Origin: Propioniciclava sp. MC1595
GTDB taxonomy: Bacteria; Actinomycetota; Actinomycetes; Propionibacteriales; Propionibacteriaceae
NCBI RefSeq assembly: GCF_017569205.1
Contig: NZ_CP071870.1
Coordinates: 744,001 to 808,000 of the forward strand
Direction: 5' to 3'
DNA length: 64,000 nucleotides
The translations under genes and the position numbers were made by a program. Below, one piece after another: positions 1-64,000 of the stretch (the first letter of the stretch is position 1; every line of letters begins with the position of its first letter). The notes under the pieces were generated by a model. The model did no database searches, was not told where the DNA came from, and saw only the letters and a list, made by a program, of their open reading frames with translations.

Positions 1-33
1 CTTCCCCTGAGCGGTCCGGCGAAATGAGGTGCC

Positions 34-787
<754 letters not shown>

Positions 788-790
<3 letters not shown>

Positions 791-850
791 TCTCGGCGCG
801 GCACAGGCTTCTACTACCGCTACGTCGGAGAGCCGTCGTGAGTTCACTGG
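788..850 (+). repeat. 63-bp copy of the 3' end of the AlbA_2 gene
   Basis: This stretch repeats 8119-8182 with about two mismatches. It encodes the same C-terminal residues ([13 protein letters not shown]), the stop codon and about 12 bases beyond it. In the other copy these are the true end of the ATP-binding protein gene 6413-8173; here they are joined out of frame to the glucosidase fragment. A second AlbA_2-type gene probably once ended here and was deleted together with most of the glucosidase. Confidence 0.85.
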
Positions 851-931
851 TGCGTTCACTTGGCGGAAGGCCGGTGCCCCGGAGCTCCCCTGCGGTCGGT
901 GCTACCGAGCGTTCCCCTCGCATCGGCGGTG

Positions 932-1130
932 CTATCCCCGATTCCCCACGTATTCCCCACGGCAAGGTGACGAAGTGGCAATCCATCTGCATAAGTCCTT
1001 GTCAGGGGGTCGTTATCGGCTGACAGAAGAGAGCTTCAACTCCTCTCTCGCGCACAAAATGTGCCTCTGACTAGGGCAAATACAGGAAATCGGCGGGAGG
1101 TGAAAACCTCTCGCCGATTCTCTGTTTCTG
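932..1130 (+). repeat. Dispersed structured element, copy A
   Basis: Complete copy of a non-coding element found four times in the first 20 kb. In order it holds TTCCCCAC boxes at 942-949 and 953-960 (11 bp apart), a conserved ~60-base stretch containing AAGGTGACGAAGTGGCAATC and CTTGTCAGGGG, the near-invariant CTTCAACTCCTCTCTCGCGC at about 1034-1053, and a 19-bp stem (1082-1100 with 1107-1125, loop TGAAAA). No T-run follows the stem, so it is not a standard terminator. A further TTCCCCAC lies near 1225, just before the IS256 element. Function unknown; a recombination site or a structured RNA are the leading options. Confidence 0.85.
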
Positions 1131-1236
1131 GGGTTGGATTCTCTCGTGGCAAGCGGCGATGCCGGGGTGGAGTGGTCCGGGGGACTGTCGGGAGAGGGGT
1201 CTCGTGCCGGGTTGGTGGGGCTGATTCCCCACGGGT

Positions 1237-2636
1237 GGGTCTGTCAAACGAACGGTGTAACTGGGTTGTGTTGTCATGCTGGTCTGGGGCTGCTGAGGCG
1301 GCCGTCGAATCGGATGTCGAAAGCGTTGAGGGCTTCCTTCCATCTCTGGGTCCAGCGGGCCCTGCCTTTGCCTGTGGGGTCGAGCGCCATGACGGCGAGG
1401 TAGACGCACTTGAGCGCGGCCTGCTCGTTGGGGAAGTGACCGCGGGCTCGGACGGCCTTGCGGATGCGGGCGTTGACCGACTCGATCGCATTCGTGGTGC
1501 ACACGATGCGTCGGATCTCGCGGTCGAAGCCGAGGAACGGGACGAACTCGGCCCAGGCGTTCTCCCACAACCGCACGATTGCCGGGTACTTGTCGCCCCA
1601 CGCTTCGGCGAACTCGAGGAATCGTTCCTCGGCCTCGGTGAGGGTCGCAGCCTGGTAGACAGGCTTCAAGGCCCGGGAGATGGCGTCCCAGTGCTGCCGG
1701 GCGGAGTACTTGAAGCTGTTGCGCATCAGGTGCACGATGCAGGTCTGCACGATCGTCTCCCTCCACACCGTGTTCACCGACTCGGGCAGCCCCTTGAGGC
1801 CGTCGCACACCACCATCAGGACGTCGTTCACGCCGCGGTTCTTGAGCTCCGTGAGGACCTGCAGCCAGTACTTGGCGCCTTCCCCACCATCTCCTGCCCA
1901 CAGGCCGAGGATGTCCCGGTTGCCCTCCGTCGTCACCGCAAGGGCGACGTAGATGGGCCGGTTGGCGACCTGGCCGTCTCGGACCTTGACGTGGATCGCG
2001 TCGATGAACACCACCGGGTAGACCGGGTCCAGGGGCCGGTTCTGCCACTCCAACATCCCGTCGAGCACATTGTCGGTGATCGTGGAGATCGTGGTCTTCG
2101 ACACCTCCGAGCCGTACACGTCGGCCAGGTGAGCGCTGATGTCGCCGTGGGTCATGCCGCGCGCCGACAGGGACAAGACGATGTCCTCGATCGACCCCAA
2201 CCGGCGCTGCCGCTTCGCGACGATCGTTGGTTCGAACGTTCCGGCACGGTCTCTGGGGACGCCGATGGTGACCGGGCCGGCCTTCGTCAGCACCGTCTTC
2301 GTCCGGGTGCCGTTGCGGGCGTTGCCGTCCGCAGAGGCGCCCTTGGTGTGTTTGTCGTAGCCGAGGTGGTCGGTGATCTCGCCTTCCAGCGCGGACTCCA
2401 GCACCAGTCGGGTCAACTCGGACAGCAGGCCGCCCTCCCCGTCGACCGACAGGCCCTGGCGTTGCGCGTCACCCACGAGCTGGGCGACCAGCCCCCGGTC
2501 CACCACCGGCGGCCGAGTCGCCTCCGTCATCACAGCCACTCCGGCTCCCTCCACCACAGCCGCTGGGGCCGTCTCAACCTGCCTGCTCATCGTGTTCCTC
2601 CTTGATCGGAGTTACACCGTTGACCGTACAGTCCCG
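1237..2636 (-). mobile_element. IS256-family insertion sequence, complete
   Basis: About 1.4 kb bounded by imperfect inverted ends: GGGTCTGTC...AACGGTGTAACT on the left, and on the right a stretch whose complement reads GGGACTGTA...CAACGGTGTAACT. One transposase gene fills it. The 8 bases on each side (CCACGGGT and GGCAGGCC) do not match, so no target duplication is seen; this suggests rearrangement after insertion or deletion at one flank. The left flank is the downstream TTCCCCAC box of repeat copy A. Confidence 0.85.
1274..2590 (-). CDS. IS256-family transposase (mutator type)
   Basis: A 438-residue DDE transposase of the IS256/mutator family. Typical features are the LVLESALEGEITDHLGYDKH region near residue 70, VVFIDAIHVKVRDG carrying the first catalytic Asp, VVCDGLKGLPESV with the second, and the C-terminal TTNAIESVNARIRKAVRARG with the Glu. 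The length is within the family's usual 400-440 residues and I see no frameshift, so the element is probably still active. It is read on the minus strand from ATG 2590. Confidence 0.95.
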   Translation of the reverse strand: MSRQVETAPAAVVEGAGVAVMTEATRPPVVDRGLVAQLVGDAQRQGLSVDGEGGLLSELTRLVLESALEGEITDHLGYDKHTKGASADGNARNGTRTKTVLTKAGPVTIGVPRDRAGTFEPTIVAKRQRRLGSIEDIVLSLSARGMTHGDISAHLADVYGSEVSKTTISTITDNVLDGMLEWQNRPLDPVYPVVFIDAIHVKVRDGQVANRPIYVALAVTTEGNRDILGLWAGDGGEGAKYWLQVLTELKNRGVNDVLMVVCDGLKGLPESVNTVWRETIVQTCIVHLMRNSFKYSARQHWDAISRALKPVYQAATLTEAEERFLEFAEAWGDKYPAIVRLWENAWAEFVPFLGFDREIRRIVCTTNAIESVNARIRKAVRARGHFPNEQAALKCVYLAVMALDPTGKGRARWTQRWKEALNAFDIRFDGRLSSPRPA

Positions 2637-2688
2637 GCAGGCCCTATCGGTCTTGGCTTGTCAAGCAGCTGGAAAGTTTGGATGTTCC

Positions 2689-3057
2689 ATGTTTGCGCTC
2701 GTTACCGTTCATGCTCTCAACCTCACGAAGAAGTACAGTAACCGGGAAGCGCAGAACGCAATTAGGCACTTCTTGTGGGTCGCGGGGCTGTCTCTGGTGA
2801 TGGGGCGCGATCATGCCAGGAGTATCGCGGCGGCGCATGAATTCGGGCTGCTCAATTTCGCTGAGAATAGGGCTGACAGTCGCAGAGACAGGGCGAACAA
2901 TGCCTTCACGCTCACCTGGATGAAGAACAAGTATGGGAACCGCAGGGTCGCCATTTCCGGAGTGTATTCGTACATGCTGAGCCTCAGGAAGACGGCGGAA
3001 CGACTATTTAATGAAGGGAAGTTCACGTGCGTCAAGGCATGCGGAAGAGCCTCGTAG
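2689..3057 (+). CDS. Possible polymorphic-toxin-type domain protein, probably N-truncated
   Basis: A small protein (122 residues from ATG 2689) of lower GC than its neighbours. It contains EAQNAIRHFLWVAGLSLVMG, then AAAHEFG and DSRRDRANNAF. This order (N-A-x-R-H-x-x-W, then H-E, then D-x-x-x-D-x-x-N-N) resembles the DUF6973-type domain seen at the C-terminus of secreted toxins; the assignment is tentative. The same frame stays open back to the IS256 end at 2636, so the gene may be the surviving C-terminal end of a longer protein cut by the IS. The next gene is a lipoprotein overlapping it by 31 bases, an arrangement seen in toxin-immunity pairs. No strong ribosome site was found for ATG 2689. 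Confidence 0.45.
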   Translation: MFALVTVHALNLTKKYSNREAQNAIRHFLWVAGLSLVMGRDHARSIAAAHEFGLLNFAENRADSRRDRANNAFTLTWMKNKYGNRRVAISGVYSYMLSLRKTAERLFNEGKFTCVKACGRAS

Positions 3058-3404
3058 TCTGGCTGGTAGTCGTTTTCGGGGGAGGTGCTCTCACGGGATG
3101 TATTCAAGACCCTACATGTTCTCCCGCGGGTCGTTCGCGGATGAACGCCGCGATCGTGGAGCTGTTGCAGATATCCCCTGGGCAAGTGGGATACCTGAGT
3201 ACGCCGGATTGTGATTCCGGTGCTAGCCTCAGCGCCACTCTTGAGTTGCAGATTTCCTGGGAGGAACTCATGTCCCGGCTTTCTGATAGATGTCGCGCGG
3301 AGGGCGAAGAGGCCGCATGTCTGTTGGGCGATGAGGAGTTCACTGTGTACCTCCATTCTGAGCTAGAGTCAGGCGTCGAGGTTACTATCTTCGAGGCGGA
3401 GTGA
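3027..3404 (+). CDS. Small predicted lipoprotein, candidate immunity protein
   Basis: A 125-residue protein with a clear lipoprotein signal: MRQGMRKS, a hydrophobic run (LVVWLVVVFGGGA) and a lipobox LTGC, so it should be anchored outside the membrane. After the anchor there are four further cysteines (Cys at DPTC, PDC, DRC and AAC) that could form disulphides, and an acidic C-terminus ending VEVTIFEAE. The GTG start at 3027 has AAGGGA eight bases upstream. It overlaps the preceding toxin-like gene, which fits co-expression. A membrane-anchored immunity role is inferred from context only; no family is recognised. Confidence 0.6.
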   Translation: MRQGMRKSLVVWLVVVFGGGALTGCIQDPTCSPAGRSRMNAAIVELLQISPGQVGYLSTPDCDSGASLSATLELQISWEELMSRLSDRCRAEGEEAACLLGDEEFTVYLHSELESGVEVTIFEAE

Positions 3405-3456
3405 TGTTCGGCGTTTGTCTCACTGATGCGGAACTGGCTGCCGCAACCGGGGTTTC

Positions 3457-3645
3457 TGCACGAGTAGGTGACAACCGATCTGTGGAGTCGTGAGGCCCTG
3501 CGGGGAGGATGCGCACCCTGCCGAATACCCATCCAAGAGAGTTTCGCGACGATTTCGTGGCCGTGGCCCGCAAGGGCGATGCGTCGATCGCTCAGATCTC
3601 GAAGGGCCTTCGGGATCAGTGAGTCCCCGTCCGGGTGTCATCGGC
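3457..3645 (+). pseudogene. IS3-family orfA 5'-end remnant
   Basis: This stretch matches the left end and start of orfA of the complete IS3 element at 41041-42293. Shared features are the end sequence TGCACGAGTAGGTGACAACC and the coding start corresponding to HPREF-DD-VAVARKGEA-IAQI. It is diverged and shifted in frame, and stops after about 60 codons. It shows that a related IS once sat here and decayed. Confidence 0.75.
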
Positions 3646-4108
3646 CGCGATCGGGCGGGCACTCGCACGTTCAGGGTGTGGATTACTGGCTCTTATAACT
3701 TGAGCGTGGGGTCATAGTTGGAGTCCGCCGGCGATGAGGAGCATTCTGATCTGACCGGAGTTACACAACTCGTCGCTGATTTAGGAACTGGATGGGTGCC
3801 CTGGAATTGTCTGAGCGTCTACCGAGACTATGACATCGCCGTACGCAAGGTTCGTCGGCGTCACCGCGACATTGGATGGTGTGGCGGCCTGACGTGCTCC
3901 AAACTACCGTCATGCCGCGGTTGGGAGATGATAAACCATTCACAATGTCTGGTACAAGACCACGGAAACCGCCCTCTACTGAAAGAACGGGGTCAGATTC
4001 TATTACAGTGTGACAGGGTATAGCTATCAGGGAGGGTTCTACTCATGACAACGGATCAGTCGCACCTGACCTGTGGTGAACTAGCTAGCTCGCCTAGCGA
4101 GCGCGGCA
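3646..4108 (+). other. Stretch without a convincing gene, degraded
   Basis: Open frames here change every 50-100 bases. One frame ends in a peptide-like tail (YYSVTGYSYQGGFYS then stop near 4049), preceded in the same frame by WYKTTETALY and a stop. That looks like the end of a small secreted protein broken by a point change. GC is lower than in the flanks. I see no RNA gene or IS end. Confidence 0.35.
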
Positions 4109-4447
4109 GTGGCTATGGGCAGTCTCGTTTACTCGCAGTTTGAAGATGACCTCATAGTGCTAGGTATCGCCGTTGTTCTCTCGTTCGCCAGCTGGCTGTG
4201 GGTGAAGAGCGCGGGATCTGTCCCAGTCGACGTGCCAATGACTGCACAGATTCTGGGAGCAGTGGTGTTGTTTGGCGTCGGTCTGTACGTTGGTTCGCTT
4301 GAGGTGGAAGGCTACGTGGCCTTGCTTGCCAGTGCAGGCTACGGGCTCTCGATCTTTTTGGTCCTCGGGTTGTTGTGGAGGGCGGCGAAGCGCAGGTCCA
4401 CGATGACAGACCGCCAGCCCCCAGGTGCTGACCGATCACAGTTCTAG
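4109..4447 (+). CDS. Small membrane protein, unknown function
   Basis: A 112-residue protein with three predicted membrane spans: IVLGIAVVLSFASWLWV, AQILGAVVLFGVGLYVG and GYGLSIFLVLGLLW. A basic, probably cytoplasmic tail (RAAKRRSTMTDRQ) follows, which suggests an outside-N, inside-C arrangement. The start could be GTG 4109 or ATG 4115; neither has a good ribosome site. I do not recognise a family. Regular hydrophobic periodicity and a single unbroken frame support it being real, but the neighbouring DNA is degraded on both sides and it may be non-functional. Confidence 0.45.
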   Translation: MAMGSLVYSQFEDDLIVLGIAVVLSFASWLWVKSAGSVPVDVPMTAQILGAVVLFGVGLYVGSLEVEGYVALLASAGYGLSIFLVLGLLWRAAKRRSTMTDRQPPGADRSQF

Positions 4448-4738
4448 CAGTGCCAGCCAGTGGGCAAGCAGGAAGAGATGCGGCCAGATCTGCCAGCCAG
4501 ACCGCGTCAGCAATGTCGGGCTTGCGGCCGGGCCTTGCTGCGCCTCTCGAAGCAATCCGATCTGACGTCTGCGTGGCGTGAGGTCGGCGATCGGTGCAGT
4601 CTGTCCCGCGCATCCGACCTGCCCTCACGCGTCTCCTCCACCTATGTCGTGTGTGGCGAACGAGCGGCGGTTACTACATCGGATTATGCAGAGAATCCGA
4701 TGTATTGAGCGTCGGCTGCCCGACGGCGAGTGGCCATA

Positions 4739-4982
4739 ACCGCCGCGGCCCGAGTTCCGCGCGTGTGAACCTGCCGACCTCGGTCAAGTCACCCAGGGCG
4801 AGGAGGCGGAGGACCCCCTTGATCTGACGCCGAGGTGGTTCAGGGGGGTGATGATCGCGGTCATCGGTCCCACAGGCGGCGCTGCCTTGATCTGCCCCAC
4901 ATGGGGGCCGCGCGCGGTCGGCGGCGACGCTGTCCCCCAACAGGGGAATGCATTCGTTATGTGGGATGGCTGGCTTGTGTGA
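4739..4982 (+). pseudogene. Possible C-terminal gene remnant
   Basis: An open frame of about 78 codons without an upstream start, ending GNAFVMWDGWLV then stop. It includes GVMIAVIGPTGGAALICP, and the composition looks coding rather than random. An internal GTG-ATG pair at about 4847 would give only a 45-residue product. No family is recognised. The rest of 4448-5114 shows nothing I can support. Confidence 0.25.
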
Positions 4983-5114
4983 CCGTCAGGCCGGAGGCCG
5001 CGACGCTGCGAGATTGGAGGCCGGGGCAGTGAGTTCGACTTCCACTTCGACCCGAACCTCGTCGGCGTCCGCGGCACGCTGGCTCTTACCGATTCATGTT
5101 TCTAGACATAGGCT

Positions 5115-5133
5115 GTTTCTCACGATGAGAAAC
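5115..5133 (+). promoter_or_regulatory. Palindromic operator over the start of the AbiEi-like gene
   Basis: Perfect 8-bp inverted repeat GTTTCTCA-CGA-TGAGAAAC that contains the ATG start codon (5125). No ribosome site precedes the ATG, which fits a leaderless or near-leaderless transcript. Palindromes here are typical autoregulation sites of antitoxins; that role is inferred. Confidence 0.6.
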
Positions 5134-6198
5134 GGTAATGATTTGGAAACGACGATCCTGGAGGACGGCCGAGGTCGGGTCGCTGAGCTGCTTCCCCCCT
5201 CGTGGGAGGCGAACCTGACCGTCGGCGAGGGCAGGGGGGCGGGGGATTCGCTGTTGGTGTTGCGGGGGCCGGCCGGGGTGGGGGTGACGTACCTTGTCGA
5301 GGCCAAGCGGGCAGGTGCCATGCAACTGGCGAGTCTGGTCGCGACCCTTCGCGCGCGGCAGCAGGAGTCGGGCCTCCCGACGCTGTTGGTCTCCGACTAC
5401 ATCGGCCCCGCCACGCGCCGCGCCCTGACCGAGGCAGGGGTGAGTTACGCCGACGCGACGGGCTGGGTACGGCTGGTCTCGGAGGATCCGTTGATCCTCG
5501 TGACGGGTGAAGGCGCCAGTCGTTCTCCTCGGGCCCCTGAGAACACGGCCGTGGTCCGGATGAACGGGGTGGCCACCAACCGGGTTGTCCGGGGGCTGTC
5601 GGTAGGGGCGGTTCCCGTCGGTGTCCGAGGGTTGGCCTCGGCGGCTGGTGTGTCGCCGGGGTCGGTGTCGAAACTGCTGGCGACGTTGGCGGCGGAGGGG
5701 ATCGTCGATCGGGACGCGCGCGGCGCCGTGACGAACGTGCGACGCCGGTCGTTGGTGCGGCGCTGGGTGCAGGACTACGGGTACGCGACGACCAACCATG
5801 GCGTGGGGTACTTGCTCGCGCCGCGAGGGCTGGCCCAGGTCAGCGACCGGCTTGCCGAAAAGGAGGGTGTGGCGATCACGGGCTCGGCCGCGGCCCGCAG
5901 GCTGCTGCCACCGGACACAACGTCGGTTGTCCCGCTGCGGCTGCTCGCGCTGTATGCGGCGTCGCCCCGCAGGCTGGCCGAGCAGCTTGGTTTGGTGGAG
6001 GCCGACGCGTCGACCGCGAACGTGGTCATCGCCGCACCCCAGGATGAGCGGATCCTGCCCGGCCCTGGTGGGCCTGTCGCCCTTGCGCCCACCGCGCTGG
6101 TGGTGGCGGACCTGTTGACCCTGCCCGGTCGTTCGGACGCCGAGGCCGAGCAGTTGATGGACGCCCTGGCCGCGACCGACTCCTCGTGGAAGGAATGA
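5125..6198 (+). CDS. AbiEi-like antitoxin/transcriptional regulator
   Basis: A 357-residue protein of the type IV antitoxin-like group. Residues ~1-140 contain YLVEAKRAGAMQLASLVATL, LVSDYIGPATRRALTEAGVSY and DATGWVRL, a nuclease-fold-like domain found in such regulators. A helix-turn-helix follows at about 185-225 (RGLASAAGVSPGSVSKLLATL). The C-terminal part has the TGSAAARRLLP motif common in AbiEi relatives. ATG 5125 was chosen over upstream starts because homology begins at MRNGNDLE and the palindrome at 5115-5133 surrounds it. The next gene, one base downstream, starts like the nucleotidyltransferase partner but is truncated. In intact systems this protein silences the toxin gene by binding their common promoter. 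Confidence 0.75.
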   Translation: MRNGNDLETTILEDGRGRVAELLPPSWEANLTVGEGRGAGDSLLVLRGPAGVGVTYLVEAKRAGAMQLASLVATLRARQQESGLPTLLVSDYIGPATRRALTEAGVSYADATGWVRLVSEDPLILVTGEGASRSPRAPENTAVVRMNGVATNRVVRGLSVGAVPVGVRGLASAAGVSPGSVSKLLATLAAEGIVDRDARGAVTNVRRRSLVRRWVQDYGYATTNHGVGYLLAPRGLAQVSDRLAEKEGVAITGSAAARRLLPPDTTSVVPLRLLALYAASPRRLAEQLGLVEADASTANVVIAAPQDERILPGPGGPVALAPTALVVADLLTLPGRSDAEAEQLMDALAATDSSWKE

Positions 6199-6199
6199 C

Positions 6200-6340
6200 A
6201 TGGACGCCGTCGCCCCCGAGTACGTCGCCGCCCGCCGCGTCCTCGTCGACGCACTGGAGGCGCTGACGTACCAGCTCCCGAGCCTCATCCTGGTCGGCGC
6301 CCAGGCCGTCTACCACCACACAGGCATCTCTGGCTTATGA
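6200..6340 (+). pseudogene. Nucleotidyltransferase (AbiEii-like partner), 5' fragment
   Basis: Starts at ATG 6200, one base after the regulator's stop. It encodes MDAVAPEYVAARRVL...LILVGAQAVYHHTG, the usual opening of nucleotidyltransferase partners of AbiEi-type regulators, and then breaks off (ISGL stop). Only ~42 of roughly 250-300 expected residues remain and no nucleotide-binding aspartates survive. The regulator therefore has no functional partner here. Confidence 0.7.
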
Positions 6341-6412
6341 GGACTTGCACTTGCGCCGAATGGGTCATAAGTTTGAGGCGTCCAAAATTATGATCAGGGA
6401 GGGTGGGAGGCG

Positions 6413-8173
6413 ATGCCCATACTTTTCGGCGCTGATCCGATCCAGACTGAAGTGCAGGTCATCCTTGCGGCCCTGGCCGACGGGAAGGGCATCGATCACG
6501 GCGTGGAGCGGCAGTATGTGGACCTCAAGGAGGAGCATGGACGCCGTGATCGCCAGGGCGGCATCGGGCCCAGTAGTCCCCGCAATCAGGAGGCCGCGCA
6601 GGAGCTTGCGGCGGCGGCAGCCTGCATGGCGAATACGCCCGGTGGTGGCGCGCTGATCGTCGGGGTGTCTGACGACGGCCAGTTAGTCGGGACCGATCTG
6701 GAGGCCGAGTGGTTGCGGCACCGCATGTGGGAGTTGTCGGGCAAGGCCTTGACGGTGGACGTCGCGATCCAGGAGGTCTCGGGTCGGCGGCTTCTGGTGC
6801 TGCGTGCCCCTCAAGCTCTGGAGCCCATCCGTGTCAATGGGAAGATCCGTTGGCGGGTGGGGACCAATTGCGTCGAGATTGACGCTCACACCTGGCATGC
6901 GCGTCGTATGGCCGATCTCAACTTCGACTGGTCGAGCGAGGAATCCAGCGTCCCTGTCGAGGCGGCCCGTCCGGCTGCTCTGGAGTTGGCGCGCGAGTTG
7001 CTGCGCGCCTCGGGGGAGGATCATTCGGAGGAGTTGGCTGCCGACACCGACAGGAGCTTGCTGAGGCGGCTCAATGTGGTGTCCCCGGGAGGTCGGCTGA
7101 CCAATGCGGGTGTGATTGCCTTCGTGGGGCGCGGGGATCCCTGTCTCGACTATGTGCGACGTGCTCAGACGGGAGGTGATTCGCTGAGCCGACTCCGCAG
7201 GCCGGATCGGTCTCTGATCGAGGAGTTGGTAGAGGTCTTCCAGGCCGTCGATGCCAACACGCCCACGATCCACGTTCAGCACGGCCTGGTGATCGGGCAG
7301 CAGCGTGAGATCCCTCGGCGCGCCGCGCGTGAAGCGATCGTCAACGGTGTCGCGCACCGCGAGTGGGGCGTCTCGGAGCCGACTCTGGTGGAGCACGTGG
7401 GCCGGCTCCTGCGAGTGACCAGCCCCGGCGGGTTCATCGGAGGCGTCACAACGGACAACATCATTACCCACCCGTCGCGCTCCCGGAACCGGGCCCTCGC
7501 CGAACTGCTCGCGGCACTGCGGGTCGCCGAACGCGAGGGGATCGGCGTTGATCGCATGGTCGCCGACATGGTCAGCGTCGGGCATCCCGCGCCAGTGATC
7601 GAGGAGGTCCCGGGCCCTTACGTCCGGGCCGAACTCATCGGCGACGATCTGGACGTCGGCTGGATCCAGTGGCTTCACTCCATCGACCCGGCCAACGAGG
7701 CCGACGACCTGAACTCCCTGCTGATCCTGCGGCAGTTGGTGGAGACCGGCTGGATCGACCCACTGCGGGCGGCGACGACGATCCAGGACACCGTCTCGGC
7801 GGCATCAGGTGCGCTCGCCAAGCTGTCCAGGGCCTCGATCGTGGGTGCGCCGATCGTTGAGACGATCATCGGAAGCCCTGACGGCACGGACCCGGTGTGG
7901 CGGCTCAGTCACGCTGGTGCCGATCTGCTGCGTCGCCTCGACGGGCAGGTGAACCGGACCCGCATGTGGCCGAGCCGCGAACGAGTCGCGGCCTCCTATG
8001 CCAAGGCCCGCGGACGGATCAGTTCCACCGAGTTGGCGAGCCTCGTCGGTGCCTACGCGAGCAACGTCGGCACGGTCCTCAAACGATTGGAAGAAGACGG
8101 CGTCCTGGCCCCGTCCCGTGCCTCCCGGCGCGGCACAGGCTTCTACTACCGCTACATCGGAGAGCCGTCGTGA
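6413..8173 (+). CDS. AlbA_2/Schlafen-type ATP-binding protein with winged helix
   Basis: A 586-residue protein. The N-terminal third has the AlbA_2 (Schlafen-like) domain, NTPGGGALIVGVSDDGQLVG and RWRVGTNCVEID. The middle has a histidine-kinase-like ATPase segment (AIVNGVAHREWGV, VTSPGGFIGGV, SRNRALAELL, EREGIGVDRM). The C-terminus ends in a winged helix (SSTELASLVGAYASNVGTVLKRLEEDG). Such proteins are usually annotated as transcriptional regulators or RecG-like proteins and are common in defence islands; the biochemical role here is unknown. AGGGAGGGTGGGAGG precedes ATG 6413, and TCATAA/TTATGA arms at 6365-6393 may be an operator. Its last ~63 bases recur at 788-850. Confidence 0.75.
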   Translation: MPILFGADPIQTEVQVILAALADGKGIDHGVERQYVDLKEEHGRRDRQGGIGPSSPRNQEAAQELAAAAACMANTPGGGALIVGVSDDGQLVGTDLEAEWLRHRMWELSGKALTVDVAIQEVSGRRLLVLRAPQALEPIRVNGKIRWRVGTNCVEIDAHTWHARRMADLNFDWSSEESSVPVEAARPAALELARELLRASGEDHSEELAADTDRSLLRRLNVVSPGGRLTNAGVIAFVGRGDPCLDYVRRAQTGGDSLSRLRRPDRSLIEELVEVFQAVDANTPTIHVQHGLVIGQQREIPRRAAREAIVNGVAHREWGVSEPTLVEHVGRLLRVTSPGGFIGGVTTDNIITHPSRSRNRALAELLAALRVAEREGIGVDRMVADMVSVGHPAPVIEEVPGPYVRAELIGDDLDVGWIQWLHSIDPANEADDLNSLLILRQLVETGWIDPLRAATTIQDTVSAASGALAKLSRASIVGAPIVETIIGSPDGTDPVWRLSHAGADLLRRLDGQVNRTRMWPSRERVAASYAKARGRISSTELASLVGAYASNVGTVLKRLEEDGVLAPSRASRRGTGFYYRYIGEPS

Positions 8174-8274
8174 GTTCACTGGATTGACAGGCGAGAATGC
8201 GGCTCTGACACGACGCGCGCTCCGAAGGCTGGCGCGACGCTACCCCGACGCGCCGGGGCTCGAGATGCGGGGAC

Positions 8275-8433
8275 ATGCGCGCCATCTGGAACGGCACGAT
8301 CATTGCCGAGAGTGACGCCACGGTGGTCGTCGAAGGCAATCACTACTTCCCGGCGGACTCCGTTCGGTGCACGTTACTGGCACCGACCGGAACCCGGACG
8401 CGGTGCCCGTGGAAGGGCGAGGCCACCCAGTGA
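8275..8433 (+). pseudogene. DUF427 protein, C-terminally truncated
   Basis: Encodes 52 residues from MRAIWNGTIIAESD through VVEGNHYFPADSVR to CPWKGEATQ, then stop. This is the recognisable first half of the DUF427 fold, normally 90-120 residues and continuing after CPWKGEA. The second half is absent, so the fold is probably incomplete. The frame has no internal break. Upstream, 8183-8274 holds nothing else I can identify. Confidence 0.75.
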
Positions 8434-8552
8434 TGCCTCAGTTCTGCGCCAATGGCGTGATTGCCGGCGACCGATCACTTGGTTGCGCCGATTAACCTTG
8501 GGCAAAGCACGCCCCAGGCACCTAAGCGGCAGCCCGAGCACTGGGAGGCGCG

Positions 8553-9956
8553 ATGACCGACCATTTCGACATCGTCGTGATTGGGGCGGGCCCGGCTGGC
8601 GCAGCGGCCGCGCTCCGGGCGGCCGAGCTGGGTGCGAAAGTGGCCGTCATCGAGGGCGACCGCACCGGCGGAACCTGCGTGAATACGGGCTGCGTTCCGA
8701 CCCGCGTTCTCGCGAAGGCGGCGCGGATGATGCGGGAGATCCGCACCGCCAAGGCGTACGGGATTGAAGTCGAGCAGCATCCGCTTGACTGGTCGACCAC
8801 CGTCGCGCGCGTTCAGGAGCGGGTGGACCGGGTGCGCTCCGTCAAGCGTGAGGCGGAGCGGTTCAACGACGCCGGAATCGAGCTCGTGCTCGAGGGCAGG
8901 GCGAGGTTCACGGATGCTCACACCGTGGTGGTCGCGTCGGGCCGACGCCTCACCGCCGACGCCTTCATCGTCGGTGTGGGCGGTCACTCGCGCCGGCTCC
9001 CGGTGCCTGGGGCAGAGCTCGCGACCGTGCCCGACGAGGTGCTCACGCTGCAGGAGCTCCCCGGCCGGGTAGCCATCATCGGCGCCGGAAATACCGGTGC
9101 TCAACTCGCCACGATTTTCAGCTCGTTCGGCTCGCAGGTCACCCCCCTTGACGTCGCGCCGCGCATCCTGATGGCATCCGATGCCCTCATCGCCGAGCAT
9201 GTTTCACGCGCGTTCGTCGAGCAGGGCATGACTGTGCGCACCGGAATCGACACGATTGCCGGACTCGTGCGCGCCGCGGATGGCTCCATCACCCTGCTCT
9301 GGAGCGAGGACGGACGGCCGGAGTCGAGCGGCTTCGACGCCGTGATCATGGCGACGGGATGGCCGGCGGATGTCGATGACCTGGGGCTCGATGCGGCGGG
9401 GATAGAGGTGGTGAAGTCAGCAATACCGGTCGACGGGTACTTCCGCAGCGTGGTGCCGCACATCTTCGCGGTCGGTGATGCGAACGGGCGCGACATGCTC
9501 GTGCAGGCCGCGCAGTTTGAGGGTGAGGTCGCCGCGGAGAACGCCGTGCTCGACACCAACCGCCGCACCCCGCGTCACCTGTTGCCGGCTGGCGGATTCA
9601 CCGATCCCGACTATGCCGGCGTCGGCTTCACCGAAGAGCAGGCGCGCGAGCGCGACGCCGAGTGCGTCGTGTGGGTCTTCCCCTATACGGCACTCGATCG
9701 GGCGGTGATCGACGACCGTGAGCGCGGGTTCCTGAAGCTCATTTCCGATAGGAGGCGCGAACTCATCCTCGGCGCGCACGCCGTGGGCGAGAACGCGGTG
9801 GAGGTCATCCAGTCGGTGACAACGGCGATGGCGGCAGGAATCGACGTGGCGACTCTCGCCGGGGTGAAGTTCGCCTACCCCACCTACAGTGCGGTGATCG
9901 GAATGGCGGCCCGTAGTCTGCTCGCTGACAAAACGAAGTCCGAACCCTTCGAGTGA
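8553..9956 (+). CDS. FAD-dependent pyridine nucleotide-disulphide oxidoreductase
   Basis: A 467-residue flavoprotein of the dihydrolipoyl dehydrogenase/mercuric reductase superfamily. The FAD site is VIGAGPAGAAAALRAAELG near the N-terminus, the redox disulphide is GGTCVNTGCVPTR (~residues 40-52), the NAD(P) site is VAIIGAGNTGAQLATIF (~170), and the second FAD motif is HIFAVGDANG (~307). The C-terminal interface domain is present but lacks the usual HP-T-E His-Glu pair in recognisable form (KFAYPTYS instead). Electron acceptor and partner are therefore unclear; disulphide reductase activity is not assured. A GGGAGG ribosome site lies 5-6 bases before ATG 8553. It has no operon partners. Confidence 0.85.
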   Translation: MTDHFDIVVIGAGPAGAAAALRAAELGAKVAVIEGDRTGGTCVNTGCVPTRVLAKAARMMREIRTAKAYGIEVEQHPLDWSTTVARVQERVDRVRSVKREAERFNDAGIELVLEGRARFTDAHTVVVASGRRLTADAFIVGVGGHSRRLPVPGAELATVPDEVLTLQELPGRVAIIGAGNTGAQLATIFSSFGSQVTPLDVAPRILMASDALIAEHVSRAFVEQGMTVRTGIDTIAGLVRAADGSITLLWSEDGRPESSGFDAVIMATGWPADVDDLGLDAAGIEVVKSAIPVDGYFRSVVPHIFAVGDANGRDMLVQAAQFEGEVAAENAVLDTNRRTPRHLLPAGGFTDPDYAGVGFTEEQARERDAECVVWVFPYTALDRAVIDDRERGFLKLISDRRRELILGAHAVGENAVEVIQSVTTAMAAGIDVATLAGVKFAYPTYSAVIGMAARSLLADKTKSEPFE

Positions 9957-10049
9957 ACCCTGCATCCATTCGCCGGCGCGGAACCTGTCATGGTGGATGA
10001 GGCCCTCTCGGACTTGGTCGGGTTCGCGCACCGTCGATCACCCCGACGA

Positions 10050-10354
10050 CGTCGGTGACCTTGGCCACCAGCTCGGGGTCGGTGGAGAACTTGAACGTCT
10101 CCTGCCGCCAGGCTGCACCCGGTACTCGCGCCAGCGGTGGCTACCGTCTTGTTCACGATCCCCAGATGCTGACCCATCAGACGGCTCGACCAGTGCGTCA
10201 CCCCGTACTTCTTCGGCGGCGGCTTCAACGTTGCGGCCACGATCTTGAGGTGGTCGATCCGGCGGGGCCGGCCGCTACGCGCCAGATCATCCAGACCCGT
10301 CATGCCCAGCTCGGAGTAGCGGGTGCGCCACTGCAACACGGTCACCTTCGACAC
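10050..10354 (-). pseudogene. IS630-family transposase fragment
   Basis: Minus-strand frame beginning SKVTVLQWRTRYSELGMTG and DDLARSGRPRRIDHLKIVA, then KKYGVTHWSSRLMGQHLGI. This is the helix-turn-helix N-terminal part of IS630-type transposases. A frameshift follows; homology resumes in another frame (the equivalent of STDPELVAKVTDVVG) and ends before the DDE domain. It directly abuts an IS21 fragment. Confidence 0.8.
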
Positions 10355-10361
10355 CCCGACC

Positions 10362-10773
10362 CGGCCTTGTGACCGATCCGCGACGCCCCCCCGCTGATCA
10401 GGACGTGCTGCTGATAGTTCTTGCAGAACCGGTCATAGCCCATCGCCGTCGACCCCTCGACGCGGCACTTGTCGACGTACTCGCCATGGAGGAGCTTCAA
10501 CGTCACCCCAACCCGGGCGAGCTCGCGATGAACCGACGGCCAGTCCGGCTGCGCATGGACGCTCTCATGCTCCCCTCGGCCCGGGAACAACCGCTGATAC
10601 ACCTGCGCCTCGTCCAGGTCGGCGACATCGTCCCAGCCGACACCCTCCCGGTCGGCGGCCTCGATGACCGCGGTCACGCTATGGCGGGACATGCCCTGCG
10701 CGGCGATCTGCCTGCCCGAGAACCCCTCCTCGCGCAGCCGAAGCACCAGCTTCGCTTTGATCTTGCGTACCAT
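10362..10773 (-). pseudogene. istA: IstA N-terminal fragment (IS21 transposase)
   Basis: From ATG 10773 it reads MVRKIKAKLVLRLREEGFSG, GRQIAAQGMSRHSVTAVIEA, DEAQVYQRLFPGRGEHE and YDRFCKNYQQHVLISGGAS, about 135 residues corresponding to the DNA-binding part of IstA. It stops after IGHKAG, where full-length proteins continue into the DDE catalytic core. It is joined there to the IS630 fragment. Confidence 0.8.
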
Positions 10774-10930
10774 CCCAATCACTCCTTCTGCCGCGTGATA
10801 GGCCACACGGCAGGAGGAGCCTACGAACCCCCACACCCGGCGCTCACGACACGATCCGGTGGCGCTCAACCCCAGGAACCCGCACGGCGACGGATGGCGC
10901 TCAACCGCCATACCGCTAGCGCTCAGAAGC
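10362..10930 (-). mobile_element. IS21-family left-end fragment
   Basis: The region holds the IS21 terminal zone and the first part of istA. Between the gene start (10773) and about 10930 the motif GGCGCTCAACC appears twice, with a third related TAGCGCTCAGAA. IS21 ends carry such repeated transposase-binding sites. The istB gene and the other end are missing, so the element cannot move by itself. Confidence 0.7.
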
Positions 10931-10964
10931 CCGAATACTCAGTGATCAGCGGGTGCCGGCCGCC

Positions 10965-11096
10965 TATGCTGAAGGGCAGCCTTGGACGCGAGATCCGCGC
11001 GGACCTCGGGTGCAGTGCTATTCCCCACGTATTCCCCACGGCAAGGTGACGAAGTGGCAATCAATCCGCATAAGACCTTGTCAGGAGGCCATTATC
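10965..11096 (+). repeat. Dispersed structured element, copy B, left part
   Basis: Contains the leader shared with copy C (TATGCTGA-GGGCAGCC and GGACGCGAGATCCGCGCGG), TTCCCCAC boxes at 11021-11028 and 11032-11039 (11 bp apart), then AAGGTGACGAAGTGGCAATC up to CCATTATC, where an ISL3-family element is inserted. The remaining part resumes at 14708. Confidence 0.85.
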
Positions 11097-11177
11097 GGCT
11101 CTTCACGATTGAGGGTGTAGTTGGGGTGGGGGTTCGGCGGCGCGTCGGGGCGGGGGGTAGGTCGAGGTCCTCCGAGG

Positions 11178-11726
11178 ATGGAGGTTCCTACACCGATCCA
11201 CCTGGAAGACCTCGACGTGTCCCAAGCTACCTTTGTTCGTCCTGACCTGACCACGTTCGCCGGCTTGGACGGGCTCGGCTTGGAGGTCGTCGGCCAGCGT
11301 GTCGAGCCCGACCGGGCGGTGCTGGCGTGCCGGGTCATCGAGCCCGACGACTGGTGCCACCGGTGTGGCTGTGAGGGCACGCCCCGCGACACGGTGACCC
11401 GCCGGTTGGCGCACGAACCGTTCGGCTGGCGACCAACCACGCTGGTGGTCACGCTGCGCCGTTACCGCTGCTCGGGGTGTGGCCACGTGTGGCGCCAGGA
11501 CATGAGCAAGGCGGCCGAGCCCCGGGCGAAGTTGTCGCGTCGGGCGCTGCGGTGGGCGCTGACCGGGATCGTGGTGCAGCACCTGACGGTCGCCCGGATC
11601 GCCGAGGGGCTCGCGGTGTCATGGGACACCGCCAACAACGCGGTCCTGGCCGAGGGCCAACGCGTCCTGATCGCCGACCCGACACGCTTCGACAAGGTGA
11701 CGGTGATCGGCGTGGATGAGCACGTG
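11178..11726 (+). CDS. ISL3 transposase, exon 1
   Basis: The N-terminal 183 codons hold a zinc-finger domain (CHRCGCEGTPRDT, YRCSGCGHVWRQD), a helix-turn-helix (LTVARIAEGLAVSWDTANNA) and the start of the DDE core (KVTVIGVDEHV). The frame is interrupted by the intron directly after the GTG codon of DEHV, inside the motif with the first catalytic Asp. ATG 11178 is the likely start. Full transposase can only be made if the intron splices. Confidence 0.85.
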
Positions 11727-13903
11727 GTGCGCCACGAGGCGCTGTTGTTTCGGATGGAGGTGAGAGACCTGCATCGCCCCGCTGTCGTAGCAGTGGGGTG
11801 AAGCTGGCGGCAGCCTGACTTCGGGGAACGCCGGGGTTGGGTGGGAGCAGCCGCGACAAAGTCAGGACGGTCCAGCACTACCGGATGGGCCGGGTCTGGT
11901 GAGCAAGACGGGAAGGTGTACGAGAGGAACCGGTGTCGTAAAGCCTCTTGATCGTCGACCAGCTCGAACCCGGTGGATGCGGGCTGGAGTGCGGTGCGTA
12001 ACCGCCGTGGGGGTCGTCAGCCAGACGGCCGTCGGGGTGGGGAACTGTCGGAACGGTGAATGTGTCGGGTCCGGCAGGTTGTGGTGAAGGTCTACGGCGT
12101 AGCCACGACGATGCCGCAGGGGCAAAGCCGGGCGCCTCGCCCGTCAACCGAACAGCAGTGAACGTGGGAACCCTCCGCACTCCGTTCCCCACCACCTTGG
12201 TGGGGATAGGCGCGTTGCCGGCCGAAGGGTGTGGGTGGGGGCGGAGCCGTCGTAGTACTCCGAGGTCGGGAAAGCCGACCGCATGGGAAAGGGCGGCAGC
12301 GAGAGGAAGCAGGAAGGAACTGTGATGTCCGAAGACGCACCGGTGAATACCGGTGCCACTGGGTGGCCGAGCGATGCTCGCGCCTTTCTGGCGGTACGGA
12401 GGATGCAGACCAAACTGCATGGTTGGGCGGCCGCGGATCGCGGCCGCCGGTTTGATGATCTGTACAACCTGGTCTGTGACCCGGCGTTTCTGACGATGGC
12501 GTGGGAACGCGTCGCTGGGAACAAGGGGGCACGGACACCGGGGGTGGACCGGGCCACGGTGGCCCACGTTACCTCCGGGATGGGGGTCGAGGCGTTCCTG
12601 CGGCAGGTACGGGACGAGTTGAAGTCCCGGACCTTCCAGCCGGTGCCGGTGCGGCAGGTGATGATCCCGAAGGCCAGCGGCAAGCTGCGCAAGTTGGGCA
12701 TCCCCACCGTCACCGACCGGGTGGTGCAGGCCGCCTTGAAGCTGGTACTGGAACCTATTTTCGAGGCGGACTTCCAACCGTGCTCGTACGGGTTCCGCCC
12801 GAACCGGCGCGCTGCTGACGCGATCGCCGAGATCCACCACTTCACCAGCAAACGGTATGAGTGGGTGTTGGAGGCCGACATTGAGGCGTGTTTCGACATG
12901 ATCGACCACACCGCGTTGATGGACCGCCTGCGAGCGAGGGTTTCGGACAAGCGTGTGCTGGCGTTGGTGAAGGCGTTCCTGAAGGCGGGGGTGCTCACCA
13001 CGGTGGGTACCACCGAGGGAACGGTGACCGGCACCCCGCAGGGCGGAATCTTGTCCCCGTTGCTGGCCAACATCGCTTTGTCCGTGTTGGACGACGAGTT
13101 CGCACGTCGCTGGACCCAGGAGATGGGAACGGCGAACCAGCGGAACCGGCGCCGCTATCACGGCGAGGCGACCTACCGGCTCATCCGGTACGCCGACGAC
13201 TTCGTGATCGTGGTCAAAGGCGAACGATCTGATGCCGATCAGTTGCGCGAGGAGGTGGCAGTCGTGTTGGTCCCGATGGGGCTGCGACTGTCGCCGGACA
13301 AGACCCGAGTGGTCCACATCGACGACGGGTTCGACTTCCTCGGCTTCCACATCCGACGGATGCGGAAACGCGGGAGCCACAAGTCGTTTGTGTACACCAA
13401 GCCGTCGACGAAGGCGATCGCCTCGATCAAGGCACGGGTGAAGGCCATGACGTACAGAGCAACCCTGCACCGCGACCCGGGCTACCTGATGGCCTACCTG
13501 GGTCGAGTGTTGCGTGGGTGGGCGAACTACTTCCGGCACGCGGTGGCCAAACGAGCCTTCAACGCGGTCGATTCCTACACGTGGGAACGGATCACGTCGT
13601 GGCTACGGAAGAAGCACCGTCGTATCGGATGGCCAGAGCTCCGGCGCAGGTACTGTCTGCCGGGCAGTTGGCGGCTCGCCCACGACGGGGTCAGGTTCAA
13701 GGGCGCAGCCAGCGTCCCCATCGTCCGGTACCGCTACCGCGGCTACCAGATCCCGACCCCGTGGACCCCATCGACCGTCGCAAGCTGACCAACCCCCTCA
13801 CGTGGAGAGCCCGGTGCGGTGAAAGTCGCACGCCGGGTTCGGCGGGCGGGCTGTGGAAACCCACCACGGGTAACCGTGGCAGGGCGCCACAGCCCGACCC
13901 AAC
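11727..13903 (+). mobile_element. Group II intron
   Basis: The 5' boundary is GTGCG, the group II consensus. The 3' end is ...GACCCAAC before TGGCGGCAC of the next exon. Domain V is recognisable as the 34-nt hairpin 13807-13840, starting GAGCCCGG with tetraloop GAAA and ending CCGGGTTC. A domain VI stem (GGGCTGTGG...CCACAGCCC) follows to 13903. It encodes a reverse transcriptase/maturase upstream of domain V, as usual. The insertion site is a coding sequence rather than a terminator hairpin. Confidence 0.9.
12325..13788 (+). CDS. ltrA: Group II intron reverse transcriptase/maturase
   Basis: A 487-residue intron-encoded protein. The RT blocks are in order: RKLGIPTVTDRVVQAALKLV, PCSYGFRPNRRAADAI, VLEADIEACFDMIDH, GTPQGGILSPLLANIALSV, the catalytic YADDFVIVVKGE (~residue 290) and FDFLGFHIRRMRKRG. 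A maturase/thumb region (LGRVLRGWANYFRHAVAKRA) follows, then a short basic C-terminus. No HNH endonuclease domain is visible, so retrohoming would depend on nicked or replicating DNA. The start is ATG 12325 with AGGAAGGA 8 bases upstream. The protein should bind and help splice its own intron. Confidence 0.95.
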   Translation: MSEDAPVNTGATGWPSDARAFLAVRRMQTKLHGWAAADRGRRFDDLYNLVCDPAFLTMAWERVAGNKGARTPGVDRATVAHVTSGMGVEAFLRQVRDELKSRTFQPVPVRQVMIPKASGKLRKLGIPTVTDRVVQAALKLVLEPIFEADFQPCSYGFRPNRRAADAIAEIHHFTSKRYEWVLEADIEACFDMIDHTALMDRLRARVSDKRVLALVKAFLKAGVLTTVGTTEGTVTGTPQGGILSPLLANIALSVLDDEFARRWTQEMGTANQRNRRRYHGEATYRLIRYADDFVIVVKGERSDADQLREEVAVVLVPMGLRLSPDKTRVVHIDDGFDFLGFHIRRMRKRGSHKSFVYTKPSTKAIASIKARVKAMTYRATLHRDPGYLMAYLGRVLRGWANYFRHAVAKRAFNAVDSYTWERITSWLRKKHRRIGWPELRRRYCLPGSWRLAHDGVRFKGAASVPIVRYRYRGYQIPTPWTPSTVAS

Positions 13904-14701
13904 TGGCGGCACACCCGTAAGGGCGACAAGTACGTGACCGTGATCATCGACCTCACTCCGATCAGGGACGATACCGGCCCGGCACGCTTGCTCGACATGG
14001 TCGAGGGCCGCTCGAAACACGCCTTCAAGACGTGGCTGGCCGCCCGCCCGAAGGAGTGGCGTGACCAAGTGGAGGTCGTCGCGATGGACGGCTTCACCGG
14101 GTTCAAGACCGCCACCACCGAAGAACTCCCCGACGCCACCCCCGTGATGGACCCGTTCCACGTCGTCCGGCTCGCCGGGGATGCCCTGGACCGTTGCCGG
14201 CGCCGGATCCAGCAGCAAGTCCACGGCCACCGGGGTCGGGCCGGCGACCCCCTCTACGGCGCCCGCAGGACCCTCCACACGGGCGCCGATCTGCTCACCC
14301 CCAAACAGCAGGCCCGCCTGGACGCCCTGTTCGGCGACGACGACCACGTCGAGGTCGAAGCGACCTGGTGCATCTACCAAGACATGATCGCCGCCTACCG
14401 CGCCCCCGATCCAGCCACGCGACGAAGCCTGATGGAACAACTCATCGCGAAGGTCACCAGCGGTGTCCCCGGCGCGTTGGTCGAGGTGATCACCCTCGGT
14501 CGCACCCTGAAGAAGCGAGCCGCGGACGTGCTGGCCTACTTCGACCGGCCCGGCACGTCGAATGGGCCCACCGAGGCGATCAATGGCCGGCTCGAACATC
14601 TCCGCGGCTCCGCGCTCGGCTTCCGGAACCTCACCAACTACATCGCCCGCAGCCTGCTGGAGACAGGCGGATTCAGACCCCGCCTACACCGTGGATCGTG
14701 A
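13904..14701 (+). CDS. ISL3 transposase, exon 2
   Basis: It continues exon 1 in frame after intron removal: DEHV-WRHTRKGDKYVTV. It carries the rest of the DDE catalytic region (VVAMDGFTGFKTATTEELPD and VMDPFHVVRLAGDALD with the second Asp, GTSNGPTEAINGRLEHLRGS with the Glu) and a C-terminal tail ending LETGGFRPRLHRGS. There is no start of its own: in unspliced RNA this half would not be translated into transposase. Confidence 0.85.
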   Translation, partial: WRHTRKGDKYVTVIIDLTPIRDDTGPARLLDMVEGRSKHAFKTWLAARPKEWRDQVEVVAMDGFTGFKTATTEELPDATPVMDPFHVVRLAGDALDRCRRRIQQQVHGHRGRAGDPLYGARRTLHTGADLLTPKQQARLDALFGDDDHVEVEATWCIYQDMIAAYRAPDPATRRSLMEQLIAKVTSGVPGALVEVITLGRTLKKRAADVLAYFDRPGTSNGPTEAINGRLEHLRGSALGFRNLTNYIARSLLETGGFRPRLHRGS

Positions 14702-14707
14702 AGAGCC

Positions 14708-14826
14708 CCATTATCGGTTGAAAGAAGAGAGCTTCAACTCCTCTCTCGCGCACAAAAGTGTTTTTGAGTAGTGCAAATACAGGGAATCGGCGAGAGGTGA
14801 AACCTCTCGCCGATTCTCTGTTCCTA
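14708..14826 (+). repeat. Dispersed structured element, copy B, right part
   Basis: Starts with the second CCATTATC of the ISL3 duplication and continues the element. AGAGAG and CTCTCT flank CTTCAACTC; the conserved CTCTCTCGCGCACAAAA follows, then the 19-bp stem ACAGGGAATCGGCGAGAGG (14779-14797) with CCTCTCGCCGATTCTCTGT (14803-14821). All pairs form except one G-T wobble. The loop is TGAAA. Confidence 0.85.
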
Positions 14827-14929
14827 GGGCTGGATCGCTGGTGGCAACGGGTGATGCTGGGTGGTCTGCTTCGATCGGCGGCGACCCCGAGTCCCCTGTG
14901 TTCCGACGTCTCGCGTATGCCACCGCATG

Positions 14930-16309
14930 TCACGGCGGCTTCGTGGTCGGAAACCCTTCATCCAAGCGCGGTTCGTTGACCGCCCAGATGCCCATCGCGC
15001 CAAGGCAGGCGTCTCCCGCAGGCTCAGCTGTCTGGGCGGGCGGGGACGGCTCGGATGGGCGCGCGGCCAGGGTGTCGAACTTGGTGCTGGCCAGGCGTCG
15101 CTCGGTGACGGTGACAAGGTCGAGCACGTCACGGGTCTGGTAGTAGCGGACCCCGCGCCGCTCGTGGGGGTGGAGGATTTCCGCTGCGACCAACTCGGCG
15201 AGGGCACGGTCGGCGGCGACGTGGGACACGCCGTGGATGCGTTGCACGGTGGCGCTGGTGATGACGGGCGTGGCGGGCAGGTCGCGCACGATGTGTGCGG
15301 TGGCCGAGTCGCTACGGACGCCGCGGACCTTGCCCTGGTCGGATCTAGCGCGGTTGAGCCTGTCTTCCCAGTCGGTACGAAGGTCGGCCAGGTCTGCGGC
15401 GAGGCGTCCGGCTTGCTCGGTGGCGGTGAGGACGGCGGAGGCGAACACGCGGAGCCAGGCGGCTTGGGCGGTGTGGAGCCCGTCCGAGCCGACCGGGTCA
15501 GGGTGCCGGTAGGCAGTGAGCCCTTCAACGTACTCGTTGCGGAGAGTCGACAGGATCAGGCTGACCGGCAGTACCGCCTCGGTGGTGAGCCCGCGTCGGG
15601 TGAGCACGGTGTGGATGAGGGCGCGGCCGACGCGTCCGTTGCCGTCAGTGAACGGATGGATCGTTTCGAACTGGGCGTGCGCGAAGCCGGCCTGGACAAT
15701 GGGCGAGTGCCCACCTCCGTTGAGGTAGCCGACGAGGTCATCGAGCAGCGCCGGAACGTGTTCCGGGGCGGGGGGGACGAAGTCGGCGTCCAGGGGGTGG
15801 TGGTCGGAGCCGCCGATCCAGTTCTGCACGGTGCGGACGCCGCGGTGCTGCGGCTCGTCGGGCAACAACGCGGAGTGCAGTTCAAGCAGGTGCTCGACCG
15901 TCACCTGTGGTGCTGCAACAAGGACGGTCCGGGCTTCGTGCAGGACCGTCATGTTGTTGGCGACCAGCTGGGCTTGGGCGGACACGTCGGGGACGGCCTC
16001 CTGGGCGCCGAGTTCGGCCAGGGCCACCTGCTGGACCGACGGTGCGATGCCCTCGATCCGTGATGAGGCGATGGCTTCGGAACGCAGCAGGAAGCGGGCA
16101 ATGCCGGCCAGGTCGCGGGCATCTCCGGACAGGCCCCGGACCGCCTGCTCGGCTCGGCCCACCAACTGGTCGACATCGGGCGGCAGCAGCAGCGGGCTCC
16201 CCAGCAGCGTGTCCGGAACGTAGCGACGATACGTGCCCGAGCGTCGATCTCGCCGGGGGAGACCTGATTCGATCGAGGACGCCCACTCGTCTTGTTCCCA
16301 TGTCGCCAT
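14930..16309 (-). CDS. Fic-domain protein (putative AMPylase)
   Basis: A 459-residue Fic protein. The N-terminal domain contains the inhibitory helix motif SSRIEGI (S-x-x-x-E-G) near residue 82. The core has the full active-site motif HPFTDGNGRVGRAL near 216, so both catalysis (His) and ATP-anion binding are intact. A C-terminal winged-helix-like segment (TSATVQRIHGVSHVAADRALAEL) follows. Fic enzymes usually transfer AMP to target proteins; class II proteins with an N-terminal inhibitory helix are self-restrained. It stands alone between repeat copies B and D. The last ~35 residues (after FDTLAAR) look unlike the family and may be read-through into unrelated DNA. Confidence 0.9.
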   Translation of the reverse strand: MATWEQDEWASSIESGLPRRDRRSGTYRRYVPDTLLGSPLLLPPDVDQLVGRAEQAVRGLSGDARDLAGIARFLLRSEAIASSRIEGIAPSVQQVALAELGAQEAVPDVSAQAQLVANNMTVLHEARTVLVAAPQVTVEHLLELHSALLPDEPQHRGVRTVQNWIGGSDHHPLDADFVPPAPEHVPALLDDLVGYLNGGGHSPIVQAGFAHAQFETIHPFTDGNGRVGRALIHTVLTRRGLTTEAVLPVSLILSTLRNEYVEGLTAYRHPDPVGSDGLHTAQAAWLRVFASAVLTATEQAGRLAADLADLRTDWEDRLNRARSDQGKVRGVRSDSATAHIVRDLPATPVITSATVQRIHGVSHVAADRALAELVAAEILHPHERRGVRYYQTRDVLDLVTVTERRLASTKFDTLAARPSEPSPPAQTAEPAGDACLGAMGIWAVNEPRLDEGFPTTKPP

Positions 16310-16484
16310 GTGCCTGCTTTCGTTTCGCGCGTCCCGGGTTCTCGTAATGATAGAGGTCTAAGGTTGCATGCTGGGAGTTGTGGCTAACAGATCGACGAAC
16401 TGGATCGTCGCCAGCCCGGAAGTCGGCCCGGTGAGGAAGGGAGGGCGCTCGGCCAGTACGCCTGAGCTACGCTCAAGTCGGTTC

Positions 16485-16566
16485 CACGCGCCTCGGCGGT
16501 GCAGTCCACGAAATCCCCACGCGTTCCCCACCACAAGGTGACGAAGTGGCTTCAAGCTCCATAAGA
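16485..16566 (+). repeat. Dispersed structured element, copy D, 5' part only
   Basis: It has the paired boxes ATCCCCAC (16513-16520) and TTCCCCAC (16524-16531), again 11 bp apart, and then AAGGTGACGAAGTGGC...CATAAGA as in the other copies. It is cut at 16566 by an ISL3-type end (GGCTCTTCACAATCGAGGG). The hairpin half is missing. Confidence 0.8.
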
Positions 16567-16718
16567 GGCTCTTCACAATCGAGGGTGTAGCCGCGGCCTG
16601 AATCCGCCGGTCTCGAGCAGCGATCGTGCGATGTAGTGGGTGAGGTTCCGGAAGCCAAGGGCGCTGCCGCGGAGGTGTTCCAGCCGGCCATTCAGCCTTC
16701 GGTAGGCCCATTCGAGGT
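16567..16718 (-). pseudogene. ISL3-family right-end remnant
   Basis: About 150 bases starting with the terminal repeat GGCTCTTCACAATCGAGGG. Read on the minus strand they encode a frame-shifted version of the ISL3 transposase tail (GTSNGPTEG, then NTSAAAPLASGTSPTTS). The sequence resembles but is not identical to the complete ISL3 element nearby. It was inserted at an equivalent point in repeat copy D. Confidence 0.75.
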
Positions 16719-16735
16719 GCCCCGACTTGGCTCAT

Positions 16736-17135
16736 TTAGTGTCGCCTGCGCGCTTGGTGGATCGCGTCCAGCCAGGCTTGGGCGTCGTCGGGTAGGGGGT
16801 TCTCGGCGGTGACGATGGTGTCGCCGGCTTGGATGTCGATTGTGCGGTGGCGACGCAGCGTCTTGACGAGGGCCTTGATGCTGGCGCCGGTGGTGCTCTC
16901 GAGCCATCGGGCGACGGCGAGGGCGGCGAACACGATGGTGAGGTGGGCTTCGATCGAGTCCTTCAGGTGGTGGTAGACCGGCCGGGCCTTCAGGTCCGAC
17001 TTGGACATCCGGAAGGACTTCTCGACCTGCCACAGCTGGTGGTAGGCCCCGATCACGTACTCCGGGGTCGGGGTGGCCAGGTTGGTGATGTAGCCGTTCC
17101 AGCCTGCCAGGGTGCGGGCCTTGGCCTCCAGTTCG
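16736..17135 (-). pseudogene. IS1634-family transposase C-terminal fragment
   Basis: The minus strand encodes EAKARTLAGWNGYITNLATP, IGAYHQLWQVEKSFRMSKSD, VYHHLKDSIEAHLTIVFAAL and ASIKALVKTLRRHRTIDIQ, the C-terminal third of IS1634-type transposases, including the E of the DDE triad in VEKSFRMSK. The N-terminal two-thirds are missing. The fragment is fused on its upstream side to an IS3 orfB fragment. Confidence 0.8.
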
Positions 17136-17531
17136 GGTCGCGGTGAAGTCGCGTTGCACCAGGTCGGGCGGCCGCGGCGCGGAGGAGTCCGACGTGGTGG
17201 TGACGAACTTCCTGCCCCTGACAACGCCCTGCATGCCGCGGGCCCGCGTCAGGCGGGGCACCTGACACCGCGGTGCCTCGACGCCGTCCCGCTTGAGCAA
17301 GTGCCACATCTTGCGGTAGCCGCGACCCCCGCGACCCTTGGTCTTGTCGGCCTGCAGTGCCTCGATCCGTTCCCACACATAGGCGTCCGACAAGGCCCGC
17401 TTCGATGGTGTGCGGGCCTTGAAGGCGTAGTAGCCCGACGGGGCGACCTGCACACCGTGCCCGCTGAGCACACGGCAGATCGGCTCGACCCCGAACCGGA
17501 CCCGGTAGTCGTCGATGAACCCGACTACCAC
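17136..17531 (-). pseudogene. IS3-family OrfB N-terminal fragment
   Basis: Reads MVVGFIDDYRVRFGVEPICR, APSGYYAFKARTPSKRALSD and GRGYRKMWHLLKRDGVEAPR up to DLVQRDFTA. This is the helix-turn-helix part of IS3-family OrfB, cut just before the DDE core. It overlaps the 3' end of orfA (17525-17866), the normal arrangement for programmed frameshifting. The downstream part was replaced by IS1634 sequence. Confidence 0.85.
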
Positions 17532-17866
17532 GGCAAACGCGGGTCGAGCTCCCGCGCGAAGAAACTCGACGCCGCCAACAAGATCTCGTTCGCCCGCTTC
17601 AACTCGCGGACCTCCCGCTCAAGTTCCTTGATCCGCTTCCCATCCTCGGTGGTCGTGCCGGGACGCTTACCCGCGTCGATGTCGGCCTGCTTCACCCACC
17701 CGCGCAGGGTGTCGGGATTCACGCCGATCCTGGCGCCGATCCGCGTCACCGCCGCGGTGACCGACAACTCCGGCTCCTCCTGGCGCGCCTGTTGCACCAG
17801 ACGAATGGCGCGGTCCCGCAACTCTTGGGGGTACTTCCTCGGTGCTGGCATGGTCTGACCCTGCAT
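17525..17866 (-). CDS. IS3-family OrfA
   Basis: A 113-residue DNA-binding OrfA with helix-turn-helix (PQELRDRAIRLVQQ, GVNPDTLRGWVKQADIDAG) and a C-terminal leucine-zipper-like coil (RIKELEREVRELKRANEIL). It is complete in length and frame. Because its OrfB partner is truncated, the element cannot transpose; OrfA could at most repress related elements. ATG 17848 (MPAPRKYP) is an alternative start. Confidence 0.85.
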   Translation of the reverse strand: MQGQTMPAPRKYPQELRDRAIRLVQQARQEEPELSVTAAVTRIGARIGVNPDTLRGWVKQADIDAGKRPGTTTEDGKRIKELEREVRELKRANEILLAASSFFARELDPRLPW

Positions 17867-17977
17867 CCTTCCGTTGAATCAGACCCTCCACCTGAGCCTC
17901 GTTCCGCCGGAGCGCATTTGTAGGTCACCCGCTGGAACGCACCCGGCGCGGCGTGTGGAAGCTCCTTTGTGGCGGGG

Positions 17978-19264
17978 TCAGCGCGGGGCTCCGAGTGTGA
18001 CCGGGGTCCACAGCCGGTCGATGGGCATGACGTGGAGACGGTCGGCGTAGGTGTAGGAGCGGGTTCCGGTGGTGAGGATGATCCCGGCGGCGAACCGTGG
18101 TCCGAGGGCGGCGCGGAGTTGACCGAGACCGCGGAAGTCGCCGCCTGGGGCCCGTTCGCTGGCTTTGACCTCGATCGCAACGACGGTGCCGTCGTCGTAC
18201 TCGATGACCACGTCGACTTCTGCGCCGTCACTGGTCCTCCAGTGGCCCAGAGTCACGGGCTCGTCGAGCCAGGAAGCCTGCTTGCGGATCTCCCCGACGA
18301 CGAAGGTCTCCAGCAGGTGCCCGAAGTCGGTGAGTGATGCCGGGTCGAGTCGGGTGAGCTTGTCGGGCGTGAGCCGCAGCAGCCGGGCAGCCAGCCCGGA
18401 GTCGACAACATGGACCTTGGGTTTCACACTGACCCGTGAGCGCAGGGTCTTGCCCCACGCCGGCAGCCGAACCACGAGGAAGAGGTCCTCGAGTAGCCGA
18501 AGGTGACCCTCCACGGTGGCGCGACTGACGCCGAGCCTCTCCGCAGCAGCAGAGACGTTCAGCAGTTGCCCCGTCTGTGCCGCAATCAGACCCAGCAGGT
18601 CGGTCATTGCCTGTCGTTCCCGGATGCGTCCCAGTTCCAGAGCATCCCGCTCGACCGATGCCCGCACGAAGTCATCGAACCATCGTGCTCGGGCCGCGCC
18701 GGAACGTCGTAGGGCCAGGGGTAGCCCTCCGGCGCAGACACGCTCCACGTAATCCTGGCGCGTGGTCGTTGAGGACGGGATCCGGCCGACCACACCCGCG
18801 GGGTCGACAGGCAACACCTCCAGGAGGTTCTCGCTCACCCGAGCGATCTCACCTTGGGACAGCGGCCAGATGGTCAGGGAGTGCAACCGTCCCGTGAGGG
18901 CCTGCGCCGTGACGGGCAGGGCGTCCTGCCGGGTCGATCCCGTGATCACGGCGGTTCCGGGCAGGCTGCCCTCGCGGTTCAGCCTCGCTTTGAGCGCGTC
19001 CAAGATGTCGGGCACCCTCTGGTACTCGTCGAAACACACCGGCGCCGCACCACCGACGACCGAGGCCAGATTCCCCACGACCGCCTCGCGCACCTCGACG
19101 TCGTCCAGGTCGAGAACCGTTCCCCCCACATCGGCAGCGAACCTGCGCAGCACTGTCGACTTCCCAACCGATCGCGGGCCGTGCAGAGCGATCACCGGCT
19201 CCTCCGCGACCAGCCCCGTCAGAAGTAGACCCACCCTTCGTGGGACCAGCGAGTCGAGGACCAT
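17978..19264 (-). CDS. AAA ATPase with DUF4143 domain
   Basis: A 428-residue ATPase. Walker A is GPRSVGKST (~residue 30), Walker B VCFDEYQRVPDIL (~97), then sensor-like AVITGSTRQDALP. The middle region contains a helix-turn-helix (NVSAAAERLGVSRATVEGHLRLL). The C-terminal DUF4143 part carries a PD-(D/E)xK-like nuclease signature (GAEVDVVIEYDDGTVVAIEVKAS). Proteins of this family occur as solitary genes in accessory regions; their biological role is not established. A second, distant member lies at 44525-45796. It sits between repeat copies D and C. Confidence 0.85.
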   Translation of the reverse strand: MVLDSLVPRRVGLLLTGLVAEEPVIALHGPRSVGKSTVLRRFAADVGGTVLDLDDVEVREAVVGNLASVVGGAAPVCFDEYQRVPDILDALKARLNREGSLPGTAVITGSTRQDALPVTAQALTGRLHSLTIWPLSQGEIARVSENLLEVLPVDPAGVVGRIPSSTTTRQDYVERVCAGGLPLALRRSGAARARWFDDFVRASVERDALELGRIRERQAMTDLLGLIAAQTGQLLNVSAAAERLGVSRATVEGHLRLLEDLFLVVRLPAWGKTLRSRVSVKPKVHVVDSGLAARLLRLTPDKLTRLDPASLTDFGHLLETFVVGEIRKQASWLDEPVTLGHWRTSDGAEVDVVIEYDDGTVVAIEVKASERAPGGDFRGLGQLRAALGPRFAAGIILTTGTRSYTYADRLHVMPIDRLWTPVTLGAPR

Positions 19265-19279
19265 GAGCTCAACCTAGCA

Positions 19280-19800
19280 GACGTGACGCTGTGTACTACG
19301 CAAACGCGAACAGCCAAACCTAGCAAACATGAACGCTCTTGGTGTGCCATCTTGAGCGTGGCAAGAGGGCAGGGCGGAGGACCCGGTGGTGTCCGGAGCT
19401 GTCCACCGGCTGCAGTCGGCACCCGTAATGCGGGGTGACTGGCTTGTCTGGGCCTGTGATGGGAGGCCGCGATGCAGTTCGAGAAGTGCCACTGCAGACT
19501 CTTCGGTCGCGGTCACCCTGCCCGACCACGTGAAGGAGATTGATGCCCTGCGCGCCTTCCGGCTGCTGCGGCTGGTTGACTCCTTCGGCCAGTTCGGACG
19601 GACCGGGCGCGGGGGAGCGCGGAACGCAGCGGACGTTGCCGATGAGACCGAGCACCTGGGCCCGCACGCCACGTCACTTGGTGGCCGGAGCGCGACCTGG
19701 GTGTCGTCGGTCGCAGGCGGCGAGGCTGCGGGGGCTCCCACGCTCGCGGCCCTTTCCCTCGACGTGCTGGCAGTGCTGCAGTGAACCGTGAGGCTCTCGG
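19280..19800 (+). other. No supported gene
   Basis: Several overlapping frames exist, but none has a family match, a ribosome site or consistent codon bias. The best, on the plus strand near 19450-19780 (ATVTLPDHVKEIDALRAF-like), could be a remnant. I see no IS end or RNA gene. Confidence 0.4.
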
Positions 19801-19827
19801 CGGTGGTCCGTGGGTGCGAGCCGAATA

Positions 19828-20065
19828 TGCTGAGGGGCAGCCCTGGACGCGAGATCCGCGCGGGTCTCAGGTGCAGAGCTATTCCCCACGTATTCCCCAC
19901 AGCAAGGTGTCGCAATGTCGATCGACGGTCATCAGACCTTGTCAGGGGGCCATTATCGGTTGATAGAAGAAAGCTTCAACTCCTCTCTCGCGCACAAAAA
20001 GTTCCCCTGACTACGGGTTATACAGTGAAAAGGCGGGAGGCAAGAACCTCTCGCCTTTTCACTGT
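19828..20065 (+). repeat. Dispersed structured element, copy C (complete)
   Basis: The longest uninterrupted copy. It has the leader shared with copy B (TATGCTGA-GGGCAGCC), TTCCCCAC boxes at 19882-19889 and 19893-19900, CTTGTCAGGGGGCCATTATC, the conserved CTTCAACTCCTCTCTCGCGC, and a stem ACAGTGAAAAGGCGGGAGG (20022-20040) with CCTCTCGCCTTTTCACTGT (20047-20065). Relative to copy B three stem positions change on both strands and pairing is kept. Confidence 0.88.
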
Positions 20066-20146
20066 CCCGGTAGTGTGACGTGCGGCTGGCAAGGGCGAAT
20101 GCTCGGATGGCCCGGGTCCTGAGCGGTGCTATGGGTGGGGGGTTGG

Positions 20147-20184
20147 TTCCCCACGTGGGGGCCTGTTCCCCACGTATTCCCCAC
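20147..20184 (+). repeat. Cluster of three TTCCCCAC boxes downstream of copy C
   Basis: TTCCCCAC occurs at 20147-20154, 20166-20173 and 20177-20184, the last two again 11 bp apart. Together with the pair at 19882-19900 they flank the conserved core and hairpin of copy C on both sides. Evenly phased boxes suggest a protein-binding array. Confidence 0.7.
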
Positions 20185-20479
20185 GGCGGGATGGCGCTGA
20201 GTTGCTTGGCCAAGTGTGGTTGCCTGTTGGGGGTTGTCTTGGCGGCCGGGAGGTGTGCGCATCAGGTCGGGTCAGGCTCTGCTGGGTCTGGTTGGGCGGT
20301 TTTCGTTCGCGACTGTCGTCGCCCAGCCGGGCAGAAAGCACTACTTTGCCGCAGGGTGCGCGAGGGCAGCCTTTCGGCTTCGGTACCCGACTCTGCCGCC
20401 ATCCGTCGAGGGTGACGGGGCTCGGCCAGCCGTGAGGATGGGTCCCGTGCGGTGGTGGAGGGGAGACGATGCTGGGCTC

Positions 20480-21326
20480 ATGGTGCTGTCGCGGAAGTGG
20501 GCGGCTGACGTGGAGGCCATCGTGGCTCGTCGGCACGATCAGGGCGATGATCTGTGGACCACGCCGGACCGGAGACTGACACAAGGGAGGGCCGTTCTCG
20601 ACCTTGGGTGCTGCACGGCTGCTCGTGGAACTCGGTGTCGACCCAGCTGAGCCGATCCTGGTCGAGGCACGCGAGCTGATCTGGAGTGCTTGGCGCGAGG
20701 ACGGTCGATTCAGGCTCGCTCCGACCGGGGCCATCTACCCCTGCCAGACCGCCCACGCCGCCTGCACGCTCGCCCATCTGGGCTGCGGGGGCGATCCCCG
20801 GCTCGCGGTGACCTTCCAGCACCTGCTGGCGACCCAGTTCGACGGTGGCGGGTGGAGGTGCAACAAGTTCAGCTACGGCCGGGGTCCGGAAAGCGAGTTC
20901 GCCAACCCGGGTCCCACCCTCATTGCCCTGGATGCCTTCCGGTTCACGGACCGGGCCAACAGCAGTCCGGAACTCGACCGGGCGGTCGAGTTCCTGCTCC
21001 GCCACTGGGTCACCCGCGTGCCCTTGGGTCCGTGCCACTACGGCATCGGCACGTTGTTCCTCCAGGTGGAGTATCCGTTCGCCGGCTACAACCTGTTCTA
21101 CTGGCTGCACGTGTTGTCCCACTACGACCGGGTGGCGTCCGATCCCCGGTTCGCGGAGGCACTCGCGGTGTTGGAGGCGGATTTGGTGGACGGTCAGATC
21201 GTCCCGGAACGGGTCAACCGAGAGTTGTCCGGGCTCCAGTTCTGCAAGCGGGGCCAGCCGAGCGCGCTCGGGACCGAGCGCTACCGCGAGATCCTCGCCA
21301 ACGTGGCCGGTCGCCTTCCCACATAG
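20480..21326 (+). pseudogene. Prenyltransferase/squalene-cyclase-like toroid protein, frameshifted
   Basis: From ATG 20480 it reads VLSRKWAADVEAIVARRHDQ, GDDLWTTPDRRLTQG and then shifts frame. The neighbouring frame continues as GPFSTLGAARLLVELGVDPA to PERVNRELSGLQFCKRGQPS and ends at 21326. Repeats such as CTLAHLGCGGDPRLAVTFQH, WRCNKFSYGR and NPGPTLIALDAFRF fit the alpha-alpha toroid of the prenyltransferase/terpene-cyclase repeat group. Function is unknown. The break is one base near 20585 (ACACAAGGGAGGG), either a real mutation or a sequencing error; the remaining ~240 codons are clean. Confidence 0.65.
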
Positions 21327-21456
21327 GTCCAGCCAACGCGCGCTTCTGCCGACGCGCGAGCTGCGGCCGGGCAGGCGCCCCCGGGTTGTCTGGGCTGCTC
21401 CATGCTGTCGCAGGGACGGGAGGCGTTGAGTGCCGCGGTGTGCCTTGTGGGGTTCG

Positions 21457-21771
21457 TCAATCGAGCAGCGGAATGTCGAGGTCGTAGGCCAGGACGATTG
21501 CCCGGGCGAGCTCGGTCTCTTGTGCGGAGGTCAGAAACCAGATGGTGCGGCCGAGAAGCGTGCTGGGAACGGTGACGACGTTGTCCAGTGAGATTACGCC
21601 GTCGTGATCGAGGCCGTTGGTCCGTCCGAGGGGAACCTCGCTGGAGAGGCCCTTGATGGTGGCGGTGATCGGCGCGATCGTCACCTTCGTCATGGCCGCT
21701 CGTGCGGCTTCGCGGGTCAGGACGACCGCGGGCCGTGTCTTGTCCAAGCGCACCAAGCAGATCTCGCGCAC
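21457..21771 (-). CDS. mazF: MazF/PemK-family endoribonuclease toxin
   Basis: A 104-residue toxin. MREICLVRLDKTRPAVVLTR is the usual MazF opening (the conserved R-P-x-V-V-L strand), followed by VTIAPITATIKGLSSEVPLG and NVVTVPSTLLGRTIWFLT, which form the SH3-like barrel and active site (conserved Arg in KGLSSEVPL-context and Thr/Ser). MazF toxins cleave mRNA at short sequences and slow growth. GTG start 21771 lies three bases after the antitoxin's stop, so the two are translationally coupled. Confidence 0.9.
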   Translation of the reverse strand: MREICLVRLDKTRPAVVLTREAARAAMTKVTIAPITATIKGLSSEVPLGRTNGLDHDGVISLDNVVTVPSTLLGRTIWFLTSAQETELARAIVLAYDLDIPLLD

Positions 21772-21774
21772 CGG

Positions 21775-22008
21775 TCAGTCCTCGAGCGTCGCCTGGGCGA
21801 CCGACCACGCGACCAGGTCGTCCAGGTCGTCCGAGGGGCCCTGCTCGCGAAGGATGGCGGCGTCCTGCTCGGCGACTTGGCGGCGCATCTCGCGCTCGAC
21901 GGCATGGGCCACCAATGCAGCTCGGCTGGGGGCGTTGCCGGCGGCTACGGACTTGTCGAGGAAGGCCACCATGTCGTCGGGTAGACGGATCGCGATCTGC
22001 ACGGTCAT
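21775..22008 (-). CDS. mazE: Ribbon-helix-helix antitoxin of the MazF toxin
   Basis: A 77-residue protein. An N-terminal ribbon-helix-helix (MTVQIAIRLPDDMVAFLDKS, then SRAALVAHAVEREMRR) binds operator DNA as a dimer. An acidic C-terminal tail (GPSDDLDDLVAWSVAQATLED) probably wraps the toxin. It precedes mazF in the same direction, the usual order. The pair is complete and likely functional. Autorepression is typical of the family; I did not define an operator. Confidence 0.88.
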   Translation of the reverse strand: MTVQIAIRLPDDMVAFLDKSVAAGNAPSRAALVAHAVEREMRRQVAEQDAAILREQGPSDDLDDLVAWSVAQATLED

Positions 22009-22141
22009 GCAACGAGCATGCCAACCTGAATCCCACTTCGGTATGCTCGCTCATGCCGCGCACACACCACGCGGCCGCTCAAGGCATCCTCAACTGCACC
22101 CCGCGCGTGTCAAACCGGAATGCTTGACCGCCCCGAGTCAG

Positions 22142-22504
22142 TCAGTGCCAGCTCGCAAGCTGGGCGGCGGCGTCGGGGTGGTCCGTCGTTCCTGACGCGA
22201 GCGCGATCACCAGGTCGTAGGCGTCGTCATCGGGTGCCTCCAAGATGACATCGTTGAGGCCGTAGAACACGACCACAGCAAGCCATCCGAGTCGCTTGTC
22301 CCCATCCACCAGCGCGTGGTTCCGCACCACCGACTCGAGCAGAACCGCGGCCTTGGCGTCCAGATCGGGGTAGGCGTCACGGCCGAACACCGTCACGTGC
22401 GGTCGGTGAACAGCTGAGTCGAGCAGCCCGATGTCCCGGATTGGCCCCACGCCGAGATCGGCGACGAGCGCCAGAACGTCCTCCAGTGTGAGGTACTCGA
22501 TCAC
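22142..22504 (-). CDS. doc: Doc-family (Fic-fold) toxin with altered motif
   Basis: A 120-residue death-on-curing type protein: MIEYLTLEDVLALVADLGVG, RDIGLLDSAVHRPHVTVFG, KAAVLLESVVRNHALVDGDK. Doc toxins phosphorylate EF-Tu and carry H-x-F-x-[DN]-x-N-K-R. Here the motif reads HALVDGDKRLGW, with Asp in place of the Asn. The catalytic His and the K-R pair are kept; whether the Asp lowers activity is unknown. The start overlaps the antitoxin's last four bases. Confidence 0.85.
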   Translation of the reverse strand: MIEYLTLEDVLALVADLGVGPIRDIGLLDSAVHRPHVTVFGRDAYPDLDAKAAVLLESVVRNHALVDGDKRLGWLAVVVFYGLNDVILEAPDDDAYDLVIALASGTTDHPDAAAQLASWH

Positions 22505-22710
22505 TGGCCGAGGCGGTCGAGCAGGTCTGCGTAGCGATCGCGGGCTGCCGCGGACAGGCGACGGGCCTTGTCCTCGCGGACGTGGCGGGCGGCGGCCTCG
22601 CGAATTGCGCGCACCGTCGCCTCCTGCTTGCTCACGCCCTCAGCCTCGGCGAGGAGGGCAAGGGCTTTCTCGTCTTCGGGCCCCAGTCGCAACGTCATGG
22701 CCATGGCCAC
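22501..22710 (-). CDS. CopG/RHH-type antitoxin for Doc
   Basis: A 69-residue protein: MAMAMTLRLGPEDEKALALL, AEAEGVSKQEATVRAIREAA, then a basic helix (RHVREDKARRLSAAARDRYA). The ribbon-helix-helix N-terminus binds DNA and the C-terminal helix should neutralise Doc. It overlaps doc by four bases. Several in-frame ATGs (residues 1, 3 and 5) make the exact start uncertain; a CCACCTTGG-rich stretch upstream gives no clear choice. Confidence 0.8.
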   Translation of the reverse strand: MAMAMTLRLGPEDEKALALLAEAEGVSKQEATVRAIREAAARHVREDKARRLSAAARDRYADLLDRLGQ

Positions 22711-22871
22711 ATGCTACCACCTTGGTATCAACCGCTCCTGCCGCCGGGACGCCGGCTCGACTCGCGGCGTCCCTGCCCCTTCCGTCGGAATCCACGGCGT
22801 GGTTGGCTTTGTCCACCGTGCTCCGGGTGGGCCAGCCCGCCCTGGGCTCCCGCCGAGCGAAGAGGCACATC

Positions 22872-23640
22872 ATGAGCGTGCTGGAGGAACACCGTCGTTC
22901 CGTCCTCGCCGAGGCCGCCGCGGACCTCGGGCCGGATTCTCGGGTCACGGCCGAGTTCTTCGACCTGTACTACCGCCATGTCCTCACCGAGGACCTCGTG
23001 CAGCGCCAACCCGAGGACCTCCGCGGGATCGTGCTGAGCCACCGGGCGCTGGCGCAGCAGCGGCGGCCCGGGGAGACACTGGTGCGGTCGTTCACGCCCA
23101 CCGTGGAGACGCACGGCTGGGTGACGGGCAACACCGTGGTGCAGGTGGTCAGCGACGACCGTCCGTTCATCGTCGACTCCCTCACCGAGGCCATCGGGCG
23201 CCAGGACCAGGAGATCCGACTCCTGGTGCACCCCCGGCTCCGGGTGGCCCGGGAGCCGGACGGGGCCATGACGGGGCTGGACGCCGAGGGCGTCGCGGAG
23301 TCCTGGGTACACCTCGAGGTCGGACGCCTCGCCGACCAGCAAGCTGCCGATCGGCTCGTCGCCCTGCTGCAGGGCGTGCTCGCCGACGTGGCGGCCGCGG
23401 TGGGCCGACTGGCAGGCGATGACCGACCGGGTCGCCGAGATCGCGAGCGCGCTGTCCCAGGGGCCGGAGCTGGTGTCGGGCCAGGAGCGACGGGAGACCG
23501 CGGCCCTTCTCGAGTGGCTGCTCGACGACCACTTCATCTTCCTCGGCTACCGCCGCTACACGTTCACCGACGCCCCGGCCGGCGGCCTGCTGGAGCAGGT
23601 CCCCGGCAGCGGGTTGGGACTGCTGCGCAAGGAGGGCGGG
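22872..23640 (+). pseudogene. gdh: NAD-specific glutamate dehydrogenase, N-terminal remnant
   Basis: Starts MSVLEEHRRSVLAEAAADLG and continues through FFDLYYRHVLTEDLVQRQPE and FTPTVETHGWVTGNTVVQVV, the N-terminal domain of the large (~1600-residue) actinobacterial NAD-GDH. An extra G in GCGGTGGGCCGAC near 23400 breaks the frame; homology resumes as ADWQAMTDRVAEIASALSQ to LLDDHFIFLGYRRYTF and LLRKEGG, then ends at about 23640. The catalytic domain is absent. The gene oxidises glutamate to 2-oxoglutarate when intact; here it is dead. Confidence 0.85.
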
Positions 23641-23734
23641 CACGCGCGCCGGCGCCTCCACCAACGCCTGTCCGGGCAGGTGCGCCACCTTCGGGCCCGC
23701 GCGACGGCGTCCGGGACGAGGCCCGCGCGGGTGG

Positions 23735-23915
23735 CGTCCCCGAGCCCGAGGGGTGAGGCGTCGAACGAGGCGGCGAGCCGGTCGCAGGCGCGGGCGATGC
23801 CCGCGTAGCCGGTGCAGCGGCAGAGGCTCCCGGCGGCGGCGTCCCGCGGGGGCGTGCCGGCGAGCAGGCCGCGGTCCCGCAGCCAAGTCAGGAGGTTGGT
23901 GCAGCCGGCGCCTCG
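23735..23915 (-). pseudogene. [2Fe-2S] subunit (XdhA/CoxS-like), internally deleted remnant
   Basis: On the minus strand TNLLTWLRDRGLLAGTP, which matches the start of molybdenum-hydroxylase small subunits, runs directly into RDAAAGSLCRCTGYAGIARA, the C-terminal cluster motif (CRCTGY). The ~100 residues between, with the other cluster cysteines, are missing. It is joined tail-on to the GDH remnant. It cannot hold both clusters. Confidence 0.7.
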
Positions 23916-23962
23916 ACGGTCGCGTCGTTCAAGACGAGGAGGGATATGGGACCTCCGTGCAC

Positions 23963-24841
23963 TCACCCGACGGTGAAGTTACGGGAGTCCCGATCCGGCG
24001 GGCGGTTCGACTCCCCGCCCGAGGGGTCGGAATCGTGCACCTCCAGCACGTACGAGCCCGGTGGGAGCGTGAGCGTGAGCTCCCACGGAGCGAATACCTG
24101 GCCCTCGCTGGTGTTGACGAAACCCTCCTGGACCTTCGCGCCGTCCATGCGCATCACCACCCAGGGCAGCGTCGCCTCGAACACGTTGGCCTCCCCGGAC
24201 AGCCGCACGGGTGATGTCACGGTCTCCCCTTCGCCGGGGGAGTCGATGCCCACGAGCAGTCGCACCTCGAGCGGGTCCTCGCGGGCGATGGGCTCGTCCC
24301 AGGACAGGTGACCCCAGGACGCCGGCTCGCCCTCGATCGTCGCCAGCACGGACGCCGAGGGATCGACCGACTCCGTGACGGTCCAGACCAGCTGTTGCAC
24401 CATGGCGGCCTCCCCGGAGGCCCCCACGTTTGCGTCCCGCGCCTCGCCCGACAGGTCGACAGCGATCACGCCGTCGCGCTGGTCGACGCCCAGGACGCGG
24501 GTGTCCTTCGGCCACGAACTGCTGTAGTCGGGGTCGTCCGGCCCGGCGATCATGGCCTCGACCGCGCTCCGGGCGTCGGACGCCCCGGCACGCGGCTCGC
24601 GGGTCAGGCGGAAGCCTCGTGTGGTGTCGACCACGAAGTAGACCAGACCCGACGGTGCCTCCGACGTCGGTGTGGCGGTCGGGGCCGTGGGGGATGGCGT
24701 GGCGGGTGCCGGGGAGACCGTGGGTTCGACGGACGCCCCCGGCGAGGCGCTGGTGGACGGTGCCGGCGTGGGGCCGACGGCGGGCGAGCATCCCGTCAGG
24801 AGCGCCAGGATTACCACGACGACAGGCCAGCGGCGGTGCAT
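23963..24841 (-). CDS. GerMN/Gmad2-domain lipoprotein
   Basis: A 292-residue exported lipoprotein. The signal peptide and lipobox are MHRRWPVVVVILALLTGC, followed by a long Pro/Thr/Ser-rich linker (residues ~20-65). A GerMN domain (YFVVDTTRGFRLTREPR, ARSAVEAMIAGPDD, then DGVIAVDLSGEARD) and a C-terminal Gmad2 immunoglobulin-like domain (VGIDSPGEGETVTSPVRLSG to PPGSYVLEVHDSDPSGG) follow. Such proteins sit on the outer face of the membrane in actinobacteria, with unknown role (not sporulation-specific). ATG 24841 is chosen because GGAGG lies 8 bases upstream and the lipobox is at the right distance. Confidence 0.85.
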   Translation of the reverse strand: MHRRWPVVVVILALLTGCSPAVGPTPAPSTSASPGASVEPTVSPAPATPSPTAPTATPTSEAPSGLVYFVVDTTRGFRLTREPRAGASDARSAVEAMIAGPDDPDYSSSWPKDTRVLGVDQRDGVIAVDLSGEARDANVGASGEAAMVQQLVWTVTESVDPSASVLATIEGEPASWGHLSWDEPIAREDPLEVRLLVGIDSPGEGETVTSPVRLSGEANVFEATLPWVVMRMDGAKVQEGFVNTSEGQVFAPWELTLTLPPGSYVLEVHDSDPSGGESNRPPDRDSRNFTVG

Positions 24842-24979
24842 GACGTGCCTCCTCACAGGGCGATGCTCCACTACACCGCCGGGGCACAGGGCGCGTTCGC
24901 CGGCCCGTGATTTCCCTCCTCGCCCGAGCGGCTCGACCGGTGGGTGCGTAGACGCTCCGTCGTCGGGTAGGGGGTCAGC

Positions 24980-25885
24980 ATGAGCGATCTCAACGCGACG
25001 CGCGAAGCAGCAGCCAGCAAGGTCAGCAAGGCCGGAGGGTTCCCCGAGCAGGAGCAGCAACCGCCCGGCTCCACCACCGCGATGAACCCCGTCCCCGACC
25101 ACGGGGAGGACACGTGGGTGGGCCGCGACCGACTCGTCGGCCTGAAGGCCCTCATCACCGGAGGTGACTCGGGCATCGGCCGAGCGGTCGCGATCGCCTT
25201 CGCCCGTGAGGGGTGCGACGTGGCCCTCAGCTACCTGTCCGAGGAGCAGTCCGACGCCGAGGACGTGGCGCGCCTGGTCGAGGAGGCGGGGCGCCGGTGC
25301 GTCCTGCTGCCGGGCGACCTGCAGGACGAGTCCACCTGCCGACAGGTGGTCGACGAGGCGGCCGAGCAGCTGGGCGGCCTGGACGTGCTCGTGAACAATG
25401 CCGGTCTCCAGTGGGGACGCCGCAACAGCGGGCTGGCGGACCTGGAGACCGAGGAGATGGACCGGGTGTTCCGCACGAACCTGTACGGCCTGTTCTGGGT
25501 GACCCAACAGGCACTCGAGCACCTGGGCGAGGGGGCGAGCATCATCAACGTGAGCTCGATCCAGGCTTACGACCCCTCCACCGCCCTCATCGACTACGCC
25601 GCGACCAAGGCGGCGATCAACAACTTCACCGTCAACCTCGCTGCCGAGGTCGGCCCGAAGGGCATCCGGGTCAACGCCGTCGCCCCGGGGCCTATCTGGA
25701 CACCGCTCCAGCCGGCGACCAAGAAGGGGGAGAGCATGCCGAAGTTCGGCGAGGACACGCCCCTGGGCCGGGCCGGGCAGCCGTCCGAACTGGCGGGCGC
25801 GTTCGTCTACCTCGCCTCGCCGGCCGAGGCGTCGTACGTGTCCGGGACGGTCCTGGGTGTCACGGGCGGCAAGCCGGTCTTCTGA
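24980..25885 (+). CDS. Short-chain dehydrogenase/reductase (YghA/YdaD-like)
   Basis: A 301-residue SDR with the N-terminal extension (~45 residues, KAGGFPEQEQQPPGS...) typical of the YghA/general-stress subgroup. The NAD(P) motif is LITGGDSGIGRAVAIAFARE, then VLVNNAGLQWG, catalytic Ser in IINVSSIQAYDPS, and the Y-x-x-x-K motif YAATKAAINNF. Substrate is unknown; relatives reduce aldehydes or ketones. It is monocistronic, with a strong hairpin terminator at 25895-25927 and a divergent lipoprotein upstream. Confidence 0.92.
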   Translation: MSDLNATREAAASKVSKAGGFPEQEQQPPGSTTAMNPVPDHGEDTWVGRDRLVGLKALITGGDSGIGRAVAIAFAREGCDVALSYLSEEQSDAEDVARLVEEAGRRCVLLPGDLQDESTCRQVVDEAAEQLGGLDVLVNNAGLQWGRRNSGLADLETEEMDRVFRTNLYGLFWVTQQALEHLGEGASIINVSSIQAYDPSTALIDYAATKAAINNFTVNLAAEVGPKGIRVNAVAPGPIWTPLQPATKKGESMPKFGEDTPLGRAGQPSELAGAFVYLASPAEASYVSGTVLGVTGGKPVF

Positions 25886-25894
25886 CCTACCCAC

Positions 25895-25927
25895 GGGGGC
25901 CGTGGCGTCGATGACGCCACGGCCCCC
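25895..25927 (+). terminator. GC-rich hairpin after the SDR gene
   Basis: Perfect 15-bp stem GGGGGCCGTGGCGTC / GACGCCACGGCCCCC with a 3-base GAT loop, starting 10 bases after the stop codon. No T-run follows, common for actinobacterial terminators. Confidence 0.75.
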
Positions 25928-25978
25928 GCACGTCCGGGTCCGGGTTTGCGCGTCGCGGTGTGGGGGTAGACGCTGCTC

Positions 25979-27134
25979 ATGAGAGCCGTCACCTGGCAGG
26001 GGCCGCGCCGCGTCGAGACCCAGGACGTCCCCGACCCTTCACTCGCCGAAGACACCGACGCCATCGTGCAGGTCAGCGCGACTGCGATCTGCGGGTCCGA
26101 CCTGCACCTGTACGAGGTGCTCGCGCCCTACCTGACACGCGGTGACATCCTGGGCCACGAGGCCATGGGGACGGTCGTCGAGGCGGAGGGCGCGGTGACA
26201 CGGGTGCGTCCGGGCGACTGCGTTGTCATCCCCTTCAACATCGCCTGCGGCGCCTGCTGGATGTGCGCGCGGGGGCTTCAGTCGCAGTGCGAGGTGACCC
26301 GGGTCCGAGCGCAGGGCAAGGGAGCCGCGCTGTTCGGCTACACCTCCCTGTACGGGGGTGTGCCCGGAGGCCAGGCCGAGTACGTGCGGGTGCCGCACGC
26401 CGACTACGGGCTGATCCCCGTGCCACAGGGGGGCCCGGACGAGCGCTGGATGTACCTCTCCGACATCCTCCCGACGGCGTGGCAGGCGGCGCGCTACGCC
26501 GACGTCACGCCGGGCGACACGGTGGCTGTCGTCGGGCTCGGGCCGGTGGGTCACCTGGCCGCCCGCTGCGCGTTGCGGCAGGGCGCCGAACGGGTCATCG
26601 GGGTCGACCTGGTGCCGGAGCGCCTCCAGCGGGCCCGCGAGGCGGGCATCGAGGTGGTCGGCGACACGGACGACACCCCCGCAGCGGTGCTCGAGCTGAC
26701 CGGCGGGCGCGGCGCGGACCGCGTCATCGAGGCCGTCGGCATGGAGGCACACGGCGACCCCGTGGTGGCGGGGGTGCTCGGGGTAGTGTCGCGCCTGCCC
26801 AAGCCGGTCTCGGTACCGCTGGCTGAGAACGCGGCGGTGGATCGCCTGTCCGCCCTCCGGGCCGCGTTCGGCTCGGTCCGCCGCGGTGGGACGGTGTCGA
26901 TCGCGGGCGTCTACGGCGGGGCGGTGGACCCGATCAACATGATGCAACTCTTCGACAAGCAGCTCACGCTGCGCATGGGCCAGGCCAACGTCCGCCGCTG
27001 GAGCGACGAACTGCTGCAGATGATCGAGGCGGACGCCGACGACTTCGACACCGAGCACCTCGCCACCCACCGGCTGCCCCCTTGACGAGTCGGCCCAGGG
27101 CTACGACATGTTCCAGCGCAGGACGTCGCGCTGA
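25979..27134 (+). CDS. Zinc-dependent alcohol dehydrogenase, frameshifted near the end
   Basis: MDR-family alcohol dehydrogenase. Catalytic zinc ligands are in AICGSDLHLYEV and LGHEAMGTVVEAEG; structural zinc cysteines are in CGACWMCARGLQSQC; the NAD site is VAVVGLGPVGHLAARCA. It belongs to the glutathione-independent formaldehyde dehydrogenase-like group by layout (YVRVPHAD, DILPTAWQAA). The open frame stops at 27085 after THRLPP, but the next frame continues LDESAQGYDMFQRRTSR to a stop at 27132-27134, the expected C-terminus. One surplus C in the run GCCCCCTTG explains it. The protein may be intact if this is a sequencing error. Confidence 0.85.
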
Positions 27135-27223
27135 CCGGAGAGATCCCCACGGGACGGGCCGGCGGGGGCGTGCCTCAGGCCCCGGCCTCCCCCCGCACGC
27201 CGGTGGACCGCGGCTGACCCGCG

Positions 27224-28081
27224 TCAGGCGCGTCCGGTCAGCAGGCTCCGGTTCAGCTGGCGGGCGGCGTCCGGGATGTCGTCGGGCAGCGAGGTCGCCC
27301 CCCGGACGAGGGCGCCCGACGTACCCCCCACCCACACCGTGACGGACGACTCGGCCATGGCGTCCACCACGAGGGTGGCGGCCGCGGCGTCCGCGGGGGA
27401 GTACACCCCCAGCACGACCGCCCGCGCACGCTGGCCGCGCGCCGTCGTCACCCAGTCCTCCGTGGGCAGGTCCGCGCCCAGGTAGAGCACGTTCGGCCCG
27501 AGCCGGCGCAGGCAGGTGGCGAACGCCAGGAGGGCCAGCTGGTGGCGTGCCCCGGCGGGCAGCCCGACGAGGACGGTCGGTCCGCGGGATTCCCCGGACG
27601 CGTTGCGGAAGGCGGCCGCCACGACGGCCATCAGCCCTTCGGAGGCGAAGTGTTCCTGCGCCACCGTCAGTCGGCCGGACTCCCACGCCTCCCCGAGCAG
27701 CCGCAGTTGTGGGAGGAGCCACCTCGTGACGACCTCCTCGAAGGGCGCCGCGCCGAACGCCGCGTCGATCGTCTCGCGCAGCGCAGCGGGGTCGAGGGAC
27801 GCCGCGGCCGCGACGAGGTCGGGGGTGCCGGCGTCCAGCGGGGCCGCCCGCGCGGGCTCGGGCGGCCGGTAGTCGGCCAGGCTCGCGGCGGCCTGGGCCG
27901 GCCGCATCCCGCCCCGGACGCGCGCGGCCATCTCGCGGAGCATCGCGATCTGCGCGGCGTCGTACAGCCGGTAGCCGCCCTCGGTGCGCCGCGGCGCGAT
28001 GATGCCGTACCGCCGCTCCCAGGCACGCAGTGTCGTGCTGGGGATACCGGTGAGGGCCTCCGCCTGGCTGACCGTGTACAA
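27224..28081 (-). CDS. carH: CarH-type B12-dependent photoreceptor repressor
   Basis: A MerR-family regulator with a cobalamin-binding C-terminal half. The N-terminal winged helix is YTVSQAEALTGIPSTTLRAW, then ERRYGIIAPRRTEGGYRLYD. The helical bundle carries the CarH signature W-x9-E-H (WESGRLTVAQEH), where the histidine ligates adenosylcobalamin. The Rossmann-like B12 domain follows (TVLVGLPAGARHQLALLAFA, GPNVLYLGADLPTEDWV). Such proteins repress carotenoid genes in the dark and release DNA when light breaks the Co-C bond. A TTG start at 28081 is proposed because AGGGAGGAG lies 6 bases upstream and the MerR domain begins there; ATG 28120 would add 13 residues. Divergent from idi-crtE. Confidence 0.88.
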   Translation of the reverse strand: MYTVSQAEALTGIPSTTLRAWERRYGIIAPRRTEGGYRLYDAAQIAMLREMAARVRGGMRPAQAAASLADYRPPEPARAAPLDAGTPDLVAAAASLDPAALRETIDAAFGAAPFEEVVTRWLLPQLRLLGEAWESGRLTVAQEHFASEGLMAVVAAAFRNASGESRGPTVLVGLPAGARHQLALLAFATCLRRLGPNVLYLGADLPTEDWVTTARGQRARAVVLGVYSPADAAAATLVVDAMAESSVTVWVGGTSGALVRGATSLPDDIPDAARQLNRSLLTGRA

Positions 28082-28120
28082 GAGCTCCTCCCTTCGCGCG
28101 AGGTGACGCGCAGAGATCAT

Positions 28121-28199
28121 ACAAACATTGGACAATATGTCTTGCGCAGGTGGGCCCTCCCGGCTACCGTTTCGGACACACCTTCGACAAACATTGGAC
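28121..28199 (+). promoter_or_regulatory. Repeated operator between carH and the carotenoid operon
   Basis: The 13-mer ACAAACATTGGAC occurs at 28121-28133 and 28187-28199, both in plus orientation and both followed within ten bases by ATATGT or ATACATGT. The second lies directly against the idi-crtE ATG (28206), the first against carH. MerR/CarH proteins bind such repeats as tetramers, so dark repression of both genes is the likely function. Confidence 0.7.
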
Positions 28200-28205
28200 G
28201 GATAC

Positions 28206-29870
28206 ATGTCGATCCATGCCAACCTTCCTCGCTACGAGGTAACCGCTTCACCCGTCGGCGACGACGTCGTCCTGCTCGACGAGCAGGGGCACCCGGTGGG
28301 GCGCGCAGACCGCCTGCGCGTGCACACGGACGCCACGCCGCTCCACCTCGCCTTCTCCACCTACCTGTTCAACGCCCGCGGGGAGGTGCTCGTGACCCGG
28401 CGCGCGCTCGGCAAGACGACCTGGCCGGGCGTCTGGACGAACTCGGCGTGCGGCCACCCGCGCCCCGGCGAGGACATCGAGGACGCCGCCCGGCGCCGGA
28501 TCCGCGAGGAGCTGGGTCTGGTGGTGGGGCCGCTCATCCCGGTGCTGCCCGACTTCCGCTACCGGGCCACGGACGCCTCGGGCATCGTCGAGAACGAGAT
28601 GTGCCCCGTGTTCGCCGGGTTCGTCGCCGATGAGGACCCGCGTCCGGACCCGGCTGAGGTGGCCGACTGGGCCTGGGTGCCCTGGGAGGGCCTGGCCACC
28701 GCCATCGCCGCGACACCCCGGGTGTACAGCCCCTGGGCGGCCCTCCAGGTGCCGCAGCTGGTGGCGGCGCTGGCGTCCGGCGTGACACCCGGGCGCCAGC
28801 CGGGGCCCGACCCGGACGCGGTGCGCCGCGACGTCGACGCGCTGCTGGAGGAGGAGTTGACGGCGCTGGCCGCCGACTGGCAGGAGTTCTCCGCCGGCCT
28901 CGGCGTCGACGTGCTGCCCGAGGACCTGCCCGGGTGGCTGCGCGGCCTGCTGGTCGGGCGCGGCAAGCGCGTCCGCACCACCATGGCGTACTGGGGCTTC
29001 ATCGCCGCCGGCGGCCTCCACGGGGAGGCCGGGTACCAGCACATGGTCCGGGCCGCAGCGGCGGTGGAACTGCTCCACCTGTTCGCCCTCGTCCACGACG
29101 ACGTCATGGACGAGTCCGACCAGCGGCGGGGGCGCCCCTCGGCGCACGTCGAGGCGACCCGCTGGCACGAGCAGGCCGGGGCGCACGGCGATGGAGTGGT
29201 GTTCGGCCGCAACCTGGCGATCCTGCTCGGTGACCTGGCCCACACCCTCGCCGACGGGCTGGTGGACGGGCTGCCCCCCGCGATGCGCGCCGCCTGGCAC
29301 GAGCTCTCGGTGGAACTGATCGCCGGACAGCGCGCCGACCTGACGGGCGCGGCCGCCGGACGCCCCGACCGTCGACACGCCGAACACGTCGCCCGCACCA
29401 AGTCCGGGCGCTACACGGTGACCCGGCCCCTGCAACTGGGGGCCGCGGCCGCTCGGGCCCCGCAGCACGTCGTCGACGCCCTCATGGCATGCGGCGACCA
29501 CCTCGGCATGGCCTTCGCGCTCCGCGACGACCACCTCGGCGTCTGGGGCGACCCCTCCCGTACGGGCAAGCCCGACAGCGACGACCTGTACGAGGGCAAG
29601 GCGACCGTGCTGCTGTCGCTGGCCCGCGAGCACCTGACGGGCGATGCCGCCGACCTGCTGGCACGGGTCGGAACGCCGGACTTCCGGCGCGACGACGTCC
29701 CCGCGCTCGCCGAGGCGCTCCGCGCGTCCGGTGTCGACGCGATGCTCGAACAGCTGATCGCCGACGAGGTCAGCCAGGGGCTGGCCTGCCTCGAACGGGC
29801 GCCGCTCGCCAAGCCTGGGGTCACCGGACTCAGCGAGGCCGCCCGCACCCTCGCCTGGCGGATGGCGTGA
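28206..29870 (+). CDS. Fused IPP isomerase - polyprenyl (GGPP) synthase
   Basis: A 554-residue two-domain enzyme. Residues ~1-180 are type I isopentenyl-diphosphate isomerase (Nudix): FSTYLFNARGEVLVTRRALG, the catalytic Cys in WTNSACGHPRPGED, and REELGLV then VENEMCPVFAG. Residues ~200-554 are a trans-prenyltransferase: GRGKRVRTTMAYWGF, first aspartate motif LVHDDVMDESDQRRGRPSAH, and second motif FALRDDHLGVWGDP. Together they would convert IPP to DMAPP and condense them to GGPP, feeding phytoene synthase. ATG 28206 is chosen because isomerase homology begins there and the operator ends just before. The stop overlaps crtI (GTGA). Both active sites look intact. Confidence 0.92.
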   Translation: MSIHANLPRYEVTASPVGDDVVLLDEQGHPVGRADRLRVHTDATPLHLAFSTYLFNARGEVLVTRRALGKTTWPGVWTNSACGHPRPGEDIEDAARRRIREELGLVVGPLIPVLPDFRYRATDASGIVENEMCPVFAGFVADEDPRPDPAEVADWAWVPWEGLATAIAATPRVYSPWAALQVPQLVAALASGVTPGRQPGPDPDAVRRDVDALLEEELTALAADWQEFSAGLGVDVLPEDLPGWLRGLLVGRGKRVRTTMAYWGFIAAGGLHGEAGYQHMVRAAAAVELLHLFALVHDDVMDESDQRRGRPSAHVEATRWHEQAGAHGDGVVFGRNLAILLGDLAHTLADGLVDGLPPAMRAAWHELSVELIAGQRADLTGAAAGRPDRRHAEHVARTKSGRYTVTRPLQLGAAAARAPQHVVDALMACGDHLGMAFALRDDHLGVWGDPSRTGKPDSDDLYEGKATVLLSLAREHLTGDAADLLARVGTPDFRRDDVPALAEALRASGVDAMLEQLIADEVSQGLACLERAPLAKPGVTGLSEAARTLAWRMA

Positions 29871-31360
29871 GCGCCGCGGCGCGCCGCGGCGACCACGTCA
29901 TCGTCGTCGGCGCGGGGTTGTCCGGTCTCGCCGCCGCCCTGCACCTCGCCGGCGCGGGCCATCGCGTCACGATCGTGGAGCGCGAGTCGTTCCCCGGCGG
30001 GCGCAACGGCATCCTCGAGCGCGACGGGTTCCGCTTCGACACCGGCCCCGTCGTCTTCACGATGGTCCCCCTGCTGGAGGAGGCGTTCCGGGCCGTCGGC
30101 CGCACCGTGGGCGACTACGTCACCCTGAAGCTGCTCGACCCGGCGTACCACGCCTTCTTCGCCGACGGGTCGCGCCTGCTCGTCCGCCCCGGCTACGAGA
30201 GGATGCGCGAGGTCATCGAGGTGGAGAGCGGCCCGAAGGACGCCCGCGCGTTCGACGACTTCGTGGTCTGGCTGCGCCGCCTCAACGACGTCGAGTTGCC
30301 CCACTTCATCGACGCCAACTTCAACTCCCCGCTGGGCCTGTTCCGCTCGCCCACCGCCGCCTTGGACCTGCTGCGCCTGGGGGGCTTCAAGCGTCTCGGA
30401 CCCGAGGTCGCACGCAGGTTCTCCGACGAGCGCCTGCACCGCGTCTTCAGCTTCCAGGCCATGTACGCCGGTCTCGCTCCCGAGCAGGCGCTGGCGCTGT
30501 ACGCGGTCATCACCTACATGGACTCCATCGAGGGCGTCTGGTTCCCCGAGGGCGGCATGCACGCCGTACCGGTCGCGATGGCCCGGGCGGCCCAGGACGC
30601 CGGGGTGGAGATCCGCTACGACTCCTCGGTCGACCGCGTCTCACGTGCGCCCGGGGGTGCGGCCTCGGGCGTGGTGCTGGAGGGCGGCGAGCGCCTGGCG
30701 GCGGACGCAGTCGTGGTGACCGCCGACCTGCCGGTGGCCTACGAGCGGTTCCTGCCCGGCGTGACCGCGCCCCGGGTGGCCCGCCGCGGCCAGTACTCTC
30801 CGAGTGCCTTGGTGTGGCACCTCGGCGTCAAGGGCGAGCTGCCCGAGGGGACCGGCCACCACAACATCCACTTCGGGAAAGCCTGGTCGCAGGCGTTCAC
30901 CGACTTGATGGAAACCGGCATCCCCATGCGGGACCCCTCTCGGTACGTCGCCGTCCCGTCCGTGAACGCGCCGGAGGTCGCCCCGGAGGGCGCGCACACG
31001 CTGTACTCGCTCGAGCCGGTGCCGAACCTCCATGTCGGACGCCTCGACTGGACCCGCGAGGGCCCCCGGCTGCGCGACCGGATGCTCACGTTCCTCGACT
31101 CGTTCGGGTATCCCACCGACATCGTCGCCGAGGAGCTCGTGACGCCGGCCGACTGGCAGGCCCAGGGCATGGCGGCCGGCACGCCGTTCGCCCTGGCCCA
31201 CACGCTGATGCAGTCGGGGCCCTTCCGGCCCCGCAACGTGGACAAGCGGGTGCCGGGCCTGTTCTTCGCCGGCTCCGGCACGACGCCGGGCGTCGGCATC
31301 CCCATGGTGCTGATCTCGGGAAAGCTCGCCGCCCAGCGCGTCCAGGAGATGGCCCGATGA
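29867..31360 (+). CDS. crtI: Phytoene desaturase
   Basis: A 497-residue FAD enzyme that desaturates phytoene towards lycopene. The N-terminal dinucleotide site is HVIVVGAGLSGLAAALHLAG with ERESFPGGRNG; it continues through DTGPVVFTMV and SFQAMYAGLAPEQALALYAV, and the C-terminal CrtI signature is VPGLFFAGSGTTPGVGIPMV. Starts with GTG 29867, overlapping the fused isomerase-synthase by four bases (GTGA), so translation is coupled. It acts on the inner face of the membrane. Whether it stops at lycopene or an intermediate cannot be judged. Confidence 0.94.
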   Translation: MSAAARRGDHVIVVGAGLSGLAAALHLAGAGHRVTIVERESFPGGRNGILERDGFRFDTGPVVFTMVPLLEEAFRAVGRTVGDYVTLKLLDPAYHAFFADGSRLLVRPGYERMREVIEVESGPKDARAFDDFVVWLRRLNDVELPHFIDANFNSPLGLFRSPTAALDLLRLGGFKRLGPEVARRFSDERLHRVFSFQAMYAGLAPEQALALYAVITYMDSIEGVWFPEGGMHAVPVAMARAAQDAGVEIRYDSSVDRVSRAPGGAASGVVLEGGERLAADAVVVTADLPVAYERFLPGVTAPRVARRGQYSPSALVWHLGVKGELPEGTGHHNIHFGKAWSQAFTDLMETGIPMRDPSRYVAVPSVNAPEVAPEGAHTLYSLEPVPNLHVGRLDWTREGPRLRDRMLTFLDSFGYPTDIVAEELVTPADWQAQGMAAGTPFALAHTLMQSGPFRPRNVDKRVPGLFFAGSGTTPGVGIPMVLISGKLAAQRVQEMAR

Positions 31361-32256
31361 CCGACCTGGCCGCCGGGTACCGGCGCTGCGCGGAACTGAC
31401 CCGGCAGTACGGCACCACCTACTACTGGGGTGCCCGCCTGCTGCCCCCCGCCCAGCGCCGCGACGTGTTCACCGTGTACGCCCTGTGCCGGCTCGCCGAC
31501 GACATCGTCGACGAGCCGGACCGCGTCGACCTGGCGGTGCCCCAGGGTGGGACGCCGCGGGAGCGGCTGGCCGCGTTCCGGGCGATGTTCTTCCGGGCGC
31601 TGGAGGCAGGATCGGACGAGCCCGTGATGGCCGCCATCGTCGACAGCATCCGCCGGCGCGGCACCGACCCGGAGTGCTTCGAGCGCTTCTTCGACGCCAT
31701 GGCGTCCGACCTGGATCGTGACGCCTGGTCGACCTGGGAGGAGCTGCGGGACGGGTACATGGAAGGCTCCGCGGCCGTGATCGGGGAGATGATGCTCCCG
31801 GTTCTGGAGCCCTACTCGCCCGAGGCGAAGGAGTCGGCCCGGGCGCTGGGCAACGCGTTCCAGCTCACCAACTTCCTGCGCGACGTCGCCGAGGACCTCG
31901 ACCGCGGGCGGGTCTACCTGCCCCAGGAGGACCTCGCGCGTCACGGCGCCGACCCCTGGCTCCGGACCGTCACGCCCGAGTGGCGAGTCATGATGGCCGA
32001 GCAGGTCGCCCGCGCGCGGGAGCTCTACGCCCAGGGCCAGGAGGGCCTGGCGCTGCTCCCGCCGGCCTCGCGGCGCTGCGTCGGGACGGCGCTGGTGCTC
32101 TACAGCCGGATCCTCGACCGGATCGAGGCCGCCGACTACGACGTGTTCTCCGGGCGCCTGCGCGTCCCGGACGCCGAGAAGCTCGCCGTCATGCTGCGCT
32201 CGGTCGCGCTCGGCGTCCCGCACGTCGACTTCGGACGAGCCGGCGCGGCCGCCTGA
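31357..32256 (+). CDS. crtB: Phytoene synthase
   Basis: A 299-residue head-to-head prenyltransferase joining two GGPP. The first aspartate-rich motif is ALCRLADDIVDE (~residues 42-53), the second LTNFLRDVAEDLDRGRVYLP (~168). The GYMEGSAAVIGEMM segment is typical. ATG 31357 overlaps the crtI stop (ATGA). The three genes make lycopene-type carotenoid; no cyclase, elongase or hydroxylase gene follows, although the sequence after the stop may hold the tail of a lost convergent gene. Confidence 0.94.
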   Translation: MTDLAAGYRRCAELTRQYGTTYYWGARLLPPAQRRDVFTVYALCRLADDIVDEPDRVDLAVPQGGTPRERLAAFRAMFFRALEAGSDEPVMAAIVDSIRRRGTDPECFERFFDAMASDLDRDAWSTWEELRDGYMEGSAAVIGEMMLPVLEPYSPEAKESARALGNAFQLTNFLRDVAEDLDRGRVYLPQEDLARHGADPWLRTVTPEWRVMMAEQVARARELYAQGQEGLALLPPASRRCVGTALVLYSRILDRIEAADYDVFSGRLRVPDAEKLAVMLRSVALGVPHVDFGRAGAAA

Positions 32257-32290
32257 CCCTCAGCGGGCCAGCAGGCCACGCACCGGGCCG

Positions 32291-32551
32291 ATGAGCGACG
32301 CCTACGACATCGGTTGGACGCGCACATCCAGGTGTGTGCTCGAGCGATGGCCCGAGAAGGTGGCAACCGCCGCGGTGGAGTTTGTCTACGGCCCGCTGGC
32401 CGAGAGTCCTCACCGGGTGGGCAAGCCATTGCGGTTCGAGTTGGAAGGGCTCCACTCGGCCCGGCGAGGTGACTACCGCATCCTCTACCGGATCGACGAC
32501 GAGCAGGTGGTCATCGTTGCCATCGAGCACCGCGCCGACGTCCACAAGTAG
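32291..32551 (+). CDS. relE: RelE-family toxin without a visible antitoxin
   Basis: An 86-residue RelE/ParE-fold protein: YDIGWTRTSRCVLERWPEKV, EFVYGPLAESPHRVGKPLRF, and the C-terminal core GLHSARRGDYRILYRIDDEQ then IEHRADVHK. The arginines of the RRGDYRILYR strand, used for ribosome-dependent mRNA cleavage in RelE toxins, are present. In most pairs the antitoxin overlaps upstream; here only 34 bases separate it from crtB and they contain no antitoxin. Either the antitoxin was deleted or it acts in trans. ATG 32291 has no clear ribosome site. Confidence 0.85.
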   Translation: MSDAYDIGWTRTSRCVLERWPEKVATAAVEFVYGPLAESPHRVGKPLRFELEGLHSARRGDYRILYRIDDEQVVIVAIEHRADVHK

Positions 32552-32613
32552 CCGCGGGTGAACGGGGGGGCCCCGAACGCGCAGTGTCTGACCGCCTCGC
32601 TACCCTGTGCCTC

Positions 32614-34179
32614 ATGTTGACCGGAGCGCTGCGCAGCAAGATCGATCGAGTGTGGGACGCGTTCTGGTCCGGCGGCATCTCCAACCCCATGGAGGTGATC
32701 GAGCAGATCACGTACCTGATCTTCATCCGCCGCCTCGACGAGCTGCAGACGCTCAAGGAGAACAAGGCGAACCGGCTCGGTGAGCCGATCGAGGACCCGA
32801 TCTTCAAGCCCGGGCAGCAGCACCTGCGCTGGTCGCGGTTCAAGAACGACGACTCGGCGGTCATGTTCCAGACGCTGGTCGAGGGCGTTTTCCCCTTCCT
32901 GCGCGCGCTCGGCGCCGATGGCTCCACCTACTCCTCCCACATGAAGGACGCCCGCTTTACCATCCCCACGCCCGCGCTCCTGGGCAAGGTCGTCGACCTG
33001 CTCGACGACGTGCCGCTCGACCGCCGCGACACCAACGGTGACCTGTACGAGTACATGCTGGGCAAGCTGGCGACCTCGGGTCAGAACGGCCAGTTCCGGA
33101 CGCCGCGGCACATCATCGGCCTCATGGTCGCGATGATGGATCCCCAGCTCGAGGACACCATCTGCGACCCGGCCTGCGGCACGGCGGGGTTCCTGGTGTC
33201 GGCGTCCGAGCACCTGCGCGCCGAGCACCCGACCGTTCTCACGGACGCCGCCCAGCGCCACCACTTCCACCACGGCGCCTTCACCGGCTACGACTTCGAC
33301 TCGACCATGCTGCGCATCGGCAGCATGAACATGCTCATGCACGGGGTCGAGTCGCCCGACATCTCCTACCGCGACTCCCTCTCGCGTGCCGGTGATGCGG
33401 ACGCCGAGGCCTTCAGCCTGATCCTCGCCAACCCGCCGTTCGCCGGATCGCTCGACTACGAGGCGACCTCGAAGCTGCTGCTGTCGGACGTCAAGACCAA
33501 GAAGACCGAGCTGCTATTCCTGGCGCGGTTCCTGCGCCTACTCAAGCCCGGCGGCCGCGCCGCGGTCATCGTGCCGGACGGCGTCCTCTTCGGCTCGTCG
33601 AATGCCCACAAGACCCTGCGTCGCAAGCTGGTCGAAGACCAGAAGCTGGACGCCGTCGTGAAGCTTCCCGCCGGTGCGTTCAAGCCGTACGCAGGGGTGT
33701 CGACCGCGATCCTGTTCTTCACCAAGACCAACTCGGGCGGCACCGAGGACGTCTGGTTCTACGACCTCCGCGCCGACGGCTGGTCGCTCGATGACAAGCG
33801 GACCCCGCTGCTCGATGAGTCGCTGCTCGGCTGTCGGCGTGAGGTGGACGCCCCGGGCGGCGTTCGGTTCGAGCCGCTGGAGCTGTCCGAAGAGCAGCAC
33901 GAGAAGAACAATCTGCCGGACGTGCTGGCGCGGTGGCGTGATTGGCAACTGAGCTTGTCGAAGTCCGCGGAAGCAGCCCGGGTTCGAACAGAGCAGTCGT
34001 TCCTGGTGCCCAGGGCCGACATCGCTGCGGCCGGGTATGACTTGTCGCTGAACCGGTACAAGGAGATCGAACACACGGACGCCGACACCCGCGATCCGTT
34101 GGAGATCATTGCGGAGTTGGAGGAGTTGGAAGCCGAGATCCGGCAGGGCCTAGCCGAACTGAAGGCGATGTTGTCGTGA
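32614..34179 (+). CDS. hsdM: Type I restriction-modification methyltransferase
   Basis: A 521-residue N6-adenine methyltransferase. The N-terminal helical domain (SKIDRVWDAFWSGGISNPME, ITYLIFIRRLDEL) matches HsdM. The SAM site is QFRTPRHIIGLMVAMMDPQL and ICDPACGTAGFLVSASEHL; the catalytic NPPF motif is LILANPPFAGSLDY. The C-terminus (LSLNRYKEIEH) contacts HsdS. ATG 32614 fits family starts (MLTGALRSKID); TACCCT seven bases upstream suggests a leaderless transcript. It overlaps hsdS by four bases. Two HsdM and one HsdS form the modification enzyme. Confidence 0.95.
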   Translation: MLTGALRSKIDRVWDAFWSGGISNPMEVIEQITYLIFIRRLDELQTLKENKANRLGEPIEDPIFKPGQQHLRWSRFKNDDSAVMFQTLVEGVFPFLRALGADGSTYSSHMKDARFTIPTPALLGKVVDLLDDVPLDRRDTNGDLYEYMLGKLATSGQNGQFRTPRHIIGLMVAMMDPQLEDTICDPACGTAGFLVSASEHLRAEHPTVLTDAAQRHHFHHGAFTGYDFDSTMLRIGSMNMLMHGVESPDISYRDSLSRAGDADAEAFSLILANPPFAGSLDYEATSKLLLSDVKTKKTELLFLARFLRLLKPGGRAAVIVPDGVLFGSSNAHKTLRRKLVEDQKLDAVVKLPAGAFKPYAGVSTAILFFTKTNSGGTEDVWFYDLRADGWSLDDKRTPLLDESLLGCRREVDAPGGVRFEPLELSEEQHEKNNLPDVLARWRDWQLSLSKSAEAARVRTEQSFLVPRADIAAAGYDLSLNRYKEIEHTDADTRDPLEIIAELEELEAEIRQGLAELKAMLS

Positions 34180-35351
34180 AGACCGTCGCGTTGGGCGAGA
34201 TTGCGAACATCAACCCGAGGCTGGGCCGCACCATGGCCTCCGACGAACCGGTGTCGTTCGTCCCCATGGCTTACCTGAGTGACCAGTCGGCCGCGGCGAC
34301 GCCGGAATCGGTGCGTCCGTTCGGTGAGGTGGCCAAGGGCTACACACCCATGCTTGACGGAGATCTCTTGGTCGCCAAGATCACGCCGTGCTTCGAGAAC
34401 GGCAAGATCGGGCAGGCGCAACTCACAACCCGGGTCGGTATGGGCTCAACGGAGTTTCACGTGGTGCGCCCCTCGGCTGAGATCGACGCGCGGTACCTCC
34501 TCCACTTCCTCAGGACCCCTCGGGTGAATCAGGCTGGCCGGTTGCGCATGACAGGTAGCGGGGGGCAACGAAGGGTTCCCGCGGCGTACCTTGAGGAACT
34601 CGGCGTGCCGCTCCCACCCCTCGACGAGCAGCGCCGGATCGCGACCATCCTCGACCGAGCGGCTGAGCTGGTGCGGCTGACGGCGCAAGCGACGGCGTTT
34701 GAGGGTGCGCTCTTGCGTGGTGCGTTGATGCGAGTCATCGCGAGTCTTGATGATCGACGCGTACCCCTCTCGAGCGAGGCTGACATCGTTTCGGGCATTA
34801 CAAAGGGTCGGAAGTTGTCGTCAGAGGCCCAAACTCAGGAGGTCCCATATCTGGCGGTCTCGAACGTGCAGGCAGGTCACCTGAACCTGACTTCGGTCAG
34901 GACGATCGCAGTGACCCCGGCGGAGCTCGAGCGGTATCGGCTGCAGCGGGACGACCTGCTGCTTACCGAAGGTGGAGACCCTGACAAGTTGGGGCGCGGC
35001 ACGTTGTGGCGTGAGGAGCTTCCCCTTTCCCTCCATCAGAACCATGTCTTTCGTGTTCGTCTCAAGCGTGGTGCCTCACTGCGGCCCGCGATGCTTGCAG
35101 CCTGGGTGGCGAGCTCCGAGTCGCGCCGCTACTTCCTTCGGTCGGCCAAGCAGACGACCGGCATTGCGTCCATCAACAAGGCGCAACTTGGGGAGTTGCC
35201 CGTGCCGGTGATGGACGGCGCAACTCAGGCGCGATTCGAATCAGAGCTGAAGGCGATCGAGCGCGCTGTCGAACCCTTGAGACAGCGTCAGGCAGTGGTT
35301 CACGTGCTCTTCGAGACAGTGCAAGCGCGCGCGTTCAGCGGAGAACTCTGA
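34176..35351 (+). CDS. hsdS: Type I restriction-modification specificity subunit
   Basis: A 391-residue protein with two target-recognition domains. TRD1 (~residues 1-150) ends in the central conserved helix LPPLDEQRRIATILDRAAEL; TRD2 (~195-345) ends near INKAQLGELPVPVMD followed by the second helix ARFESELKAIERAVEPLRQR. Each TRD reads one half of a split DNA site; the helices set the spacing. The site cannot be predicted here. Starts at GTG 34176 within the hsdM stop region (GTGA) and touches the next gene at 35351. Confidence 0.93.
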   Translation: MKTVALGEIANINPRLGRTMASDEPVSFVPMAYLSDQSAAATPESVRPFGEVAKGYTPMLDGDLLVAKITPCFENGKIGQAQLTTRVGMGSTEFHVVRPSAEIDARYLLHFLRTPRVNQAGRLRMTGSGGQRRVPAAYLEELGVPLPPLDEQRRIATILDRAAELVRLTAQATAFEGALLRGALMRVIASLDDRRVPLSSEADIVSGITKGRKLSSEAQTQEVPYLAVSNVQAGHLNLTSVRTIAVTPAELERYRLQRDDLLLTEGGDPDKLGRGTLWREELPLSLHQNHVFRVRLKRGASLRPAMLAAWVASSESRRYFLRSAKQTTGIASINKAQLGELPVPVMDGATQARFESELKAIERAVEPLRQRQAVVHVLFETVQARAFSGEL

Positions 35352-35907
35352 TGGCTGGCAAGCAACTGCGACTGTTCCTCGTCGACGGAACCCCCGGCGG
35401 GCTCACGACGCTGGAGATCGTCAACTGGACCGGTCGGCTCGTGTCGGGGCCTCGATCCGACCTCGCCCAACTGTTGTCCCGCGAAGGTGAGTCGCGGCGT
35501 CCGGGTGTGTACATGCTGATTGGCGACGACGAAACCGCCGTCGCGGGCACGCGGTTGTACGTGGGGGAGACCGACGAGATCGCGGGGCGCCTCAAGACCC
35601 ACCAGCACGAGGTGCGTGGCAAGACTTCTGGACGCCCGTGGTGACGATCACGTCCAAGGACGACAACCTCGCCAAGGGGCCGACGCGCTACCTGGAGTCG
35701 CGGTTGTGCGAGATCGCGGCCACGGCGGAGCGCTGCACGCTCGAGAACGGCACGGCTCCGGCGCGTCCGCGCAATGTGGTTTCCAAGTGGCCGTCCACGG
35801 CCAGCGCGATCGTGACAGGGCGGTCCTGCAACGGCGCCAGGCGTGGGCGACGGCGTTCGGTCAGACGTTCGGGGCGTGGGAGGAACGCGAGGTCAGGGAG
35901 TCCTGAG
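35351..35907 (+). pseudogene. GIY-YIG nuclease-like gene appended to hsdS, frameshifted
   Basis: The first frame (from ATG 35351) reads GVYMLIGDDETAVAGTRLYV-GET, the GIY...YIG core, then KTHQHEVRGK. One base is missing near 35625, and the neighbouring frame continues FWTPVVTITSKDDNLAKGPT and YLESRLCEIAATAERCTLEN, the expected continuation. After about 35790 the sequence no longer follows this family; a third frame (RQAWATAFGQTFGAWEEREV to stop at 35907) may be from another gene. It overlaps the hsdS stop codon, so it belongs to the restriction locus. A GIY-YIG endonuclease here could be an extra effector, but it appears broken. Confidence 0.65.
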
Positions 35908-35920
35908 GTCCTGCAAACCG

Positions 35921-35988
35921 CCAAACATACAAACAAACAACCATTGATGAACCCGCTGGCCTCGTAGTTTGTCTATTTGTATGTTTGG
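35921..35988. repeat. Long inverted repeat between GIY-YIG and fic
   Basis: CCAAACATACAAA-A-ACAA at 35921-35940 pairs with the complement at 35967-35988, with two mismatches over ~20 bp and about 26 bases between. It is strikingly AT-rich for the region. It may be a terminator or a binding site for a dimeric regulator. Confidence 0.65.
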
Positions 35989-36044
35989 CCGCGCCTCAGC
36001 GGCTCGACCTGCGCCGGAGCGGGCAGGGCTGGCGTCCGTGTCCG

Positions 36045-36074
36045 AATGTCTTTATGATTCGGACATTGGGACAC
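36045..36074 (+). promoter_or_regulatory. Operator-like 30-bp repeat, copy before fic
   Basis: Inverted arms AATGTC and GACATT around ATGATT, followed by GGACAC. It ends 13 bases before the fic ATG. A 25-of-30 identical copy stands at 37248-37277. An overlapping larger palindrome TGTCCGAAT-(9)-ATTCGGACA covers 36039-36065. Confidence 0.7.
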
Positions 36075-36087
36075 GAGGAGGTCTGGC

Positions 36088-37260
36088 ATGGAGCTGTACC
36101 AGCGGCCAGACCTCGGCGCGCGCGATCACGAGGTTCTGGCTCAGATTCAGGCGCTGCGGACCGAACTGGCGGCGTACCTCCGCGTGCCGACCCGCTGGCA
36201 GGGTGCGCTGCGCAGAACCTCTCGGGCCAAGGCGATTCGGGGCTCGAACAGCATCGAGGGCATCAATGCCACGCCGGATGACGCTCTTGCGGTCGTCGAC
36301 GAGCAACCTCCTCTGACGGCCGACGAGCGTGTCGCTGCAGAGATCACGGCCTACCGACGTGTGCTGACCTACGTGTTGCACATGATCGGCGACCCCGACG
36401 TGCGTCCGGACCTGCAGGCGATCAAGTCACTGCACTTCCTGTTGTTGGAACATGACCTGTCCAAGTCGCCGGGGCGGTTCCGGGCGTCCGAGATCTATGT
36501 GCACGACGAGGTCGGCGACGCGATTGTGTATGAGGGGCCGGATCCCGAACGCGTCCCGGGGCTCATGAAGGCATTCGCCGACGACCTGTGTGCGGAGGCG
36601 ACGGGGTCTGCACTGGTTGCCGCAGCCATGGCGCACCTCAACCTGGTGATGATTCACCCCTTCCGAGATGGGAACGGGCGGATGGCTCGCGTGCTCCAAA
36701 CCTTCGTGTTGGGGCGGGATGGGATCCTCGAGCCGGACTTCTCCAGCATCGAGGAGTGGCTGGGGAGCAACACCGAGGACTACTACCTCGTTCTGGCCAA
36801 GACTGGCCGTGGGCGTTGGAACCCCGACGGTGACGCGCTCGACTGGGTGCGCTTCAATCTTCGGGCGCATCACATGCAGGCGCAGACCGTGCGGCGTCGT
36901 CTCGACGAGGTCACGGAGATCTGGCGTCAGTTGCAGGAGCTGGGTGAGCCTTTGGGCATCCCTGACCGCTCGTACGACGCGCTCGTCGATGCCGCGTTGG
37001 GCTACCGGGTTCAGCGTCCCGGCTATGCGAAGCAGACGGGCGTGGAGGATCGAACTGCCTCCCGGGACCTCAAGGAACTGGTTGACGCTGGCCTTCTCGA
37101 CTCCTTTGGGCAGACCCGCGGGCGTTACTACGTTGCGGGCGCGCCCATCCGCCAGCTGCGACAGCGGATTCGGGAGAGTCGCGGGCCACTGGAGGACCCC
37201 TACCCCGACCTCATGGCATCCATTCGCGAAGCGGTGCGTGAGAGGCCAATGTCTCAATGA
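36088..37260 (+). CDS. Fic-domain protein inside the type I RM locus
   Basis: A 390-residue class II-like Fic protein. The inhibitory helix is AIRGSNSIEGIN near residue 55; the active-site motif is HPFRDGNGRMARVL near 191; the C-terminal winged helix (TGVEDRTASRDLKELVDAGL, GRYYVAG) looks able to bind DNA. Catalytic His, the anion-binding loop and the second Arg are all present. Fic genes are often carried in type I restriction loci, where their role is uncertain. GAGGAGG precedes ATG 36088 by 8 bases. Matching operator-like repeats lie just before it and over its stop codon, suggesting it regulates itself and hsdR. Confidence 0.92.
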   Translation: MELYQRPDLGARDHEVLAQIQALRTELAAYLRVPTRWQGALRRTSRAKAIRGSNSIEGINATPDDALAVVDEQPPLTADERVAAEITAYRRVLTYVLHMIGDPDVRPDLQAIKSLHFLLLEHDLSKSPGRFRASEIYVHDEVGDAIVYEGPDPERVPGLMKAFADDLCAEATGSALVAAAMAHLNLVMIHPFRDGNGRMARVLQTFVLGRDGILEPDFSSIEEWLGSNTEDYYLVLAKTGRGRWNPDGDALDWVRFNLRAHHMQAQTVRRRLDEVTEIWRQLQELGEPLGIPDRSYDALVDAALGYRVQRPGYAKQTGVEDRTASRDLKELVDAGLLDSFGQTRGRYYVAGAPIRQLRQRIRESRGPLEDPYPDLMASIREAVRERPMSQ

Positions 37261-37277
37261 TTAAGACATTAGGACAC
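37248..37277 (+). promoter_or_regulatory. Operator-like 30-bp repeat, copy before hsdR
   Basis: AATGTC...ATGATT...GACATT then GGACAC, 25 of 30 positions identical to 36045-36074. It covers the fic stop codon (37258-37260) and lies about 50 bases before the hsdR ATG. The shared motif suggests one regulator for fic and hsdR. Confidence 0.7.
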
Positions 37278-37327
37278 GTTGAGCGCAAAGTCTATGCATA
37301 CACGCGCAAACAGAAGCCTGCGTCGTC

Positions 37328-40300
37328 ATGACCTCCAACTTCGACTTCCTCGCCGCCGAGTGGACGGACGTCCACCCGGATGCTGTGCGCGCCGAGTCGT
37401 ACGGACGCACCGACCCGCGCACGGCGGTGTTCTACGCCCGGCGCGTCGTCGAGCAGGTCGTCGAGTGGATCTACGACCTCGAGAACCTCCGCGAGCCCTA
37501 CCGCGACGACCTCGCCGCGCGGCTGGCCGATGACGGGTTCCTCCGCGCGGTCGGTGTCCGTGTCGCCGAGATCGCCCATGCGATCCGCAAGGTCGGCAAC
37601 GCCGCGGTTCACCGGGCACAGCCGATCAGCGAGGCCGTCGCGCTCGGCGTCCTGCGCGAGCTGCACCGCTTCACCGCCTGGGCAGCGACGCGCTACTCGA
37701 CGGACCCGCACTGGCGGCGTCCGGCGCCCTTCGACGCTGCCCTGGTGCCCGGACCGCAACCCACCAGCCCACCGCCGCGCACGGCGTCCGAGATCGAGAG
37801 CCTGCGCGCCCAGCTCGATCAGCGGGACGCCGCGATGGCCGCCCAGCGCGCCGAGCGGGACGACCTCCAAGCCGAACTGGACGCCCTGCGTGCCCAGATC
37901 GCTGCCGCCCAAGCGGCGCAGATCCACCCCGCCGACGTGGACGACTTCGACGAGGCCGACACCCGCGCGCTGTTCATCGACGCCGACCTGCTCGAAGCCG
38001 GCTGGGACCTCGCCGAGGCGCGCGACCGCGAATACCCGATCACGGGCATGCCCAACATCGGCGGTGAAGGGTTTGTTGACTACGTGTTGTGGGGCGCCGA
38101 CGGGCTGCCGCTGGCGATCATCGAGGCCAAGCGGACGCGCCGCGACCCGATCGTGGGGCAGCAGCAGGCCAAGCTGTACGCCGACGCGCTCGAACGCATG
38201 ACCGGACGCCGCCCCGTCATCTTCTTCTCCAATGGGGCTACCCACCACCTGTGGGACGACGCCGCCGGCTACCCGCCGCGCGAGGTCGCCGGGTTCCTGA
38301 CGCGGGACGAGCTGGAGCTGATGATCCAGCGTCGCCGCACGCAACTGCCGCTGGCGACGGTGCCTGTGAACTCGACCATCGCCGGGAGGCACTACCAACT
38401 GCGCGCCGTGCGGGCGATCGACGACGCACTGGAGGCGCGTCGGCGCCGAGCCCTGCTGGTGATGGCGACCGGTTCGGGCAAGACCCGCACGATCATCGCC
38501 CTGGTCGACCAGCTGATGAAGGCCGGCTGGGTGAAGCGGGTGCTGTTCCTGGCCGATCGGGTGGCGCTGGTCAACCAGGCTGCGGGCGCGTTCAAGACGC
38601 ACCTGCCCGACGCGGCGACGGTCAACCTTGTCACCGAGAAGACGGGCGACGGGCGGGTCTTCGTCGCCACCTACCCGACCATGATGAACCTGGTCGACTC
38701 CTACGACGACTCCGGACGCCGCCGATTCGGCCCCGGCTTCTTCGACCTCGTGGTGATCGACGAGGCGCACCGCTCGGTGTACGCCAAGTACGGGGCGCTG
38801 TTCTCGTGGTTCGACGCGTACCTGGTGGGGCTGACGGCGACGCCGAAGGACGAGGTCGACCGGAACACGTACGGGTTGTTCCACCTGGAGGATGGCGTCC
38901 CGACCGATGCCTACTCGCTGGACGAGGCTGTGGCCGAGGGCTATTTGGTGCCGCCCGTCGGGGTGTCGGTGCCTTTGAAGTTCATGCGGGCGGGCATCCA
39001 CTACGACCAGCTCAGCGAGGCCGAGAAGGAGCACTGGGACTCGTTGGAGTGGTCGGACGACGACGAGGTGCCGACCGACATCGACCCCGAGGAACTCAAC
39101 CGCTGGCTGTTCAACACCGACACCGTCGACCAGGCGCTCAAGGTGCTCATGGAGAGCGGCCACCGCGTCGCCGGCGGCGACCGTCTGGGCAAGACGATCG
39201 TCTTCGCCAAGAACAACGACCACGCGAAGTTCATCTCCGAGCGCTTCGACCTGGCCTACCCCGAGTTCGCGGGCTCGTTCGCGCGCATCGTCACGTACCG
39301 GACCGAGTACGCCCAGTCGCTGATCGACGACTTCTCGAAGCCCGAGTCGGCGCCGCACATCGCGATCTCGGTGGACATGCTCGACACCGGGATCGATGTG
39401 CCTGAGGTCGTGAACCTGGTGTTCTTCAAACTGGTGCGCTCGGCGTCCAAGTTCTGGCAGATGGTCGGACGCGGCACCCGCCTGTCGCCTGACCTGTTCG
39501 GGCCTGGCTTGGACAAGCAGAACTTCTACATCTTCGACTTCTGCATGAATCTGGAGTACTTCAACCAGCCCGGCGCCGGAGCCGAGGGATCGGTGCAGAA
39601 GTCGCTCGGGCAGCGGCTATTCGAGTCGCGGCTGAAGCTGGTGTCGGAGCTGGACGAGGTCGGATCGTCCGAGTTCGATGAGCTGCGATTCGACACGGCA
39701 GCGGAACTGCACCGCATCGTGGCGGGGATGAACCTGGACAACTTCGTCGTGCGGCCCCATCGGGCGCTCGTTCAGAAGTACACGGACGCCACCGCGTGGG
39801 CGCGGCTGGACGCTGGGTCGGTGTCGGAGATCGCTGAGGGGCTGGCTGGGCTGCCGTCGACTGTGCGTGACGATGATGAGGACGCCAAGCGCTTCGACCT
39901 CATCATGCTGACGCTGCAGTTGGCGGTCCTGAGCGGCGATCACCTCGACTTCGAGGCCGGACGGGCACGGGTGCAGGGGATCGCGGCCCGGCTGCTCACG
40001 CAGACGACGATCCCGGTGATCGCGGCGCAGGCCGCGGTGTTGGCAGACCTGGCAGGGGACGAGTGGTGGGTCGACGTGACCCTGCCGATGCTGGAGTTTG
40101 CTCGGCGTCGAGTCCGTGCCTTGGTGAAGTTCCTGCCGAAGGGCGAGCGGAAGATCGTCTACACCGACTTGGCTGACGAGCTGGGGGAGTCCTCCGAGGT
40201 CGAGCTCCGCGGGATCTCGGTCGGCACCAACTGGGAGCGCTTCAAGGCCAAGGCTCGCGCCTACCTGCGCGAGCACGAGGACAACATCGCCTTGCACCGG

Positions 40301-40702
40301 CTGCGTCACAACCGGCAGCTGACACCGACTGACCTTGATTCGTTGCAGGGACTGTTGGAGGCTTCTGGCGCCGGGAAAGCTGCGGACATTGAGAAGGCTG
40401 CCGAGGAGTCGAACGGGCTTGGGTTGTTCGTTCGCTCGCTGGTGGGCTTGGACCGGGCTGCCGCCGCCGAGGCGTTCTCTGAGTTCACCGCAGGCTCGGA
40501 TCTGAGCGCCGATCAGCTGCGCTTCATCGAGCTGATCATTGAGCACCTGACGGCGAACGGCACGATGCCGGCAAGGCGCCTCTACGAGGCCCCGTTCACG
40601 GACTTCGCGTTTGGTGGTCCTGAGGTGCTCTTTGCGGACGCCCAGGTGGCCTACTTGATCGACGTTCTCGGTGGCGTGGAGGCTACAGCGACGCCAGCTT
40701 GA
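37328..40702 (+). CDS. hsdR: Type I restriction endonuclease/translocase subunit
   Basis: A 1124-residue HsdR. The N-terminal DUF4145-like domain (RVVEQVVEWIYDLENLREPY) and a coiled coil (residues ~155-195, SLRAQLDQRDAAMAAQRAER...) are followed by the nuclease (DYVLWGADGLPLAIIEAKRT, PD-(D/E)xK). The SF2 motor has LLVMATGSGKTRTIIALVDQ, VVIDEAHRSVYAKYG, GLTATPKDEVDRNTYGLF and QMVGRGTRLSPDLF. The C-terminal helical domain binds the methylase core. It translocates DNA and cleaves when copies collide. It appears intact and completes the hsdMS system, with fic lying between. Confidence 0.95.
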   Translation: MTSNFDFLAAEWTDVHPDAVRAESYGRTDPRTAVFYARRVVEQVVEWIYDLENLREPYRDDLAARLADDGFLRAVGVRVAEIAHAIRKVGNAAVHRAQPISEAVALGVLRELHRFTAWAATRYSTDPHWRRPAPFDAALVPGPQPTSPPPRTASEIESLRAQLDQRDAAMAAQRAERDDLQAELDALRAQIAAAQAAQIHPADVDDFDEADTRALFIDADLLEAGWDLAEARDREYPITGMPNIGGEGFVDYVLWGADGLPLAIIEAKRTRRDPIVGQQQAKLYADALERMTGRRPVIFFSNGATHHLWDDAAGYPPREVAGFLTRDELELMIQRRRTQLPLATVPVNSTIAGRHYQLRAVRAIDDALEARRRRALLVMATGSGKTRTIIALVDQLMKAGWVKRVLFLADRVALVNQAAGAFKTHLPDAATVNLVTEKTGDGRVFVATYPTMMNLVDSYDDSGRRRFGPGFFDLVVIDEAHRSVYAKYGALFSWFDAYLVGLTATPKDEVDRNTYGLFHLEDGVPTDAYSLDEAVAEGYLVPPVGVSVPLKFMRAGIHYDQLSEAEKEHWDSLEWSDDDEVPTDIDPEELNRWLFNTDTVDQALKVLMESGHRVAGGDRLGKTIVFAKNNDHAKFISERFDLAYPEFAGSFARIVTYRTEYAQSLIDDFSKPESAPHIAISVDMLDTGIDVPEVVNLVFFKLVRSASKFWQMVGRGTRLSPDLFGPGLDKQNFYIFDFCMNLEYFNQPGAGAEGSVQKSLGQRLFESRLKLVSELDEVGSSEFDELRFDTAAELHRIVAGMNLDNFVVRPHRALVQKYTDATAWARLDAGSVSEIAEGLAGLPSTVRDDDEDAKRFDLIMLTLQLAVLSGDHLDFEAGRARVQGIAARLLTQTTIPVIAAQAAVLADLAGDEWWVDVTLPMLEFARRRVRALVKFLPKGERKIVYTDLADELGESSEVELRGISVGTNWERFKAKARAYLREHEDNIALHRLRHNRQLTPTDLDSLQGLLEASGAGKAADIEKAAEESNGLGLFVRSLVGLDRAAAAEAFSEFTAGSDLSADQLRFIELIIEHLTANGTMPARRLYEAPFTDFAFGGPEVLFADAQVAYLIDVLGGVEATATPA

Positions 40703-41040
40703 GGGCAGCCTTGGGGTGGGGAGGAGCACTGACGTAACCCGTCCAAGCGTGAGCCTACTTGGATAGTGTGGAGCTTGTGAGTTCCACCATGGATAACCGG
40801 CTTGTATGACTTGGAGTGCCTCTTGGTGACGGGTGGTGGTCGCTACGGTGGCCGTGGGAGAAGGCTCCGGGTCTCGCCGCTATCCGGCTGAGCGTGATGG
40901 CTCGTGAAAGAGATCGGTGGGCTCTGGGGTCGACTCTCCCGGTCGAGGCTGGCCCGGTTCAGGGAATTGGTGGCCGAGGCGTGGACCTGCCACGCGGGTG
41001 ACTCGTCTTGGGTGGCATCGGATCACGCACAAGCGTGGGT
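40703..41040 (+). other. Gap between hsdR and IS3, one weak small frame
   Basis: A 57-codon frame from GTG 40904 (KEIGGLWGRLSRSRLARFRE, LVAEAWTCHAGDSSWVASDH) runs into the IS end at 41041 and stops there at 41077. The composition is protein-like, so it may be a gene cut by the IS, but no family is recognised. Nothing else is supported. Confidence 0.35.
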
Positions 41041-41073
41041 TGGGACTGCTGCACGTCTTGGTGACAGGTTGGG

Positions 41074-41937
41074 TTAGGCGGCCTGGAGGGCCGGTGTGGT
41101 CATGATGGTCTCGAACTCGATGGGGGTCAATCGGCCGAGGCGTTGCTGGCGTCGGCGGCGGTGGTAGGTGCGTTCGGTCCAGGTGACGATGGCGATCCGG
41201 AGGTCGTGGCGGGTGTGCCAGCGTTGCCGGTTCAAGACGTTCTTCTGGAGCAGGGCGAAGAAGGATTCCATGGCGGCGTTGTCGCCGGCGGAGGCGACTT
41301 GGCCCATCGACCCTTTCAGCTGGTGACGGCGGAGCGCGGCCAAGAACTTCCTGGAACGAAATTGGCTGCCTCGATCGCTGTGCACGATGCAGCCGGCCAC
41401 GCTCCCGCGGCGTGCGACGGCCATGTTGAGCGCGTCGACGGCGATCTTGGACTTCATCCGGTCACTGATGGAGTAGCCGACGATCCGGTTGGACCACACG
41501 TCCTTGATCGCGCACTCGTACAACTTGCCCTCATCGGTCCAGTGCTCGGTGATGTCGGTCAGCCACAGCTGGTTCGGCCCGGTCGCGGTGAAGTCCCGCT
41601 TCACCAGGTCGTCGTGGGCCGGCGGGCCGGGCTTCTTGCCGTTGCGGCCACGTTTCTTGCCGAACGCGCTCCACCAGCCGTTGTCCGCACAGATCCGCCA
41701 CACTGTTCGGTCACACCCGGTGTGGCCGGCAGCGCGCGCCTCATCGGCCAGGAGTCGGTAGCCGAACTCCGGATCATCGTGGTGGGCGTTGGCCAGGTAG
41801 GCCTCGGCGAGTTCGGAGTCGCTGATGGGGTGGGCGAGCCAGCGGTAGTAGGGCTGGCGGGCGAGCTTCAAGACCCGGCACGTGACCGTGACGGGGATCC
41901 CGCCGGCGGCCAGCTCTTTGACGAGCGGGTACATCAT
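41074..41937 (-). CDS. IS3-family OrfB transposase
   Basis: A 287-residue catalytic subunit. The HTH_21-like N-terminus (SDSELAEAYLANAHHDDPEF, YRLLADEARAAG) precedes the DDE core: NQLWLTDITEHWTDEGKLYE (first Asp), AGCIVHSDRGSQFRSRKFLA (second Asp) and SAGDNAAMESFFALLQKNVL (Glu). It ends in the typical RTYHRRRRQQRLGRLTPIEF. Normally made as an OrfAB fusion by -1 frameshifting; it overlaps orfA by four bases (start MMYPLVKEL at 41937). Confidence 0.92.
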   Translation of the reverse strand: MMYPLVKELAAGGIPVTVTCRVLKLARQPYYRWLAHPISDSELAEAYLANAHHDDPEFGYRLLADEARAAGHTGCDRTVWRICADNGWWSAFGKKRGRNGKKPGPPAHDDLVKRDFTATGPNQLWLTDITEHWTDEGKLYECAIKDVWSNRIVGYSISDRMKSKIAVDALNMAVARRGSVAGCIVHSDRGSQFRSRKFLAALRRHQLKGSMGQVASAGDNAAMESFFALLQKNVLNRQRWHTRHDLRIAIVTWTERTYHRRRRQQRLGRLTPIEFETIMTTPALQAA

Positions 41938-42221
41938 TTTCCCGGCAGGTTGGCCTGCGACAGGTACGCCGCCGCTCGACGCAGGACCTCGTTCTCCTGC
42001 TCTAGCAGCCGGATCCGGCGCTTCGCGTCGCGGAGTTCCTTGGCGTCGGCCTCGGTGGTCCCGGACCGGACGCCGTCTTCGACATCGGCCCGGTGCAGCC
42101 AGTTCCGCAGACAAGACTCGCTGATCCCGAAGTCCTTCGCGATCTGGGCGATCGGCGCCTCGCCCTTGCGGGCCACGGCCACGACGTCGTCGCGGAACTC
42201 TCTTGGGTGGGGTTTCGGCAT
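41934..42221 (-). CDS. IS3-family OrfA
   Basis: A 95-residue DNA-binding protein from MPKPHPREFRDDVVAVARKG with a helix-turn-helix (PIAQIAKDFGISESCLRNWL) and a C-terminal coiled coil (AKRRIRLLEQENEVLRRAAA). Complete, and overlapping orfB at its 3' end, as required for the frameshift fusion. An upstream ATG at 42230 would add three residues. Confidence 0.9.
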   Translation of the reverse strand: MPKPHPREFRDDVVAVARKGEAPIAQIAKDFGISESCLRNWLHRADVEDGVRSGTTEADAKELRDAKRRIRLLEQENEVLRRAAAYLSQANLPGK

Positions 42222-42508
42222 GGCAAACATCCTTCCAGCAGGACCCCGCAGGGCCCCACAGATCGGTTGTCACCTACTCGTGCAGCAGTCCCACCGTCGT
42301 CGGGTGCGAGTGCGTTGTCGTGTCTGCGGCCATCGCAGGACTCCTCGGTGTGAGGGCGACCGGATGGTTCCGGGCGCACCGCCTTCCCTGGCGCAGAGCG
42401 GACAGGGGTCGTGCACTCAGAAGTCTGACAACGCGCACGGGGGTCAGCAACCGGTACAGAAGTGGGTCACCCGTCGCCGAGCACCCTCACCCGCCCGACC
42501 GCCCGCGG

Positions 42509-44176
42509 TCAGGCGAGGACACCCGCAGACTCGCCCGCGAGCATCCCCCCGACGAGCGGCGCAGTCGCGAGGAGCAGCTCACCGTCGGGCAGCGGCGCCG
42601 CCTCCTCACCGAGGTTGACGACGAGCGTGAGCGCCCGGCCCCCGACGCCCGCGGCAGGGGTCCGGCGCAGCACGAGGCGCGTCGCCGTCTGCTCGAGCCA
42701 CTCGACGTCACCGCCCCGCAGCGCGGGCTCGGCACGCCGGAGCGTGCCGAGCGCCCGGTAGAGCGCGAGCATCGAGGCGTCGTCGTCGGCCTGGGACTCC
42801 GCCGTCAGCGACGCCCAGTCCTCCGGCTGCGGCAGCCACGTCGTCGTGCCGTCGGGCGCGAAGCCGAACGGCGGCCGCGAGCCCGCCCACGGCAGCGGCA
42901 CGCGGCAGCCGTCGCGCCCGCGCGACGTGCCGCCCGAGCGCGCGACGATCGGGTCCTGGAGGACCTCGGCAGGGAGGTCGACGACCTCCGGGAGCCCAAG
43001 TTCCTGCCCCGCATACACGTAGGCCGCGCCCGGCAGCCCGAGCAGGAGCACCGCCATCGCGCGAGCGCGGCGCGTGCCGCGAGCGAGCGCGGCGTCGTCG
43101 AGCGGGAGCTCGGCCGTCGAGCCCGGCACGTACTCGCCCTCGAGCCGCACGTCCGCGCCGTAGCGCGTCACCGAGCGCGTCGTGTCGTGGTTGTCCGTCA
43201 CCCACGTCGTCGGCGCACCCACCGCGCCGTACGCCGCGAGCGAGTCGTCGACCGCCGCGCGGATCGCGGCCGCGTCCCAACCCGCCTTGACGAAGCGGAA
43301 GTTGAACGCGAGGTGCATCTCGTCGGGCCGGAGGAAGAGCGCGACGACATCGTCGGGCGCCCCCGTCTCGATAACGGCCATGCGGTCGCCGTCGTAGGAG
43401 TCCATGACGGCGCGGAACGCCCGGTAGATCTCGTGGACTCCGCTCGCGTCGTCCTTGGGGATGAGCGGGTTGCCGTCAGGCGTGTCCTCCCACGCCGTGT
43501 CCTTGATGAGCGCGTCGGACACGTCGATGCGGAAGCCGTCGATACCGCGGTCGAGCCAGAAGCGGAGGATGCGCTCGAACTCGGCGAGGACTTCGGGGCG
43601 ACCCCAGTTGAAGTCGGGTTGCTCGGGCGCGAAGAGGTGGTAGTACCACTGGCCCGGCGTGCCGTCGGGCTCGGTGACGCGCGTCCACGACGGTCCGCCG
43701 AACGCGGAACGCCAGTTGTTCGGGGGGAGCTCGCCGCGCTCACCGCGTCCGTCGACGAAGTGGAAGAGCTCCCGCTCGGGGCTGCCGGGGCCGGCCGCGA
43801 GCGCGGCCTGGAACCAGGGGTGCTGGTCGGAGCAGTGGTTGGGGACGAGGTCGATCGTCACGCGCAGGTCGCGCGCGTGCGCGGCCGCGACGAGCGTGTC
43901 GAGGTCGTCGAGCGTGCCGAACATGGGGTCGACGTCGCAGTAGTCGGCGACGTCGTAACCCGCGTCGACTTGCGGCGACGGGTAGAAGGGCGAGAGCCAG
44001 AGGGCGTCGACACCGAGCGAGGCGACGTGGTCGAGGCGGGCGGTGATGCCGGCGAGGTCGCCGACACCGTCGCCCGTCGTGTCCCCGAAGGACCGCGGGT
44101 ACACCTGGTAGAAGACGGCCTCTCGCCACCAGGGCTGGGTCGTGGCGGGCGTGGTCTGGGCGCTCTGCGGGGTCAC
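42509..44176 (-). CDS. GH13 alpha-glucosidase
   Basis: A 555-residue glycoside hydrolase of family 13 (oligo-1,6-glucosidase/alpha-glucosidase type). Conserved regions: LGVDALWLSPFYPSPQVDAG, VTIDLVPNHCSDQHPWF, the nucleophile in GIDGFRIDVSDALIKD, the acid/base glutamate in MAVIETGAPDD, and TWVTDNHDTTRSVTRYG with the transition-state Asp. It releases glucose from maltose, sucrose or similar sugars in the cytoplasm; the exact substrate is not predictable. A perfect LacI-type palindrome lies at 44201-44210. It is a single gene with no transporter nearby. Confidence 0.93.
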   Translation of the reverse strand: MTPQSAQTTPATTQPWWREAVFYQVYPRSFGDTTGDGVGDLAGITARLDHVASLGVDALWLSPFYPSPQVDAGYDVADYCDVDPMFGTLDDLDTLVAAAHARDLRVTIDLVPNHCSDQHPWFQAALAAGPGSPERELFHFVDGRGERGELPPNNWRSAFGGPSWTRVTEPDGTPGQWYYHLFAPEQPDFNWGRPEVLAEFERILRFWLDRGIDGFRIDVSDALIKDTAWEDTPDGNPLIPKDDASGVHEIYRAFRAVMDSYDGDRMAVIETGAPDDVVALFLRPDEMHLAFNFRFVKAGWDAAAIRAAVDDSLAAYGAVGAPTTWVTDNHDTTRSVTRYGADVRLEGEYVPGSTAELPLDDAALARGTRRARAMAVLLLGLPGAAYVYAGQELGLPEVVDLPAEVLQDPIVARSGGTSRGRDGCRVPLPWAGSRPPFGFAPDGTTTWLPQPEDWASLTAESQADDDASMLALYRALGTLRRAEPALRGGDVEWLEQTATRLVLRRTPAAGVGGRALTLVVNLGEEAAPLPDGELLLATAPLVGGMLAGESAGVLA

Positions 44177-44200
44177 GCACCCAGCCTATGCGTGCTCGCT

Positions 44201-44210
44201 GCAACGTTGC
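44201..44210. promoter_or_regulatory. LacI-type operator palindrome before the alpha-glucosidase
   Basis: The perfect palindrome GCAACGTTGC, embedded in CGCT-...-TCGCG, sits 25 bases before the alpha-glucosidase start. It matches the central form of LacI-family operators that control sugar genes in actinobacteria. No LacI gene is in the window. Confidence 0.6.
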
Positions 44211-44524
44211 TCGCGTGTCAGATCCGACGGACCTTCGTCCCTCCCGCGCACGATGCCCCGGCTGGGTACCCTAGGGCCTTGAGTCCTGTAGGGGTGACCG
44301 CGGCGCTGGTGACGGGCCCATTCCTGCTGGGATACCTGGCGGGGGCTTGGCTAGCGTTCCTGCAGCAGTCGCAATGCTGGCGGACACCGGATCGACGACG
44401 ATGTGCGAGGCCCGAAGATGGACGTCGACCTGGGCACAGTTGAGCGCTCACGACCATCGGGTAGGTGGGTGAACGCCGTGCCATCGGCCTGTGGATTGGG
44501 TGACGCCAATCGGTAGGCGGGTGG
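44211..44524. other. No supported gene
   Basis: One short plus frame has a membrane-like run (VTAALVTGPFLLGYLAGAWL) between 44295 and 44370 but no start context or homology; it may be a remnant. Nothing else is seen. Confidence 0.4.
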
Positions 44525-45796
44525 TCAGGGTCCGAGGAGTGCGAGCGGGACGACGGCGATGCCGTCGGGGCGGCGGTAGGCGTGTCGGCCGGTGTAGATG
44601 ATCATGCGGTCGACGAGGCGGTCGCCGAGTTGTCCGCTGAGCCAGTTGAGGTGTTCGACGTCGGCGGGTCTGATGGTGTCGGTGAGTTTGACCTCGATCG
44701 CGAGGGTGGAGCGGTCGGCCGTTTCGACGATGAGGTCGATTTCGTGGTCGGTGTTCTTGGTGCGTAGGTGTCCGATGTGGGCTTCGGCTGCTTCGGCGTA
44801 GACGCGAACCGATTGGGCGGCCAGTGACTCGAACAGTGCCCCGAGCCAGGTGCCGGTGGCTGCGTGGACGCGGTTTCCTTGTCCTCGGAGGAGTCCTGTC
44901 TTGCCGACGCCGACGAGGCGGGCGGCCAGGGCGGGGTCCACGAGGTGGTGTTTGGGGGAGTGGGTGAGTCGCTTCAGGGGGGCGAACGCCGGCGTCCAGG
45001 CCTCGATGGGGTCGAGAAGGAAGATCCGTTGTAGGTGCTGGCGGTAGATGTCGGCGGTCTGCCGGGCCGGTTTGTCGCCCTCGCCTGGTGTGGCGGCGGC
45101 CAGGATCGTGGCGAAGGCGGCGTCGGTCGCGGTCGCCGCAGCATACGCGGCCAGCCACGCTCGGAGCGCTGCGGGACGCCGCACGTTCACCCCGCTGTCG
45201 GGCAGTTCTCGCTCGACGATGCGGGTGAGGTAGCTGTCGAGTTGGACCTGTCGGGCCCGTTCGGGCAGGTCACGGATCCCGGGGAACCCCGAGCGGAGGA
45301 TTTCGTCGGTGTAGCCGGGCAGGTCGATGGGGGAGGTCCCGGTGATCGCGGGCCGGACGCCGGCGAGCATGTCCCGAAGCGATACGGACGGTTCGGCCAA
45401 GCCCCGCTCGCTGAACGCCAGCGGCCGCATCGTCAGGCTCACGATCCGGCCCGCACCCGAGTGCACCCGCGCCCCCGGCGCCACTCCCGCCGACCCGGCC
45501 AGCAGGAACCGGCCTCCGGCGGGGTCGTCGTCGACTGCCCGCCGCACTCGATCCCACACGTCGGGTTCGAGTTGCCACTCGTCGATCAGGACCGGGCCGG
45601 GAACGTCGGTGACCAGGTCCAGATGGCTGGACACGGCCGTTCGCTCGTTGGGGTTGGTCAGCGACAACACCGTGGCCACCCGCTGGGTGGCGGTCGCGGT
45701 CTTGCCCACCCCTTTGGCGCCCTCGAGGGCGATCGCCGCCAGGTGAGGGAAGAGTTCGTCGAGGGTCCCGTCCACGATCCTGCGCCGATATTCCAC
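44525..45796 (-). CDS. AAA ATPase with DUF4143 domain (second copy)
   Basis: A 423-residue solitary ATPase. Walker A is LEGAKGVGKTATATQRV, Walker B PGPVLIDEWQLEPDVWDRVR, then the sensor region FLLAGSAGVAPGARVHSGAG and PLAFSERGL. The C-terminal DUF4143 half has NTDHEIDLIVE...LAIEVKL, a PD-(D/E)xK-like signature. It shares architecture with 17978-19264 but little direct identity. The start is GTG 45796. Two copies of CCTAACAT--GGAC lie just upstream, probably an autoregulatory site. Cellular role unknown. Confidence 0.85.
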   Translation of the reverse strand: MEYRRRIVDGTLDELFPHLAAIALEGAKGVGKTATATQRVATVLSLTNPNERTAVSSHLDLVTDVPGPVLIDEWQLEPDVWDRVRRAVDDDPAGGRFLLAGSAGVAPGARVHSGAGRIVSLTMRPLAFSERGLAEPSVSLRDMLAGVRPAITGTSPIDLPGYTDEILRSGFPGIRDLPERARQVQLDSYLTRIVERELPDSGVNVRRPAALRAWLAAYAAATATDAAFATILAAATPGEGDKPARQTADIYRQHLQRIFLLDPIEAWTPAFAPLKRLTHSPKHHLVDPALAARLVGVGKTGLLRGQGNRVHAATGTWLGALFESLAAQSVRVYAEAAEAHIGHLRTKNTDHEIDLIVETADRSTLAIEVKLTDTIRPADVEHLNWLSGQLGDRLVDRMIIYTGRHAYRRPDGIAVVPLALLGP

Positions 45797-45804
45797 CCAT
45801 TCAC

Positions 45805-45864
45805 CCTAACATTCGGACGGTGTTCTATCTAACAACTCGACACCTAAACACCTAACATCTGGAC
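45805..45864 (-). promoter_or_regulatory. Paired repeats upstream of the DUF4143 ATPase
   Basis: CCTAACATTCGGAC (45805-45818) and CCTAACATCTGGAC (45851-45864) are 46 bp apart start-to-start, in a conspicuously AT-rich stretch with a third CCTAA between them. They lie 9-68 bases before the start codon, so a repressor-type or activator-type site is likely. Confidence 0.55.
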
Positions 45865-45884
45865 ACTCGGGCGTCCTCTTGCCA

Positions 45885-47023
45885 TCAGGCGTGGTCACGT
45901 TCCGGTCCGCCGAGCAGGCCCGCCTTCATAGGGCCCGTTGCCAGAGTGGCCGCAGCCGGGTCGTCGATTGCGATCAGGCTCAGGACGCTCCACCGGATCA
46001 CCTCCCCGGGCTCGACCAGCCGCCTTCTGACCCGGCGTCCCAGCAGAAGGGCGAGCGCCAGTGCCGGGAGGACGAGGAGGTTCACCGGGACGACTCCGGC
46101 GCGCTCGTGCGTGACCACGTTTGCGAGGGGCCCAACGGCGACCGCGAACACCAAGACCGGAAACCCCCACTGCCGGGCCCGCAGGGCGAGGAAGACCTGG
46201 GCCACGACAGCACCGAGGAAGACCACAATGATCGCCACCACGGAGATGCCGAGGGGGTTGAGCGTCGTTGGCGGCAGGCCGAGGGTGGGGCCCTGCGCCC
46301 AGGCCCAGGCCGCCACAACGCCGCACGACGTCACCGTGATGATCCGACCCACCCCGTGAGCGACCGGCTCTGGCGCGAACAGGGCCGCCAGAACCACCAG
46401 GAGATCCCCACCAGTGTCAGGGGCCGAAGAAGCGCCAGCAGGAGGAGGGAGATGGCGACCAGTACGCCAACGGCAGCCATGGCCGATGTGATGCTCACCC
46501 GGAGCCGCCCTGCGAGGCCCGCCCCCTGGCGCAGGTCGCTGAACGGGACGAAGGACTCCAGCGCCAGGAGCACGATCACGAGCAGGGCCACGATCGCCGA
46601 CTGCCCCCAGCCGGTCAGCGCCGTTCCCTGACTCACCAGGTAGCCGACCAGCACCAACGTGGCTGCGGTCTTGGCCGCGAGCGCCGCCCAGGCTCGGCGC
46701 TCGCTCTCCGGGGTCAGCCACCGTCCGATCCACCCCTCAGCGCTGAACGCGTCGACCAGGCGACCGAGCGTCGTCCGCGCGTGCACGGTGGTGCTGGCCC
46801 CCAGTGACCCGACAGCCGCGCCGTACCAGACCAGCATGAGGAGTCCCAGCGCGGTGGATCCCCACCAACTCCGCACCAGACCTTCGCCGGACGGGATGGA
46901 AGCGAGGGCCGCCACGAGCACCACGAGGACAACGGCAATGGCGAACGTCGGGAAGACCACCCAGCGGCCGGACCGGAGCAGGGTGGCTCGGCGTCCGCCC
47001 TCGCTCCCCGGCCCGGACTGCAT
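45885..47023 (-). pseudogene. Polytopic membrane protein, frameshifted
   Basis: ATG 47023 with GGGAGGA upstream opens a frame rich in membrane spans (FPTFAIAVVLVVLVAALASI, LGLLMLVWYGAAVGSLG, AAKTAATLVLVGYLVSQGTA, MAAVGVLVAISLLLLALLRP). Near 46400 a one-base shift occurs; the next frame carries on with DLLVVLAALFAPEPVAHGVG and more spans (ISVVAIIVVFLGAVVAQVFL, PLANVVTHERAGVVPVNLLV) to 45885. Together it would be ~380 residues with about nine to ten spans. I do not recognise a family. Whether the shift is real needs read data. Confidence 0.6.
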
Positions 47024-47056
47024 GAATGTCCTCCCGCTCCACCAACTCCTTACGTG

Positions 47057-47956
47057 TCACACGGCTTCGACCAGGATCTTCATGGCCTTGCCCGCACGCA
47101 GCCGTTCCATGGCATCGGCGACGCCGGCGAGGTCGGTGGTCTCGACCCAGCCGGTGAAGTCGTACTTGCCCTCGGCCATCGCGGCGATGACCTCGTCGTA
47201 CTCCTCCTGCAGGTAGCCCAGTGTCGCGCAGATGCGCCGCTCGCCCATCACGAGCAGGGTCGGGTTGAACTCCACCGCCTTCTCGTGCAACGCCACCACG
47301 GTCATGAGCCCGCGCGCACCGAGCAGCGCCACGGCCTGCACGAAGGCGGGGCCGTTGCCGGCGGCGTCGTAGGCGAAGTCGAGGCCCTGCGGCCCGGCGA
47401 CCTCGGCGATGACCGCGGCCAGGTCCTCGGCCAACGGGTCGACGACGTGCGTCGCCCCCACCGCCTGGATCGCTGCACGGCGCTCGGCCGAGGGCTCCGA
47501 CACGATCACCTTGTCGATGCCGTTCGCGCGCAGGGCGAAGTAGGTGCCGATGCCGATGGGTCCCGCGCCCACGACCAGGGCGGTCGCGCCCGGCTGCGCC
47601 TCGGACACCTTCACCGCGTGCCAGGCCACGGCCATCGGCTCGACGAGTGCACCCATCTTCAGGTCGACGTTGTCGGGGAGCTTGTGCAAGCGGTCGGCCG
47701 TGACCGTCGTGTACTCGGCCATGCCCCCACCGTGGGAGTAGACGCCGTGGAACGAGATCTTCTCGCACGCGTTCGGCAACCCGAGCTTGCAGGCGCGGCA
47801 CTCACCGCAGGAGTAGACGCCCCACACCGCGGCCTTGTCGCCGACCTCGACGCCGGTGACGCCCTCGCCCACTTCGGCGACCGTCCCGGCGAACTCGTGG
47901 CCCAGGATCTGGGGGAGCGTCGCGCCGGTCAACGGGTGGGGCTTCGAGAAGTCCAT
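47057..47956 (-). pseudogene. Butanediol-dehydrogenase-like MDR enzyme lacking its N-terminus
   Basis: From MDFSKPHPLTGATLPQILGH onward it matches (R,R)-butanediol dehydrogenase-type zinc enzymes: LGHEFAGTVAEVGEGVTGVE, structural zinc cysteines in CGECRACKLGLPNAC, and the NAD site ATALVVGAGPIGIGTYFALR. The first ~45 residues, including the catalytic zinc cysteine, are absent. Eleven bases upstream an out-of-frame ATGAAGGCGGCATGGAC resembles the usual MKAAVW start, suggesting a deletion joined gene start to codon ~50. It would not be active. Confidence 0.75.
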
Positions 47957-48080
47957 GCCGCCTTCATGGCCGGTCCTCTCGTCAGGCTGGGGCAGCAGAG
48001 CACGCCGGGCGCCCACACTGCTGCAGGTCCGCCTCCAGCTTGCCCTGCCCACGCCTTGCGCGAGGAGGAACGGCCCAAGG

Positions 48081-49052
48081 TCACCAGGACGCGTGCACGT
48101 GCTCCCGGATGCGTCGGTCGTACAGCGCGGCCACGGCGTCCCGCTGGGAGGCCGACAACGGGGGCAGCGAGCCGGCGGCAGCGTTGGCCCTCGCCTGCTC
48201 GGCGTTGCGCGCACCCGGGATGACGATGCTGACCCCGGGGGTGTCGACGATCCAGCGCAGGGCGAACTGCGCAGGCGTCACGCCCTCGGGCACCAGGCCG
48301 GCGAACTCCTGCGCCGCAGCGATGCCGACGTCGTAGGGCACCCCCGAGAACGTCTCGCCCTTGTCGAACGAGGCGCCCTCCCGGTTGTATGAGCGGTGGT
48401 CGTCGACAGCGAACTCCGTGTCCGCGGTGTAGCGCCCCGACAGCAGGCCGCTCGCGAGGGGGACGCGGGCGATGATCCCCACGCCCGCGGCGACGGCGGC
48501 CGGGAGGACCTCCTCGAGCGGCTTCAGCCGGAACGCGTTGAGGATGATCTGCACGCTGGCGACGTTGGGTCGCTCGATGGCGGCCAACGCCTCGTCGCAC
48601 CGCTCGACGCTGACGCCGTAGGCGCGCATCCGGCCCTCGGCCACCATCGTGTCGAGCGCGTCGTAGGTCGCCTGGGTCGTGAACACCGGTGACGGCGGGC
48701 AGTGCAGCTGCACCAGGTCGAGGGTGTCCATCCCCAGGTTGGCACGGCTCCGGTCGTTCCAGGCGCGGAAGTAGTCGAGGGTGTACGCGCCCGCCACGTG
48801 GGGGTCGGCGCGGCGTCCCATCTTCGTGGCCACGAACACCGACCCGGCCGGACGCTCACGACGGAACCGGCCGACCAGCTGCTCGCTGCGGCCGTTGCCG
48901 TACACGTCGGCGGTGTCGAAGAAAGTGACGCCGGCGTCCGCGGCGGCGTGGAGGGTGGCCAGGGCGTCCGACTCGGGGACCTCACCCCAGCTGCCCCCGA
49001 TCTGCCAGCAGCCCATGCCGATGACCGAGGTGTCGAGGCCCAACCGTTCCAT
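48081..49052 (-). CDS. Aldo/keto reductase
   Basis: A 323-residue NADPH-dependent reductase with the full catalytic set: Asp and Tyr in FFDTADVYGNGRSEQLVGRF, Lys in VFVATKMGRRADP, His in LDLVQLHCPPSPVF. The cofactor region SIVIPGARNAEQARANAAA is conserved. Substrate unknown. Start ATG 49052 (MERLGLDTSVIGMG) fits the family; ATG 49067 or 49097 would overlap the divergent gene at 49087. It lies upstream of and in the same direction as the dead dehydrogenase. Confidence 0.9.
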   Translation of the reverse strand: MERLGLDTSVIGMGCWQIGGSWGEVPESDALATLHAAADAGVTFFDTADVYGNGRSEQLVGRFRRERPAGSVFVATKMGRRADPHVAGAYTLDYFRAWNDRSRANLGMDTLDLVQLHCPPSPVFTTQATYDALDTMVAEGRMRAYGVSVERCDEALAAIERPNVASVQIILNAFRLKPLEEVLPAAVAAGVGIIARVPLASGLLSGRYTADTEFAVDDHRSYNREGASFDKGETFSGVPYDVGIAAAQEFAGLVPEGVTPAQFALRWIVDTPGVSIVIPGARNAEQARANAAAGSLPPLSASQRDAVAALYDRRIREHVHASW

Positions 49053-49086
49053 GCGTCGCCTGTCCATGGATCCCACCCTGCCGAAG

Positions 49087-49698
49087 ATGCCCCTCAACGA
49101 CGCCGAGACGATGATCCACTCCTACCTCCGCCACGGCCTCGCGCCCGGCGGCCACCGCGACGACCGGCTCGACCAGACCGACGGCATCGGCTGCGGCGCC
49201 ATCGACGGCCTCGACACGGTGGTCACCGTCATGACCGACCCCGACCTGGTCGACGACCACAAGCGCCTCGTCCGCACGCTCATGGGCGCGAGCTTCGACC
49301 GCGACAACTACCTGCGCGTGCTCGGGGCAGCCCTCATGCTGCGCGCCCGCGAGGACACCTACTTCGCCGACCGCAGCGAGATCCTTGACCTGCTCGACCG
49401 GCTCGCCCCCAACAGCGTGTCCGTGCTCGAGGGTGGCCACCGCGAGTGTCTCGCCGTGGTCAACTTCGTGCCCGACACCACGATGGCCTCCAACCGCTTC
49501 GCCGACGACCACGGCGGGTTGCAGGCCTTCGGCTACGACATCTGGCGCTCGCGCCAGCTCGCCGAGACCCTGCTGCCGCTGCCGTCCCAGGAGGTCGACC
49601 GGCACCGCTTCGTCATGGCGCGGGTGATGATCACCATCGCGACCCTGATGGTGCTCACCGACGGCACGCTGCCGCTGCTGGCCCGCGTCCCCGGCTAG
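49087..49698 (+). CDS. Conserved hypothetical protein
   Basis: A 203-residue soluble protein of unknown function, divergent from the aldo/keto reductase. It starts MPLNDAETMIHSYLRHGLAP and contains IDGLDTVVTVMTDPDLVDDH, EDTYFADRSEILDLLDRL and VMARVMITIATLMVLTDGTL. It is acidic with several His/Asp pairs but I see no recognised motif, signal or membrane span. ATG 49066 is an alternative start giving seven more residues, but it would overlap the reductase start. Confidence 0.7.
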   Translation: MPLNDAETMIHSYLRHGLAPGGHRDDRLDQTDGIGCGAIDGLDTVVTVMTDPDLVDDHKRLVRTLMGASFDRDNYLRVLGAALMLRAREDTYFADRSEILDLLDRLAPNSVSVLEGGHRECLAVVNFVPDTTMASNRFADDHGGLQAFGYDIWRSRQLAETLLPLPSQEVDRHRFVMARVMITIATLMVLTDGTLPLLARVPG

Positions 49699-49722
49699 CA
49701 GGCCGGACGCCGCGGGCGCGGC

Positions 49723-51378
49723 TCAGCGCCCCACCACCTCCACGGTGGCCCGGTCGCCGTCCCGCGTGAAGACCCACTCGGTGTCGATGCCCACGGCGTC
49801 CAGCAGGGCGCGGTCGTGGGTCACCAGCAGGACGGTCCCGCCGAAGGCGGCCAGGGCGTCCTCGAGCTGTTCGATCGCCGCGACGTCGGCGTGGTTGGTG
49901 GGCTCGTCCAGCACGAGCACGTTCACGGCGCGCCCCTGCAGCACGGCCAGGGCGGCGCGCGTCCGTTCGCCGAGTGACAGGGACGAACACGGGCGTGTCA
50001 CGTGCTCCGCGCCCAGCCCGAACTTGGCCAGCAGCGTGCGCACCTCCGCGGCGTCCGTGACCCCGAGCGCGGCGGCGACCACCTCCAACAGCGGTCCTGA
50101 CCCCGAGATGACCGAACGGTCCTGGCCCAGCACGCCGACCGCCACGCGCGTGCCCCACGACACCCGCCCGGACGCCGGCTCGCCCTCCAGGACCGCCCTG
50201 AGCAGCGTGGTCTTGCCCGACCCGTTCGGGCCGACCAGCGCCACCCGGGCGCCGCGCTCGAGCGTGGCCGAGAACGGCCCGACGGTGAACGACCCGGCGC
50301 GCGCGACCACGGCGTCCAGCGTCAACACCACCTCGGCCGAGGCAGGGGCTTCGGCGATCGAGTAGCGCAACTCCCACTCCCGGCGCGGCGCTTCGGGTTC
50401 GGGGAGCCGCTCGACCGCCGCCCGAGCCCGGGCCGCCTTCTGGTCCTGCTTGCGTGCCCGGTCCTCGGCCGGCTTGGTGTCGATGCGCGGCGTGCGCGCG
50501 TCCTTGGCCAGCCGCCCGACCTTCGCGCGACCGGTGGCCGCCCACTCGTTGAAGCGTCGCGCGCGGTCGACGAGCGCGTCCCGCTCGGCCTCGTAGGCGG
50601 CCCGTGCCTCCAGCCGCTGCCGGACGCCCAGCGCCTTCGCCTCCCGGTACTCCGTCCAGCCGCCGGAGTACACCGCGACCCGCTGCTGGGCGAGGTCGAG
50701 CTCGCACACCGACGTGGCCACGTCGTCCAGGAACGCGCGGTCGTGCGAGGCGATCAGCACCGGGGCGTCCACGCCGCGCACGAAGGCGGTGATCTCGGCG
50801 AGGCCGGGGGCGTCGAGGTTGTTGGTGGGCTCGTCCAGCAGCAGCACGTCGAACCGGCTCACGAGCACCGACGCCAGCGACGCGCGGGCGGCCTGCCCGC
50901 CCGACAGGGTGCCGAGGGGTCGGTCGAGGTCGGCGTCGAGGCCGAGGCGGGCGAGCGTCTCGGCCAGCCGCACCTCCAGGTCGGCGCCGCCGAGGGCGAG
51001 CCAGCGGTCGAGCGCCCGGCTGAACTCCTCGTCCGCCCCGTCCACCCCGTCGGCGAGGCCACGGGTGGCGGCCTCGTAGCGGGCGGCGGCGTCCGTCACG
51101 CCCGTGCGCCGGCCGGCGTACGCGGCGATCGACTCGTCCGGACGCGGTGGCGACTGGGGCAGGAAGCCGACGGAGGCGTCCGCTGGGGAGAGGGTGATGC
51201 GGCCGGCCTCGACCGGGTGTTCGCCGGCGACCACGCGCAGCAGCGTCGACTTGCCGGACCCGTTGGCGCCGACGAGCGCGACGACGTCGCCGCCCGACAC
51301 GGTCAGGTCGAGTCCGGAGAACAGGGGGCGTGCGCCGAAGGACGCGGCCACGCCGGACAGGTGGAGGGATGGGGACAT
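49723..51378 (-). CDS. ABC-F family ATPase
   Basis: A 551-residue protein with two ABC modules and no membrane domain. Walker A motifs VALVGANGSGKSTLLRVVAG (~34) and VALVGPNGSGKTTLLRAVLE (~375), signatures LGTLSGGQAARASLASVL and CSSLSLGERTRAALAVL, Walker B LLLDEPTNNLD and LVLDEPTNHAD. A charged linker (~245-330) joins them. ABC-F proteins act on the ribosome as translation factors or antibiotic-protection factors; the linker here is long enough for either. A short upstream frame (51418-51441) may regulate it. Confidence 0.92.
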   Translation of the reverse strand: MSPSLHLSGVAASFGARPLFSGLDLTVSGGDVVALVGANGSGKSTLLRVVAGEHPVEAGRITLSPADASVGFLPQSPPRPDESIAAYAGRRTGVTDAAARYEAATRGLADGVDGADEEFSRALDRWLALGGADLEVRLAETLARLGLDADLDRPLGTLSGGQAARASLASVLVSRFDVLLLDEPTNNLDAPGLAEITAFVRGVDAPVLIASHDRAFLDDVATSVCELDLAQQRVAVYSGGWTEYREAKALGVRQRLEARAAYEAERDALVDRARRFNEWAATGRAKVGRLAKDARTPRIDTKPAEDRARKQDQKAARARAAVERLPEPEAPRREWELRYSIAEAPASAEVVLTLDAVVARAGSFTVGPFSATLERGARVALVGPNGSGKTTLLRAVLEGEPASGRVSWGTRVAVGVLGQDRSVISGSGPLLEVVAAALGVTDAAEVRTLLAKFGLGAEHVTRPCSSLSLGERTRAALAVLQGRAVNVLVLDEPTNHADVAAIEQLEDALAAFGGTVLLVTHDRALLDAVGIDTEWVFTRDGDRATVEVVGR

Positions 51379-51417
51379 AGAAGAAACCTCGATCGCTGGG
51401 TGGGGCAGGGCGAGAGG

Positions 51418-51441
51418 TCAGGTCCACATGCGTCCCACCAT
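51418..51441 (-). CDS. Possible leader peptide MVGRMWT upstream of the ABC-F gene
   Basis: A seven-codon frame ending 39 bases before the ABC-F start. Leader peptides controlling ribosome-protection genes by stalling are known. No ribosome site precedes it, so support is weak. Confidence 0.25.
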   Translation of the reverse strand: MVGRMWT

Positions 51442-51530
51442 CGTCGACCGACCGGCCGGGCGTCAAGCCGGCGAGGCGAAACCCGCGGGAACCGTGGCTT
51501 CGGACTACGCCGCGTAGTAGAGTCGGCAGA

Positions 51531-51556
51531 CCCGTGGGACAAAGGGGTCCCACGGG
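51531..51556. other. Hairpin upstream of the deleted SDR gene
   Basis: Perfect 10-bp inverted repeat CCCGTGGGAC / GTCCCACGGG with a 6-base AAAGGG loop, 26 bases before ATG 51583. No T-run. Could be an operator or a 5' UTR structure. Confidence 0.5.
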
Positions 51557-51582
51557 CCACTACGACACCAGTGGGGGTTGCC

Positions 51583-52032
51583 ATGGCACTCTTCGAACTG
51601 ACCGGCAAGACCGTCGTGGTGACCGGAGCGGGCTCCGGCATCGGCCGCGCGACGGCGCTCATCGCGGACGCCGATGCCGACGGCTCGATCGTCGACGTGT
51701 CCTCCGAGGCCGGCATCCGTGGTGCGGCCTACACGGCGTCCAAGCACGGGCTCATCGGCCTGACGCGCAACACGGCGTACATGTACGGCAAGGCCGGGGT
51801 CCGCTGCAACGCGATCATGCCGGGCGGCGTCGAGACCAACATCATGGCCTCGATCGACCAGAGCAAGCTCGACATGGAGGGGCTCGGTGTCCTGGGCGCG
51901 GTCCACGCCGGCGCGCTGCGCAACGCGAAGCCCGACGAGCTGGCGGCGCTGGTGGTGTTCCTGCTGGCCGTCGAGGCGTCCAACGTCAACGGGGCGCTGA
52001 TCGCCAACGACGGCGGCTGGTCCGCCGGCTGA
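51583..52032 (+). pseudogene. SDR with the central region deleted in frame
   Basis: Opens as an SDR (TGKTVVVTGAGSGIGRATAL) but residue ~27 jumps directly to ADGSIVDVSSEAGIRG, the catalytic-Ser strand, followed by AYTASKHGLIGLTRNTAYMY with Y-x-x-x-K and the usual C-terminus (ASNVNGALIANDGGWSAG). About 90-100 residues including the NNAG motif are missing; length is 149 rather than ~250. The frame is open throughout. It is probably inactive despite looking like a normal gene. Confidence 0.8.
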
Positions 52033-52038
52033 CGCCTT

Positions 52039-52068
52039 CGCATGGGCCCCTACCATGGGGCCCATGCG
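52039..52068. promoter_or_regulatory. Perfect inverted repeat framing a -10 box and the pcp start
   Basis: CGCATGGGCCCC - TACCAT - GGGGCCCATGCG: 12-bp perfect arms with TACCAT as the spacer. TACCAT fits a -10 hexamer eight bases before ATG 52064, so transcription would start at about the ATG (leaderless). The right arm covers the start codon. Confidence 0.65.
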
Positions 52069-52681
52069 CGTGCTCGTCACTGGATTCGGTCCGTTCCCGG
52101 GGGTCACCCTCAACCCGTCCGAGGCGGCGGTCGACGCCCTGCAGCGCCGCGCCGACACGGGCCGGATGCCGGGGCTCCAGGTGGGCACGGCCGTGCTGCC
52201 TGTCGACTTCACGACCATCCCGGGGCAGATCGCCGAGATCATGCGGCTCGTCCGCCCCCAGCTGGTGCTGTGCACCGGCGTGGACATGGGCGCCGAGGCC
52301 ATCACCGTCGAGCGCGTCGCCATCAACCTGCTCGACGCGCGCGTGCCCGACATCAAGGGGGCGCAGCCCGTCGACCAGCCGGTGGTGCCGGGCGCGCCCG
52401 ACGGCCTGTTCGCGACCATCCCGGTCAAGGCGGTGCGCCGGGCGATCCAGCAGTCCGGCGCGCCCGCGGAGCTGTCGCTCTCGGCCGGCACCTACGGCTG
52501 CAACGCCCTGATGTTCGCGGCGCTGCACCACGCCCCGCCGGGTACGCGGGTGGGTTTCCTGCACATCCCGTCCCTGCGGGTGATGGGCACCGCGACCTCC
52601 GCGACCGCGCTGGCGGCCGCCGTCCAGGCGTGTGTCGAGCACGAGACCGATATCGACGAGGTCGGCGGCGAGCTCGCGTGA
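52064..52681 (+). CDS. pcp: Pyroglutamyl peptidase I
   Basis: A 205-residue cysteine peptidase removing N-terminal pyroglutamate. MRVLVTGFGPFPGVTLNPSE is the family opening; the catalytic Glu lies in TVERVAINLLDARVPDIKG, the Cys in SAGTYGCNALMFAALH and the His in VGFLHIPSLRVMG. Length is normal. Start ATG 52064 is preferred to 52055 because family members begin MRVLVTGF and the -10-like TACCAT is correctly placed for a leaderless message. It is a single gene. Confidence 0.92.
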   Translation: MRVLVTGFGPFPGVTLNPSEAAVDALQRRADTGRMPGLQVGTAVLPVDFTTIPGQIAEIMRLVRPQLVLCTGVDMGAEAITVERVAINLLDARVPDIKGAQPVDQPVVPGAPDGLFATIPVKAVRRAIQQSGAPAELSLSAGTYGCNALMFAALHHAPPGTRVGFLHIPSLRVMGTATSATALAAAVQACVEHETDIDEVGGELA

Positions 52682-52724
52682 GCCCACGGCGTCCGGACGC
52701 CTCGCGGGCCGGGTCGGCAGGGGC

Positions 52725-53105
52725 TCAGTCCTCCTCGCGGACCCACTCCCGCGCGACCGCGACCGACCCGATGGTCTCGCCGGCGTCGTCCTGCACGACC
52801 GCGAACGTCATCGTGATGTAGACCGTGCCGCCCGAGGCGGTCAGCGACTTCGTGCGGCGGGCCCGCCCGTCGGAGGCGAGGTGGCCGGCCTCCATGGCGG
52901 CGAAGAACCCGCGGTCGTGGGCCGAGCGCAGCCGCTCGGGGATCATCACCTTCACGTCCTGGCCGACGACCTCCTCGGCGGTCCAGCCGAACAGGGTCTC
53001 CGCGAAGCGGTTCCAGGCCCGGATCGTCCCGGACGTGTCGATCGCGATCAGCGCGTCGTTGGCGTGGTCGAAGGCGCTGGCCTTGAACTGGGTCAGGTCG
53101 TCCAT
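52725..53105 (-). CDS. Single PAS-domain protein
   Basis: A 126-residue stand-alone PAS domain: FDHANDALIAIDTSGTIRAW, NRFAETLFGWTAEEVVGQDV and FAVVQDDAGETIGSVAVARE. No output domain follows, so it may sense a small ligand and signal by binding a partner. Start ATG 53105. It faces the pcp gene and lies just downstream of the crcB pair, 58 bases away. Ligand unknown. Confidence 0.85.
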   Translation of the reverse strand: MDDLTQFKASAFDHANDALIAIDTSGTIRAWNRFAETLFGWTAEEVVGQDVKVMIPERLRSAHDRGFFAAMEAGHLASDGRARRTKSLTASGGTVYITMTFAVVQDDAGETIGSVAVAREWVREED

Positions 53106-53163
53106 GGGGCCAGTGTGGCCCACGGCGGCGTCGTTGCCCACCGCACCGATCGAGGTGGTGGGC

Positions 53164-53526
53164 TCAGGGCAGGAACGCCACGGACCGCGCGCCCAGCAGG
53201 CAGGCCAGGACGCACAGCAACAGCATGCCCCCGGCCAGTCGTACCGCCCCCCAGCGTCGGCCGTCGCGCCACAGCTCGGCCGCCTCGACCGAGGCTGTGG
53301 AGAACGTGGTGAACCCGCCCAGCAGCCCGGTGGCGAGGATGGTGGCGGCCTCGGGCGCGGCGGGGAGCAGGGCGGCATGGGCGATCCCGATCCCGAACGA
53401 ACCCAGGACGTTCACCGCCAGGGTGGCGCGCGTCGAGGGGGAGCCGCTGCGGTGCACGCCGAGGTGGACCAGATGGCGCAGCACCGCCCCCAGCCCGCCG
53501 GCGAGCGCGACCCACAGCCAGGTCAT
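53164..53526 (-). CDS. crcB: Fluoride channel subunit CrcB/FluC (first of pair)
   Basis: A 120-residue membrane protein with four spans. The Fluc signatures GGLGAVLRHLVHLGV, the ATLAVNVLGSFGIGI asparagine loop and LATGLLGGFTTFSTASVE (the GGFTTFST sodium/fluoride motif) are present. Fluc channels export fluoride as dimers of opposite topology. Its start overlaps the stop of the second crcB, so this is the typical heterodimer-type pair. Confidence 0.92.
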   Translation of the reverse strand: MTWLWVALAGGLGAVLRHLVHLGVHRSGSPSTRATLAVNVLGSFGIGIAHAALLPAAPEAATILATGLLGGFTTFSTASVEAAELWRDGRRWGAVRLAGGMLLLCVLACLLGARSVAFLP

Positions 53527-53927
53527 GCGGTCCTCCGCCCGGATCGGCGCGTGTCGGCGACCGCGAACCCCAGCAGCGCGGCCACCAGCCCCATCGCGAC
53601 CTGGAGCGCCCCCGCCGCGAGGCCGAGCACCGGCCCGGCGACGAACCCGAGCGACACCACGTCGTGCGCGAAGGCCGAGTAGGTGGTGAAGCCGCCCAGG
53701 AACCCGGTCCCGAGCAGCAACCGCAGGCTGTGGGCGTCCGGAACACGGGCTGTCGGCGGCGGGAAGGCGGGCTGTCGGCGCAGGAGGCCCAGTAGCGCCC
53801 CGAGGGCGAAGGAGCCCACGATGTTGACGGTCCACGTCGCCCACAGGCCGGGCAGCGCGAGCGCCAACCCGTAGCGGGCCAGCGACCCGAGCGCCCCGCC
53901 CACGAAGACCAGGACGGCGCCGCGCAT
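53523..53927 (-). CDS. crcB: Fluoride channel subunit CrcB/FluC (second of pair)
   Basis: A 134-residue partner with the same layout: VGGALGSLARYGLALAL, VNIVGSFALGALLGLLRR, and GTGFLGGFTTYSAFAHDVVS. Its ATG overlaps the stop of the upstream flavoprotein gene by one base, and its stop overlaps the next crcB by four, so all are one transcript. No crcB (fluoride) riboswitch is recognisable upstream. Confidence 0.92.
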   Translation of the reverse strand: MRGAVLVFVGGALGSLARYGLALALPGLWATWTVNIVGSFALGALLGLLRRQPAFPPPTARVPDAHSLRLLLGTGFLGGFTTYSAFAHDVVSLGFVAGPVLGLAAGALQVAMGLVAALLGFAVADTRRSGRRTA

Positions 53928-55627
53928 CAGAGGTTGTCGTACAGCGACAGCGACGCGTCGACGATCTTGCCGGGGTTGAGGTGGTTGCCCGGGTCGGTGG
54001 CGTTGAACAGCGTGCGCATCATGTTCACGCCCTCGGTCGAGACGACCTGCTCCATCCACGGGGCGTGCTCCATGCCGACGCCGTGGTGGTGCGACAGCGT
54101 GCCGCCGTGGTCGACGAACGCCTGCTGGATCGCCGTCTTCACCGTCGCGTACTCGCGGTCGGCGTCCTCGCCCGCCTTGAAGGCGAACGTGAAGTACAGG
54201 CAGGCGCCCGCGTGGTAGCTGTGTGACAGGTGGCACATGATGAAGCCCTGCTTGCCGAGCGAGGTGAAAGCCCGGTTCGCCGCCGCGTAGACCTCGGCGT
54301 GCACCGTGTTCAGCTTCGACCACGGCGCCGCGGTCTCGGAGACGTCGCCCATCACGTCCTGCTCGAGCAGGAAGTCGCGCAGGTAGGGGGTGTCGAACTT
54401 CTTCTGGTCGTACAGCGCACCCGGCCCCGTGCCGAGCACCAGCGCGCCGTGCGCCTTGGCGATCTTCACGACCTGGCGGCGGCGGGCATCGACGTCGGCC
54501 TCGGAACCCTCGAAGCAGACGTAGGAGATGCACATCTCGTCGGTGTCCCAGCCGCGGCGGCGCATGAACGCCCACAGCTCCTCCTGGACGCGCTGCTCCA
54601 CCTTCTTCTTCAGCGTCGTCGCTTCCTTCTGCGTCGACAGCGACATCGCGGTCTCGTGGGCGTCGGAGATGCGCACGAACGTGGTCGGGATCTCGGCGTC
54701 GGCCATCGCGTGGATCGCCGCGACCGCGGGCTCCCACGACGGGTACATGTAGGCCACGACGACGCGCTGCTCGGGCATCCGGTGCACGTGCACCCACAGG
54801 TCGGTGATGACGCCGAGGCGGCCCTCCGACCCGATGAACATCTCGCGCAGCGAGGGCCCGGTCGACTCCGACGGCACCGGGCGCAGCCGCACCGTGCCCG
54901 AGGGCCGCACGACGGTCATGCCGCGCACGATGTCGGCGATGTCGCCGTACTTGTCGCTCTGCATGCCCGAGCTGCGGGTGGCCGCCCAGCCGCCGACGGT
55001 CGAGTGGGTGAACGAGTCGGGGAAGTGGCCCAGCGTCCAGCCGCGGGCGTTGAGCTCCTCCTCCAGGTCGGGGCCGAGCGTGCCCGCCCCGACCAGCGCG
55101 AGGCCCGACTCCTCGTCGAGCTCGACGATGCCGGTGATCAGGCCCAGGTCCAGCGACACGATCGGGCGTGTCTCGCCCGGGTCGAGCTGCAGCGAGCGGG
55201 AGATGTTGGTGCCGCCGCCGAACGGGACCACCACCGCGTCGGCGGCCACGCACGCCGCCAGCACCGCGGCGACCTCGGCCTCGGAGGAGGGGTAGACCAC
55301 GACCTCGGGCAGCCGCCCGTAGTCGAAGCGCGAGACGTGCAGCAGCTCGGTCACCGACGACCCGTGCCCGTGCACCACGCGCTCGTGGGCGTCCGTCGTC
55401 ACGCGGTCGGGCGCGGTGGCCGCGACGAGGGCCTCGCGCAACGCGTCGGGCAGCGGCGAGTCGGGCACCGTCGTGGCGTCGAACTCGATCGTGTCGACCT
55501 GGCGGGGGCGCAGGTCGATGCCCAGGTGCTTCTTCACGAACGGCGCGAAGGCGGGCTTGTTGGCGTAGTTGAAGAAGACGCCCTCCTCGCCCCAGCCCCA
55601 CCACTTCATGCGCTTGACGTTCTTCAC
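53927..55627 (-). CDS. Alkyl-DHAP synthase-like FAD enzyme
   Basis: A 566-residue flavoprotein of the alkyldihydroxyacetonephosphate synthase group. MKWWGWGEEGVFFNYANKPA is a family hallmark. The FAD-binding region has VVPFGGGTNISRSL, ALVGAGTLGPDLEEELNARG and HSTVGGWAATRSSGMQSDKY. The C-terminus has GTLSHHHGVGMEHAPWM with the His-rich active-site loop. AGPS swaps the acyl chain of acyl-DHAP for a fatty alcohol, making the ether bond. The start is GTG 55627 with AAGGAG 8 bases upstream, overlapping the SDR stop. With the SDR and the divergent acyl reductase it suggests ether-lipid synthesis. Confidence 0.85.
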   Translation of the reverse strand: MKNVKRMKWWGWGEEGVFFNYANKPAFAPFVKKHLGIDLRPRQVDTIEFDATTVPDSPLPDALREALVAATAPDRVTTDAHERVVHGHGSSVTELLHVSRFDYGRLPEVVVYPSSEAEVAAVLAACVAADAVVVPFGGGTNISRSLQLDPGETRPIVSLDLGLITGIVELDEESGLALVGAGTLGPDLEEELNARGWTLGHFPDSFTHSTVGGWAATRSSGMQSDKYGDIADIVRGMTVVRPSGTVRLRPVPSESTGPSLREMFIGSEGRLGVITDLWVHVHRMPEQRVVVAYMYPSWEPAVAAIHAMADAEIPTTFVRISDAHETAMSLSTQKEATTLKKKVEQRVQEELWAFMRRRGWDTDEMCISYVCFEGSEADVDARRRQVVKIAKAHGALVLGTGPGALYDQKKFDTPYLRDFLLEQDVMGDVSETAAPWSKLNTVHAEVYAAANRAFTSLGKQGFIMCHLSHSYHAGACLYFTFAFKAGEDADREYATVKTAIQQAFVDHGGTLSHHHGVGMEHAPWMEQVVSTEGVNMMRTLFNATDPGNHLNPGKIVDASLSLYDNL

Positions 55628-56409
55628 GGGGTTGCTCCTTCGACGGGGGTCTTCGCCTTGCCCTTGATACGCCGCGACACGGCGCGCACGGCGGCGTTCG
55701 GCAGCAGCTGCAGGATCGCTGCGGCCAGCTTGTACCGCTTGCTGGGGATCGAGATCACGCGCCCGGCCCGCGCGTCGGCCAGGGCCACCTCGGCGACGCG
55801 GTCGGCGTCCAGCCACAGGAAGCGCGGGACGCCCTTGCGCCCGGAGCCGCCGCGCGCGTGGAACTCCGTGCGCGTCCAACCCGGCAGGACGGCGGTCACC
55901 TGGACGCCGGTGTTGGTCAGCTCGAGCGCGAGTACCTCGGTCAGCGCGAGCGCGTACGCCTTGAGCGCGGAGTACGAGTCCTGCCGGGTCAGCGCCGACA
56001 CCGAGGCGACGTTGATGATCCAGCCCTCGCCCCGCTCGCGCATCACGGCCGCGGCGGCGCCGGCCAGCACGCGCGGCGCCCGGCCCATCACCTCGTAGGC
56101 GCGGTCGGCGAGGTCGTCGTCCCCGCCCACGAGCGGGGTCTTGAGCGAGAACCCGGCGTTGTTGACGAGGGTGTCGACGTCCCCGGCCCGGAGGCGGTCC
56201 GCCACCTTGGCCTGGTCGGCGCGGTCGGCCAGGTCGGCGTCCAGCACCTCGACCCGGACGCCGTGGGCTGCGGTCAGCTCGGCGGCCACCGCCTTCAGGC
56301 GCGCCCTGTCGCGGGCGACGAGCACGAGGTCGGCCCCGTCGCGCGCGAGGGCGCGGGCGAAGGACAGCCCGATCCCGGACGTCCCGCCTGTGATGAGCCC
56401 GACACGCAT
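55624..56409 (-). CDS. SDR in the ether-lipid operon
   Basis: A 261-residue SDR: MRVGLITGGTSGIGLSFARA, DTLVNNAGFSLKTPLVGG, catalytic Ser in IINVASVSALTRQD and SYSALKAYALALTEVLALEL (Y-x-x-x-K, where the Tyr is in SYSALKAY). A membrane-associating basic C-terminus (RYKLAAAILQLLPNAAVRAV, SRRIKGKAK) is typical of lipid-acting SDRs. It is translationally coupled to the alkyl-DHAP synthase homologue, so a 1-alkyl- (or acyl-)DHAP reductase role is a reasonable inference. It starts 69 bases from the divergent reductase gene. Confidence 0.85.
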   Translation of the reverse strand: MRVGLITGGTSGIGLSFARALARDGADLVLVARDRARLKAVAAELTAAHGVRVEVLDADLADRADQAKVADRLRAGDVDTLVNNAGFSLKTPLVGGDDDLADRAYEVMGRAPRVLAGAAAAVMRERGEGWIINVASVSALTRQDSYSALKAYALALTEVLALELTNTGVQVTAVLPGWTRTEFHARGGSGRKGVPRFLWLDADRVAEVALADARAGRVISIPSKRYKLAAAILQLLPNAAVRAVSRRIKGKAKTPVEGATP

Positions 56410-56477
56410 GACGGGCACGCTACATTACGCTGCCCCCACGGAGGCGACCCCCACCGCTTTCGGGAAAGGAGTCCGGC

Positions 56478-58697
56478 GTGGCCACCCCAGCGCGGGTCCT
56501 GCTCACCGGCGTCACCGGCTTCCTCGGCCAGGCGGTGCTGGAGCGACTGCTGTCCACGACCGACGCCCACGTCGTCGCCGTCGTGCGCCCCAAGGGCAGC
56601 CAGACCGCCCGCTCGCGGCTGGACCGCGTGCTCCGCAAGCCGGTGTTCAAGCCGTGGCGCGACGCCGTCGGCGACGCCGAGGCCAAGCGCATCTTCGCCG
56701 AGCGCACCTCCGTGCTCGAGGCCGACCTGGCCACCATCGAGAGGATCGAGGGCTCGATCGACGTCGTGGTCCACTCGGCCTCCACCGTGTCGTTCGACGC
56801 CCCCATGGACGAGTCGTTCGCCAACAACGTCGGCGGCCCGCGGGCGCTGTACGGCGCGCTGACCCGCTCCGGGCTCGACCCGCACGTCATCCACGTCTCC
56901 ACCTGCTACGTCGGCGGGATCGCCAAGGGGCTGCGGCCCGAGGCGTCCGTCGACCACGACGTCGACTGGCGCGCCGAGATCGCGGCGGCCGAGGTCGCCC
57001 GTGTCGAGGCCGAGGCGGCCTCGCGCACCCCCGAGCAGCTGCAGGCCTTCATCGACGGGGCCACCCGCGACCACGGCAAGGAGGGCCCCAAGTCGGTCGC
57101 CCGTGCCTCCGAGGCCGCGCGGCTGGCCTGGGTCGAGAACCGCCTCGTCGAGTTGGGCCGCACGCGGGCCCGCTCCGTCGGCTGGACCGACGTCTACACC
57201 TTCAGCAAGGCGCTGGGGGAGCGGGTCGCCGAGCAGGAGTGGGCCGGGCAGGGCCACCGCCTCTCGATCGTGCGCCCGGCGATCATCGAGTCGTCGCTGC
57301 GCCACCCGTTCCCGGGCTGGATCGACGGCTTCAAGGTCGCCGACCCGCTGATCATGGCCTACGCCAAGGGGGCGCTCCCCGAGTTCCCGGGCCTGCCCGA
57401 CTCGGTGCTCGACGTCATCCCGGTCGACTACGTCGTCAACGTGATCATGGCGCTGGCCACGCTCGGCCACCAGGGCGAGCCCGAGGAGGTCGGCTACTAC
57501 CAGGTGTGCTCGGGCGCCTCGAACCCGCTGCCGTTCCACCGGATGTACACCGAGGTGCGCGAGTACTTCCTGGCCCACCCGCTGAGCGACGACAAGGGCC
57601 GCCCCATCGTGGTGCCGACCTGGAAGTTCCCGGCCAACAACGCCGCCGAGCGCTCGCTGCGCCTGAAGGAGCGGCTGTCCGCCCTCGGGTCGCGCATCGG
57701 CGCGGCGCTGCCGTCGAACACGCGGACGCAGGCCTGGGCGTCCTCGCTGTCGAAGATGGAGCGCGGCCTGGGCTCGCTGCGCACCTACGTCGACCTCTAC
57801 CAGAGCTACACGCGCACCGAGATGCTGTTCGACGACCAGCAGACCCGCGCGCTGGGGGCGAAGCTGCCGGCCGGTACGCCGGTCGACCAGACGTTCGACG
57901 TGCGCGACATCGACTGGACGCACTACTGGCAGCGGGTCCACCTGCCCGCGATGACCGCGTTGGCGAAGGTGCACGCGCGGGCGTCCTCGGCGCAGCGGTC
58001 GCAGCGCTCGCAGGCCCGCCGGCTCGAGTCGGGCACCGACGTGCTCGCGGTGTTCGACCTCGAGGGCACGCTGCTGCCGAGTTCGCTGGTCACGCAGTAC
58101 CTCTCGGTGATGGGCCAGCTGCACTCGCCGGCCGAGCTGCCCGGCGAGCTGGTCGACCTGGTCCGCAACGTGGGGGTGTACCTGCAGGCCGAGCGCCGCG
58201 ACCGCGGCGAGTTCGTGCGCGCCTTCTCGCGCCGCTACGCCGGCACGCGGGTGACCGACATCGAACGGGTCGTCGGCGGCGCCTGGGGCCAGAACGTGGT
58301 CCGCAAGCTCAAGCCGGGCGCTCTGGCCCGCATCGAGGAGCACCGCGCCGCCGGCCACCGCACCGTGCTGGTCACCGGGGGCCTCGACCTGTTCGCCGCA
58401 CCGCTTGCCCCGCTGTTCGACGACGTGGTCGCCTCATCGATGGAGGCACGCGACGGGGTGCTCACGGGCTACCTCAGCACGCCGCCGCTGGTCGACGAGG
58501 CCCGCGCGCAGTGGCTCAAGGACTACGCGTCGCGCGGCGGGTTCGACCTGTCCCGCTCGCACGGATACGGCGACTCGATCTCGGACGCCTCGTGGCTGTC
58601 CCTGCTCGGCCGCCCGGTCGCGGTGAACCCCGACCTGCCGCTGTACCGGGTCGCCTCGAAGGCTTACTGGCCCATCGAGGACTGGAAGCGCCCCTAG
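56478..58697 (+). CDS. Fatty acyl reductase-like SDR fused to a HAD-IB phosphatase domain
   Basis: A 739-residue two-part protein. Residues ~1-370 are an extended SDR of the fatty acyl-CoA reductase type: VLLTGVTGFLGQAVLERLL, VDVVVHSASTVSFDAPMDES, VIHVSTCYVGG, and WTDVYTFSKALGERVAEQE with Y-x-x-x-K. A middle helical region follows. Residues ~525-739 form a HAD-IB domain: VLAVFDLEGTLLPSSLV (motif I as D-L-E instead of D-x-D), VLVTGGLDLFAAPLAPLF and GYGDSISDASWLSLLG. It could make fatty alcohol for the divergent alkyl-DHAP synthase. AAGGAG precedes GTG 56478. Confidence 0.85.
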   Translation: MATPARVLLTGVTGFLGQAVLERLLSTTDAHVVAVVRPKGSQTARSRLDRVLRKPVFKPWRDAVGDAEAKRIFAERTSVLEADLATIERIEGSIDVVVHSASTVSFDAPMDESFANNVGGPRALYGALTRSGLDPHVIHVSTCYVGGIAKGLRPEASVDHDVDWRAEIAAAEVARVEAEAASRTPEQLQAFIDGATRDHGKEGPKSVARASEAARLAWVENRLVELGRTRARSVGWTDVYTFSKALGERVAEQEWAGQGHRLSIVRPAIIESSLRHPFPGWIDGFKVADPLIMAYAKGALPEFPGLPDSVLDVIPVDYVVNVIMALATLGHQGEPEEVGYYQVCSGASNPLPFHRMYTEVREYFLAHPLSDDKGRPIVVPTWKFPANNAAERSLRLKERLSALGSRIGAALPSNTRTQAWASSLSKMERGLGSLRTYVDLYQSYTRTEMLFDDQQTRALGAKLPAGTPVDQTFDVRDIDWTHYWQRVHLPAMTALAKVHARASSAQRSQRSQARRLESGTDVLAVFDLEGTLLPSSLVTQYLSVMGQLHSPAELPGELVDLVRNVGVYLQAERRDRGEFVRAFSRRYAGTRVTDIERVVGGAWGQNVVRKLKPGALARIEEHRAAGHRTVLVTGGLDLFAAPLAPLFDDVVASSMEARDGVLTGYLSTPPLVDEARAQWLKDYASRGGFDLSRSHGYGDSISDASWLSLLGRPVAVNPDLPLYRVASKAYWPIEDWKRP

Positions 58698-58763
58698 CGC
58701 CGAGGGCTTGAGTTTTATCCGCCGAGGGCTTGAGTTTTGGGCGCCGAGGGCTTGAGTTCCGTC
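58698..58763 (+). repeat. Three 22-bp tandem repeats
   Basis: CGCCGAGGGCTTGAGTT occurs three times at exactly 22-bp spacing (starts 58698, 58720, 58742), each followed by a few variable bases (TTATC, TTGGG, CCGTC). The first begins right after the acyl reductase stop codon; the array ends ~55 bases before the next start. Exact two-turn spacing suggests a regulator binding one face of the DNA. Confidence 0.8.
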
Positions 58764-58815
58764 CACCACCAGAGCGATCATTCTGTTTTCGGGCGTGCGC
58801 GGCTACGGTTGGGCC

Positions 58816-59694
58816 GTGGCCCGGTCGCGAATCACCGATTCCCTCCTGCTCGCCCATGTGAACAAGATGGGCGAGGAGCACCCTCCCGTGCCGCTGGCGT
58901 CCGTCGACTTCACCGTCAACGACCCCGACCTGGTCCGCACGCGGTTCGCCGGCGTCCTCGACTACCTCGCCCGCGTCGAGCTCGAGGTCGAGCGCAACGT
59001 GCTCGAGCTGCTGACGATCATGCCGAACCCGTCCGAGGCCGACCGGGTGTTCTACGCCGACGTCTGGTACGACCAGGAGATCCAGCACGGCATCATCCTC
59101 GACGAGCTGAAGTCCCGCATCGGGCTGCCCCCGGCCGAGCCGCTGCTGCAGGTCGGCTTCGCGGTCAAGGCGCTCGGCGCGATGGCCCGGTTCGAGCAGA
59201 TCCAGGACGTCGCCCGCACCATTTACTACTTCACCGGGGCCTCCACCGAGCGCCAGGCCGTGCTCGCCTACAACGCGCTCGCCGTCCAGCTCGACGAGAT
59301 GGGCGAGAAGGCGATCCGCGAGACGATCATCAACCCGATCAAGCGGCAGGAGCCCGGCCACTTCGCGTTCTACCGGATGAGTGCCGAGAAGATCACCACC
59401 GACGGCACCCTGCGGCCGTGGCAGCTCTGGCTGGCGCGCAAGCTGCGCACGTTCTCCTACGAACTGGTCGGCACCCACAACGACCCCCGCTACCAGGCGC
59501 AGATGGGCGAGGTGATCACCGAGCTGGGCTTCGGCACCGAGCTGGAGGTCTTCGCCAAGGAGATCGGACGCCTCGAGGCCAGCCTGCTGTGGGCCCAGCA
59601 CCAGGGCATGGACTTCCCGCCCTACGTGCTGGCCGCGCTGCGCGAGGCGGTCGACCTCTACCGAGAGCGCGGGGCTTTCAAGCCCAACCTGTGA
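58816..59694 (+). CDS. Ferritin-like diiron protein (acyl-ACP desaturase-like)
   Basis: A 292-residue helical protein with paired carboxylate/histidine motifs: ELEVERNVLELLTIMP, YDQEIQHGIILDELK (E-x-x-H), and EPGHFAFYRMSAEKI (E-x-x-H) about 120 residues apart. This layout is that of diiron oxygenases of the ferritin-like/acyl-ACP desaturase superfamily. The substrate is unknown; location after the ether-lipid genes makes a lipid substrate plausible. GTG 58816 is favoured: TACGGT six bases upstream could be a -10 box of a leaderless message. Confidence 0.7.
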   Translation: MARSRITDSLLLAHVNKMGEEHPPVPLASVDFTVNDPDLVRTRFAGVLDYLARVELEVERNVLELLTIMPNPSEADRVFYADVWYDQEIQHGIILDELKSRIGLPPAEPLLQVGFAVKALGAMARFEQIQDVARTIYYFTGASTERQAVLAYNALAVQLDEMGEKAIRETIINPIKRQEPGHFAFYRMSAEKITTDGTLRPWQLWLARKLRTFSYELVGTHNDPRYQAQMGEVITELGFGTELEVFAKEIGRLEASLLWAQHQGMDFPPYVLAALREAVDLYRERGAFKPNL

Positions 59695-59720
59695 GTTCGG
59701 CGACAGGGCATGATGGAGCC

Positions 59721-60080
59721 ATGAGCGAACACGATCCCCGCTGGATGTACCGGCAAGTCATCGACGCGATGGTGGTCTCCTGCGCCGGCGCCGGCCAGGT
59801 GTCCGCCGAGCGGGTGCGGGTCGGGGTGTGGAACGCCAACGCCGACCCCGACACCGACGCCAACCAGGTCACCATGAACGCGCTGCTGTCGATGCTGCCC
59901 CCCGAGCACCGCGAGGCCCTGGCCGTGCTCTTCGCCGAGGAGTACGCCTCGGGCGTGTACAACGCCCTGCAGGTGCTGCGGGCCGCGGAGCTGCAGCCGT
60001 TCCACGAGGGCTACGAGGGCGACCCGTCCGACGACTTCCTCGGACGCCTCGACGGTTGGGACTGGCCGGTCTCCGGCTGA
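59721..60080 (+). CDS. Small conserved protein (DUF6547-like)
   Basis: A 119-residue acidic protein: MSEHDPRWMYRQVIDAMVVS, NALLSMLPPEHREALAVLFA and EEYASGVYNALQVLRAAELQ. I associate this pattern with DUF6547-type proteins of unknown function; the assignment is tentative. Its last ~70 bases overlap the 3' end of the convergent brkB gene, an unusual tail-to-tail overlap. ATG 59721 has a GGAG 4 bases upstream. Confidence 0.75.
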   Translation: MSEHDPRWMYRQVIDAMVVSCAGAGQVSAERVRVGVWNANADPDTDANQVTMNALLSMLPPEHREALAVLFAEEYASGVYNALQVLRAAELQPFHEGYEGDPSDDFLGRLDGWDWPVSG

Positions 60081-61117
60081 CGAAGGCGGGTGCCGCGCTC
60101 GGCGAGCATGTCCTCCTCCGACGCGCGCGCCCGGATCATGCGGGTGTTGCGCGGCTGCACGAGCAGCTCGCGCTCGGCCGCGAACCCGGCCTGCAGCAGG
60201 CGGGCGCGCTCGATCTCGGCGTTCAGCGTGACGCCGATGAGCAGCGCGATGTTCATGATCCACAGGCCGAGGAGCAGGATGATGAAGGACCCGACCACCC
60301 CGTAACTGGCCGGCAGGCGTCCGAAGATGGCCACCCACGTGGAGAAGCCGAAGATCGCCAGCACGGTGACCCCCATCGCGACCAGCGCGCCCGGAACCGA
60401 CCAGCGCAGCTTGGGCTGGCGGACGTTCGGCGTGGCCCGGTACAGGGCCAGCACCACGACCACCGACGCGATCGACAGCACCACCCACCGGTTCTGGCGC
60501 AGGCCGCGCAGGGGCTCGAGGTCGAGTCCGAGGTAGTCCAGGACCATGTCCCACACGCCGGCCGACAGCAGCACCGTCAGCAGCAGGAACGCCCCGAACA
60601 GCAGCATCAGCAGGGTGACCAGCAGGTTGTAGGGGATGATCTGCCAGATCGGCCGGCCCTCGACGACGCCGTGGATGCGGTTGACCGACCGCCCGAAGGC
60701 CGCCACGTAGCCGGACGCGGCCCACAGGGCGCCGAGCAGGGCGACGCCGAGCACCCAGTCGGCGCCGGCGGTGGCGGCGAGTTGGCGCAGCGGGTCGGCC
60801 ACGAGGTCGACGACGGTGGCGGGGGCGACGGAGCGGAGGAAGTCGATGATCCACTCGACCGCGGCCGTCCCCTGCCCGAACAGGGTGAGGCCGGCGAGGA
60901 TCGCCAACAGCCCCGGGAAGAGCGACTGCACCGACATGTAGGCGAGGTTGCCCGCGTTGTCGAGGATGTGGCGGTACCAGAACTCCGACCACGTGCGGCG
61001 CAGCACGTAGCGCCACGAGCGTCCGGTGAGCTGCCACGGCCACTCTGCCTTCGCGGGGTCGTTGGGGTCGGGCGCGGTGAGCCACTTGTGGACTGTTGCC
61101 TCCTCCTCGGCGTCCAC
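60011..61117 (-). CDS. YihY/BrkB-family membrane protein
   Basis: A 368-residue inner-membrane protein with six predicted spans. Family features: EFWYRHILDNAGNLAYMSVQ, SLFPGLLAILAGLTLFG, WLLGALWAASGYVAAFG-type segment (AASGYVAAFGRSVNRIHGV), RPIWQIIPYNLLVTLLMLLF and ASYGVVGSFIILLLGLWIMN. The name suggests ribonuclease or virulence functions, but the true role (possibly transport) is not established. The C-terminal ~45 residues are basic and cytoplasmic. The 5' leader contains competing hairpins (61152-61241). GGAGGAGG precedes the ATG. Confidence 0.88.
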   Translation of the reverse strand: MDAEEEATVHKWLTAPDPNDPAKAEWPWQLTGRSWRYVLRRTWSEFWYRHILDNAGNLAYMSVQSLFPGLLAILAGLTLFGQGTAAVEWIIDFLRSVAPATVVDLVADPLRQLAATAGADWVLGVALLGALWAASGYVAAFGRSVNRIHGVVEGRPIWQIIPYNLLVTLLMLLFGAFLLLTVLLSAGVWDMVLDYLGLDLEPLRGLRQNRWVVLSIASVVVVLALYRATPNVRQPKLRWSVPGALVAMGVTVLAIFGFSTWVAIFGRLPASYGVVGSFIILLLGLWIMNIALLIGVTLNAEIERARLLQAGFAAERELLVQPRNTRMIRARASEEDMLAERGTRLRQPETGQSQPSRRPRKSSDGSPS

Positions 61118-61151
61118 GGCTCACCTCCTCCGGTCGGTGCTCTTGGGGCCA

Positions 61152-61241
61152 GTGTCGCAGCCCGGCCGGGGCGCGACACTCACCGACGTGACAAGAAACA
61201 CCCCGAACAGGGTGTCTCTGATGTCACCAGGGTGAGTGTCG
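61152..61241 (-). promoter_or_regulatory. Competing hairpins in the brkB leader
   Basis: Read on the minus strand, a long nested hairpin forms first: CGACACTCACC with GGTGAGTGTCG (61231-61241 and 61174-61184), inner stems GTGACA/TGTCAC and ACACCC/GGGTGT. The segment GTGTCGC (61173-61179) can instead pair with GCGACAC (61152-61158) to make a second hairpin next to the brkB ribosome site. The two are mutually exclusive, as in attenuators. Confidence 0.55.
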
Positions 61242-61254
61242 GGACGCCGCGGGC

Positions 61255-62175
61255 TCAGGCCGCCGTCGCCCGACCACCCCGCGTCCGGGCGAACACCGAG
61301 CGCAGGTAGACGACCGAGCCGACCCAGACGAGCACCAGGCCCGCCCAGTAGGACGCCGAGACGTGCTGGCCGAACACCGTCAGCCCGAGCGCGAACTGGA
61401 TGGTGGGTCCGAGGTACTGCAGGATCCCCACGACGCCGAACGGCAGGCGCGGGGCGGCGATGGCGAACAGCCACAGGGGCAGCGCGGTCAGCACGCCGGC
61501 CAGGATGAGCAGCCCGGAGGTGCGGGCGTCGGCGCCGAACTGGCTGGCCCCGGTGACCACCAGCCAGCCCCAGTACGCCAGCGCGAACGGCAGCAGGATC
61601 GCCGACTCCAGGAACAGCCCACCCAGCGGGGGAGCGGAGGCCTTCTTCTTCACCGCGCCGTAGAGCCCGAAGGTGAGCGCGAGGGTGAGCGAGACCCACA
61701 GGCCGGCCCAGTTCTCCCAGGCGATGACCGCCACGCCCGCGGTGGCCAGCAGGGTGCCCGCCAACCCGGCGCGCGACATGCGCTCGCCGAAGATCAGCAC
61801 CCCCAGCACGATGTTGAGCAGCGGGTTGATGAAGTACCCCAGCGACGCCTCGACGACGTGGTTGGAATTGACCGCCCAGATGAACACCAGCCAGTTCAGC
61901 CCCACGAGAAAGGCGGCGGCGACGATGCGGGGGAGCCGTTCGCGGGTCAGCGCGGACCTCAGCCAGCCCCACGGGTGGCGCAGCAGCACCAGGGCGAGCG
62001 CGACCGCGACCAGCGACCAGATGATGCGGTGGGCCAGGATCTCGAACGCACCCGCCGGCTTCAGCAGCGGGAACAGCAGCGGGAAGAAGCCCCAGATGAC
62101 GTAGGCCGCGATGCCCGACGCCAGCCCGCGCGACCGCTCGGCGGCGGCGTCGGGGGTGGGGGCGGGTGCGGTCAC
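61255..62175 (-). CDS. rarD: EamA/RarD-family transporter
   Basis: A 306-residue protein with ten membrane spans in two EamA repeats: GIAAYVIWGFFPLLFPLLKP, LVGLNWLVFIWAVNSNHVVE, ASLGYFINPLLNIVLGVLIF and VVGILQYLGPTIQFALGLTV, the last two being RarD hallmarks. It probably exports or imports a small metabolite; the substrate is unknown. It is the upstream gene to brkB on the minus strand with 137 bases between. Confidence 0.9.
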   Translation of the reverse strand: MTAPAPTPDAAAERSRGLASGIAAYVIWGFFPLLFPLLKPAGAFEILAHRIIWSLVAVALALVLLRHPWGWLRSALTRERLPRIVAAAFLVGLNWLVFIWAVNSNHVVEASLGYFINPLLNIVLGVLIFGERMSRAGLAGTLLATAGVAVIAWENWAGLWVSLTLALTFGLYGAVKKKASAPPLGGLFLESAILLPFALAYWGWLVVTGASQFGADARTSGLLILAGVLTALPLWLFAIAAPRLPFGVVGILQYLGPTIQFALGLTVFGQHVSASYWAGLVLVWVGSVVYLRSVFARTRGGRATAA

Positions 62176-62240
62176 GGGGAGACTGTAGGCCGTGGGTGCC
62201 GAGTTCCCCCGCCTTGGCCCGGTCTGGTGAGATGGACCCC

Positions 62241-63338
62241 ATGACGACGGGGGCTCTCGCAGGACTCAAGGTGATCGAACTCGGCACGATCGGGCCGGGC
62301 CCGTTCACCGCCATGATGTTCGCCGACCACGGCGCCGACGTGCTGCACGTCGAGCGGCCCGGCGGAGTCCCGGCGGTGGGGCCCATCGGCAACCGGCGCA
62401 CCGACATCATCCACCGCAACCGGCGCACCATCGAGCTCGACCTCAAGACCCCCGAGGGCCGGGACGCGGTGCTCGAGCTGGTCAAGGACGCCGACGTGCT
62501 CATCGAGGGCAACCGCCCCGGCGTCGCCGAGCGCCTCGGCGTGGGCCCCGACGTGTGCCTCGAGCTCAACCCCCGCCTCGTCTACGGCCGCGTCACCGGC
62601 TGGGGGCAGTTCGGTCCCAAGGCGAAGCAGGCCGGCCACGACCTGAACTACATGGCGGCGTCCGGCACCCTGTCGACCTTGGGCCGCGCCGACCAGCCGC
62701 CGACGGTGCCGCTGGCCTACATCGGCGACCTCGGCGGCGGCTCGATGATGCTGGCGTTCGGGATCCTCGCCGCGCTGTACGAGCGGCAGTCCTCGGGCCT
62801 GGGGCAGGTGGTGGACGCCGCGATCCTCGACGGCGCGACCCTGCTCGCCACCGCGTTCCACGGGTTCGCGCAGATCGGCGCCTGGGACGAGACCCGCCGC
62901 GGCGTGAACCTCGTCGACTCGGGCGCCCCCTTCTACGACTGCTACGAGACGGCCGACGGCGAGTGGATGGCGGTGGGCTCGCTCGAGAACAAGTTCTTCC
63001 TCGAGCTGCTGAAGGTGCTCGAGCTCGACCCGGCCACGCTGCCCGACCAGCACGACCGCGAGCGCTGGCCCGAGCTGCGCGCGGCCATCGCCGGCGCCAT
63101 CAAGGGCCGCACCCGCGACGAGTGGCGCGACCGGGCGGCCGGCACGGACGCCTGCCTCGAGCCGGTGCTGCGGATGAGCGAGGTCCGCCACGACCCGCAC
63201 AACGACGCGCGCCAGACGATGGTGCACGTCGACGGGCTGTGGCAGCCCGCGCCCGCGCCGCGCCTGTCCCGGACGCCGGCCGGCCCGATCTCGCCCAGCG
63301 ACGTGACCACCGACCACGCGGGCGGCGTCAACGCCTGA
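62241..63338 (+). CDS. CaiB/BaiF CoA transferase, alpha-methylacyl-CoA racemase-like
   Basis: A 365-residue family III CoA-transferase fold protein. It opens ALAGLKVIELGTIGPGPFTA and FADHGADVLHVERPGG. The segments GWGQFGPKAKQAGHDLNYMA (with the His) and LAYIGDLGGGSMMLAFGILA (with the Asp) match the catalytic residues of alpha-methylacyl-CoA racemase. It would invert the 2-methyl centre of branched acyl-CoAs, letting beta-oxidation proceed. ATG 62241 is preferred (62232 also possible). It converges on the ABC ATPase with only six bases between stops. Confidence 0.9.
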   Translation: MTTGALAGLKVIELGTIGPGPFTAMMFADHGADVLHVERPGGVPAVGPIGNRRTDIIHRNRRTIELDLKTPEGRDAVLELVKDADVLIEGNRPGVAERLGVGPDVCLELNPRLVYGRVTGWGQFGPKAKQAGHDLNYMAASGTLSTLGRADQPPTVPLAYIGDLGGGSMMLAFGILAALYERQSSGLGQVVDAAILDGATLLATAFHGFAQIGAWDETRRGVNLVDSGAPFYDCYETADGEWMAVGSLENKFFLELLKVLELDPATLPDQHDRERWPELRAAIAGAIKGRTRDEWRDRAAGTDACLEPVLRMSEVRHDPHNDARQTMVHVDGLWQPAPAPRLSRTPAGPISPSDVTTDHAGGVNA

Positions 63339-63344
63339 CGGGGG

Positions 63345-64000
<656 letters not shown>

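Follow-up and report, generated by a model that had tools for sequence, protein, structure and literature searches.

Judged from its sequence, each copy of a repeated non-coding element in Propioniciclava sp. MC1595 is a tRNA-Leu attachment site for integrative elements and not an unknown RNA family. The window, the 64,000-nucleotide stretch analysed here, takes in part of a tandem island stack, with three complete sites and a half site (Table 1); a fourth full copy lies beyond it at genome positions 719888-720126. The copy positions given in a first-pass annotation matched our sequence comparison, which also supported its view that the copies are homologous and non-coding. Its judgement that no named family fits was not borne out: the unit is a tRNA-Leu attachment site, and its hairpin matches an intrinsic terminator lying where that of the tRNA would be expected. 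At the level of sequence we regard as established the attachment-site identity, the tandem stacking, where the hairpin lies and its resemblance to a terminator, and the lack of a PF00589 integrase in the delimited P'-I islands. A single explanation that combines att-site junctions at the tRNA-Leu(CAG) 3' end, a hairpin terminator and an integrase supplied by related ICEs is, in our assessment, highly probable.

Organization of the attachment sites

All copies in this genome lie on one strand and, the half copy excepted, sit at tRNA-Leu cores. Each full copy runs from a P arm with TTCCCCACG repeats through the tRNA 3' core to a P' arm with a hairpin, followed by further TTCCCCACG repeats. In 188 kb, 15 of the 16 occurrences of TTCCCCACG fall at the copies, composition predicting 2.2. 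Most P arms begin with a TATGCT box; left of ~928 the P arm of copy A has no homology to the others, and an extra TTCCCCACG is present on its P' side at 1225. The core corresponds to the final ~20 nt of tRNA-Leu(CAG); an intact gene for this tRNA is present at genome 651569-651652, 93 kb upstream of copy A. A core identical to a tRNA gene's 3' end, with the intact gene retained at one end, is the mark of a tRNA-targeting attachment site. The 20-mer first described as invariant is the 3' end of this tRNA and belongs to no independent element.

Table 1. Positions of attachment-site features within the window. Copies span ~928-1134 (A), 10942-11096 plus 14708-14830 (B), 16485-16566 (half copy) and 19803-20074 (C).
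Feature	Position	Strand	Details
Copy A P arm	928..1033	+	TTCCCCACG x2 at 942 and 953; CCTTGTCAG motif
Copy A core TTCAACTCCTCTCTCGCGC	1035..1053	+	3' end of tRNA-Leu(CAG)
Copy A P' arm, type I	1054..1134	+	hairpin 1082-1100 / 1107-1125, one mismatch
Copy B P arm	10942..11096	+	TTCCCCACG at 11021 and 11032; terminates in 8-bp target CCATTATC
ISL3-family IS within copy B	11097..14707	+	transposase split: 11121-11801 and 13934-14701
Copy B, remainder	14708..14830	+	target duplication 14708-14715; core 14733-14751; P' type I, hairpin 14779-14797 / 14803-14821
Half copy, P arm alone	16485..16566	+	truncated by ISL3-type IS end 16567-16692; neither core nor P' downstream
Copy C P arm	19803..19974	+	TATGCT...; TTCCCCACG at 19882, TTCCCCACA at 19893; CCTTGTCAG
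Copy C core	19975..19993	+	tRNA-Leu 3' end
Copy C P' arm, type I	19994..20074	+	19-bp hairpin 20022-20040 / 20047-20065; terminator-like, TTTT within 3' side
Copy C P'-side TTCCCCACG repeats	20147..20185	+	at 20147, 20166 and 20177; candidate integrase arm sites

Copy B is a single site interrupted by an ISL3-family IS, with the 8-bp sequence CCATTATC flanking both sides. Within this IS, in turn, a group II intron has inserted, which carries a reverse transcriptase/maturase gene (12283-13788). The possibility raised earlier, that the element is the degraded end of an IS, is contradicted by the IS in copy B having its own ends and 8-bp duplication, and by the half copy being cut by an IS end. 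An Rfam family was likewise rejected, since scanning the window gave the element no match above the gathering score; matches were limited to ALIL (17439-17566) and a group II intron (13805-13903).

Across Propionibacteriaceae, all four recombination configurations were present with the joint inside the core. They were scored in 61 sequence-distinct core sites, merged by near-core sequence so that identical sites across genomes counted once, as happened to both P'-I sites of G203, which were combined with the G049 ones. Eighteen joined the tRNA to another flank, 12 joined the tRNA to P', 14 joined P to P' (plus one with a partial P) and eight joined P to another flank (plus two partial); the left side was unclassified in six (two with P', four with another flank). 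One of the 18 (L072) is a second tRNA-Leu gene of this genome, with one core mismatch. Among relatives, Tessaracoccus sp. OS52 has the tRNA joined to a P'-I arm. The flank after a P arm is not always native, as at L016/L134, where it is the P' arm and integrase of another element.

Searched with a covariance model of the P' arm, 14 of 198 family genomes yielded 20 copies, each directly 3' of a core (adjacency was checked for 14 and confirmed via coordinates for 6, and most matches also trained the model). Searching with the whole site as DNA at E 1e-8 detected it in 21 of the 198. For one complete island, in G127, no empty site was found among 39 genomes of its genus; matches starting at the core ended within ~73 nt, and three such loci carry integrases. 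The far end of the MC1595 stack was not found to the right of copy C, and the G008 flank, used as a probe for the stack's native right flank, gave only tRNA matches and one 69% stretch at 388345-388903.

The P' arm carries a terminator-like hairpin

On folding, the stem had 20 pairs in copy B (z -8.3), 19 in copy C (z -8.1) and one mismatch in copy A (z -5.7); for each of the three, 0 of 200 shuffles folded as well. The three double changes noted between B and C are correct (alignment columns 33/68, 37/64 and 38/63). Column 43/58 varies as well (A-U versus G-U), one-sidedly and with pairing retained. In an alignment of 17 distinct copies (L085 excluded because its arm differs, L114 merged with L077 because the arms are identical) the inner 12 pairs were intact throughout; both members of the pair changed at 37/64 and 38/63 in the same seven sequences and at 40/61 in one. 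Among the outer seven pairs one was always paired and six were unpaired in 2 to 9 of the 17 sequences, although in one subgroup the outer stem pairs again in a shifted register. The RNAalifold consensus retained the inner 12 pairs and lacked the outer stem in this register. Because the inner pairs are never broken and the outer ones often are, the compensation claimed for every variable pair is limited to the inner stem. Uncompensated variation in wider homologues, named beforehand as evidence against a selected fold, is seen in the outer pairs, whereas the inner stem is compensated.

The hairpin occupies the slot where other tRNA-Leu loci carry terminator hairpins of their own. Over the first 90 nt after the core the mean folding z was -4.7 at 19 P'-I sites and -3.5 at 16 tRNA loci with other flanks; at nt 100-190 the values were -0.5 and -0.1. 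Terminators were scored with a d'Aubenton-Carafa type formula, which is meaningful only relative to shuffles and other flanks. Scores exceeded 0 at 18 of 19 P'-I sites (six of these 18 reaching 0.5 only), at 10 of 16 other tRNA flanks (the other six being negative) and in 0 of 174 mononucleotide shuffles. Fold and terminator statistics covered the sites with enough sequence, 16 of 18 tRNA-other and 7 of 8 P-other; the 19 P'-I sites include L085, which was assigned to this type through loose motifs and has no such hairpin. A GC-rich hairpin with a T-rich stretch, as expected of an intrinsic terminator, is present, the T run lying partly within the stem in one subfamily.

P'-II arms scored positive in 0 of 10 cases, so a terminator is not obligatory. 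Other integrase-bearing arm types do have hairpins (scores of 27.6 at L134, 11.0 at L177, 4.9 at L174, -4.0 at L149 and -4.5 at L175), which confines the no-terminator pattern to P'-II, and we dropped the rule that integrase-bearing arms are without terminators. Four of the six remaining sites scored above 0. The P' hairpin is most likely an intrinsic terminator that would substitute for the tRNA's own.

No tyrosine integrase found in the delimited P'-I islands

The stack opens with an ICE-like element of 68 kb whose integrase seems to be frameshifted; this element encodes a T2SSE ATPase, a TraG/TraD coupling protein and an ArdC-like protein. Directly 3' of the tRNA-adjacent P' arm, this genome has a PF00589 integrase with an N-terminal SAM-like domain, and G110 has an intact one there (376 aa). 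The G110 protein shares 37% identity with an integrase from an 11-kb plasmid record of Micromonospora rosaria and with integrases of mycobacteriophages, and none of the phage and plasmid records reaches 60% identity. A phage attP was considered and rejected: the core with the attP-type C had 0 exact matches in viral contigs, and phage integrases were <60% identical. Relatives of the AAA_14/DUF4143 gene, sought in viral contigs, were not found there.

Searching the delimited P'-I islands with PF00589 identified a tyrosine integrase in 0 of 12; all 12 units have att sites on both sides and no PF00589 match, in line with CIMEs, which have no integrase. For each of 18 P'-I sites followed by 1 kb or more of sequence, an integrase-profile search of up to 3 kb downstream also found none (20 rows representing 19 sites, as L012:37 repeats L002:1650, of which 18 had at least 1000 nt). 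P'-II sites carried an integrase in 5 of 10 cases, the other five having none within 3 kb; the difference (Fisher p 0.003) is between sites that are not independent, and one of the five, L162 of G110, was fetched owing to its integrase. Six other sites have an integrase; L138 and L149 share downstream sequence, and L134, L138 and L149 came from the integrase search. The integrase-free P'-I sites span five genera and two diverged hairpin subfamilies, and their P' arms differ from the integrase-bearing P'-II arms. Pfam analysis of selected ORFs from 7 of the 12 units revealed no conjugation or mobilisation gene, and the islands of the window are rich in IS debris. P'-I islands seem to be CIME-like, without an integrase of their own and sharing a distinctive docking arm. 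Since the delimited islands show no tyrosine integrase, they probably use that of related ICE-type elements.

Proposed mechanism and alternatives

In the mechanism we propose, a tyrosine integrase would join an incoming circle to the chromosome by recombination between their shared tRNA 3'-end cores. This would restore the tRNA and place the island downstream, its distal end bearing a new core that the next island could enter, and repeated cycles would build the stack. The TTCCCCACG repeats on either side are putative arm-binding sites of the integrase. Beside the tRNA, the predicted role of the hairpin is to replace the terminator displaced through integration; within the stack it may insulate adjoining islands. 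Integrases from ICE-type relatives, such as the element of which a damaged copy heads the stack, would probably mobilise the P'-I islands.

The hairpin might instead act as DNA, a cruciform or inverted repeat read by the integrase or an excision factor, with pairing kept for the symmetry of protein binding. Its location between the core and the arm repeats is consistent with this, as is the position of the P'-side repeats, which are ~40-50 nt, about the length of the hairpin, farther from the core than in P'-II. However, P'-II and other arm types occupy the same core without the hairpin sequence, the loop and outer stem vary across copies, and the slot at other tRNA-Leu loci holds unrelated hairpins, mostly followed by T, as terminators predict; we consider a DNA role improbable. 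That the whole unit is a self-spreading small non-coding RNA or a MITE-like element would account for a repeated, non-coding sequence with a hairpin, and the TATGCT box could presumably serve as a promoter -10. We rejected it as very improbable: full copies are confined to tRNA-Leu cores, those of this genome all on one strand, the left and right halves also occur apart, joined to the tRNA or to other flanks, all 20 covariance-model matches (most of which also trained the model) lie directly 3' of the core, and Rfam offers no family.

A stronger contender, to which we give somewhat less than an even chance, is that the integrase-less islands are dead, decayed ICEs whose shared P' arm comes from an unsampled autonomous ICE type. 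CIMEs are described in PMC5704250 and PMC7563491 as decayed elements retaining att sites; IS debris is abundant in the window, and half of the P'-II sites likewise have no integrase within 3 kb. Against decay stands the distribution of integrases between P'-I and P'-II sites, with its caveat of non-independence, over five genera and two hairpin subfamilies. We tentatively raise a bolder possibility, itself rather unlikely, that P'-I islands are not wrecked ICEs but long-lived satellite cassettes that borrow the P'-II integrase at the same tRNA across Propionibacteriaceae. Their strong-terminator arm would then spare tRNA-Leu expression, and the locus would be a cassette array of 3-25 kb units.

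Significance and relation to known systems

On this analysis, what looked like an orphan RNA-like element can be understood as an attachment site. Its P' arm or whole site can mark integrated islands in Propionibacteriaceae (14 of 198 genomes by model, 21 by DNA), and in the integrase-less units one can study the persistence of islands that have no integrase of their own. Insertion of an element into a tRNA gene displaces the tRNA terminator and may oblige the element to supply a replacement; attachment sites in general could then be under selection for hairpins. Among titles and abstract openings of open-licence PMC articles we found no report that a tRNA-targeting element carries a terminator in its attachment site, nor any on point for such elements in Propionibacteriaceae.

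Actinobacterial tRNA-targeting integrative elements of the pMR2/pSAM2 type and mycobacteriophages have the same integrase build, PF00589 plus an N-terminal SAM-like domain. In contrast to these, T2SSE and TraG/TraD genes are present in the first island of our stack. The ssrA islands of Dehalococcoides (PMC3146451) form a tandem series behind a single tRNA-like gene, with a 20-bp direct repeat at their boundaries; 15 have no integration module and were suggested to be cis-mobilizable. They share with the present case multiple tandem islands, direct-repeat bounds and missing integration modules, but differ in target (ssrA) and belong to an unrelated host; the word terminator has 0 occurrences in the main text of that paper.

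CIMEs, according to PMC5704250 and PMC7563491, are att-bounded islands without recombination or transfer genes that form tandem arrays with ICE-type elements where a conserved gene ends (3'). In the ICESt1/ICESt3 systems of Streptococcus thermophilus/salivarius, such islands accrete with ICE-type elements at a conserved gene as they do here. Compared with those CIMEs, for the P'-I units origin through ICE decay is one candidate, and all 12 combine the absence of a tyrosine integrase with a common terminator-like-hairpin arm. The arrangement itself is thus already known; what is unusual is a shared terminator-like arm together with a missing integrase.

Tandem attachment sites at a tRNA-Leu gene

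The window (G000:C1:744001-808000) lies in a 3.43-Mb single-contig genome, and the copies of a hairpin-bearing repeat named there by the first-pass annotation are real. Searching the whole genome with copy C yielded an additional full copy and a short match; all matches are on the + strand, save one minus-strand match that is copy C's own palindrome. The short match falls on the 3' end of a tRNA-Leu(CAG) gene that is intact. The stretch described earlier as invariant, CTTCAACTCCTCTCTCGCGC, corresponds to the T loop and 3' acceptor strand of this tRNA and differs from it at the first C (G in the tRNA). Exact occurrences of the 19-nt core, TTCAACTCCTCTCTCGCGC, number five (the tRNA and four further positions), and a single one-mismatch site lies in another tRNA-Leu gene. 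The repeat is largely explained as tandem tRNA-Leu attachment sites.

Features of the attachment-site array and its surroundings
Feature	Coordinates	Remark
tRNA-Leu(CAG)	genome 651569-651652	intact
Short match to copy C	genome 651629-651676	
First island	genome 651.65-720.04 kb	
Additional full copy	genome 719888-720126	
Further exact cores	genome 720037, 745035, 758733, 763975	
Direct repeat, 69 nt	window 782-850 / 8114-8182	94% identical; first copy shortly before site A
Copy A	window ~928-1134	
Copy B	window 10942-14830	split
ISL3-family IS	window 11097-14707	
Half copy	window 16485-16566	
ALIL pseudoknot (Rfam)	window 17439-17566	- strand, 59 bits
HTH_Tnp_1	window 17525-17866	transposase remnant
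Copy C	window 19803-20074	
Genes right of copy C	window 21457-22504, 32584-40702	
Triple tyrosine recombinase sets	genome 73899-76355, 2780793-2783156, 3090160-3092616, 3378226-3380682	one member of one set shortened

We classed 61 sequence-distinct core sites from the family by their left (P arm) and right (P' arm) neighbours, P'-I being the hairpin type and P'-II the type found at the genome's own tRNA. The tRNA was followed by P'-I in 6, by P'-II in 6 and by another flank in 18; a P arm was followed by P'-I in 10 (plus one with partial P), by P'-II in 4 and by another flank in 8 (plus two with partial P), 'other' not always being native sequence. The left side was unclassified in two sites with P'-I and four with another flank. 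Recombination in the core is expected to give attB, attL, junction and attR forms, and all of them are seen here, which identifies the repeat as an attachment site. In G003 the other flank (L016/L134) proves to be a P' arm of a third type, accompanied by an integrase of its own, and those of the Tessaracoccus genomes G110 and G127 are similar to native flanks and also to other arms in that genus. The core in its attP form has exact matches in 19 genome_contigs stretches, each named as Propionibacteriaceae or one of its genera, and in none of viral_contigs.

The P arm spans ~155 nt left of the core and contains a TATGCT box, a short inverted repeat, a pair of TTCCCCACG-type repeats spaced by 11 nt and CCTTGTCAG. 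Homology is limited to the stretch from the repeats to the core in a few P arms; in copy A the outer portion has been lost. The P' arm carries a CTGACTAGGG-like motif and a hairpin at +29 to +72; most P' arms have more TTCCCCAC repeats ~150-190 nt from the core. For the 188-kb region surrounding the tRNA and the window, base composition predicts 2.2 occurrences of TTCCCCACG on both strands together; 16 are present, 15 of them at attachment sites.

Copy B is a single site interrupted by the ISL3-family IS, with the 8-bp CCATTATC on either side; a group II intron with a reverse transcriptase/maturase (RVT_1, GIIM) interrupts the transposase gene of this IS. The half copy is a P arm truncated by another ISL3-type end. 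The ALIL pseudoknot overlaps the transposase remnant, as in IS3-type programmed frameshifting. Right of copy C, PemK/MazF-like and Fic/Doc-like genes precede a type I restriction-modification set that comprises HsdM, a specificity subunit, a further Fic and an HsdR-like gene. This is island-type cargo, at whose right end no attachment core was found.

Downstream of the genome's own tRNA lie a P'-II arm, four occurrences of TTCCCCACG and an apparently frameshifted PF00589 integrase; G110 has an intact 376-aa relative at the equivalent position. The gene set of the first island is ICE-like: the scanned ORFs include T2SSE, TraG/TraD, LysM, HsdM and ArdC-like genes. The genome also has four groups of three neighbouring tyrosine recombinase genes, similar to one another and resembling a Tn554-type transposon.

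The hairpin as a candidate terminator

Compensatory pairing had been proposed for every variable pair of the stem. It holds for the inner 12 pairs, intact in 17/17 P'-I arms, and fails for six of the outer 7, which lack pairing in 2 to 9 sequences; one subgroup pairs its outer stem in an alternative register. In alignment A1, whose 17 distinct arms are not independent because seven of them, sharing U-A at column 37 and C-G at column 38, form one subfamily, standard pair cells (89.4% versus a shuffled mean of 82.9), covariation score (0.202 versus 0.104) and cells changed on both sides (16 versus 6.7) were each matched by 0/500 shuffles. The numbers of pairs with double change (4; 127/500) and of further pair types (11; 96/500) were within the shuffle range.

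Mean fold z for the first 90 nt versus nt 100-190 was -4.7 versus -0.5 in 19 P'-I arms and -3.5 versus -0.1 at 16 tRNA-Leu loci with other flanks. This shared location of strong hairpins suggests a function. Ten P'-II arms had no strong hairpin (-0.8 and -0.75). Terminator scores exceeded 0 at 18/19 P'-I sites (6 of the 18 merely 0.5), 10/16 other tRNA flanks, 5/7 sites with P and another flank and 4/6 remaining sites, and at 0/10 P'-II sites and in 0/174 mononucleotide shuffles. Positive opposite-strand scores at 8/19 P'-I sites suggest that some hairpins may act bidirectionally. Judged from sequence, the P'-I hairpin probably halts transcription: integration at the core would shift the tRNA's own terminator to the island's far end, and the P'-I hairpin would substitute for it. 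Possible benefits of transcriptional coupling between element and tRNA are discussed in an account of E. coli prophages (PMC2951348).

No tyrosine integrase found in P'-I units

A P'-I covariance model, run in Infernal with stricter filters, matched 20 copies in 14/198 family genomes of five genera, most of them its training sequences. All 20 lie directly 3' of a core (14 checked individually, 6 by coordinates). Twelve units were delimited by a P'-I arm on the left and a core on the right of the same contig: 25.0, 13.7 and 5.2 kb in the present genome, 21.8 kb in G127, 23.5 kb in G110, 3.9 and 3.7 kb in G203, 5.2 and 3.7 kb in G049, 3.0 and 14.8 kb in G188, and 12.7 kb in G138. None of the 12 matched PF00589 at E 0.001. 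An integrase profile built from 37 sequences and searched ≤3 kb downstream matched at 0/18 P'-I sites, 5/10 P'-II sites (L162 fetched by integrase search) and 6/37 other sites (L134, L138 and L149 likewise fetched; L138 and L149 identical downstream). The P'-I count takes L012:37 and L002:1650 as one site and covers those with 1000 nt or more of downstream sequence, 18 of 19.

Pfam matches in selected ORFs include peptidases, a P-type ATPase and DcuA/B in the present genome, a HAD hydrolase in G203, and carbamoyl-phosphate synthase small chain, PEP carboxylase, Mur ligase, TerC and a P-type ATPase in G127. The ORFs of the G110 unit (L158-L161 with G127) begin like those of the G127 unit, so that two Tessaracoccus genomes have housekeeping-type cargo on a mobile unit without integrase. 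P'-I units may be decayed elements or standing satellites.

Comparison with known systems

In the Propionibacteriaceae MAG Hs463_bin120 (L092:3492-3684), a tRNA-Leu core with hairpin is followed 192 bp on by another core whose hairpin is almost the same, resembling the geneless microCIMEs described in PMC7563491. The tRNA-Leu stack works like the accretion of cis-mobilizable (CIME) and integrative conjugative (ICE) elements described for streptococci (PMC5704250, PMC7563491), and like the islands arrayed in tandem at ssrA in Dehalococcoides, 15 of which are reported to be without integration modules (PMC3146451). Unlike those systems as described there, one arm type in our sample occurs only on units without a tyrosine integrase, and this arm bears a terminator-like hairpin. 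The points of note are the hairpin as a putative replacement terminator and the integrase-less units.
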